IMG/VR virus record: IMGVR_UViG_3300035682_000123
Span: 1-32,410 of that record
Length of the DNA stretch: 32,410 nucleotides
Strand: one strand, 5' to 3'
DNA from: a virus
Shown here piece by piece: positions 1 to 32,410 of this stretch (within the stretch, counting starts at the first letter, position 1; each line of letters opens with the position of its first letter). Made by a program: the position numbers and the translations under genes. The notes below the pieces were generated by a model that saw only the letters and a list, made by a program, of their open reading frames with translations, was not told where the DNA came from and did no database searches.

Positions 1-3000
1 GACGCCACCTTTACCCAAACCTACACCCACAGCAGAGATGCCTTCCTCAGAATACAGTTTTGTGGCAATGTCTGGAACCACCTTTTTGTCCCTGTACAGG
101 TTGTTGATACCGGCGCTCAGAACACGCTGCTCGGCGTCAGTGAAAGCCAACAGTTCTTTCTCGGTGAGCACATCTCGTATACGTGAGTATGTTGTAGCAA
201 GGTCCCCGACCAGGTTCATTGCCGCGTCGGTGCGAAGCGACACGTTTGTCAACGACTCACCAAGCTCATCTAGCCGTTCAACTGTGCCAAGAACACGAGC
301 TGCATCAAACTCTGCTTCTGACAGACGGTCAGCCATGTCAACAACCATTTTTGCATAACGCTGCCCAGCGCCCTTGTCGGTCTTGGATGTAGAGTACCCT
401 AAGGTTTCCACCATGATCTTTTCAGCGTTCTTGTATTTGTCTCGAGCAACCTCGTACATGAGGCGCTCTTCGTCGTTCATCTTGAAAGCAGACTTGCCGA
501 TAGTGTTCTTTGCCGAAATGTACTCAGTCCGTGCGCGAACATATGTCGACACCACGGTATCTACAGCAGATGCCCGAAGTATGGTAGTATCTGCGTTAGC
601 TGCCCTGTACTCTGCAAGAGTAGCCTGACGGCTTTTTGTTGCGGCCTCACGGGCCGCCAAAGCATCTTGGTAAACTGCCAACTCGTTTTGATACACCCCA
701 AACGCTGCTCGCTGCTGCTCAGTCATTTGACCTTCAAGCGTAGAACGAATGTTGCGTGCCGACGCAAGTTCATCCTTGGCGTCCTGAACTGCCTGTATCT
801 CCTTGTTCAGTTTGTCTTGTGCAGCAGACACACTCTGGTCTGCCTCATCGGCAAGATCGTATATGCTTTGAAGTTGCTGTGGCGACTCTGGTCCGACAGC
901 ACCAAGTTGCACAGCGATATCGTCCGCTGCAGCTTGAGCTTCCTCGAGTTTATTTCCAGCTTTAGAAAGACGAGACTGAGCGTTCCTGCTGATACGGTAA
1001 GCATCAGCTTCAGTTTGCTCAACACCAGCCTGACCGTACTCTCGAAGCATCATACCAATATCACCAACCTGACGCTGCGCATCTACAAGGCGACGCTCCG
1101 CGTCCCGTACAATCTGGTCTGCCTGAGTAGAAGCCTCTTTGGCTAAGGTGTACGCCCCAATAGCTTCAGTCTTTCGCTGACCAACAGTCTTAGCAACCTG
1201 CTTTACAGCGTCTTCATCCACGAGTTCTTTGAATGACCTCTCAGTGGCAGACAGGATCTGGTTAACTTTAGCCGCAGCGTCCTTAGAGTATTTTTTGGCA
1301 GCACCAATGAACGTAGCTGCTTCAATCTCTTCAAGCATCTTCTTTGTCTGTGCCGGAAACTTGAGTAGCACACCCGATTCGATAGCGGCGTTAGCGAACC
1401 TGGTAGAGGCGATAGCTGTGTTTACATACTTGTACCACATTTGTGCAACCTGGATAGGGTCTGTTTCATACAGGTCTTCCCCAATAGATTTGTTTGCTGC
1501 TATAGCGTTAAGTGCGATAACGCCATCACGTCCAACAATTTCAGAACCAAGTTTGGCTTGAATGGCCGGATCGTCAGACACCTCGATAAGGGATCGGCGC
1601 GACTCTGGAGAGTAGTTCAACGTGTCGCCAAGAAGCCCAGTCAACATGCCGCGTTTAGCCTGCTCTTCGTACGCTTTCTTGGTGAACATTAGCGGAGTGT
1701 AGTACTCACCAAGGTCCCTGATGTTTACACCATCTTCTATGGCTTTGAGTAGCGTTGTGCGCATGTCTGCGCGAAGCTCTGAAGCTGCAGATGCCGCAAG
1801 CTTGGTGATGTTAGTAGCGTTATCCGGAACAAGCTCAGCAGGACTAAAGAAGTAGGTTTGAAAAGCGGCGTTGTATGCTTTCTGGTCGGCCTCGTCAACA
1901 ATGTTTTTTGAAATAGCCATAGACTTGGCCATCGATGCAGCTGACTTGACTCCTAAGTCTCCAAGGGTGTACTCTTTCTGACGCAAAAAGTCTTTTATCA
2001 TTGTGTAGTCAGCAAACGTAGTGCGCTGCATAGCATCCATCACTGGAGCTCCTACACCACCAATACTAACACCACGAAGACCAGACTTTACCTCGTTGAG
2101 AAGAATTCCGCTTTTGCCACCAAATATGGATGTAAGTTTGCGTGCCGGCGCAGTTGATACTGCGGCAAAGCGAAGCTGGTTAGCTGCCTCTGCAACGGCA
2201 CCGCCTCCACCCACACCGCCATAGATACGCTGGATAGCTCTACCGCTAAGAGGATTTTTGATAAAAATACCACCAGAGATTTCTGCAGGAAGGGCAAGCA
2301 TAAACTTTTTGGCAAGCTCCTCGGATCCCAGCAACTCTGTTGCAGCCTTCCTGACACCAGGGCGTCCTTCCTTGTAAAGAGCGTCAGCGATAGTTCTACC
2401 GAACTCGACTCCAGCAGCACGGGCCTTCAGTCCAGCGTCAACGACGCCATCTTCACCAATACCAAGCAGGGCCTTGTACTGCTCTGCTCCTTCTTGGGCT
2501 ACAGCAAGACCGCGAGACCTTGAAAACAGTTTATCCGTTAACGATGCTGCTTCTTGTCCGTTCTCAACCAAAAGCTTTGAGGCGGTTGAAAGCATGTTCT
2601 CTCCTTCACGAACGGCAATAGATGATGCACCAGCCCTACTGAAAATGTTCGTTGGGCCGATATAGTTGATTGGGTCTGTTGCTATGTCGAACGTCAGAGC
2701 ACCAGCATACTTTGCTAACCTTGTACCAAAGTTGTCGTCGTCCCTAACTTTGAATACGTCTCCACCAGTTACAGCAAACTCCCCTTTGAAAGATCGCACA
2801 GCTGACTGCAGTGGCGTACCTTTGTCTAGCTCGATGCGTTCAGCTTCTGGAACAGTGATGTTTAATGCGTCTGCCACAAAAGCGCTAACGCCTCGTGCAG
2901 GTGCTGACAAGATACCGGTCTCCTGGTCAAGCAAGACAGACAGGAACCCTTTCTTGGTCTGCGGTTTTTCTTCCACACCTAAAAGCTGCAAGCCTTTACG

Positions 3001-3147
3001 ATTCTTCTGGACGTTTGCCAGAGATGCCATGATCTTGTTGTACGATTCTTGGTCTGAGGTTGGGACCTCGAACGAGGACCGCAAACCAGATAGCAAGAAT
3101 GGGCTAGCTGCAGATGATAAAGGATCTCGAATGTTCAGGAGTGCCAT
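1..3147 (-). CDS. Very large virion protein (internal/ejection protein candidate), partial at left edge
   Basis: An uninterrupted reading frame of at least 1049 codons begins at the ATG at 3147 and runs leftward off the window, so the C-terminus is missing. The start is 8 bases after the stop of the upstream 413-aa gene, with an AGGGG-type ribosome site. The N-terminal half is mixed alpha/beta-like with Gly-rich stretches. The second half (about residues 650-900) is Ala/Glu/Gln/Arg-rich and looks like a long coiled coil (VRDAERRLVDAQRQ, KLNKEIQAVQDAKDELASAR). I see no catalytic motif in the visible part. Its place as last and largest gene after the nozzle gene matches the internal-core or DNA-ejection proteins of podoviruses. 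A tape-measure role is the alternative but fits the connector/nozzle context less well. Function is inferred from position and composition. Confidence 0.8.
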   Translation of the reverse strand, partial: MALLNIRDPLSSAASPFLLSGLRSSFEVPTSDQESYNKIMASLANVQKNRKGLQLLGVEEKPQTKKGFLSVLLDQETGILSAPARGVSAFVADALNITVPEAERIELDKGTPLQSAVRSFKGEFAVTGGDVFKVRDDDNFGTRLAKYAGALTFDIATDPINYIGPTNIFSRAGASSIAVREGENMLSTASKLLVENGQEAASLTDKLFSRSRGLAVAQEGAEQYKALLGIGEDGVVDAGLKARAAGVEFGRTIADALYKEGRPGVRKAATELLGSEELAKKFMLALPAEISGGIFIKNPLSGRAIQRIYGGVGGGGAVAEAANQLRFAAVSTAPARKLTSIFGGKSGILLNEVKSGLRGVSIGGVGAPVMDAMQRTTFADYTMIKDFLRQKEYTLGDLGVKSAASMAKSMAISKNIVDEADQKAYNAAFQTYFFSPAELVPDNATNITKLAASAASELRADMRTTLLKAIEDGVNIRDLGEYYTPLMFTKKAYEEQAKRGMLTGLLGDTLNYSPESRRSLIEVSDDPAIQAKLGSEIVGRDGVIALNAIAANKSIGEDLYETDPIQVAQMWYKYVNTAIASTRFANAAIESGVLLKFPAQTKKMLEEIEAATFIGAAKKYSKDAAAKVNQILSATERSFKELVDEDAVKQVAKTVGQRKTEAIGAYTLAKEASTQADQIVRDAERRLVDAQRQVGDIGMMLREYGQAGVEQTEADAYRISRNAQSRLSKAGNKLEEAQAAADDIAVQLGAVGPESPQQLQSIYDLADEADQSVSAAQDKLNKEIQAVQDAKDELASARNIRSTLEGQMTEQQRAAFGVYQNELAVYQDALAAREAATKSRQATLAEYRAANADTTILRASAVDTVVSTYVRARTEYISAKNTIGKSAFKMNDEERLMYEVARDKYKNAEKIMVETLGYSTSKTDKGAGQRYAKMVVDMADRLSEAEFDAARVLGTVERLDELGESLTNVSLRTDAAMNLVGDLATTYSRIRDVLTEKELLAFTDAEQRVLSAGINNLYRDKKVVPDIATKLYSEEGISAVGVGLGKGGV

Positions 3148-3155
3148 AGTTACCC

Positions 3156-4397
3156 CTACTGTTGTGGCGCATTTGTGTTGTAAATAGCAGCTAGGGCGTT
3201 ATATTCAGGCGTTCCTGGAGTGGACGCTGCTTGCGTAAACGCCAGTGGGGTGGTGTACTTTGATGCTAGGTTGCCCAGAAGGGTTCCCTTATAGTCTCCT
3301 GTTCTGGATCCCCAGATCTGTGGACCAACAGATTTTGCCAAAGATATGGTTTGATTTTGTCCTTGCTGCCTTAGCTGGTTCGCGATAAGTGCTTGGTTTA
3401 CCATCTCTTGTCCACCAAGAGCCCCACTCAGGTACGACTGCAGTGTTGGTGCAGCAGATCCAGAGGCGGCAGCTTGACGTTGGGATTCGGTTGTACGAAG
3501 ACGAGCTTCAGCTAAAGCTGCAGCAAACTCTTGCTCCTTTTGGTATTGCTCTTCAGCTAGTGCTGCGTTTACAGCATCAGCATACTCCAACGACCTTCCA
3601 GCACCATACTGAGCTTGCGCTTTAGACAAAGCTTCAGCAGACGCTGACTCTGCGGCATACTGGTTGTACAGATAATCTGCCAGTGTCCGCGATGCGGTAG
3701 GGATGTACTGTGGTGCTTCAGCTAACTCTCCACCAATAGCGGCAAGTCCAGCACCAGCCATCTCTGCTCCAGGAACAGGAGAAACCTGTCCGCCAGTAAG
3801 CATAGCTCTAGTTTGGTCTGCGAGGTTGCGATAAATGTCTTCAATAGATCCAGTCAGCTGTTCTCCACGTGCACCAATATCTCCAGATGTTTGAGCATAG
3901 GCTTTAGCGACATCTGCTGTGGCTTGCTGCATAGCTGTAGCGCGGTTTGAGGCAAATTGGCGACGACCAGAAATGTAGTCTTCAAGAAGTTTGCGGTTTT
4001 TTGTAATCTGCTGCTGTGTAGGCTTAAGGTAATCTATTGCCGAAACACCACCAGTTCCTTTCTGTGGTGTGGCGTAAAACTGTTGACGGTAGACCTCCAT
4101 CATTTTAGGATCAGCTTTGTAAAGCTCGTACATTACAGGACCAAGCTCTGCTCGTAGGGCTGCATCGTTAGTTGCAGCTACTTGCGCATTAGCTTGTGCG
4201 GTATAACGATCACTATAGGCTTGTCTTCCAGCCTCAGGCGAACGCAACGGGGAAGCCGCAGTTGTTGCTGTTGCTGGAACAGTGGATGTTCGCGCCGGAA
4301 CATTGTAGCCACGTGGATTTCCAGGTGCCTGAGTTGTGACGGTTTTTACAGGAAGTCCTGTTATGTCGTCGAATCCGTCTCTGTTGTCATCTGCCAT
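3156..4397 (-). CDS. Ala/Gln-rich coiled-coil virion protein (413 aa)
   Basis: The 413-aa product starts MADDNRDGFDD, has a Thr/Pro/Ala-rich N-terminus (about residues 20-60) and then long predicted helices rich in Ala, Gln and Glu (for example AAESASAEALSKAQAQYGAG and EEQYQKEQEFAAALAEARLR). No signal peptide or enzyme motif is visible. It lies 13 bases downstream of the 410-aa gene and 8 bases before the giant gene, so the three are almost certainly co-transcribed late genes. Similarity in composition and size to its 410-aa neighbour suggests a set of internal virion proteins ejected with DNA. I do not recognise the family. Confidence 0.75.
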   Translation of the reverse strand: MADDNRDGFDDITGLPVKTVTTQAPGNPRGYNVPARTSTVPATATTAASPLRSPEAGRQAYSDRYTAQANAQVAATNDAALRAELGPVMYELYKADPKMMEVYRQQFYATPQKGTGGVSAIDYLKPTQQQITKNRKLLEDYISGRRQFASNRATAMQQATADVAKAYAQTSGDIGARGEQLTGSIEDIYRNLADQTRAMLTGGQVSPVPGAEMAGAGLAAIGGELAEAPQYIPTASRTLADYLYNQYAAESASAEALSKAQAQYGAGRSLEYADAVNAALAEEQYQKEQEFAAALAEARLRTTESQRQAAASGSAAPTLQSYLSGALGGQEMVNQALIANQLRQQGQNQTISLAKSVGPQIWGSRTGDYKGTLLGNLASKYTTPLAFTQAASTPGTPEYNALAAIYNTNAPQQ

Positions 4398-4410
4398 AGT
4401 AGTTACCTCG

Positions 4411-5643
4411 TTATGCTCTTCCAGCGGCTAATGCCGCGGCTGATAGTTGTGGGAATTCTTTCTTCACTTGCGCCGCCGTAGCGTTAGGGTTGGCCTTAGC
4501 AAACGCCTGTGCTCTAGCCTTTAACGCCAAGTTTGTTGCGTTAGCTGTCTGCCGAAGAAGTATAGCAACTGGCGTCAATGCTGCTGGAGCAGCTGCCCCC
4601 TCGGTTGTTGTCGCACCAGGAATAGCGGCAACCCCAAGAGGTGCGCTGGCTGCGCTAGAGATACGATCCCTAGCAATTTGATCCATGAGAGCTGCCACAT
4701 CAAGATCGTAGTTCGTCTGGTAGCCAGCAAGGTTAGACGCAAAGTTGGACAAAGCCTGAGCTTGAGCTTTGCCTGCTTCTAAACCAGCTTGGGCTGCACC
4801 CATCTGGTAGCGTGCAGCGGACTGTCCGCCAACAGCAGGAGAGTATCCGGCACCACCTTGGCGTTCTGCTGCCATAGAAAGACGGTCAACTAGAGAACCT
4901 TTAAGTTCACGTCGCGATTGACGCCCACCCATCGACGCTGAAAGCAAAGCGTCCAACTTTGCCTGCTCAGCTTTAGAGATATCCGTCTTAAGGCTTTTCT
5001 CAAGTGCAGCCCTAGTGTTAGCGTACCCAAGTTCCGATTCCGCGCTAGACCCAAGTGCCGATCCGGCCATAGTGTCAGCAGCAGGTTCTTCACCACCTTG
5101 GGTGATACCAGCTCCGCCTTCTCCATCGCCTGCGCCAACAGGAATACCAACACCAGTTCCAGTTCCAGTTCCGGTTCCGCTAGTAGTTGGGACACTTGGA
5201 GTTGATACGGTTGGTACAGATACTACTGGTGCGGCTGTTGCAATGTTTGATAACGCCTTCTCGGCTGGTGAATACACTGGTGGAAGGTTTTGCTCTGCTC
5301 GGCGCTGATCTACCTGTGTGTTGATAATTTTTTGAGCTTGTGCCTGTGGAACGTTCTGCTGACGTGCAACAATTTGACGTTCCATTGAGTCCGCCGATCC
5401 AGATGCGTAGGCTGGTCGAACTGCTGGTTGTGGTGCCATGTAAGATGACGGTGGTGTTACTACCGGTCTAGGTGCTGGAGTTGGAACACGGTCAGCTACA
5501 ACCGGAGCTCGCACAACAGGCTTTGGAGCAACTGATGCTGTAGTGGTAGGTGGTTTTGGGGAAGAAGGTGTAGAGGCGTACGCAGCAGCCATCTTTTGCA
5601 TACGTGCCGCTTCGGCCTTCTGTGCTGGTGTTAAAATTGCCAT
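4411..5643 (-). CDS. Pro/Ala-rich virion protein with Gly-Thr repeat linker (410 aa)
   Basis: The 410-aa protein has a low-complexity Pro/Ala/Val N-terminus (residues about 20-80), a Gly-Thr linker (TSGTGTGTGTGVG, about residue 155-167) and an Ala/Gln-rich helical C-terminal half. The linker is encoded by tandem hexamers (AGTTCC on the plus strand, 5155-5178), so copy number could change without a frameshift. The start at 5643 follows GGAGGTAACCTAGG. Just upstream of this ribosome site is copy A of the recurring late-gene element (5660-5680). It sits between the nozzle gene and the 413-aa gene. A structural/internal virion role is inferred from context only. Confidence 0.75.
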   Translation of the reverse strand: MAILTPAQKAEAARMQKMAAAYASTPSSPKPPTTTASVAPKPVVRAPVVADRVPTPAPRPVVTPPSSYMAPQPAVRPAYASGSADSMERQIVARQQNVPQAQAQKIINTQVDQRRAEQNLPPVYSPAEKALSNIATAAPVVSVPTVSTPSVPTTSGTGTGTGTGVGIPVGAGDGEGGAGITQGGEEPAADTMAGSALGSSAESELGYANTRAALEKSLKTDISKAEQAKLDALLSASMGGRQSRRELKGSLVDRLSMAAERQGGAGYSPAVGGQSAARYQMGAAQAGLEAGKAQAQALSNFASNLAGYQTNYDLDVAALMDQIARDRISSAASAPLGVAAIPGATTTEGAAAPAALTPVAILLRQTANATNLALKARAQAFAKANPNATAAQVKKEFPQLSAAALAAGRA

Positions 5644-5659
5644 CCTAGGTTACCTCCTC

Positions 5660-5680
5660 TATACAAGCCGGATGTGGGGA
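5660..5680 (-). promoter_or_regulatory. Late element, copy A
   Basis: Minus strand TTCCCCACA-TC-CGGC-TTGTATA followed at once by GAGGAGG, the ribosome site of the 410-aa virion gene. It overlaps the inverted repeat around the nozzle gene stop. This is the most divergent of the six copies at the ACT position. Confidence 0.5.
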
Positions 5681-5681
5681 A

Positions 5682-8129
5682 TTACTTGTCCCCGATACGC
5701 GGGGTGTTCCCCGATACCCAGAACGATGCCGTCTGCAGCTGCACATACCCTGTAAAGGTTACCGTTACAGAGCACATGGCTTGGGGACCTATGCCGGAGT
5801 TTACGATAAACTCCCCAAGGACACCCTTGTCTGAGTAGGTACGATTTAATGTTGTCAGATACTGTACATCCGGAAATGCTGCCGTTCCGGACACGTTCAA
5901 TGCGCCTGTAGACTGGACCCGTACAGTCCCTACAGTGCAAGATGTTGGTGTAGCAAAAGTCATGCCAAACTGGTGCCAGTTTGTGCGCCTATGGCTTGTG
6001 ATATCCCCAGCGGTTAAAGTGGATACGGTGATCGTAAGCGGAGTATTGTCATAGCAAGCCCGTTCTGAGTTAGGTCCAGCTGGAACCATTCGAACAACCT
6101 TGCCGCCCATGATAAAAAACAGCTGGTCTGTTCCACCCGTCATTGAAGATATCGCTGCCGGTATGTTTACTTCCGTCCAGCATCCGTCAGCTGTGCCGGC
6201 CTCTGCGCTACTAGTCATCAAGGTAAAACAGAGAAGCCTGGAGTCCCTGTACACAAACAGGCTTTGACCCAGGTGTGCCACATGGTCGCTATCTGTAGAT
6301 GACACAGGTTGTTTCGGACCAACACGATCCAGGCGGTCGCACACCTTTCCGTTTGTGTACCAAACACCGCCAAGTTTATCTACGAACACAACAACTCCAG
6401 CGTCAGACCACAATGTGGTTGCTGGCCGGTATCCAGTAGATGTGCGTTGCGCTGGGCCTACACCACCGCGAACAAGTTCGATTCGTGCAGCATCGCTATC
6501 GTTTTCGACAGTTGATGTATACGATATGAGGCGAGATAGATATCCGCTCAACCGGAACACTCCGTCTGATGTGGATCCGGCTGTGGTTACCACAACAACG
6601 GTATCACCAATAGTGTGCATGCCGACAATAGTCACATCGCTTTTGCCAAAAATGAGCACAGACCGTGGGTCAAAAATGTCGATGTCTGAGCTTGACGAGT
6701 AGTACATGCCGCTGCGATGCGGGCCAGTGTTTGTGTCATTAAGAAGAGCTCTAGCTGTGTTTACGTTAGATACCCACTTTATCTTTGTGCCAGGTGCGTC
6801 AGCCATAGCGTAAAACGCGTTAGGGAAGCTGTTTGGTAGCGCGTTATATTCAGCAAACAAGTACTTGTATTCGTATGCTATAGCTTTGCCGTATGGGGAT
6901 GCAACAGCTGTGCTAGACACCGTCTTGGCCAATGTGTATCTAAACGATGTTGATGTTGGGGCATCGTACACCGTAAACGTTCCGTTAAAGTTGTCGTCAA
7001 CGCTAGTAATCTGTACCTTGTCTCCAGCAGAATACCCGTGTGTGGCAGTGGTTGTAAGCGTAGCGTACGTTCCATCTGCAGCCTTATTGCTAATCAGAGA
7101 GTACATGTTGCTGTCATCTTTGAGATAAATGTTTCCAGGTCCCTCTACGTAAATTACGCGAGAAGTGTTCAACACGTTTGATGGCCAGTTTACAGCAGAT
7201 GACGCTATGTTGCTGAAGCTTGTGCCACCGCTAGAGTCAGCGATATACCCCTCAGATTCTGGATCTACCCGTGTAGCGTTAGTTGACTCCCATTCGATGT
7301 CTCCAAGAAGAAGAAGGTTTCCTTTAGACACACCAACGTTAGACCTTGGCATTATACCAACACCAGGAAGAACCGTCAAGTCAATATCAAGATACGTGTA
7401 AGGATGAAATGCGCGATACGGGGACGTTCCAGTGAGCCAAGTTGGGAACTCTTCGTATGTCGAACCAACCAAAGCTTTAATGTAATCTCCAGACACAGTG
7501 TTGTGCATCGGGGTTCGACGAAGGTTAGGGAACGTAACCACTTTAACAACAGCGTTAGTGGTATCAACATAAGCTACAAGAGCCTGCTGTGGTGCGGTGT
7601 CAGCAGAACCGTTAACAGTAGTACTGTGAATCAAGACAGCGGTAGCTTGCACCAGCTGACCAGCAACCGGTACGTCTTTAGACGAGTTATCGGCATCTCC
7701 GGCATCAGGTGTTCGGACATACTTGTAAACTTGGAACGGGACATTGCACACAAACTTGTAGTCGGTGTTGCTAAGCACAGAGATTGAGTTGCCGGCATAG
7801 TCTTTGTTCTGTGCGGTAGTGATACGCGTCCAGCTTGTTGCGCTAGATGTTGTGTGTGTTGCGGAGGTTGCGGCAGGCTTAGACCACCACACCTGTCCAG
7901 TAGAGTTGATAGCTACCAAGAACGTTCCGGTTGAAGCTTCCAAAGGATATACCGCAATAGCGTCAGTGAAAGCGGACCCAACAGTCTGCATAGGCCACTG
8001 TGATTCAAAGTTCATCTGGCTAGATGGGATGATACCTTTCAGCTGCGCCCATTGACGTTCAGTGAAGTCGTCAGGTACAGTAGACTCTTGAATACCGCCT
8101 GAGAAGTCGCTGATAGTAATTTTCTGCAT
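5682..8129 (-). CDS. Tail nozzle / tail tubular protein B-like (815 aa)
   Basis: This beta-rich 815-aa protein begins MQKITISDFSGGIQ, an opening similar to podovirus nozzle or stabilisation proteins, which often start with an N-x-F-x-G-G motif. Its length is close to the roughly 800 residues of T7 gp12. It follows a 220-aa connector gene by 12 bases, the same order as gp11-gp12. Around residues 355-410 it has an inserted beta module (ATHGYSAGDKVQITSV, then FNGTFTV and TSTSFRYTLA) related to one in the capsid protein of this phage. The stop codon lies in a GGGG/CCCC inverted repeat (5676-5693) that may end or process the transcript. Assignment is by length, order and N-terminal motif. Confidence 0.7.
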   Translation of the reverse strand: MQKITISDFSGGIQESTVPDDFTERQWAQLKGIIPSSQMNFESQWPMQTVGSAFTDAIAVYPLEASTGTFLVAINSTGQVWWSKPAATSATHTTSSATSWTRITTAQNKDYAGNSISVLSNTDYKFVCNVPFQVYKYVRTPDAGDADNSSKDVPVAGQLVQATAVLIHSTTVNGSADTAPQQALVAYVDTTNAVVKVVTFPNLRRTPMHNTVSGDYIKALVGSTYEEFPTWLTGTSPYRAFHPYTYLDIDLTVLPGVGIMPRSNVGVSKGNLLLLGDIEWESTNATRVDPESEGYIADSSGGTSFSNIASSAVNWPSNVLNTSRVIYVEGPGNIYLKDDSNMYSLISNKAADGTYATLTTTATHGYSAGDKVQITSVDDNFNGTFTVYDAPTSTSFRYTLAKTVSSTAVASPYGKAIAYEYKYLFAEYNALPNSFPNAFYAMADAPGTKIKWVSNVNTARALLNDTNTGPHRSGMYYSSSSDIDIFDPRSVLIFGKSDVTIVGMHTIGDTVVVVTTAGSTSDGVFRLSGYLSRLISYTSTVENDSDAARIELVRGGVGPAQRTSTGYRPATTLWSDAGVVVFVDKLGGVWYTNGKVCDRLDRVGPKQPVSSTDSDHVAHLGQSLFVYRDSRLLCFTLMTSSAEAGTADGCWTEVNIPAAISSMTGGTDQLFFIMGGKVVRMVPAGPNSERACYDNTPLTITVSTLTAGDITSHRRTNWHQFGMTFATPTSCTVGTVRVQSTGALNVSGTAAFPDVQYLTTLNRTYSDKGVLGEFIVNSGIGPQAMCSVTVTFTGYVQLQTASFWVSGNTPRIGDK

Positions 8130-8141
8130 AAGGGGACCTTA

Positions 8142-8804
8142 TCAGGCTGGGCGGAACCACGGGAAGTACTTCCGTGAGTCCACACCATCTTGCCCAATTT
8201 GAAATGTTCGGTAATCGTGATCCAACTCGTACAAAGAATACATGCCAGATGCAAGACTGTTGTACTCTGCGAAGAAGAACTCTGCCCTGTTGGTGTCATC
8301 TGCCAAGAAAGACAGAACTTTAACTGCAGCGCGATACGCTAGCATGACGTGGAACTGTGAATCGAAAGACGGAACATCTGTGCCAGTTGCCAAATCTACG
8401 TTAGTCCTGGTGTAGCGAATTTTTACGCTATATGTGTCCTCTTGCTCTGGAGCAAAACGAAACACACCAGCAAAATCTACATCGTACTTTACACCGGCGT
8501 CAGCAGGCTCAACATTGTCCAACTCTGGTGCTTGAACCATCTCCGTAACTGCGCCATTAGAATCAACCAGATACGCAGACAAAACACGCCTTGTACCGTT
8601 CGCAAGGTTGATGGTGTGAACCTCGTTGACTGCTGGTGGTACTGCTCCAGTATACGTGATCTCCAGCCAGTCCCAGTCCCGCTCGCGGGCAATCTCGTTA
8701 TATGCCTCGTTGACCCAAGTCTGGATAAGGGTATCGGATACTACGTCAGTGGAATACACACCAGTAAGATCGCGGACATGTTGTGTTAAAGCTGAACGGT
8801 TCAT
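8142..8804 (-). CDS. Head-to-tail connector / tail tubular protein A-like (220 aa)
   Basis: The 220-aa protein begins MNRSALTQHVRDLTG and continues with a helical segment (DTLIQTWVNEAYNEIARERDWDWLE) typical of podovirus gp4/gp11-type adaptor proteins, where an N-terminal helix pair contains a Trp-rich end. A C-terminal helical part follows (FDSQFHVMLAYRAAVKVLSFLADDTNRAEFFFAEY). The gene starts 109 bases after the capsid gene, preceded by GGAGGATAG. It is followed 12 bases later by the nozzle gene. The role, joining portal to nozzle, is inferred from family pattern and gene order. Confidence 0.65.
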   Translation of the reverse strand: MNRSALTQHVRDLTGVYSTDVVSDTLIQTWVNEAYNEIARERDWDWLEITYTGAVPPAVNEVHTINLANGTRRVLSAYLVDSNGAVTEMVQAPELDNVEPADAGVKYDVDFAGVFRFAPEQEDTYSVKIRYTRTNVDLATGTDVPSFDSQFHVMLAYRAAVKVLSFLADDTNRAEFFFAEYNSLASGMYSLYELDHDYRTFQIGQDGVDSRKYFPWFRPA

Positions 8805-8827
8805 CTATCCTCCATAAAGGTCTCACC

Positions 8828-8853
8828 TAAAGCCGACAGTGGGGAATGTCCCC
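8828..8853 (-). promoter_or_regulatory. Late element, copy B
   Basis: Minus strand TTCCCCACT-GT-CGGC-TTTA, preceded by GGGGA so that GGGGA/TCCCC (8841-8853) can pair. It lies between the capsid gene terminator hairpin and the connector gene start at 8804, which has GGAGGATAG. Confidence 0.55.
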
Positions 8854-8865
8854 ATATACGGGAAA

Positions 8866-8889
8866 GGCCCCCCACCGAAGTGGGGAGCC
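8866..8889 (-). terminator. Capsid gene terminator-like hairpin with UUCG loop
   Basis: GGCCCCCCAC at 8866-8875 and GTGGGGAGCC at 8880-8889 pair over 10 bp with one mismatch, giving a UUCG tetraloop in the leftward transcript. It lies 24-48 bases after the capsid stop. Only a short T run follows (TTTC), so termination may be partial or the hairpin may protect the 3' end. Confidence 0.65.
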
Positions 8890-8913
8890 CTAACCGTTTA
8901 CCTCTTACAGCAA

Positions 8914-10119
8914 TTAGCTGCGGATAAGAAGGCCGTTTGCACGACGCTCGACAGTCCCGAAAGTGAGGGACGATGCAAGCGGTACAACGGTATCCAAGGT
9001 GCCTTCGAGAGGCTGTGCAGGGAACGCCTTCATGAACTCACCGGCGCAGTATGCGAAACGCAAGCTGTCGGAGGTCAAGAAGTAAGCGCGGTCATTCTGC
9101 GCATCTGGATCGAGACGGACTTCCAAGTCGCCGAACTTCACCGAAGTGAAGCGGGTCTGAGCCTGGCCGCCTTGAAGCAGCTGGTATTGACCCTTAGAGA
9201 CGAGGAATGCCTCAAGCTCTTCGTAGACATCGAAGCCAACGATTGCGACGTCCGGACGCTTGCGCGAGTTCCGGTAGATGTCGTTCGTTACGGTGCGGAA
9301 TGCCTGGACGATGTCTTGTGAACTACCACCAGTCTTCGCGATGGTTTCGCGAGTTGACTGCCAGTATCCCTTCTTGGCTACCTTGCCACCAACATCAGAT
9401 GCAGTGGTTTCGGTAGAGGTGTCTGCGATTGCGTACGAAATCGTGGTCGATGTGACCGCGGTCAACCGTGCTGCTGATACGTTGTATGCAGCTGGAAGGT
9501 CGAACACTGTGATAACGTCACCAACTTCGAAGAACGAGCTAGCGGTAGCAACACCAACCGTTGCAACACCAGCAGCGCGAGCGCGAGTGGTGGTTGCCTT
9601 ACGGCTGTGGTTGATTCCACCCACGGTGATGCCTGCGGTGGTATCGGAAGCGATATCGCCAATCAGCATGTCGAGTGAGTAGAGTTCACCAGAAGCCCAA
9701 TCCGAAGCCGGCTTGTGCATTTCTGCAACGATGAAGTTTGCGTGGTCAGCCGAAGCAGCCTTGATGTACTCCTCAACCAAAGCCACGATTTGCTCAGGGC
9801 CAGAGTTTTGAAGAATGTCGCGGTGCTTGATGCGGAACGGGGTGATGATCGTGTTGGCCCATTCATACACTGCCGAGCCGAGAATGTCGGCGGAAACGGC
9901 GGTGCTGTGCGTGCCAGACGCATCAGTGTATCCGGTAGCTGACAAGTCAGCCGCACGAAGCGGAACGACGAGACCGCGACCGGTCATCGACTTAGCTGAC
10001 TTTTTGAAGATTTCGAGAACAGGGTGGTCCAAAAGGACGTTGTCAACGAGAGTCTTCTCATACTTCTGAAGAGTAGAAGTGAAGAGTTGTGTGAAATTGG
10101 TATCACCTAAAATTGCCAT
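8914..10119 (-). CDS. Major capsid protein (HK97-fold expected, 401 aa)
   Basis: The 401-aa product lies directly downstream of the scaffold gene. The start MAILGDTNFTQLF at 10119 has GGAGGTAAACATC in front. An upstream ATG at 10134 lacks a ribosome site, so I reject it. The sequence has an N-arm-like helix (TSTLQKYEKTLVDNVLLDHP), a likely P-domain with a long helix (GPEQIVALVEEYIKAASADHANF) and a C-terminal A-domain-like part (DIYRNSRKRPDVAIVG). Residues about 175-245 form a beta insertion (FFEVGDVITVFDLPAAYN, then TSTTISYAIAD) that may project on the capsid surface and resembles a module in the nozzle protein. A strong UUCG hairpin follows the gene, consistent with high, separately terminated expression. 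Confidence 0.85.
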   Translation of the reverse strand: MAILGDTNFTQLFTSTLQKYEKTLVDNVLLDHPVLEIFKKSAKSMTGRGLVVPLRAADLSATGYTDASGTHSTAVSADILGSAVYEWANTIITPFRIKHRDILQNSGPEQIVALVEEYIKAASADHANFIVAEMHKPASDWASGELYSLDMLIGDIASDTTAGITVGGINHSRKATTTRARAAGVATVGVATASSFFEVGDVITVFDLPAAYNVSAARLTAVTSTTISYAIADTSTETTASDVGGKVAKKGYWQSTRETIAKTGGSSQDIVQAFRTVTNDIYRNSRKRPDVAIVGFDVYEELEAFLVSKGQYQLLQGGQAQTRFTSVKFGDLEVRLDPDAQNDRAYFLTSDSLRFAYCAGEFMKAFPAQPLEGTLDTVVPLASSLTFGTVERRANGLLIRS

Positions 10120-10185
10120 GATGTTTACCTCCAAGGTTTGTTAGTTATGGCTTTCTTTACTGGTCCAACCCGAGGAGGTCAACGT

Positions 10186-11178
10186 TTAGCGTGGAAACGA
10201 TTGCTCGTCCATCACCGCACGAATAACTGCCTGCAGATCAGAGTTGTCTGTGATAGGTGTGGCACCAGAGGCACCTGCACCTGACCGCCCAACAACCGAA
10301 GCGGCCTTCTTTTGCTTGGCACGTTCAACAGTCTTGGTTGCTGCCGCCTTCTTCTTCTGACCTTCCTCGTACTTAAGAGCCTTGTAGGCCGCCTTAAGAT
10401 TCGTAAGCTCATTTTCGTAAGCGTAGCTTGCAAGACGTGTGCGGAACGCATCACGCTGTTTGGTATTCAATTGGATACCTTCGATCTCCAGAATGTCGTC
10501 AATTTGACTTTCGTACTCAGCCATGGCCTTATCGACCTCAGCTTCGTAAGCAATCTGTTCTGCTCGAGCGTTCTCCTCTTGTTCTACCTTTGAAACCTTG
10601 CGACGCAGACCATCAACTTCAGACTCTTTGCTCCACGCAGATTTGACCTCATTGGTGATCCCAAACATTTCCAAGAACTCCTGGTCAAGCAGGTTGGCCG
10701 CAGCCAACTCCTTAATCAAAAGCGCTACAGAATGTGTAGGGTTCTCCGTGTTAGACGCAAAGTGCGCCAACACTTGCACAGGATTTTCATCCCATGCTGA
10801 GTCGAGTTGCTGGAGTGTCTGAATCGTATCCGAGAATGCGATTGCAGATTCCTGAAACTCTTCCTTCTCTGCTGCAAGAGCTTGAGCCTTACGGGTGTAG
10901 TCCGCTTGGCGCTGGTATCCGGCGAGTGCTTCTTTGAGGGAGACCTCAACGATTTCACCATCAACCTTAACCTGGTATGTTTCAGCCAGGCTTGGATCAT
11001 CTTCCTCCACCTCTTCTTCAAGGACCTCTTCCTCAACTTCCTCATCGTCGAGACCTGAAATAAGGTCATCTACAGATGTGTCTGTTGGATCTGTTTCTGG
11101 CGCTTCCTGGTTGACCGTTTCCGGTTCCACTATCGCCATTGTCTCCTGAATGATGTCAGTGAGTGATTGATTTTCCAT
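10186..11178 (-). CDS. Capsid scaffold protein (330 aa)
   Basis: This is a highly charged, helical 330-aa protein with an acidic N-terminus (EEVEEEVLEEEVEEDDPSL, about residues 50-70), long Glu/Lys/Ala coiled coil in the middle (YTRKAQALAAEKEEFQESA) and a basic C-terminus (GQKKKAAATKTVERAKQKKA). This layout is that of phage scaffold proteins, where the basic tail binds the coat protein. It directly precedes the capsid gene. The ATG at 11178 (MENQSLTDII) has a strong GGAGGTAA site; the in-frame start at 11235 has none. Element C and its hairpin lie 90-120 bases upstream, so scaffold and capsid may form their own transcript. Confidence 0.85.
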   Translation of the reverse strand: MENQSLTDIIQETMAIVEPETVNQEAPETDPTDTSVDDLISGLDDEEVEEEVLEEEVEEDDPSLAETYQVKVDGEIVEVSLKEALAGYQRQADYTRKAQALAAEKEEFQESAIAFSDTIQTLQQLDSAWDENPVQVLAHFASNTENPTHSVALLIKELAAANLLDQEFLEMFGITNEVKSAWSKESEVDGLRRKVSKVEQEENARAEQIAYEAEVDKAMAEYESQIDDILEIEGIQLNTKQRDAFRTRLASYAYENELTNLKAAYKALKYEEGQKKKAAATKTVERAKQKKAASVVGRSGAGASGATPITDNSDLQAVIRAVMDEQSFPR

Positions 11179-11267
11179 GGTATTTACCTCCAGTATCGAG
11201 TGCACATAAACCGGTTGTCCCGTAGGATCCAGCATGGCGTATTCGGGTAAGGATTAGTTTATCCTCA

Positions 11268-11302
11268 TATATAGCCGTGAGTGGGGAGGTTTATCTCCCC
11301 AC
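11268..11302 (-). promoter_or_regulatory. Late element, copy C, with extended hairpin
   Basis: Minus strand CTCCCCAC-TCA-CGGC-TATATA with the extra inverted arm GTGGGGAG, forming a perfect 8-bp hairpin (plus strand 11281-11288 and 11295-11302). It starts 2 bases after the stop of the 196-aa gene and precedes the scaffold-capsid pair. It could end the upstream transcript, start the next one, or both. Confidence 0.6.
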
Positions 11303-11304
11303 CC

Positions 11305-11895
11305 CTAGCGACGGTACAGTTTCTTAGCTGCGGAAGCGGCGGTTTCCAGGGTACCTGTCCAGCGGGGAAGCAGCTGTAAGAAGGTTTCGCGTTGATCGTT
11401 AGTCATGGGGCGCATCAGGTCTGATACCACGGAAAGGTTGTACGGCAGTTGGTCAAAGTTGTGGAGTTTCAGCCCAAGACTAGATACTGCTTTGGCCGTG
11501 TATTCTCTTGGTATTTCAGCGTCCTCTGCAAACTTCAGAGCCTTTACAACTCCGTAATTTGACAGTGCCCCAATCCTATCTCCGTACTTATCGCGCATCC
11601 TGGCGCTTATTTTTTCTGCAGCATTAGCAGCTGCGTTCCATCTATCTTGCTGCTTTGGCGTTGCTAGCCTTCCAGGTTTTGGGGAATCAAGTACTTCCAT
11701 TAGCTCTCCAGCTGTAACCTCACCAGGCTTTCCGCCTTTCCAACCCCAATCCATTCCAGGTGCCTTCTGAACCATCTTCTCAACCGCAGCCATACGTGGC
11801 GCTACAGATAGCTCACGCGCTATATCTCCCAAATCTGCCTGTGGTACTACTTTGCGCAGATCTGTAAGTATTTCCAGAAGAGGCTTTATGCTCAT
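11305..11895 (-). CDS. Hypothetical protein in portal-scaffold interval (196 aa)
   Basis: A 196-aa mostly helical protein, MSIKPLLEILTDLRKVVPQ, of unrecognised family. It starts 1 base after the stop of the zinc-ribbon gene (TAGT-ATG) and is therefore translationally coupled to the portal operon. There is no signal peptide or membrane segment. Its stop is 2 bases before a perfect 8-bp hairpin (11281-11302), so it is probably the last gene of the packaging transcript. Genes in this position in other phages encode protease or head-assembly factors, but I see no catalytic motif and do not assign one. Confidence 0.7.
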   Translation of the reverse strand: MSIKPLLEILTDLRKVVPQADLGDIARELSVAPRMAAVEKMVQKAPGMDWGWKGGKPGEVTAGELMEVLDSPKPGRLATPKQQDRWNAAANAAEKISARMRDKYGDRIGALSNYGVVKALKFAEDAEIPREYTAKAVSSLGLKLHNFDQLPYNLSVVSDLMRPMTNDQRETFLQLLPRWTGTLETAASAAKKLYRR

Positions 11896-11896
11896 A

Positions 11897-12139
11897 CTAG
11901 TCCGTCTGGTTCATCATTGCACCACAGCAAGGGCACTTCATGGACTTCTTTTCCATGGTGGCCTCAACAGTAGTTCCACAATCTGGGCATTCGTAGCTGG
12001 TGGTTTCTGACTCCTCAGACTCGTCTTCTTCCTCGTAGTCTTCGTCGGTAGCAGGTTTTTTGTAGCCCATACCTTCCTCTTTGCCTTTGCCAGCCATGAT
12101 CTCGATAGCGAGCATCTTAGGTTTGCCGTTCATTCTCAT
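11897..12139 (-). CDS. Small zinc-ribbon protein (80 aa)
   Basis: An 80-aa protein with an acidic central linker (DEDYEEEDESEESE) and a C-terminal four-cysteine zinc ribbon (YECPDCGTTVEA, then MKCPCCGAMM). The start at 12139 overlaps the portal stop in ATGA; an alternative start, MNGKPKM, lies two codons in. The CPxC pairs are clear metal ligands. Function is unknown. Small zinc ribbons between portal and scaffold genes may assist head assembly or bind nucleic acid, but that is only context. Confidence 0.75.
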   Translation of the reverse strand: MRMNGKPKMLAIEIMAGKGKEEGMGYKKPATDEDYEEEDESEESETTSYECPDCGTTVEATMEKKSMKCPCCGAMMNQTD

Positions 12140-14109
12140 AGTGCTATTCCTCCTTGGCCTGCGGCCGGTACAGGCGGGCCTCCAAGGCCAGCCAGATCTT
12201 GCATCATCGGGCTACCCATTTCTGGAGAGACCGGTTCACCTTGCCCTAACATAGACAAGAGTTCTGGTGGAAGTCCACCCATTCCTTCCATTCCTGGTGG
12301 CAAACCCATGCCACTTTGTTCGCCGGCCATACCTGCCATCTCTGGTGGTAGCCCACCTGCGGCTGGTGCGGCTTGCGGCTTAACTAGAATTTGATCTGGG
12401 TTAAGACCCATGTAGCTTAAAGCTTGACGCAACGCTGGTTCTGGATCGTATCCCATGTTGGCGATAGTTGGAACGATAATGTTCAACATCTCTAAACCTT
12501 GACGTGCGCGACTAGCTGGGTTGATAGCCTGCGTTGACCCGCCTTCGGCTTCGATAGAGAACTCTCCTTCGATGTCGTTGATAGATACTTGCAACCATTC
12601 TACAGCGCTAGGGCCAGCGATACGGATAGCTTTGCCTTCATCCAAAAACTGCTGGCACAACGCCAACATTCTGGTTCCGATCTCTCGTGCAGCCTTCTCA
12701 ACGTTAGTCATCTTGTCAAGCGAACGTGTTGTGGTAGCGCCCTCAACTGCCGCAGCAGCTGTAGCTGGAACTCTTGACGCAGATGACATCATTCCGGCTT
12801 GAAGGTCAGAGATTCCCAAGATGCGTTGCATGTAATCTTGCAACTTGTTTTCCATCACAAAGTTGTCAGCTGGTGTAGCAAGACGTGCTACAGGCTGCAA
12901 CACTTCTTGCATAGACACGTTCCCTGGCAGGTCAACCGGAATCACCTGGTCTGGACGGTTCTCTGCAAGAGCTTTGGCAAGTTCTGGTGTCAAAACTTTC
13001 TTGTTGATAAAGTACTTGTTTCCTACACGCTTCAAGTCGTTGATTTCAGCGACCATGATTTCGTTCACCATCAGCTGGATACCAGCAACGTTTTCAACGT
13101 CACCAAATCCCCATGCGGTTGAGCCGCCGTCGCTGTAGTTGCGCATATGCACATACGGTGGGTATCTGTGTGCGTACGGGATATCTCCATCAAACAGGGC
13201 TTCAGCTCCGTCGATTTGGAACACAGACAATGTACGGTCCCGCATGTCGTAAAACTCGTAAATGGTAGCGTATGCGAACGCTTCAGGAAGACCCTGGTCT
13301 TGCATTTCGTAATGGTCCATTGTGGTACGGTCAGCAAACCCTGTGTCGGCTTTAAGGTTGTCAACTGCAGACTTTCTGAACTGTGGGTTTGATTTAATCT
13401 CGTCGAGAGGCAAACGCAACCGTTGGCAGATCCAACGAGATTGGTTCATACGTCGAGCGTCAGCTGGTAGGAACATGTCGTACGGGGATACATACTCTGT
13501 GTACGGTTCATCGACTTCAACAAGCTGTTCTGTCAATGCTACAGCATCAACAATCTCGTTAACAATGTTGTCGTCCATCATCAAACCGGTTTCTTGCGCA
13601 ACTTCTGCTGCTGCAGCAACCAGGTCCTGTGTTTCGATAACAATGTCGTCGTTAGTGCGGTCAACAGTCTTTTCGCTGTATGACCAGCCAATCTTAGAAA
13701 AACCGTTACCAATGATAACCATGTCTTGTGTCATGTCGCGCAAAACAGATGTAGAGTCTGACCGTTTCCAGTAGTAGTCAAGTACAGCTTTAGCGGTAGC
13801 TCCGTTCTTTTCAACAACATCAAAATTGCCGTCAATAGGTGTTACCACAAACTTTGGGTCGCGTGCAGCGATAGAGTTGATAAGCAAAGTCAAGTGGGGC
13901 AACAACATGTTTACGGTACGAAGAAACGAGCCTGGGATCGGGAACGGCAAAATGCGGCTCAAGTCCATCTGGGTAAGTTCACGCTGGGCACCGGTACGGT
14001 ACAGGGCCTCAAGCATACGCCAGTGCTCATGAACAGGGTCCATGCGGCGCAACGCGTCGCGTATAGCAGCCTGCTTGTCTTTCAACGTATACGGTTTTCT
14101 CTTAGCCAC
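12136..14109 (-). CDS. Portal protein (657 aa)
   Basis: The 657-aa protein follows the large terminase gene with an 8-base overlap and precedes the scaffold region, the standard position of portal. Its sequence fits a podovirus/siphovirus portal: an N-terminal helical part (HEHWRMLEALYRTGAQ), a conserved-looking core (DMTQDMVIIGNGFSKIGW, YVSPYDMFLPADARRM) and a long C-terminal helix region. The last about 70 residues are a Gly/Met/Pro-rich tail (GLPPEMAGMAG) that is probably disordered. It would form the dodecameric ring at one capsid vertex through which DNA is packaged. Length and context support the call strongly; there is no single diagnostic motif. Confidence 0.85.
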   Translation of the reverse strand: MAKRKPYTLKDKQAAIRDALRRMDPVHEHWRMLEALYRTGAQRELTQMDLSRILPFPIPGSFLRTVNMLLPHLTLLINSIAARDPKFVVTPIDGNFDVVEKNGATAKAVLDYYWKRSDSTSVLRDMTQDMVIIGNGFSKIGWSYSEKTVDRTNDDIVIETQDLVAAAAEVAQETGLMMDDNIVNEIVDAVALTEQLVEVDEPYTEYVSPYDMFLPADARRMNQSRWICQRLRLPLDEIKSNPQFRKSAVDNLKADTGFADRTTMDHYEMQDQGLPEAFAYATIYEFYDMRDRTLSVFQIDGAEALFDGDIPYAHRYPPYVHMRNYSDGGSTAWGFGDVENVAGIQLMVNEIMVAEINDLKRVGNKYFINKKVLTPELAKALAENRPDQVIPVDLPGNVSMQEVLQPVARLATPADNFVMENKLQDYMQRILGISDLQAGMMSSASRVPATAAAAVEGATTTRSLDKMTNVEKAAREIGTRMLALCQQFLDEGKAIRIAGPSAVEWLQVSINDIEGEFSIEAEGGSTQAINPASRARQGLEMLNIIVPTIANMGYDPEPALRQALSYMGLNPDQILVKPQAAPAAGGLPPEMAGMAGEQSGMGLPPGMEGMGGLPPELLSMLGQGEPVSPEMGSPMMQDLAGLGGPPVPAAGQGGIAL

Positions 14110-15889
14110 GGTAACCTCTTGGTGTCTGTAAAAGTTGAGAGCCCATTACTAGCGACTCATATGCCTGAAGTTGTGCCTCTTCTGCCTCTGCGATGCGTCT
14201 ATCCCGTTCCTCTCGGAAAGAAGATAGGGTTAACGTCGTTTTGGCTCCCCAAGAAACATCCTCAACTATAGCCTCGTCTGGGGAGGCATCACTGTATTCT
14301 TCGATCAAAACCCACAAACCTATAGCCAAAGACATGACCAAGTCGTCATGGCAGCCAACATCGGCAGCGTAACGGATATTCCCGTTCGCTGTCTCTTGGG
14401 CTACGAACTGGCCAAGCTCTACACGCAGCAATGGGTGTATACCGCGAAGCATCGTCTGATTGTCTTGAGTTACAAGGTATTTGCCTAAACGGTCGATAAC
14501 AGCACGACGGCGATCTACTGTCATCGGGAACGCAAACATCCGCGCGCCACGAGAACGTTTAGCGCCGGACGCCTGGTGCATGTAAGGGTTTGGGTACTCT
14601 AAATGCTTATGGAGCTCGTTGATAGGCAAAGAGCCTTGACCACCCTGGTCTTCCACCGCGAGCTTCGCCGCCCATTCCCGACCGCTGAAAAACCTGCCCA
14701 TCTTGTCTAGGGCTGCAGCAAACTCGGTAGGATGGGTTATATTGCTGTGATAGTAGCCGACAATTTCTGGCATACCGTCATCGTCCAAAGTCATGACGTG
14801 CGCTGTAGCGTAGTCTTTCCCAACGCCTTGCGAAGGGTCAGCGCCAATCACATAGAAGCCTTTAGGGTCAGGGTCCAATGTTGCTAAATGCAAAGGGCCA
14901 GCTGGGTCATGCTCAAACGACAAAGTTCGATCATCCACCCAAGACAAATCTCCCCTAAAAGGGTAAGCTGCATACGAACTTTCTGGGGGCAAACCTACGA
15001 AACGTGGTCGGCCTGACTCGCGGAAAGCTTCCTCTTCCTGTTCAGGGTACTCTTGATAAAACCTCCAAGGCTGGTCAGCGAACTCTCTGCGCTTCAAATC
15101 ATAGCGGGAACGACATGGGGTTTTGGTGCCGGTCTCACCGCCACACCAACCACAATGTGCACCGCAACGCATAAAGGGTGAAACCATCCAAGGCTTAAAG
15201 AACGGTACAAACTGAGACTCTGCTTTCTTTGCAGCACGGTAGGTCTTAGCGAACCGGTTGTAAGCACCACGGGCTGTGCTCACAATCATCATCGAGCCAC
15301 CAGCGTCCGTTGTCGGCAGCAAGGTGCGAAGCACATCTTCTTGCAAGCTGGCCGGCTCCACAAGGGCAGCCTCGTCCCACAGTACAAACGTTGCGGTTTC
15401 ACCAGCGAACACTCCGTTAGTTGCTGGGCTGGCTTTCAAACCTGACACCATGCCGTCCATAAACTCAAACGAGATACCGTTCGAAGAGTCATTTTTGATA
15501 CTCGGCCCACGGTCCTTCATCCAGGCCGGCAAAAACTGGTAAGCCAGTCGAGCCTGGGCCAGGTTCTTGTTCGAAGACTTTTGGGTTTCAGACACAATCA
15601 GGATCGTCGCACCAGGGCGAAACAAGGCAAGCCACAAAGAGTGCGCCATACCGAGGGTAGTGAAACCAATCTGACGGGCTTTCAAAGCTATAACAAACCG
15701 GTTGACTTTAGTCAGCTCCAAAAGTTCGTTCTGGTAATCGAACAGGTGAAACTTGGTACGGCCACGAGCGTCCTCCATAGATGGGATCCACACATAGTTG
15801 TTGATGAAGTAAGATTCGTCAGCTGCACAGCGGCGCCATTCCAACTCTATCCACATGCGGCTCAGCTCTTTCTCACGTTTGCTAGTCAT
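14102..15889 (-). CDS. terL: Terminase large subunit (595 aa)
   Basis: Packaging ATPase-nuclease. The start MTSKREKELSRMW at 15889 is chosen over the in-frame ATG at 16024, which would overlap all of the upstream small gene. Visible motifs: an adapted Walker A (ALKARQIGFTT, residues 68-78), Walker B (TFVLWDEAA, D172-E173), coupling motif (IVSTA, 202-206), and RNase H-like nuclease acids D351 (VIGADPSQ), E413 (KLAVEDQGG) and D515-D516 (CHDDLVMS). Between the two domains is a four-cysteine insert (C242, C246, C249, C259) that probably binds zinc. The gene overlaps portal by 8 bases and the upstream small gene by 8 bases. Confidence 0.95.
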   Translation of the reverse strand: MTSKREKELSRMWIELEWRRCAADESYFINNYVWIPSMEDARGRTKFHLFDYQNELLELTKVNRFVIALKARQIGFTTLGMAHSLWLALFRPGATILIVSETQKSSNKNLAQARLAYQFLPAWMKDRGPSIKNDSSNGISFEFMDGMVSGLKASPATNGVFAGETATFVLWDEAALVEPASLQEDVLRTLLPTTDAGGSMMIVSTARGAYNRFAKTYRAAKKAESQFVPFFKPWMVSPFMRCGAHCGWCGGETGTKTPCRSRYDLKRREFADQPWRFYQEYPEQEEEAFRESGRPRFVGLPPESSYAAYPFRGDLSWVDDRTLSFEHDPAGPLHLATLDPDPKGFYVIGADPSQGVGKDYATAHVMTLDDDGMPEIVGYYHSNITHPTEFAAALDKMGRFFSGREWAAKLAVEDQGGQGSLPINELHKHLEYPNPYMHQASGAKRSRGARMFAFPMTVDRRRAVIDRLGKYLVTQDNQTMLRGIHPLLRVELGQFVAQETANGNIRYAADVGCHDDLVMSLAIGLWVLIEEYSDASPDEAIVEDVSWGAKTTLTLSSFREERDRRIAEAEEAQLQAYESLVMGSQLLQTPRGYRG

Positions 15890-16112
15890 TTTGAATCTCC
15901 CGTGCTTTATGTTCCGCTGGCCAGAAATCCATGTGCCACACGACACAGACGTTTTTGTCCAACCGTACCTGCTTCGCACCACACCAACACACCACAGGCA
16001 TCGTAGGATCCTCCTCCTCTTCATCCTCAGGGCGAGTCGAACCGTACCAAAACTCTAAATGCTTATCCTGACCCTCACCAGGGTTCTCGTTGAAAGCATG
16101 CAGTACAACCAT
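15882..16112 (-). CDS. Small Cys-containing protein between terminase subunits (76 aa)
   Basis: A 76-aa protein (MVVLHAFNENPGEGQ) with an acidic patch (PEDEEEEDP) and a CWC...C cluster with nearby His (VVCWCGAKQVRLDKNVCVVWH) that may bind one metal. I chose the ATG at 16112 because it overlaps the terminase small stop as TAATG; an in-frame ATG at 16133 would give 83 residues. The 3' end overlaps the large terminase start by 8 bases, so all three are coupled. No family is recognised. Confidence 0.65.
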   Translation of the reverse strand: MVVLHAFNENPGEGQDKHLEFWYGSTRPEDEEEEDPTMPVVCWCGAKQVRLDKNVCVVWHMDFWPAEHKAREIQND

Positions 16113-16603
16113 TACGGAGCCTCGCACAGCCATCCTAAGCCTCTCAGACGCTCTGCAACGAGCTCTGGGCCTATAGACACCAGAGCCTGGCTAATCAGGT
16201 CTTCTAGGTCCATACCAGTCAAATCAGAGGTCCTGCTAGCAGCCTCCTCTTCCACGAACGGCTTACCGTACGTTTTGAAATACAGTTCCAAATATTTCGG
16301 GTTGCCCGACTTGGCTCCATCAACCAGCGCAGCTTTAACAACCTGATAGTCGCCCTCATCACCAGACACAGGAACCCCTGTCCCCGCCTCGGCTACCAGG
16401 GATTTGTTGACTTGCGCTACCTCATTCAGCTCCGCCAACCGCGCCTCAAAACCAGGCATCGACTTCCAGCGACGCAACGTGCGCGTCGTCACCCCGTGAG
16501 CCTCCGCCCAAGCAACCTCTGTAGCGATCGCACCACGAGCAGACTCAGGTTTCAACATCCACAAAATAAATTCATCCCACTGTGGTTTTGCAATGTTAGA
16601 CAT
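16112..16603 (-). CDS. terS: Terminase small subunit-like protein (163 aa)
   Basis: The 163-aa protein MSNIAKPQWDEFILWML carries a helix-turn-helix (ATEVAWAEAHGVTTRTLRRW, about residues 27-46) near the N-terminus and a helical C-terminal part, and is the first gene of the leftward late operon, just ahead of the large terminase. This is the expected layout of a small terminase that recognises the packaging site. The ATG at 16603 has GGAGAAC upstream; an earlier ATG at 16729 would read through the hairpin leader and is rejected. The repeat-rich leader at 16604-16880 is a plausible recognition site. Confidence 0.8.
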   Translation of the reverse strand: MSNIAKPQWDEFILWMLKPESARGAIATEVAWAEAHGVTTRTLRRWKSMPGFEARLAELNEVAQVNKSLVAEAGTGVPVSGDEGDYQVVKAALVDGAKSGNPKYLELYFKTYGKPFVEEEAASRTSDLTGMDLEDLISQALVSIGPELVAERLRGLGWLCEAP

Positions 16604-16719
16604 AGTTCTCCGTAAAGTTAAAAGGGTATACAGCAGACAGTGCGTAGCCGAGAGCAGAATACAATGCTCACCGTTGGGGGTAAACCACCGCACCCAAGGC
16701 ACCAGCTCCTGTAACTGGT

Positions 16720-16784
16720 ATCGGCCCACCAGGGGCCGATCAGACTAACCGGATAACCGGCAACTGTATCGGCCTTAGGGCCGA
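16720..16784. repeat. Two related hairpins (TCGGCC...GGCCGA) in terS leader
   Basis: Hairpin 1 is ATCGGCCC at 16720-16727 and GGGCCGAT at 16733-16740 with a 5-base loop. Hairpin 2 is TCGGCC at 16769-16774 and GGCCGA at 16779-16784 with a 4-base loop. They share the same stem core. They would lie in the 5' untranslated RNA of the leftward late transcript or act as DNA sites for the small terminase. Confidence 0.6.
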
Positions 16785-16823
16785 CCAGGTTACCGGAGCA
16801 CCGGTGCACCGGTGTACCGGTGT
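16748..16823. repeat. Tandem octamer array ACCGGNNN
   Basis: Two units (ACCGGATA, ACCGGCAA) lie at 16748-16763 and four consecutive units (ACCGGAGC, ACCGGTGC, ACCGGTGT, ACCGGTGT) at 16792-16823. Further 8-bp-spaced ACCGGCA units lie at 17296-17310. The exact 8-bp period with a conserved ACCGG core is iteron-like. Function unknown: terminase binding, origin or operator are all possible. Confidence 0.6.
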
Positions 16824-16840
16824 CCTGACCCCTGTGTTTA

Positions 16841-16875
16841 TATATAGCCGCTAGTGGGGAGGTTTATCTCCCCAC
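16841..16875 (-). promoter_or_regulatory. Late element, copy D, with extended hairpin
   Basis: On the minus strand this reads CTCCCCAC-TAG-CGGC-TATATA. It is preceded by an inverted arm GTGGGGAG, giving a perfect 8-bp stem with a 6-base loop (plus strand 16854-16861 and 16868-16875). It is nearly identical over about 36 bases to copy C (11268-11302). It points leftward toward the terminase operon, about 240 bases upstream of terS. Confidence 0.6.
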
Positions 16876-16885
16876 CTTGCAAAGT

Positions 16886-16902
16886 CTTACCAAACCCTTA
16901 CC
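16886..16902 (+). promoter_or_regulatory. Paired CTTACC operator-like site 1
   Basis: CTTACC-AAACC-CTTACC, two copies starting exactly 11 bp apart. It sits 11 bp from the hairpin of element D in the divergent region. The same arrangement recurs at 17219, 20321 (inverted) and 21905. Confidence 0.55.
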
Positions 16903-17192
16903 AAAAGTGTCTCACGACACTCACCGGCCCACCAGAGCAGCCTGGCTGCCAGGGGCACCTGTGCCTCGTACAGTCCGTACGGTAAGGCCAGTATCGGGAC
17001 GGGGGAGTACAGCGGACACCGAGAGCGAAAAGTCCGCTCAAAGGATCATCAGTGTCCTCTGTAAACCCTTACAATGTCCGTAGGTGCGAGAACCGATGTC
17101 CGACGTCAAAAATGACCAAAAAATACCGCTCAGCTAGATAAAATAGCACGCCCGCCTTCACGGGGGGGAGCTGGGGGTGGTGGCTGGTGTTG

Positions 17193-17554
17193 CCTGTTGC
17201 TTGTTGCCTGTTCCCTGTCTTACCTTCCTCTTACTTTTGGGTGGGTGGGGTGTGGTGAACGTTGCGGGGGGTGGGGCCTGTTCCCGCACCAGGGCACCGG
17301 CACACCGGCAACCCTGGCAACCGGCACCAGTCCGCCAAGACGGGAGCTAGGAACGGGGACGGGGGTCGGCGCTCTCTATATACGGCCGACATCGGTACAG
17401 CTACACGGTGCCCTTGCCATCTCCCTGTTACCCTGTCCCCCTGTTAGCCTTGCCGGTGTGTTCCTGTGTCCTTGTTCCTGTGTGTCCTGTGTCCCGTGTT
17501 CGGGGTCGGTGTCAACCGTTCGGCTATTGTTTGGTCACCTACTTGTGTCCCTGT
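17193..17554 (+). repeat. CCTGT-rich strand-asymmetric noncoding tract
   Basis: Eleven copies of CCTGT lie on the plus strand (starts 17193, 17207, 17214, 17277, 17424, 17432, 17440, 17463, 17477, 17486, 17550). I found none of the complement ACAGG in the same tract. Three are spaced exactly 8 bp apart (17424-17444). The tract is pyrimidine- and G/T-biased. Such biased tracts can be origins, primase or recombination sites; the function here is unknown. Confidence 0.5.
17219..17235 (+). promoter_or_regulatory. Paired CTTACC operator-like site 2
   Basis: CTTACC-TTCCT-CTTACT, start-to-start spacing 11 bp, in the leader of the first rightward operon. The second half differs from consensus at the last base. 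Confidence 0.4.
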
Positions 17555-17630
17555 TTCGGCCGTGTACTGTTCCAGATGTCAACGAGAAGCCGCCTACGGG
17601 CCGCACAACCCCTCTCGATGGAGCAATGCA

Positions 17631-17810
17631 ATGAACACACACACAGAGCGCACCGCGGAACTCCGCAACGGTGAAGCAAGGTACACAGTCACGGTTACCC
17701 CGTGGAACGGCGTCGAGTTCTCGACCTTGGTCCGCGGGTACAGTGAAGAGCAAGCCGCCGCCCGCGTCCTTGCATTCTATTCCGCCAAGTCGGTGAAGGT
17801 GTCCAAATGA
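17631..17810 (+). CDS. Small orphan protein (59 aa), first gene of rightward operon
   Basis: MNTHTERTAELRNGEARY, 59 aa, probably a small alpha/beta fold. The ATG at 17631 is preceded by ATGGAGCA; longer in-frame starts would translate the CCTGT tract and are rejected. It ends KVSK with the stop overlapping the next start (ATGA at 17807) inside the recurring junction GGTGTCCAAATGAACAC. The sequence FSTLVRGYSEEQAAARVLAFY resembles small actinophage proteins that rework amino-acid strings of unknown role. No function assigned. Confidence 0.65.
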   Translation: MNTHTERTAELRNGEARYTVTVTPWNGVEFSTLVRGYSEEQAAARVLAFYSAKSVKVSK

Positions 17811-17814
17811 ACAC
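17795..17814 (+). promoter_or_regulatory. Recurring gene-junction sequence, copy 1
   Basis: GAAGGTGTCCAAATGAACAC: C-terminal KVSK codons, GGTG ribosome site and overlapped ATGA start in one 20-base unit. Other copies lie at 18008, 19490 (fossil), 19691 and 19948; relaxed ones at 20649, 20831 and 22764. Confidence 0.6.
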
Positions 17815-18022
17815 AAGCACCAACTACGGCGCACCAGCCGCCGCCGACCTCGCCGAGTTTCACATTCTCACCGCGTTGCGGGCGCTGAACGCCCTCGAAC
17901 GGGACGGGTACATTTCGCACCTAGATGCGTCACTCGGAGACTTGGTGCGGTTTGACGGGGCACGCGCTGACCTGGAAAACATAATGATCAATCTCCGCAA
18001 CCGTCAAGAGGTGACCAAGTGA
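17807..18022 (+). CDS. Small orphan helical protein (71 aa)
   Basis: MNTSTNYGAPAAADLAEF, 71 aa, mainly helical (FHILTALRALNALERDG). It begins in a 4-base ATGA overlap with the previous gene and ends EVTK with a GTGA overlap with the next, both inside the recurring junction. No family recognised. Confidence 0.65.
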   Translation: MNTSTNYGAPAAADLAEFHILTALRALNALERDGYISHLDASLGDLVRFDGARADLENIMINLRNRQEVTK

Positions 18023-18354
18023 ACACCTACAACGTTCGAGTAACACGCCACCAGTACGAGGCAGTGGAAAGCTACTTCCAAAGCGCCGCGGAGCTCGGCG
18101 GCGAATACATAACAGTGCCCGCAAAAATGCGGGACCTTCTCCGAGTGAAAAGCTCGGGACTGGTGGAGCTCACCGCGGCAGAGATTGACCGTCTGGTCGA
18201 ACAGCTTGACTGGCAGACGTACGACGCGTGGAACGACGGCGAGAACCCGACGTGGCTGGCACGGGCACGCCGTCAGCAAACAGCGATCCGCCGAGATGTG
18301 ACACGGGCTGGCTACAATGTGGGGCCGAACAACCACCCACTGCCGAAACGCTAA
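18019..18354 (+). CDS. Small orphan protein (111 aa)
   Basis: The GTG start at 18019 overlaps the previous stop (GTGA) with GAGGTGACC as ribosome site. The 111-aa product, MNTYNVRVTRHQYEAVES, has a C-terminal Trp-containing helix (LDWQTYDAWNDGENPTWLARARRQQ). GC-rich codon use matches the flanking small genes and differs from the late operon. It is followed by a GC-rich hairpin at 18362-18377. No function assigned. Confidence 0.65.
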   Translation: MNTYNVRVTRHQYEAVESYFQSAAELGGEYITVPAKMRDLLRVKSSGLVELTAAEIDRLVEQLDWQTYDAWNDGENPTWLARARRQQTAIRRDVTRAGYNVGPNNHPLPKR

Positions 18355-18361
18355 CGTGCAC

Positions 18362-18377
18362 GGCGGGCAAGCCCGCC
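18362..18377 (+). terminator. GC-rich hairpin after 111-aa gene
   Basis: GGCGGGC-AA-GCCCGCC, a perfect inverted repeat beginning 8 bases after the stop, with no U tract. It could be a weak or factor-dependent terminator of the kind common in actinobacteria, or an RNA processing site ahead of the tRNA-like sequence. Confidence 0.4.
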
Positions 18378-18459
18378 CCCCGTGTACCGGTTCGGCCGGT
18401 CACCTCGCTCACGACGGGGCACGGGACCACAGTCACCGCGGATGGGTTCGCGTGTGACG

Positions 18460-18533
18460 ACCAGTGAGGCGCGACAAGCGCGCCGCCCGCTTGATGAGGC
18501 GGGCACGGGGTGCGATCCCCCGCACTGGTGCCA
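18460..18533 (+). ncRNA. tRNA-like cloverleaf 1 (non-canonical, ends in CCA)
   Basis: Perfect 7-bp acceptor-like stem: ACCAGTG at 18460-18466 with CACTGGT at 18523-18529, then G and an encoded CCA. The T-arm is CGGGG/CCCCG with a 7-base loop TGCGATC. The D-arm-like hairpin is GGCGCG/CGCGCC with a 5-base loop. The anticodon-like arm is GCCCGC/GCGGGC with an 8-base loop TTGATGAG. It is not a normal tRNA: the arms are 6 bp, the variable region is one base, and the T-loop lacks the usual second T. It may be a degenerate tRNA or a tRNA mimic. Confidence 0.5.
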
Positions 18534-18604
18534 CCCCCGTGCACGGGGCCGGAGCAGTCCGGACAGTGTACGACAACCGGCAAGCGTCGACGGTTACAGA
18601 CGCC

Positions 18605-18673
18605 ACAACAACACGAGTGACGGCGTTACCGGCACGGAGAACAGCAGTGAACACAGCAACAACAACACGCACG
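18605..18673 (+). repeat. Repeated gene-start leader, copy 1
   Basis: About 70 bases covering leader, ribosome site, start codon and first nine codons of the 127-aa gene. Closely matches 19172-19242 (shared blocks ACAACAACACGA, GGCGTTACCG, and ACAGCAACAACAACACGCAC). Confidence 0.65.
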
Positions 18674-19030
18674 GCACGCGGCACAAGCTCGGCAGACGTT
18701 CGCCGCGCGATCACGGGAGCGGGCTCTCACTTCTTTGACGAGGGCGCAATGCGCTTCTTTGCAAGTCGCACAGCACGCACGGGTTGGCACATTTCGGACG
18801 GCACCGGTTTTGGTGACGGCCATTGGGTGCTTGTAACGAGTGAACAGTACCGCGACCAGTTCGGCACCGCCCTCAACTCTCGCCGCTACACGGTCCGACA
18901 TTGGGTCGTGTCCGACTGCGGTCGCGCCGTTGAGCGGATCGACACGCAAGACGACTTCCAAGCGTTCGCAACAAGCGCGGGCGCAACCCGTGCCGCGTGC
19001 AAGCTTGTCGAGGAGTTGGCCAACAACTAA
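18647..19030 (+). CDS. Small orphan protein with MNTATTTRT leader (127 aa)
   Basis: The GTG at 18647 is preceded by CGGAGA. The first nine codons (MNTATTTRT) and the upstream 40 bases match the start of the 163-aa gene at 19216, which fixes the start. The 127-aa product has an aromatic-rich central part (FFDEGAMRFFASRTARTGWH) and a helical end (AGATRAACKLVEELANN). The two proteins differ after the shared leader. No family recognised. Confidence 0.6.
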   Translation: MNTATTTRTARGTSSADVRRAITGAGSHFFDEGAMRFFASRTARTGWHISDGTGFGDGHWVLVTSEQYRDQFGTALNSRRYTVRHWVVSDCGRAVERIDTQDDFQAFATSAGATRAACKLVEELANN

Positions 19031-19215
19031 CACCCTCACCCCGTGAGCGCTACGGGCGCGGCCGTCCAACCGGACGGTGACCAGGTTCGAACCCTGGCGC
19101 GGGGGCAAGGTACACCGGAAGGTGTACGGAACCGGAGCACACGGCGGAACCGTGAGCACGCCCGAGAGGGCAACAACAACACGACCGGCGGCGTTACCGT
19201 CGGGGAGCAATACAG
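19031..19215 (+). other. Intergenic segment with tRNA-like sequence and leader
   Basis: Contains cloverleaf 2 (19039-19105), a TACACCGGAAGGTGTA hairpin (19111-19126) and leader copy 2. No gene on either strand is supported. Confidence 0.55.
19039..19105 (+). ncRNA. tRNA-like cloverleaf 2 (canonical T-loop, non-canonical anticodon arm)
   Basis: The acceptor-like stem pairs CCCCGTG (19039-19045) with CGCGGGG (19098-19104), 7 bp with one G-U. The T-arm is CCAGG/CCTGG with the canonical loop TTCGAAC. The D-arm is GCGC/GCGC with a 5-base loop. The anticodon-like arm is CCGTCC/GGACGG with only 4 loop bases, or a 5-bp stem with 6. It ends GCAA, so CCA is not encoded. The short D-loop and the anticodon loop argue against a normal elongator tRNA. 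Confidence 0.5.
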
Positions 19216-19242
19216 ATGAATACAGCAACAACAACACGCACG
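19172..19242 (+). repeat. Repeated gene-start leader, copy 2
   Basis: Second copy of the leader at 18605-18673, in front of and into the 163-aa gene. Both copies follow a tRNA-like cloverleaf by 65-75 bases. Confidence 0.65.
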
Positions 19243-19707
19243 CTTGTAGAATGGGCGCGCGACTACAACAACAGCAACAACGCTGGCGGGCCGTGGATCG
19301 GCCAAGGTTACACAGCGGGTTACCGCATTGACCACGGGGACGGGTGGGCCTTGCTCTCCGTCTACGCTGACAGCGAGACCGGCAACTACCGTGACCGTTC
19401 GTTCGGAAGTGTGTCGGCCGCCAAGACAGCAGCTCGCCGCATTGAGGGCAAGCGCCAACAGGCGCGGGGGGTCGACAGCTTCGACCCCGAGGAGGTGACC
19501 AAGGTCGTCACGCCAACGTTCGAACACGGGTTCGCTCTCGGCTTGGTGGCGTTCGCGGACGGTCGCGCGGCGGTTCCCGCCCTCGACCCTGCGGCCACTG
19601 CACCAGTGGCTAGCGTTCCGGTTGGCGGAGCAACCGAGTTCTTTCGCGGCTGGCTTGCTGGCTGGCACTCCGCCAACCTTTTACCAACCGAGGAGGTGTC
19701 CAAGTGA
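19216..19707 (+). CDS. Orphan protein, likely fusion of two small genes (163 aa)
   Basis: The ATG at 19216 follows GGGGAGCAATACAG. The 163-aa product starts MNTATTTRTLVEWARDY. Around residue 92-97 it reads EEVTK, encoded by GAGGTGACCAAG, the same sequence that ends the 71-aa gene. Here the frame continues as VVTPTFEHGF instead of stopping. The second half ends FRGWLAGWHSANL...EEVSK, like the end of the next protein. This suggests two former genes joined by loss of the stop. It overlaps the next gene by GTGA. Confidence 0.65.
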   Translation: MNTATTTRTLVEWARDYNNSNNAGGPWIGQGYTAGYRIDHGDGWALLSVYADSETGNYRDRSFGSVSAAKTAARRIEGKRQQARGVDSFDPEEVTKVVTPTFEHGFALGLVAFADGRAAVPALDPAATAPVASVPVGGATEFFRGWLAGWHSANLLPTEEVSK

Positions 19708-19964
19708 CCACGAACGACAGACAGCACAGACCAGCGCTCACAGCGGAAGCCGTGCAAGCTCTCGCGGACCTTGCAGCCCTCGGGCACGACGCGGAAGCGT
19801 TGCTTCTTGGGGCTCTTGCACACGGGCGCAGATCGAGCTCGGAAAGCCTCGCTTCCTTGCTCAACCCGTACGACAGCCAGCTCGCTCCGTTCTCCCGTCT
19901 CGCTTGGGGTGAAGGCTACGAGGTCGCGGCGCGGAGCTACAACCGCCAGGAGGTGTCCAAGTGA
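19704..19964 (+). CDS. Small orphan helical protein (86 aa)
   Basis: The GTG start at 19704 lies in the junction AGGAGGTGTCCAAGTGA. The 86-aa product, MTTNDRQHRPALTAEAVQ, is Ala/Leu-rich and helical, ending SRLAWGEGYEVAARSYNRQEVSK-like in composition (start F-S-R, end E-V-S-K). The end resembles the C-terminus of the preceding protein. It overlaps the next gene by GTGA within the same junction sequence. Confidence 0.6.
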   Translation: MTTNDRQHRPALTAEAVQALADLAALGHDAEALLLGALAHGRRSSSESLASLLNPYDSQLAPFSRLAWGEGYEVAARSYNRQEVSK

Positions 19965-19966
19965 AC
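19948..19966 (+). promoter_or_regulatory. Recurring gene-junction sequence, best copy
   Basis: AGGAGGTGTCCAAGTGAAC. The copy at 19691-19707 is identical through AAGTGA. It encodes the EVSK end of one protein and serves as strong ribosome site and GTGA overlap start for the next. Confidence 0.6.
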
Positions 19967-20119
19967 GCGCCACAGGTAGACACATACACGCGCACGATCC
20001 TACGATGGACCGCCGACCAGTACGCTTGGCGCGGCATCCTGTTCGATAAGGACGCCCTCGCTTCGGTACAGCTCAACGAGCTCGCCGACTGGCTCGACCA
20101 GCAAGGGACCATCTCGTGA
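19961..20119 (+). CDS. Very small orphan protein (52 aa)
   Basis: The GTG at 19961 begins MNAPQVDTYTRTILRW and runs 52 codons to a TGA at 20117-20119. The start lies in the junction AGGAGGTGTCCAAGTGAAC and the stop overlaps the next GTG start, so the coupling pattern supports a real gene despite its size. Mostly helical (SVQLNELADWLDQQG). No function assigned. Confidence 0.6.
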   Translation: MNAPQVDTYTRTILRWTADQYAWRGILFDKDALASVQLNELADWLDQQGTIS

Positions 20120-20325
20120 CCCTGGCACCTTTGACCCTGGACGTCGGGCCCCGCCCTGGCACGCGCGTGCGTGTCATCGGGCGCGGGTACCGGTCCGGCT
20201 GGGCAGGCACGGTCACCGCAGTCGGTCCATCCCGTTGGGACGGGTCCACTGTGTGGCTTGTGTTGTTCGACGATGGTAGGCGTGCAGGCAAAGCGCGGCA
20301 CCTGATCCAAGTGGTAGAAAGGTAA
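20116..20325 (+). CDS. Small SH3/KOW-like protein (69 aa)
   Basis: The GTG at 20116 overlaps the previous stop as GTGA. The 69-aa product has the pattern GTRVRVIGRGYRSGWAGTVT followed by VWLVLFDDGRRAGKARHLIQ, resembling a small SH3-like or KOW beta barrel (basic, Gly at turns, alternating hydrophobics). Such folds bind RNA or protein, but the role is unknown. The end overlaps operator-like site 3. Confidence 0.55.
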   Translation: MTLAPLTLDVGPRPGTRVRVIGRGYRSGWAGTVTAVGPSRWDGSTVWLVLFDDGRRAGKARHLIQVVER

Positions 20326-20337
20326 GAAGTTGGTAAG
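20321..20337 (-). promoter_or_regulatory. Paired CTTACC operator-like site 3 (inverted)
   Basis: The minus strand reads CTTACC-AACTT-CTTACC with 11-bp spacing. It overlaps the 3' end of the 69-aa gene and lies about 125 bases upstream of the 67-aa gene at 20460. The 11-mer AGTCTTACCAA is shared exactly with site 1. Confidence 0.5.
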
Positions 20338-20459
20338 ACTGTGCTGAAATGCAGGCACTCCCGTCGGCAGTCGGTACGATACTGTCACAACCGATAAGCG
20401 TCGCGGTTACAGACGCACACAACAATGACACGCCGGAACAGACGGTGGGAGAAACAAAG
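20326..20459 (+). promoter_or_regulatory. Leader of the 20.46-kb small-gene operon
   Basis: After paired CTTACC site 3, this 134-base gap has GCAGGCACTCC (shared with 21926-21936), a GGTACGATACT patch that could hold a TAnnnT -10 box, and a segment at 20387-20432 (ACAACCG...AAGCGTCG.CGGTTACAGACGC) that repeats 18573-18614. I infer a promoter region but cannot fix the start. Confidence 0.4.
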
Positions 20460-20663
20460 ATGAAAAAGGATAACATCATTTACGTCGATCAAGACGGGCG
20501 CACGCACGGCAAGGTGGCCACAGTTGATACCATCTTCTGGACGCAAGACGACTTCGACGCGTTCGACAACTTCACAGACGAGCAGACATGGGCGTTCGCT
20601 TGGTCGGACACGGGCTGCACCACACCGGCACAGTTCGCTGCAAAGCTTGGGGGTGCACAATGA
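20460..20663 (+). CDS. Small acidic orphan protein (67 aa)
   Basis: The ATG at 20460 (MKKDNIIYVDQDGRTHG) has GGGAG upstream; an in-frame ATG at 20349 would read through the repeated leader and is rejected. The product is acidic and aromatic (FWTQDDFDAFDNFTDEQTWAF). The string TQDDFDAF resembles TQDDFQAF in the 127-aa protein, hinting at a shared short motif. The stop overlaps the next start as ATGA. Confidence 0.6.
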   Translation: MKKDNIIYVDQDGRTHGKVATVDTIFWTQDDFDAFDNFTDEQTWAFAWSDTGCTTPAQFAAKLGGAQ

Positions 20664-20845
20664 ACAAGCGCGTAACTATCGCACTCGGGGTGCTCGCACA
20701 GATGGTAGCTGACGGGGACACAGAAGACTTGGTGACCGGCTACCTGTGGGCACTGCAAGACATGGGTGTGAACATCGAACAGGCTGATGAGGCTCACGCA
20801 ATACTCGCGCTGACGGAAGCTGGACTTATGGAGGTGGCACAATGA
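20660..20845 (+). CDS. Small orphan helical protein (61 aa)
   Basis: MNKRVTIALGVLAQMVADGD, 61 aa, starting in ATGA overlap with a GGGGGTGCAC ribosome site. It is mostly helical (AHAILALTEAGLMEVAQ). The next gene overlaps its stop, again ATGA. No family recognised. Confidence 0.6.
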   Translation: MNKRVTIALGVLAQMVADGDTEDLVTGYLWALQDMGVNIEQADEAHAILALTEAGLMEVAQ

Positions 20846-21159
20846 ACCTGGAACTGAACACGGTGACCCGCAACCTTCGGGACGCTATCGTCACCATCGA
20901 CCTGGGCTGCTACGAGGGGCTGGCAATCGCGGACACGCTGTCCTCCCTTGCACGGTTCTACCTGGACACAGTCAAGCGCGCCCATCCGGACACATACTAC
21001 GGGCTCGGCAAAGAGCAAGACGCGATCCGCGCACTGGAACGCAACATTGCGCAGCTCGAACGGATGGTATCGGCACATCGGTACATCAAAGCTTCTGAGC
21101 CGGTGTATGTGGAACGTCCGGAATGGCTGGGCCCTGTTGACACGGGGGTACAGCTATGA
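20842..21159 (+). CDS. Hypothetical helical protein (105 aa)
   Basis: MNLELNTVTRNLRDAIVT, 105 aa, with a GAGGTGGCAC ribosome site and ATGA overlap on both sides. It contains a helix rich in charged residues (KEQDAIRALERNIAQLERMV) that could form a coiled coil. It directly precedes a small membrane protein gene. Function unknown. Confidence 0.6.
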   Translation: MNLELNTVTRNLRDAIVTIDLGCYEGLAIADTLSSLARFYLDTVKRAHPDTYYGLGKEQDAIRALERNIAQLERMVSAHRYIKASEPVYVERPEWLGPVDTGVQL

Positions 21160-21380
21160 GACTGAACGACACGGTTCTGAACTACATTTTGGTTATCGAC
21201 ATCATACTTATCTTGTGTATCGTGATCGGAACGTTTCTACTCACCTTGGACGAAGGCCTGTACCTGAACCGCAAGCAGGCACGGGCAGCCGAAGTTCGAA
21301 ACCGCAAAAAGTGGGACGAATACGGCAAGCAGTATAGCCGCGACGAGTTGTTGCGTCGGCGTGCTAACAACCCGCAATAG
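21156..21380 (+). CDS. Small single-span membrane protein (74 aa)
   Basis: Residues about 8-29 (LNYILVIDIILILCIVIGTF) form one strong transmembrane helix. The rest is a highly charged cytoplasmic-type tail (KQARAAEVRNRKKWDEYGKQ). The start overlaps the previous stop (ATGA). A holin-like or superinfection-exclusion role is possible for a small phage membrane protein, but nothing in the sequence decides this. The stop lies in a CCCGC/GCGGG hairpin. Confidence 0.65.
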   Translation: MRLNDTVLNYILVIDIILILCIVIGTFLLTLDEGLYLNRKQARAAEVRNRKKWDEYGKQYSRDELLRRRANNPQ

Positions 21381-21470
21381 CGGGTCGGTCCGGCCCCTGA
21401 AAGGGGGCTGGCCACCGAGAGCCCAGCGCTAACAGTGCTGGTCTGTCGGGGGTCAATGGGATCCCGAAAC
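21370..21470 (+). other. Structured intergenic RNA leader with serial hairpins
   Basis: Between the membrane-protein gene and the 94-aa gene are CCCGC-AATA-GCGGG, a GGCCCC/GGGGGC hairpin, and CCAGCGCT-AAC-AGTGCTGG (8 bp) flanked by CCGA/TCGG. They precede a strong AAAGGAGG site. This could insulate, stabilise or regulate translation of the next gene. Confidence 0.45.
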
Positions 21471-21492
21471 AACAACCAACAAAGGAGGACAG

Positions 21493-21777
21493 ATGTCCAA
21501 GATACAACGCCAGAAAGGCAAAGCCAGTTTCCACCTGTTTGAGCTACAAGAAGTAGCGTCAACAGTGATCTGTGAACTTACGAGGAGCGCTGTCGCATTG
21601 CGGGAGCGGGCCGCCGAAGCCAAGACTAGAAGCGAGCGGGACGCATTGCGTTACGAGGCTGAGGGCGAGGTGTTAGAGGCACGTAAGGTTATCTATCGTA
21701 CGTACGGCGACACAGACTACGCCGATCAGGTAGATGAGCTGGTGAACGAAGCGGTTTCTGCTATCAGAATGCCGTGA
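21493..21777 (+). CDS. Hypothetical helical protein (94 aa)
   Basis: MSKIQRQKGKASFHLFEL, 94 aa, all-helical and charged (RERAAEAKTRSERDALRYEA). It has the strongest ribosome site of this block (AAAGGAGGACAG) and is the last gene before a clear terminator, so it may be expressed at high level. No family recognised. Confidence 0.65.
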   Translation: MSKIQRQKGKASFHLFELQEVASTVICELTRSAVALRERAAEAKTRSERDALRYEAEGEVLEARKVIYRTYGDTDYADQVDELVNEAVSAIRMP

Positions 21778-21789
21778 ACTTTACAGACA

Positions 21790-21823
21790 GAGGGGCCCCA
21801 CATTGTGGGGTCTCTTCTTCTTT
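21790..21823 (+). terminator. Rho-independent terminator of small-gene operon
   Basis: A 12-bp stem with three G-U pairs: 5' arm 21790-21801 (contains GGGGCCCCAC), loop ATT, 3' arm 21805-21816 (GTGGGGTCTC), followed by TTCTTCTTT. It lies 13 bases after the stop of the 94-aa gene. Confidence 0.85.
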
Positions 21824-22179
21824 ATGGGTAAGGGCAGAAAACTGCGGTCGGTTAGGTGTCAGCGAATGCGCTGGAACTCAACACCGGCACAGTATACAAA
21901 GTGTCTTACGTTTCCCTTACCATAGGCAGGCACTCCGTCCCGCTCACGGTTCTGTGGGAAATTCCCACACTGTCCCGAACCTACCCGTACCGTGCGGACT
22001 GTCTCTGGTACAGATACCAGGAGCCCCCAAAGGGGCTCACCGGTAGCCGGTTACCGGACCGGAGAGACATGGCACGAGAAGGTTTATTTTCTCAACAGTA
22101 GGCAGCTGTACTCACCTACTTGCTTTTCGAAAACATGAGTGCACTATAAAGTATTGAGGTATGTCCCTCGGAGGTTATG
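21824..22179 (+). promoter_or_regulatory. Leader and promoter region of regulator-nuclease operon
   Basis: Some 350 bases without a gene. It contains paired CTTACC site 4, the inverted copy of CAGTCCGCACGGTA (21988-22001), a GAGCCCC/GGGGCTC hairpin (22021-22038), a cluster of ACCGG repeats (22039-22062) and a candidate promoter TTGCTT (22120-22125), 19-base spacer, TATAAA (22145-22150). The spacer is longer than ideal. Transcription would start about 20-30 bases before the ribosome site GGAGG at 22170. Confidence 0.5.
21905..21921 (+). promoter_or_regulatory. Paired CTTACC operator-like site 4
   Basis: CTTACG-TTTCC-CTTACC with 11-bp spacing in the leader of the regulator-nuclease operon. Five bases downstream is GCAGGCACTCC, an 11-mer also present just after site 3 (20351-20361). 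Confidence 0.5.
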
Positions 22180-22779
22180 ATGATAGATAGAGTATTGAGA
22201 AAGAACCAGCAGGTGCCGTACGATTCGGATTCGCCTGTTGTGAAAGAGCTGCGTCGTCTCGGGTACATTGATCTGCACTCGTTGTCTGACGAGTTCGATG
22301 GTGATGTGACTCGCACGTCTCGTGCACGTTTGCGGTACCTGGCCGCGTTGCTGCCGGAGCTTGACCGTCGCCGTCTCGCAGAGACGTTGACTGCGATTGT
22401 CGGCAACCCTGCTCTCTTGGAGCGGGATGTTCGGGCTATCTTGGATGGCCGGTCTCTTGGGGACACGTCCCGCACTACGCGTGAGGTTCCTATCGAGGCG
22501 GTGCAAACGGTGGGCCGTATGTTGGCTCGCGGTGAGACGCATGTGGAGACTGCACGGTCAGCTCGTGTGAGTGTGAACACTGTGGAAGCTATCGACGGTT
22601 TCTTGGGCCTTACACAGGCCTATCAGGACCGTCTAATGGATGCCGCTGTGATCGCTGTGCGTGAGAACTGGTCGGTGCGTCAGCTTGCACGCGAGGTTGG
22701 TATCTCAAAAAGCCAGGCGCACCGTCTGATGGTTCAGGCGCGGGATGTGTTGTCAGAAATCGGGGAGGTGTCACAATGA
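22180..22779 (+). CDS. HTH regulator with two helix-turn-helix segments (199-200 aa)
   Basis: First gene after the 22.1-kb promoter. Two ATGs (22177, 22180) follow GGAGG; the second has better spacing (5 bases). The C-terminal half has two homeodomain-like HTH segments: about residues 110-140 (LARGETHVETARSARVSVNT) and 155-199 (AVRENWSVRQLAREVGISKS). The second is about 50% identical over 46 residues to the N-terminus of the 404-aa virion-like protein (29500-30714). The N-terminal half is helical and charged. A transcription regulator of this operon or of late genes is likely; target unknown. It overlaps the next gene by ATGA. Confidence 0.7.
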   Translation: MIDRVLRKNQQVPYDSDSPVVKELRRLGYIDLHSLSDEFDGDVTRTSRARLRYLAALLPELDRRRLAETLTAIVGNPALLERDVRAILDGRSLGDTSRTTREVPIEAVQTVGRMLARGETHVETARSARVSVNTVEAIDGFLGLTQAYQDRLMDAAVIAVRENWSVRQLAREVGISKSQAHRLMVQARDVLSEIGEVSQ

Positions 22780-22934
22780 GTTGGCACCGCTACGATGACA
22801 ACCTGGTTGACATGTATCAGCTTGGTACCGTGTACGCTAATGCGCTGTTGAGCAATGACGAGAAGGTTGTGAAGATGGTGCAAGAGTACATGCGCATGAA
22901 ACAAACATGGAGGGAAGAACGTGACCAGAGCTAA
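22776..22934 (+). CDS. Small protein coupled to HTH regulator (52 aa)
   Basis: MSWHRYDDNLVDMYQLGT, 52 aa, in ATGA overlap with the regulator and with GGGGAGGTGTC as ribosome site. It is helical with Met/Lys/Glu-rich C-terminus (MVQEYMRMKQTWREERD). Its end overlaps the next gene by 14 bases and contains that gene's GGAGG site. No function assigned. Confidence 0.6.
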   Translation: MSWHRYDDNLVDMYQLGTVYANALLSNDEKVVKMVQEYMRMKQTWREERDQS

Positions 22935-23322
22935 GAAAACTTACAACGTGATCGAGTACACTCGAAGCATCGCTAAACTGATGGGTCTCGGTGAATGGGA
23001 ACTTGTTCTTGATGATGGCTCAGCATGCGAAGACTGTCTCGCAGAGATTGACGCAACCTATGGCCAACGCCATGCGAAGCTTTCACTTTGCAAACAGTGG
23101 GACACACTTGACTCTGACACCCAGCGTGCTACGATTGTGCACGAGCTGCTACATGTGCACTTTGCACACTACTCACAGCTCGCGTACGACATGCTGAACG
23201 CACTTGACAACGGTTCCAGTAAAGCTGGTACTGCTGCAATGATTCTGTGTGAAGAGTATGTGGTCGATGCGATAGCTCTTTCATGGGCACCGTTCCTTCC
23301 GCTTCCAGGAGGTGCTGTATGA
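22921..23322 (+). CDS. HExxH zinc metallopeptidase-like protein (133 aa)
   Basis: The GTG at 22921 follows TGGAGGGAAGAAC. The 133-aa protein has a zincin motif IVHELLHVHF (H74, E75, H78) and a downstream acidic motif (CEEYVVDAIA, about residue 108-117) that can supply the third ligand. The layout resembles small phage zincins of the SprT or ImmA type, where HExxH is followed by ExxxxD. Its placement directly before a RecB-like nuclease suggests a role in DNA processing or in cleaving a host regulator, but the substrate is unknown. It overlaps the nuclease start by ATGA. Confidence 0.7.
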   Translation: MTRAKKTYNVIEYTRSIAKLMGLGEWELVLDDGSACEDCLAEIDATYGQRHAKLSLCKQWDTLDSDTQRATIVHELLHVHFAHYSQLAYDMLNALDNGSSKAGTAAMILCEEYVVDAIALSWAPFLPLPGGAV

Positions 23323-24251
23323 CCGCGAACCCTGATGACGCTATCAGTTCCCGCTCGGGCGCCTGGCACCAGTCTACACTCTCGACGATCCATGACTGTC
23401 CTCGCCGCTGGTTCTTGACCTACCAGTGTGGCCTGCCTGACCCTTCCGGCGAAGCTGCCAGGGTTGGAACTGGTGTGCACGCTGCTGTGGAACTCCACGA
23501 GAAGGCTCGCATGGCTGGCACCACGCTTCCATCTATGGAAGACATGACTGACGTCGCCGTGGCTATGCTTGGTGATGAAGAGTACGAGCTGCACGACAAA
23601 GCAGAGGCAGCTGTACGCCATTGGTGGAAGACGAAGATGAAAGACAAGAGCATGTCTCACCGCGACTATGTGATGATGATGGAACCGGTTGCTATCGAAC
23701 CGTACTTCCGGATCCCCTTAGTCGACGGTGCCCTACCTATCGGTGGATGGATGGACGCTGTGTACCGTGATCAAGATGGCCTGTATAAACTAGTCGACCT
23801 GAAGACTGCTGGCTCTATGAGCCGCTGGAAGGAAGGCGGTGAAGGTAAACGGCACCAAGCCACCATGTACGCTATCGCATTGCAGCTCACCGACATTCTC
23901 CCTGAGAAGATCGACTATCTGCCTGAGATGACTTACACTGTGGTGAAGCCTGGTACTGGTGGAGAGTGCGCGAAGCGCGTTTCGGTGCAACCAGACTTCG
24001 TAGACGTGGCAGTCCTTGGTCAAAAGATTCGTGATGCTGAAGCTATTGTGACGGTAGACGAGTTCCCGCGCAATCCCTCGTGGATACTGTGCAGCCAGAC
24101 ATGGTGTCCGCACTATGAGAAGTGCATGATTACAGGTGAATACGCTGGACGGCCTGTAAACTTGCGAAAGAAGCTTGGTGTACCAACACCAGCCTTACCG
24201 TCAGGACAGTCTAGCATAACCAACGATACAGGAGGTATCAACCATGAATAG
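23319..24251 (+). CDS. Cas4/RecB-family PD-(D/E)XK nuclease with predicted Fe-S cluster (310 aa)
   Basis: The ATG at 23319 overlaps the previous stop (ATGA). The 310-aa protein has N-terminal Ser-x-Leu and C27 (LSTIHDCPRRW), a GTGVHAAVE motif (catalytic His), D146 (GGWMDAVY), D160-x-K162 (LVDLKTAG) and Q180-x3-Y184 (QATMY). Three C-terminal cysteines (C258, C263, C269 in CSQTWCPHYEKC) complete a four-Cys set with C27, the arrangement that holds a 4Fe-4S cluster in Cas4 and AddB nucleases. It is expected to be a ssDNA exonuclease for recombination or replication. The last 25 bases of the gene region are repeated at 28619. Confidence 0.88.
   Translation: MTANPDDAISSRSGAWHQSTLSTIHDCPRRWFLTYQCGLPDPSGEAARVGTGVHAAVELHEKARMAGTTLPSMEDMTDVAVAMLGDEEYELHDKAEAAVRHWWKTKMKDKSMSHRDYVMMMEPVAIEPYFRIPLVDGALPIGGWMDAVYRDQDGLYKLVDLKTAGSMSRWKEGGEGKRHQATMYAIALQLTDILPEKIDYLPEMTYTVVKPGTGGECAKRVSVQPDFVDVAVLGQKIRDAEAIVTVDEFPRNPSWILCSQTWCPHYEKCMITGEYAGRPVNLRKKLGVPTPALPSGQSSITNDTGGINHE
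24223..24247 (+). repeat. 25-bp repeated translation-start cassette, copy 1
   Basis: ACGATACAGGAGGTATCAAC plus CATGA, identical to 28619-28643. It forms the last codons of the nuclease gene and the ribosome site and start of the next gene. Confidence 0.8.
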
Positions 24252-25050
24252 CAAGAACAATCCCGCAACCGGCTACACTGTCGAAGAAGACGTGTTTGTC
24301 ATTTCCAATACTGTGGGCGGCGTCTCACAAGTGTCCGTGTCCATTACGTTGAGCACCAAAGCTCTCGGCGCTGATGCGTTTATCAAACTCGAAGAGACCT
24401 ACGATTTCGCTACACCAGCAACTGACGGTGAAGCTGTTGTGCGTCGCTCAGAGATGGTGGACCTGCTTCGCGACCAAGTTATCTTGGAAGCTAAAGCTGT
24501 AGTCGACGCTGTACGTGAAGCTGTTGCTTCAACACCGAAAGGATCGGTTTCGATTCACCCAGTCCAAGGTTACTCTAACCCTGGCACACAGGCTGCCGCC
24601 CCTGCACCGGCATTCTCTGGTCCGCAGGCAACCGTAGCTGTAGCTAACGGTTCACCTGCACCCGTTGCAGGTGGGGCCCAATGGATGAGTGTGCCAAGCA
24701 AGTTTGGTGATGGAGAGTTGCGTTTCATTGCAACTGGTTCATACCCAACTTCGCAACTTGAAAGCGAGGTAGGCAACTGGCTTCGTCAGCATGGTCTTAA
24801 CCCTGATGCATTCAAAGTTTGGGACAACCGTCCAGGTCAGAAAGGCTTGGAAGCTGGTGTGCCGAACGGCTGTGTCGCTGCAGTGAAGATCAGCAAAGAT
24901 GCACAAGAGTTTGTCTCAGGTGAGATTGCTAACCAAGCGATTGCACGTGTGAAGTTCAACTCGAACGGTTCTTTGTACATCTGGCTTACCAAAGAAGCTG
25001 AAGCAGCTATCAAGTACGGTGCACTGAACGGCGTAAAGTTGGAGGCCTAA
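24244..25050 (+). CDS. Protein paired with the exonuclease, possible ssDNA-binding or recombination partner (268 aa)
   Basis: The 268-aa protein starts MNSKNNPATGYTVEEDVF inside the 3' end of the nuclease gene (8-base overlap, GGAGGTATCAACC). It has an N-terminal beta-like half, a Pro/Ala-rich linker (about residues 115-145) and a C-terminal globular half (WLRQHGLNPDAFKVWDN, SLYIWLTKEAEAAIKYG). In phages, genes placed right after Cas4/RecB-like exonucleases often encode ssDNA-binding or annealing proteins. That is context only; I see no OB-fold signature I can defend. Confidence 0.65.
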   Translation: MNSKNNPATGYTVEEDVFVISNTVGGVSQVSVSITLSTKALGADAFIKLEETYDFATPATDGEAVVRRSEMVDLLRDQVILEAKAVVDAVREAVASTPKGSVSIHPVQGYSNPGTQAAAPAPAFSGPQATVAVANGSPAPVAGGAQWMSVPSKFGDGELRFIATGSYPTSQLESEVGNWLRQHGLNPDAFKVWDNRPGQKGLEAGVPNGCVAAVKISKDAQEFVSGEIANQAIARVKFNSNGSLYIWLTKEAEAAIKYGALNGVKLEA

Positions 25051-25052
25051 CC

Positions 25053-25520
25053 ATGGTCCACGACCTTTACTTGGTGCCTGACGTGCCGCCCGAGTCCGAG
25101 ATCTTGGAGGGCGTAGAAGGGTTAGCGTGGGAACATGCTACCGTCTACGCCTCCATGGTCGACATGGAACTTGGCAGCGATGAGTTTTTGGAAATGCACA
25201 AAGATTTGATGGAACGGTATCGTGAGTGCGGTGAATCCTTAGGGTACATGCAGCACACCGGTATGCGTTTCATTCAAACTTTACTGCAAACCAACAAGCT
25301 TGCTCTTGTGATCGGCAAGAACGATTCGGCTGATGAAGTAACCGATAGCCTTATACTGTTAGGTCATGTGGCAACAAGTGCACTTATGTGGACACACGCC
25401 TCATTCCCTACACAGTGGATCCCTAACACCTTGTGGACTCATCTTGATGACAACCTTCGCGGTGTAGATTTTTTTGTAAGCATTCCAAACGGAGGAGACC
25501 AGGATGATGACAACCGATGA
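25053..25520 (+). CDS. Hypothetical protein (155 aa)
   Basis: MVHDLYLVPDVPPESEIL, 155 aa, with GGAGG eight bases before the start. It is acidic and helical (SDEFLEMHKDLMERYREC; SADEVTDSLILLGHVATSALMW). The 3' end overlaps the ATPase gene by 17 bases. Its place between the exonuclease pair and the ATPase suggests a replication accessory role, but the family is not recognised. Confidence 0.65.
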   Translation: MVHDLYLVPDVPPESEILEGVEGLAWEHATVYASMVDMELGSDEFLEMHKDLMERYRECGESLGYMQHTGMRFIQTLLQTNKLALVIGKNDSADEVTDSLILLGHVATSALMWTHASFPTQWIPNTLWTHLDDNLRGVDFFVSIPNGGDQDDDNR

Positions 25521-26490
25521 GAACAACAACGTGTACACTGATGGAAACCAGGACGAAGAACTATGGGCATCCAGGTTGAGCGCACAGGACCCGTTCCAGA
25601 TCGAACCGAAAGCACCACGTCGCAGCCAAGCGCTGTCGAAGATGCACGAGGACGACGAGGATCCGATGGTCGAACAGGAGAAGCCGCGTTTCAAACTTCT
25701 CAACCGTTCAGAGCTCAAAGCTTTGCCAGACCCAGAGTGGCTCGTCCACGGGACGCTTCCGGCAGATTCGTTCACAGTCATTTACGGTGCGCCAGGTGCA
25801 GCGAAGTCATTCGCGGCACTGGACGTGGCTTGCTCAGTAGCTTCAGGGCACACCTTTCACGGTGCTGCGGTAAAGCGTGGCCAAGTCCTCGTCGCGGTAG
25901 GCGAAGGCCTCCGTGGAATGAAATGGCGTGAAGAGTCTTGGGGTCTTGCACACCTTGACTCCGATCAAGAAGCTTTGGAGCGCAACCTGCACATCTTGCC
26001 GAAAGCAGTTCACCTGCTTGAGTCAAAGGACGCAGACATGCTTGTCAATACCGCTGAGTATCTTTCACAGAATGGTGATGAGCCATTGCGTCTCGTTATC
26101 ATTGACACCTGGGCACGTGCTATGGTTGGTGGTGATGAGAACTCTGCTAAGGACGCAGGTATCGCTATCGAGGTTTGTGAACGTATCCGCCATGCAACCG
26201 GAGCTACCGTGCTTGTGGTTCACCACACCGGCGCCGAAGGCACACGGGAACGCGGATCAACTGCACTCCGTGGAGCTTCTGACACTTCGATTTTGATGGT
26301 GAAAGAAGAGAACAGTGGCGTTATCACTTTGTCTGTAAAGAAGATGAAAGACGGTGAGCCGCCAGCGCCAGCTAACTACACCTTGTCGCCATACGGACAT
26401 AGCGCGGTTCTTCAACCAAGCACCAGTGGCTACACGCCAGGCGCAGTGTTCAAAAAGCAGTACCCTAGCAAGTATGGAGATGCATTCTAA
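25504..26490 (+). CDS. RepA/AAA_25-like RecA-fold ATPase, probable replicative helicase or recombinase (328 aa)
   Basis: The 328-aa protein has Walker A GAPGAAKS (residues 95-102), an acidic catalytic segment VGEGLRGMKWR, Walker B LRLVIIDTWARAM (D201) and a conserved VVHHTG motif followed by ERGSTALRGASD. This set defines the AAA_25/RepA-type hexameric ATPases related to DnaB and plasmid RSF1010 RepA. The N-terminal 85 residues are acidic and probably flexible. GGAGGAG precedes the start; a second ATG is one codon in. It likely unwinds DNA or loads replication proteins at the phage origin. Confidence 0.85.
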   Translation: MMTTDENNNVYTDGNQDEELWASRLSAQDPFQIEPKAPRRSQALSKMHEDDEDPMVEQEKPRFKLLNRSELKALPDPEWLVHGTLPADSFTVIYGAPGAAKSFAALDVACSVASGHTFHGAAVKRGQVLVAVGEGLRGMKWREESWGLAHLDSDQEALERNLHILPKAVHLLESKDADMLVNTAEYLSQNGDEPLRLVIIDTWARAMVGGDENSAKDAGIAIEVCERIRHATGATVLVVHHTGAEGTRERGSTALRGASDTSILMVKEENSGVITLSVKKMKDGEPPAPANYTLSPYGHSAVLQPSTSGYTPGAVFKKQYPSKYGDAF

Positions 26491-26786
26491 TGATGTACCA
26501 TGCCTGCGACGAATGCAAAACTGGACCTTTCTGCGATTGTGGAAAGTTCAAGACAGACTCTTTGTACAAGTATACGTCCGACGAGTCGTATGCAAACTAC
26601 ATCAAACGCCAGACCGAGGACTGGTTAGTACTCAACACCGATGGCCTCGACTACATCGCGCGGTTAAACACCGCAATCAAAAACACTACGGAGGTAGACA
26701 CATGTTCGGAAGATATCATGAGCTTCAAGGAATGGATCGCTATGGGGAAAACAGTCTTGCTGGCGACCTTGCGGAAGAGAAAGTAA
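26490..26786 (+). CDS. Small Cys-rich protein (98 aa)
   Basis: The ATG at 26490 overlaps the ATPase stop (TAATG). The N-terminus has a metal-binding-like cluster (CDECKTGPFCDCGKFK). The last 28 codons overlap the next gene in another frame, an unusually long overlap (85 bases), so the C-terminus may be unconstrained. No family recognised. Confidence 0.55.
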   Translation: MMYHACDECKTGPFCDCGKFKTDSLYKYTSDESYANYIKRQTEDWLVLNTDGLDYIARLNTAIKNTTEVDTCSEDIMSFKEWIAMGKTVLLATLRKRK

Positions 26787-27238
26787 CACAGGTTCTCGAG
26801 CAGCTGGACAGGCCGGTCGCGCCCTTTGGGCCGCGCCGTGTCAGTACCAAACGTGCACAGCACACCACTTGGACTAAAGAGATCCGCCATGCACCAGACT
26901 TTTTAGGATGGGGCAGGTTTATCGAGGTGCAGGGAAGCGACGGTGATACCGTTATCTTCAAACAAGACAAGACCGAAGCACTAACCTGGTGGGATACAAT
27001 CATGCCGGTGTTCTTCGGTATTTACTTGCAACGTCAAGACCAGGTTCTGTTCTGCGACATCGAGACTGTTATGTGGGCCATCTCACAGCCTGGCGTGGAA
27101 GAGATTACTCTCGACGCTGAAGGCCGATACCCTAAGACAGCTTGGATCGTGCCGATCCCAGTCCTGCTTGACCGGATGACCACGGATGCTTTTGCTGGAA
27201 GCAAAGGCGCCAAAGGTAAGAAGAAGAAAGAGGTGTAA
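26702..27238 (+). CDS. Possible PD-(D/E)XK-type nuclease (178 aa)
   Basis: The start MFGRYHELQGMDRYG at 26702 is fixed by ACGGAGGTAGACAC; in-frame codons upstream are shadow of other genes. The core HAPDFLGWGRFIEVQGSDG with a following FKQDK fits a PD-x(n)-E-x-Q/K nuclease motif, with Q in place of the usual Lys. A C-terminal Lys-rich tail (GSKGAKGKKKKEV) could bind DNA. Similar small phage proteins are junction resolvases or restriction-like nucleases. The Q substitution is seen in some active families but may also mean loss of activity. Confidence 0.55.
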   Translation: MFGRYHELQGMDRYGENSLAGDLAEEKVTQVLEQLDRPVAPFGPRRVSTKRAQHTTWTKEIRHAPDFLGWGRFIEVQGSDGDTVIFKQDKTEALTWWDTIMPVFFGIYLQRQDQVLFCDIETVMWAISQPGVEEITLDAEGRYPKTAWIVPIPVLLDRMTTDAFAGSKGAKGKKKKEV

Positions 27239-27241
27239 ACC

Positions 27242-27460
27242 ATGGCCAAATACGACTACGAGTGCAAGCTATGCCAAATTGGCACAGAGGTTGAGCGCTC
27301 AATACACGAAGAAGAGCAAGCTATACATTGCCCAGAATGCAAAGACCTGATGAAGCGCGTCTATGGTCCTGTAGGGGTGGTGATGAAAGGTGCTGGATTT
27401 TACAAGACAGACACAGCCCCATCTAACAACTTCTATTCAGAGAACGGGAGTACACTCTAA
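27242..27460 (+). CDS. FmdB-type zinc ribbon protein (72 aa)
   Basis: MAKYDYECKLCQIGTEVE, 72 aa, with a CxxC pair at each end of a ribbon (CKLC; HCPECKDLMKRVYGP) and the family's typical end GAGFYKTD. This is the FmdB/putative regulatory zinc-ribbon pattern (YxYxCxxC...SI.E....CPxC...M.RVY.P.GV...G.GFY.TD). Its biochemical role is not settled. It overlaps the next gene by TAATG. Confidence 0.85.
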   Translation: MAKYDYECKLCQIGTEVERSIHEEEQAIHCPECKDLMKRVYGPVGVVMKGAGFYKTDTAPSNNFYSENGSTL

Positions 27461-27906
27461 TGGCCAACATGCAGACCGGCGGGTCTAAGAAGAACTGGAG
27501 TTTTGACCCATCTTCAGTTGAGGCAATAGCCCCAATTCGTGATGCTTTAGTTCACAACGACACATACTTTGATGAGCCTTCAGCTGGAATCAGCACACTC
27601 TCTATTGTGCTTGACAAGATCTTGGAAGAGCTCCCTGAGGAGCTTCAAGCTCCTGTTCGCCTAGTGCACCTAGAAGGCCGGTCATATCGGTCTGCTTCCA
27701 AAACTTTGGGCATTGACCACAAGACGGTGAAAGCCAGAGTTGATCGCGGTGTAGCTATCATGAAAGCTAGGCTTATTGATTCGGTGTGGATAGCGGAGAT
27801 GCTTCGTGGATACATTCCACGCGACGAGATTTTGAACGAATCTTCGGTGCAAGGCAGCAAAGTGTCAGACATTCTTAGCACACTGAAAGGTTCAAATGCC
27901 AAGTAG
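27460..27906 (+). CDS. Sigma-70 region 4-like DNA-binding protein (148 aa)
   Basis: Residues about 48-103 (ILEELPEELQAPVRLVHLEG then SYRSASKTLGIDHKTVKARV and a closing helix) match sigma-70 region 4: an LP-E helix, the HTH and a recognition helix. There is no region 2 (-10 recognition) in the 47-residue N-terminus, and the C-terminal 45 residues are a tail. It may redirect host RNA polymerase through its -35 contact, act as an anti-sigma-like decoy, or bind DNA alone. It is coupled to its neighbours by TAATG and an 11-base overlap. Confidence 0.75.
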   Translation: MANMQTGGSKKNWSFDPSSVEAIAPIRDALVHNDTYFDEPSAGISTLSIVLDKILEELPEELQAPVRLVHLEGRSYRSASKTLGIDHKTVKARVDRGVAIMKARLIDSVWIAEMLRGYIPRDEILNESSVQGSKVSDILSTLKGSNAK

Positions 27907-28285
27907 TGTAGAGGAGCGTTTCTTGAAACACGTGAAGAAAACTGACACCTGTTGGAACTGGATAGGGGGAACCTCTGGCTCCAAGAAGTACGGAAAGTTT
28001 CAGTTCGATGGGCATAAGGTTTCTGCACACCGAATGTCTATGTACCTGTGGGAAGACTTTGATTTGGCTGACAGCCAGTCAATCCATCACACCTGCAGCA
28101 ACACCCTGTGTGTAAACCCTGAACACCTGCGCACAGTAACTACACTTGACAACATGATCGAGATGATGGAACGCAGACACTATGTAGCAACTATCGCGCG
28201 GTTGACCGCCGAGGTGAAACGACTAAACAAGGAGGTAGCATGTCTAAAGCGAAACAGCAAGGCACCAGCCACGAATCGTGGATAG
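27896..28285 (+). CDS. HNH endonuclease (129 aa)
   Basis: The 129-aa protein has the HNH_3 pattern: CWNWIGGTSGSKKYGKF, AHRMSMYLWE, IHHTCSNTLCVNPEHL, with the catalytic His pair and the N and H of CVNPEHL. The C-terminal 40 residues are a coiled-coil-like helix (TAEVKRLNKEVACLKR). Phage HNH genes of this size are homing endonucleases or nickases. It is embedded without gaps (11-base overlap before, 46-base overlap after), so it looks integrated into the operon rather than a fresh insertion. Confidence 0.88.
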   Translation: MPSSVEERFLKHVKKTDTCWNWIGGTSGSKKYGKFQFDGHKVSAHRMSMYLWEDFDLADSQSIHHTCSNTLCVNPEHLRTVTTLDNMIEMMERRHYVATIARLTAEVKRLNKEVACLKRNSKAPATNRG

Positions 28286-28647
28286 CTAACGAGCTCAAAG
28301 GCCACAGTATAGATGCACGACGTCTAGCTGAAGGCGGTGCTGACGATGAAGGTGATGTGGAAGCTTACCTGATAGGTGAGCGTTGGATCTTGGAAGGCAA
28401 ATCCCGTCAGGTCCTGAACGTACAGGCTACCCTGGGCAAGGCGCGCCGCAAGGCGGCAGGTTTACCGGTAGCTGTGGTGTGGAAACGCCTCGTGAAAGTT
28501 GCCGACAAGAAAGTACGCCAGCCTGTTGAAGGCGAACGTGTGGTAGTTATCCTTGGATGGGATGACTTTGTGCATATCATTACACACAACATGAGCACCG
28601 ATGACCAGGTGAAACCAGACGATACAGGAGGTATCAACCATGATTAG
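28240..28647 (+). CDS. Holliday-junction-resolvase-like PD-(D/E)XK nuclease (135 aa)
   Basis: The ATG at 28240 (MSKAKQQGTSHESWIANEL) has a perfect AAGGAGG site inside the HNH gene. The motif order E13 (SHESWIANEL), D of DDEGDVEAYL, and E-x-K (ILEGKSR) is that of archaeal Hjc-like and phage resolvases. The C-terminus ends DDTGGINHD, nearly the same as the end of the Cas4-like protein, because both genes end in the same repeated ribosome-site cassette. The likely role is processing of recombination intermediates before packaging. Confidence 0.72.
   Translation: MSKAKQQGTSHESWIANELKGHSIDARRLAEGGADDEGDVEAYLIGERWILEGKSRQVLNVQATLGKARRKAAGLPVAVVWKRLVKVADKKVRQPVEGERVVVILGWDDFVHIITHNMSTDDQVKPDDTGGINHD
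28619..28643 (+). repeat. 25-bp repeated translation-start cassette, copy 2
   Basis: Exact copy of 24223-24247, at the end of the resolvase-like gene and the start of the 128-aa gene. Confidence 0.8.
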
Positions 28648-29026
28648 CCAGGAAGCATTTGACGTAGTTGTAAACAAGATTGTGAACGATCAACCACTCA
28701 CAACAGCTGAAGCTGTAGAGCTCGTGCAAACCATTGCCGAACTTGACGGTAAAGGTAAAGTTGCGGAAGGGATAGTGCAGTTTGTGCTACACGGCATAGA
28801 GATCATGTACAATGACGTTGCTCAGAACGTTGTACGGGAACTGAATCTGCGTGATACCAGCAAGAAGAAACGGATTATGCGCATAGGCACCGAGGCCGCT
28901 GGAAAGCTTATTGAGGCCGTACAAGTGTACACCGCGCAGCTGTACATTCAAGAGGAGCAGGAAGCTCAACGGTTAGCAGCTGCTAATGTTAGCGAAAAAC
29001 TCCCCGAAGGTGAGACGCCGGCATGA
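28640..29026 (+). CDS. Hypothetical helical protein, last rightward gene (128 aa)
   Basis: MISQEAFDVVVNKIVNDQ, 128 aa, all-helical with Glu/Ala/Gln-rich C-terminus (QEEQEAQRLAAANVSEKL). Its start lies in the repeated 25-bp cassette. The 3' end overlaps the convergent leftward gene by 54 bases and I see no terminator between them, so antisense transcription is likely here. Family not recognised. Confidence 0.65.
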   Translation: MISQEAFDVVVNKIVNDQPLTTAEAVELVQTIAELDGKGKVAEGIVQFVLHGIEIMYNDVAQNVVRELNLRDTSKKKRIMRIGTEAAGKLIEAVQVYTAQLYIQEEQEAQRLAAANVSEKLPEGETPA

Positions 29027-29299
29027 CCAGTCGGTCTCGGCAACCACTGACGATCCGGATACTGAGTAGCGGACCCCTTCTGTACCCAGATCGGAAACAA
29101 CCAAAGCTACGGACTCGTCTAGAGGAACATCGTTCAGGTAGCTGTAAGCTTGCGCCTGTGTCGCGATAGTCTGCAAGTTTGTGTCAGAGACAGCGGCAGC
29201 TGCTGCAGGTGCAATAGCGTTGATTACAGTGTCAGCTTGTGTGGCAAGGCCTACGGTAGCTGTAGCGGAAAGGATAAGAGTGACGGTAGCTTTGATCAT
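28973..29299 (-). CDS. Small exported protein with N-terminal hydrophobic helix, pilin-like pattern (108 aa)
   Basis: The ATG at 29299 gives MIKATVTLILSATATVGLAT, a signal peptide or N-terminal membrane helix, then Ala-rich helix (NAIAPAAAAAVSDTNLQTIA) and a beta part (GVRYSVSGSSVVAETDW) with one Cys near the end. The pattern N-terminal helix, Q-A-Y helix, V-S-G-S strand is reminiscent of type IV pilin-like proteins, though there is no clear prepilin cleavage motif. A GTG two codons earlier is possible. The ribosome site is weak and lies in a CCCAC/GTGGG hairpin. It overlaps the end of the convergent 128-aa gene. Confidence 0.5.
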   Translation of the reverse strand: MIKATVTLILSATATVGLATQADTVINAIAPAAAAAVSDTNLQTIATQAQAYSYLNDVPLDESVALVVSDLGTEGVRYSVSGSSVVAETDWSCRRLTFGEFFANISSC

Positions 29300-29300
29300 A

Positions 29301-29314
29301 CCCACAACTGTGGG
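29301..29314. repeat. Small hairpin CCCAC-AACT-GTGGG
   Basis: Perfect short inverted repeat between the 57-aa and 108-aa genes. On the leftward mRNA it would cover the start region of the 108-aa gene. There is no T tract, so I do not call it a terminator. Confidence 0.4.
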
Positions 29315-29323
29315 CGGTGTCAG

Positions 29324-29497
29324 CTACTTGCCAAGTTTAGAAGCTATCTCTGTGAACTTGCCGCGCTTCTTCTTCTTTTTCGCATAGTCTGGCATGCTTT
29401 TATAAGCCGACTTTGGGGTCTCTTTGGCGAAACGTTCTGCTACCTTTGGATTGGTAGCGTACAGGTATCCTTGTTGTGCTTTAGACTTGAATGGCAT
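29324..29497 (-). CDS. Small conserved basic phage protein MPFKSKAQQ family (57 aa)
   Basis: The 57-aa ORF starts MPFKSKAQQGYLYATNPKVA and ends in a Lys-rich stretch (YAKKKKKRGKF) to a TAG at 29324-29326. Small proteins with a MPFKS.AQ..YL.A..P..A opening are common in phages and bacteria, with no settled function. It starts 2 bases after the stop of the 404-aa gene, with TTACCAGGTAGTT upstream. Probably co-expressed with the late genes. Confidence 0.7.
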   Translation of the reverse strand: MPFKSKAQQGYLYATNPKVAERFAKETPKSAYKSMPDYAKKKKKRGKFTEIASKLGK

Positions 29498-29499
29498 AA

Positions 29500-30714
29500 C
29501 TACCTGGTAAGACCGTAGATGCTAGCTAGGTAATCTGTCATTGTTGGAGCTCCATATTGCTGCGTCTGAATAGCTTGAAGAAGATCTTGTTGAGTGTATG
29601 ACCCTGGAACTCCAGTAGCCCCACCTTGAGCTTCACGGGCACGATCCTGCATTATAGTCCGTGCTTCCCCAACAGAGAAAGCAGGTAGACCGGCCTGTGC
29701 GGCAGCAACGTTACCGAAGTAAACGTTCTGGCCAATTTCACCAGCACGGAACGCTTTGAGTCCTGCAGATCCACCCTTGGTTAGCATACCAGCTTCGTTT
29801 GCAAAACCTGGAACCCGAGCCAATCCTTTAGCTGCCACCGATCCGGTTTTGGCTAGTTGAGTGCCGGCTTTAGCACCCTTCAAGATAGCGCCAGCAGGAA
29901 TCAGCGTTGAACCAAGTTCAAACGCACCAACACCAAGAGACGCTGCCGCCTTGAACCAGTTGCCCTCCTTGGCTGCTTTGTATGCTCTAGTAAAGTCGTC
30001 GACACCAAGGAGCTCGTTCGCTACCAGGTTGACACCGAACTCCCCAAACTTTTTTGCTGTAGCAACAGGGTCAATGGCGTTAGTTGTAGGGTCCTTCTCA
30101 CCAAAGGCAGCTATGAGTCCGACAGCGCCAGCGGCAAGAGCCGCCTTTCCTTTCAACGTCTTAGGTTTGAGTATCTTGCCAGCCCTGCTAACAGTCCTCG
30201 GTCCCACCTGTGCTCTAAGCTCGGATCCGAGGGCACCACGGATACCACGAGCGGCAGGGGCGGCCTCAGAGCCTGGAAGTGTAGAGATAACATCTTCAAG
30301 ACCAAGCATGTATCTTCCAGAACCGATATCGGCAGCAGCCCCTGCAGCAGCCCTAGGGGCAGGGATGTTCAAATCTTGGAACGGGTATGTTGGCGTCATC
30401 CTAGGTATACCGCCACCTGCGGTGCCACCAAGGTTGATAGGGCCAGTAGGAACCAGTGCACCAGGAGCCCTGTACGGTACCGGAAGATTACGTGGGGTGG
30501 ATGCAGGCAGCTCGATAGTTGACCCTAAAGTTGGGGTTGGGAGTTCATCGATTTCAAGCAGAATGCTTTTAGCTTGGTTTATGAGACGTGCAGCTTTAGC
30601 GTTGCTTATCCCACGGAGGTCGGCAAGCTGTTGAGTGCTGAGACCTTCACGGACAGCGATGATCGCGTCGTCAAGCTCATTGCTCTGCATAGGGTAGATG
30701 TCTTCAATGGCCAT
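29500..30714 (-). CDS. HTH domain fused to Ala/Gly-rich virion-like protein (404 aa)
   Basis: Residues 11-57 (NELDDAIIAVREGLSTQQLA, then GISNAKAARLINQAKS and LLEIDEL) form a homeodomain-like HTH, 50% identical over 46 residues to the C-terminal HTH of the regulator at 22180. Residues about 65-150 are a Pro/Gly-rich linker. The rest is Ala/Gly/Lys-rich with hydrophobic helices (GKAALAAGAVGLIAAFG, AFELGSTLIPAGAILKGA), like membrane-active ejection proteins. The ATG has GGAGGACTAATT, and element E is just upstream. A virion protein that carries a DNA-binding domain into the cell is one reading; a fusion artefact of recombination is another. Confidence 0.65.
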   Translation of the reverse strand: MAIEDIYPMQSNELDDAIIAVREGLSTQQLADLRGISNAKAARLINQAKSILLEIDELPTPTLGSTIELPASTPRNLPVPYRAPGALVPTGPINLGGTAGGGIPRMTPTYPFQDLNIPAPRAAAGAAADIGSGRYMLGLEDVISTLPGSEAAPAARGIRGALGSELRAQVGPRTVSRAGKILKPKTLKGKAALAAGAVGLIAAFGEKDPTTNAIDPVATAKKFGEFGVNLVANELLGVDDFTRAYKAAKEGNWFKAAASLGVGAFELGSTLIPAGAILKGAKAGTQLAKTGSVAAKGLARVPGFANEAGMLTKGGSAGLKAFRAGEIGQNVYFGNVAAAQAGLPAFSVGEARTIMQDRAREAQGGATGVPGSYTQQDLLQAIQTQQYGAPTMTDYLASIYGLTR

Positions 30715-30728
30715 AATTAGTCCTCCAG

Positions 30729-30747
30729 TATATGCCGCGAGTGGGGA
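30729..30747 (-). promoter_or_regulatory. Late element, copy E
   Basis: Minus strand ATCCCCACT-CG-CGGC-ATATA, placed between the stop of the 134-aa gene and the GGAGG of the 404-aa gene. There is no extended 8-bp hairpin here. Confidence 0.55.
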
Positions 30748-31152
30748 TTACCCGCGCATCCTGCCCACAGCTTCCCTGCGAGCTTGCTTAGCTTTATCTG
30801 TATTTGACACAAACTGCCTGCCTTTCTTAGACCCTTCAACCTTTTTGCGGTTAGTAGCAGCCTTCTCTGAAGGGGACAACTTGGCCCATGCCGCAGACGG
30901 AAGATACCGGCTGGTACCGCCCTCACGGATAGCTGGTTTCTTGTCGCTAGTCCGCCAGTCTTCTTTAGTCCAACGGGACAGTTTGGTTTGTGCCTCAGTT
31001 TTCTCTCCACTGTACCCGCCACCAGCTTTTTCGTACCGTTGGGCAACCAGTTGAGCTTTACGAGCAGACCACTGGCCTGGCTTTCCGCCCTGGCTGCCAG
31101 CCATAACGCTATCTTTGATGCGTTCACGAAGCTTAGGTTTAGTGTATGCCAT
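30748..31152 (-). CDS. DUF5872-like basic protein (134 aa)
   Basis: A 134-aa Lys/Arg-rich protein: LRERIKDSVMAGSQGGKPGQ, WSARKAQLVAQRYEKAGGGY, WTKEDWRT, RYLPSAAWAKLSPSEKAATN, ending GRQFVSNT. I recall this pattern as DUF5872, a family found in bacteria, phages and large viruses with unknown role. The charge suggests nucleic-acid binding. It starts 1 base after the stop of the 96-aa gene and is followed by element E. Confidence 0.7.
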   Translation of the reverse strand: MAYTKPKLRERIKDSVMAGSQGGKPGQWSARKAQLVAQRYEKAGGGYSGEKTEAQTKLSRWTKEDWRTSDKKPAIREGGTSRYLPSAAWAKLSPSEKAATNRKKVEGSKKGRQFVSNTDKAKQARREAVGRMRG

Positions 31153-31153
31153 G

Positions 31154-31444
31154 TTACCACTTTTCCCGATCTGCCCAGTAGGCCGCAGACATCTTGCCTT
31201 TAGCTATGTTTCCAGCATGTCTAGCCTTGAACGCCTCACGGCGCTTCCTGTATGACTCAGACTCACCGGCTTTCCTAGGGCTTCCAGATACACCCTGCTG
31301 CCCGAACCGGATAGTTTTCAGCTGGCTGCCTTCTTGGGCTACCACAATGTGAGACTTGGTTGGATGGCCAGGTGTGCGTTTAGGCTTGTTCACACCGGCT
31401 ACACCAGCCATGCGCAAGATCGCCTGTTTACGTGCCGGCGTCAT
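31154..31444 (-). CDS. Small basic FGQQGV-family phage protein (96 aa)
   Basis: The 96-aa product has KSHIVVAQEGSQLKTIRFGQ, then QGVSGSPRKAGESESYRKRR and HAGNIAKGKMSAAYWADREKW. This is a recurrent small phage and bacterial family that I know only as uncharacterised; it often lies near DUF5872-like genes. The start overlaps the stop of the peptidase gene (ATGA at 31444). High basic content suggests binding to DNA, RNA or the virion interior. Confidence 0.7.
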   Translation of the reverse strand: MTPARKQAILRMAGVAGVNKPKRTPGHPTKSHIVVAQEGSQLKTIRFGQQGVSGSPRKAGESESYRKRREAFKARHAGNIAKGKMSAAYWADREKW

Positions 31445-31980
31445 TTTGATTTTACCGACTTCTTCTCAGCTATCCGTGTACGAGTCCAGTCATACCAGTC
31501 AGCCCATTCAGCTAAACGCTGCGGCCAAATATGCTCCGGCTTGTACGGCAATGTCGGGCGGACAGCGCGACGCATCTCCACCAGGGACACCGCCACATGG
31601 TTCGAGCAGATCATCCTGTCCGTGTTATCCTGCCAGCCGTTCACTTTGATACCCACCAGGTTCAAAGCGATACGAGCAATTTCACCCCAACCATACTTGC
31701 GTCCCACACAAGCTTCAGATGCAGCAAGGATACGCTTCTGCTCCAACACGTTCTTCCAAGGGCGGTAAATCTTGTTTACTGAACGGGTACGGATCCGGAA
31801 CTTCACACCGGTAGGGCCGGCCTCCACGGTACGCCAAGTGTCCTCGTCAATCTTTTCATGATAAACGAACACATGCCCATAGGCTCCTGTGGCGCGACGA
31901 ATCAACCACCCTGACCAGCCTATGCCGCCATCGAAACCGATGTCGCCAGGCTCGATACCGATCCAAGGCATGTTGCTCAT
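31441..31980 (-). CDS. Permuted NlpC/P60 (YiiX-like) peptidase, possible endolysin (179 aa)
   Basis: The N-terminal motif EPGDIGFDGGIGWSGWLIRR followed by GAYGHVFVYHE supplies the catalytic His. The C-terminal part has ICSNHVAVSL with the catalytic Cys. This order (His first, Cys later) is that of permuted papain-like NlpC/P60 proteins of the YiiX/YebB group. Substrates in the family are peptidoglycan peptides or lipoprotein amides. In a phage late region a cell-wall role (lysis or entry) is the simplest reading. No signal peptide is seen. A start three codons in (MPWIG) is also possible. Confidence 0.7.
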   Translation of the reverse strand: MSNMPWIGIEPGDIGFDGGIGWSGWLIRRATGAYGHVFVYHEKIDEDTWRTVEAGPTGVKFRIRTRSVNKIYRPWKNVLEQKRILAASEACVGRKYGWGEIARIALNLVGIKVNGWQDNTDRMICSNHVAVSLVEMRRAVRPTLPYKPEHIWPQRLAEWADWYDWTRTRIAEKKSVKSK

Positions 31981-31985
31981 GTGTA

Positions 31986-32246
31986 CTAGCCTACAGTTGT
32001 AAAGCGAAGCTCTCCACCGCCAGCGCTAGAGATAACCCAAAGGTCATCCCAAGCTGCATCTTCCAAAGTATTTGGAAACTCGTAAGCAGTACCTGCCGCC
32101 AACGGGATACCGTTAGCTGAAGTAACACCGCTAGTGTTACCAATATACAAGATTGTTGCGCCAGTGTTGAGCAAAAGGGGACGGTCTGCCGATCCCAATG
32201 CCACCTGCTGTGCAGCTGTGCTTACCGTGATTTTGTTGTTTACCAT
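31986..32246 (-). CDS. Small beta-rich structural protein (86 aa)
   Basis: MVNNKITVSTAAQQVALG, 86 aa, with alternating hydrophobic strands and the pattern LLLNTGATILYIGNTSGVTS, ANGIPLAAGTAYEF. Similar short proteins (NTG..xYIG.....T..NG.PL.AG) are frequent near phage structural genes and probably form a small beta sandwich, possibly a decoration or fibre-associated protein. Start by GGAGGTATATGAC; element F is upstream. Confidence 0.7.
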   Translation of the reverse strand: MVNNKITVSTAAQQVALGSADRPLLLNTGATILYIGNTSGVTSANGIPLAAGTAYEFPNTLEDAAWDDLWVISSAGGGELRFTTVG

Positions 32247-32263
32247 GTCATATACCTCCTATG

Positions 32264-32281
32264 TATAGCCCCAAGTGGGGA
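32264..32281 (-). promoter_or_regulatory. Late element, copy F
   Basis: Minus strand ATCCCCACT-TG-GGGC-TATA, immediately after the stop codon of the partial gene at the right edge and followed by the GGAGG of the 86-aa gene. CCCCACTTGGGG also makes a small hairpin. Confidence 0.55.
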
Positions 32282-32410
32282 TTAGCTGTTCATCCTGGTT
32301 CCGATACGGGTAACCCACCAGGTGGTGCCGTTATCCCAAGAGATTGCTTTCAACCAGTCAACAGCGTTAGCTTCCTGGGAAATGTTCAAGGTGTGTGGAT
32401 GTTCGGTTTT
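32282..32410 (-). CDS. C-terminal 42 residues of a gene cut by the right edge
   Basis: An open frame from the window edge to a TAA at 32282-32284 encodes ...NAVDWLKAISWDNGTTWWVT then RIGTRMNS. It is in the same direction and uses the same late-gene spacing (element F then GGAGG) as its neighbour, which supports it as a real gene end. Trp-rich beta-like end, perhaps a tail or fibre protein. Its N-terminal part is outside the window. Confidence 0.65.
   Translation of the reverse strand, partial: KTEHPHTLNISQEANAVDWLKAISWDNGTTWWVTRIGTRMNS

Follow-up and report, generated by a model that had tools for sequence, protein, structure and literature searches.

What is the function of a short sequence that recurs, always in leftward orientation, among the late genes of an uncultured phage? 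We addressed this question for a 32,410-base stretch of viral DNA (the window), a phage fragment in which terminase, portal, scaffold, head and tail genes run leftward and the rightward genes encode an exonuclease, an AAA helicase and RusA. An earlier note on this DNA had described six copies of the element and offered three options for its role: a late promoter with a TATA-like block beside the start, a binding site for a late regulator, or an RNA element controlling translation. As set out below, sequence comparison indicates that this element very probably serves as late promoter in an uncultured phage family with genomes of about 40 kb.

A repeated element in the late region

All six copies were located where they had been described, on the minus strand of the window (Table 1). 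TCCCCAC is present in 6/6 and CGGC in 5/6 (GGGC in the copy at 32261-32281), three of the six adjoin the GGAGG of the next gene, and the rightward operons are without any copy; on each of these points the original description was borne out. The pattern TCCCCACNNNSGGCW had six matches in the window and none in 100 dinucleotide shuffles. One more TCCCCAC, at 8886, was rejected as a further copy, as it forms part of the terminator-like hairpin that closely precedes the 8845 copy. The claim that all copies lie in gaps between late genes is correct for these six but not quite right overall, because a seventh, weaker copy is found inside the terminase gene.

Table 1 Predicted promoters, leader elements and candidate regulators in the window (PWM, position weight matrix)
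Feature	Position	Strand	PWM score	Remarks
Late promoter copy (predicted)	5660..5680	-	24.6	GAGGAGG adjoins; predicted +1 = 5659; upstream of 410-aa gene 4411-5643
Late promoter copy (predicted)	8825..8845	-	29.1	Terminator-like hairpin before copy, ~8886; between major head protein gene and tail protein gene 8142-8804
Conserved 88-nt scaffold mRNA leader	11179..11266	-		Hairpin, CGAAYA, GGGACAA, ACTCG, Shine-Dalgarno
5'-terminal stem-loop of scaffold mRNA (predicted)	11249..11266	-		GAGGAU-AAACUA-AUCCUU pairing; begins at predicted +1; same offset in 32/32 phages
Late promoter copy (predicted)	11267..11287	-	36.2	Scaffold and capsid genes downstream; predicted +1 = 11266
Inverted GTGGGGA arm	11296-11302			Upstream of 11267..11287 copy
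Seventh promoter copy (predicted)	14264..14284	-	18.9	Inside 3' end of terminase large subunit gene, upstream of portal
Late promoter copy (predicted)	16840..16860	-	34.0	Head of packaging genes; predicted transcript has AAAC at 5' end
Inverted GTGGGGA arm	16869-16875			Upstream of 16840..16860 copy
199-aa protein, two helix-turn-helix domains, conserved	22180..22779	+		Alternative or partner regulator
Sigma-70 region-4 protein, 148 aa, candidate late factor	27460..27906	+		PF08281; rightward replication operon
Late promoter copy (predicted)	30727..30747	-	26.3	GGAGG begins exactly at predicted +1, 30726
Late promoter copy (predicted)	32261..32281	-	26.4	AGGAGG begins exactly at predicted +1, 32260

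Conservation and divergence of the element across relatives

Relatives gathered via their capsid and terminase proteins carry the same element, and the gene order and proteins of the window match those of one of them, the 41,074-base G008. No close named relative was found, named phages being related only distantly, through terminase (about 25%) and capsid; by eye, the motif is absent from the late gaps of distant named phages. The late gaps of one distant phage, MW202803, contain a repeated element of their own before genes, in which a TATAG-like sequence comes after CCGTTTCTGACGGAAACGG. A host search through the terminase in 84,980 species-level prokaryote genomes returned no relative, and a literature search found nothing on this motif.

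A matrix was built from 62 distinct sites, the seed pattern fixing TCCCCAC and GGC by construction and leaving free the T after CGGC, the AT block, T20 and RARG. The refined element reads TCCCCAC-N3-CGGCT-WWTAD-T|RARG, with TCCCCAC referred to here as box 1 and CGGCT as box 2. The core of the conserved unit is as originally claimed, but the unit is longer, as T20 and RARG at positions 21-24 are also kept across relatives. In ~620 kb of family contigs (~40 contigs), 125 sites scored at least 14 bits, against 0.4 expected in third-order Markov sequence; some of the scanned records overlap, and 114-115 of these sites are distinct. Every one of the 125 lies on the late-gene strand, and individual genomes carry, for example, seven (the window) or nine (G008). 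This matrix scan had been set beforehand as a check, with further copies expected in late gaps only: the restriction to the late strand emerged as anticipated, while the terminase copy lies in coding DNA. Among 2.9 million viral contigs, the core also occurred in unrelated contigs, where each match stood alone and lacked the AT-rich block; only contigs of this phage family had several good sites each. The pattern TCCCCACNNNCGGCTWWTANTGAGG, with 0 matches, was too strict for searching. Of the three options, a short late promoter with a TATA-like block beside the start fits best, and a regulator binding site is compatible with it as part of the promoter.

An inverted repeat is present in 41/115 sites, mostly at scaffold and terminase promoters. 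Box 1 recurs in inverted form (GGGGA) at a distance of 4-9 nt upstream of 19/20 scaffold promoters and of 14/21 promoters of the terminase small subunit, and rarely elsewhere (window 11281-11302 and 16854-16875); this inverted copy may act as a terminator, as an insulator or as a site for a dimer. The stretch that immediately follows the first packaging promoter (window about 16770-16839, minus strand) contains repeated ACCGGT-type units, which are perhaps part of a packaging site.

More distant groups retain the end of the element and differ in its boxes. In group B, whose terminase is about 50% identical, the element reads RCCCCA-N10-ATAGT|GAGAG (seeds chosen by eye), has the same 21-nt length and lacks box 2. 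In G024 and G025, boxes of the TGTCG type lie 21-23 nt ahead of GAGG (few sites, by eye). Since the T|GAGR end is common to all groups despite their different boxes, this comparison suggests that the reader of box 1 is specified by the phage and has diverged between groups.

Selection on the copy inside the terminase gene

The copy at 14264-14284 encodes a Ser-Pro pair. Across terminase sequences of at least 60% identity, the serine codon is TCC in 31/31 and the proline codon CCA in 31/31, set against a background of 15% TCC among Ser codons and 27% CCA among Pro codons; all other invariant Ser/Pro columns use three to six codons. In group B, the equivalent codons are GCC CCA. The invariance of both codons implies that selection acts here on the nucleotides themselves, and, judging from these alignments, not on spacing to genes.

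Predicted transcription start and the scaffold leader

Several features converge on where transcription would begin. Positions 15-20 of the element are AT-rich in the 62-site matrix, T occupies position 20 in 54/62 seed sites and a purine follows at position 21 in 62/62, with no purine bias at positions 26-27. Start codons follow the element at anything from about 10 nt to >100 nt. In 22 tight sites the Shine-Dalgarno sequence begins at offset 0 and the start codon comes 10-14 nt later, so that transcripts initiated further down would lack this Shine-Dalgarno sequence. In 32/32 phages of all groups, 5-10 base pairs form a stem that begins 0-3 nt after the T of the scaffold promoter; these pairs vary freely, with several pair types per position and compensatory changes. 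For 24-nt windows at scaffold promoters, the mean folding energy is -9.8 kcal/mol at offset 0 compared with about -1 a few bases on; the other promoters of the family are without such a hairpin (mean -2.4). In the same test, phi10, the capsid-gene promoter of T7, gave the same profile, with -13.4 at +1. Taken together, three indirect signs, the purine at 21, the Shine-Dalgarno offset and the scaffold hairpin, favour position 21, the purine directly after the T (T|GAGG or T|AAAG), as the transcription start, which we regard as probable.

The scaffold leader (about 90-120 nt in the window and 31 relatives) is also conserved past the hairpin, with CGAACAAG, GGGACAA and CACTCG preceding the Shine-Dalgarno sequence. 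Rfam gave no match for this leader, which is a possible new structured RNA or translational operator.

Candidate regulators

The protein encoded at 27460-27906 matches PF08281 (Sigma70_r4; E=9.6e-9, 35.2 bits vs a cut-off of 25.7). PF08281 matches were found in 8/8 members, where the protein has 148-172 aa and lies beside replication genes in all eight genomes with the region sequenced; its PDB matches are ECF sigma factors. G024 instead encodes, at L118 3566-4294, a SigA-like 242-aa protein with regions 2, 3 and 4, region 2 (PF04542) scoring E=2e-6, below the curated cut-off. With the exception of G024, PF04542 was absent from the window and the relatives searched, and a profile search for further sigma-like proteins returned only four contigs, already known. 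The recognition helix of region 4 reads DHKTVKAR or close to it in the five members of the TCCCCAC group; the RCCCCA group has DHKMV(S/K)RR, and G025 has SDQTVRRE. The helix thus appears to track box 1 across eight proteins, too few for a test. Matches to sigma-70-like promoters are enriched in the early region (6 vs 1.5+-1.2 in shuffles) and not in the late region (6 vs 10.0+-3.0).

The conserved 199-aa protein (22180-22779) gave a structure model with weak, non-significant matches only, the best of them to sigma factors. An N-terminal helix-turn-helix segment like that of this protein was also noted in a late-gene protein (29500-30714, minus strand), fused there to a different C-terminal part. 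On present comparisons, we put the chance that the sigma-like region-4 protein reads the element at about even, and favour host polymerase with a phage sigma-like factor as the reader.

A model for late transcription and its alternatives

In the model that we consider probable, the element is a late promoter with its start at the purine after the T, and its specificity comes from an early phage protein, likely the region-4 protein, working with host polymerase. The 21-bp element would comprise box 1, 3 bp, box 2 and an AT-rich stretch with T at its end, and transcription would begin at the purine right after this T (consensus T|GAGG or T|AAAG). Copies spread along the leftward late region would give packaging, portal, scaffold/capsid, tail and internal virion genes a start of their own, and the 27460-27906 protein is the likely source of the specificity lent to host RNA polymerase.

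A start at 21 places box 1 at -21 to -15 and the AT block at -6 to -1, a layout that is T7-like and unlike that of a sigma holoenzyme at -35/-10; the consensus of 62 sites contains no -35/-10 hexamer pair at 16-18 bp. If a sigma-like factor and host polymerase read the element, then either this geometry is unusual or the start lies ~6 nt further down (~27), at the cost of Shine-Dalgarno sequences and hairpin arms. To our knowledge, no bacterial holoenzyme has such a promoter geometry. We propose only tentatively that these are T7-style late promoters read by a host polymerase reprogrammed through a small region-4-only protein. Box 2 or TGGGGA as an ECF-type -10/-35 element was rejected, TGGGGA being present in only 41/115 sites and box 2 missing from group B.

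An alternative reading is an ordinary sigma-type promoter, with ATAnT as the -10 element, GAGG as the discriminator, a start at ~27 and box 1 as an activator site in the spacer. A sigma-like factor in every genome with the region sequenced would suit such an arrangement, as would group B, where A at 16 (72/76 sites) and T at 20 (67/76) supply the two key -10 bases (A at -11, T at -7). The bases of group A do not resemble a -10 element, T being preferred over A at 16 (33 vs 22), and positions 26-27 are without the purine preference of a start; moving the start to 27 also costs 22 sites their Shine-Dalgarno sequence and 32/32 hairpins their 5' arm. We judge an ordinary sigma-type promoter of this kind unlikely.

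Somewhat less likely still is a reader of the kind known from T7 and N4, a single-subunit RNA polymerase of phage type that is either too divergent to recognise or supplied from elsewhere. The T7-like layout, with duplex boxes, an AT-rich melting zone at +1 and a purine start run, is what such an enzyme would use, and the 5'-terminal hairpin on the scaffold/capsid mRNA recalls T7 phi10. Six-frame searches of the phage family with PF00940, phrog_414, phrog_2166 and phrog_2051 nevertheless gave nothing convincing, whereas in phage N4, the positive control, phrog_414 detected every N4 polymerase, even the divergent virion enzyme. The early region of the 41-kb G008, syntenic with the window, has no spare large unexplained ORF. 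Among the large proteins that are universal in the family, F7 (window 1-3147), a virion protein of 1300-1660 aa, is alone in having no known fold. F7 was rejected as a virion RNA polymerase, lacking conserved polymerase motifs and any PDB match, with one weak PF00940 match in a relative (8.3 bits). Its model, of low confidence, has long coiled coils and no polymerase matches, and on this basis F7 looks like a coiled-coil internal virion protein.

An RNA element in read-through transcripts, acting as a processing site or in translational control in place of a promoter, would explain why the coding strand carries all copies, why some overlap Shine-Dalgarno sequences and why the scaffold leader is structured. 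It accords poorly with the spread of start codon distances (about 10 nt to >100 nt), with the copy inside terminase and with the AT-rich block beside a YR step, typical of a melting start site, and we consider it improbable. A translation signal at gene starts, like the SAS of cluster K, to which the adjoining GGAGG of some copies might point, can be set aside almost entirely, as the SAS sequence is absent and the spacing to start codons varies.

Comparison with known systems

As a probable phage late promoter, the element has a sequence of its own and an unusual combination of parts. In working layout, its nearest counterparts are the class III promoters of T7 (Autographiviridae), such as phi10, which are likewise short, on one strand and present in many late-region copies. 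Both are AT-rich up to +1 (as inferred here), have a purine start and a tight leader and, in the case of phi10, place a 5'-terminal stem-loop on a head-gene mRNA. Their sequences are unrelated, however, and the element has two GC-rich boxes; membership of the T7 type fails because no T7/N4-type RNA polymerase gene was found. The N4 virion RNA polymerase uses hairpin promoters, whereas an inverted repeat accompanies the element at only 41/115 sites, and no N4-type polymerase was found here.

T4 (gp55/gp33) and SPO1 encode sigma factors or late activators that act with host RNA polymerase. The family resembles them in combining an early sigma-like protein with a late regulon, and differs in that most members have region 4 only and in a promoter geometry other than -35/-10. 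A separate region-4 protein also forms one half of the split sigma factor SigO-RsoA of Bacillus subtilis (PMC8103513), although in most members here no region-2 partner was detected.

The element had also been likened to the SAS/ESAS of cluster K mycobacteriophages, in which SAS is located at the ribosome-binding site (PMC3203893). The general logic of this analogy stands, as both occur as many same-orientation copies upstream of genes, some after inverted repeats. The particulars do not: GGGATAGGAGCCC, the SAS sequence, had 0 matches with up to 2 mismatches, the element is not tied to the ribosome-binding site, its distance from start codons varies and one copy lies within coding sequence.

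Implications for the phage family

These data provide a complete predicted late regulon (7 sites in the fragment, 9 in the 41-kb relative), together with a candidate regulator, for a phage family without a cultured member found here. The promoter could help to assign family membership in metagenomes, and it may serve as an expression tool. If transcription does start at 21 and host polymerase does the work, the family would have taken an unusual route to promoter recognition.
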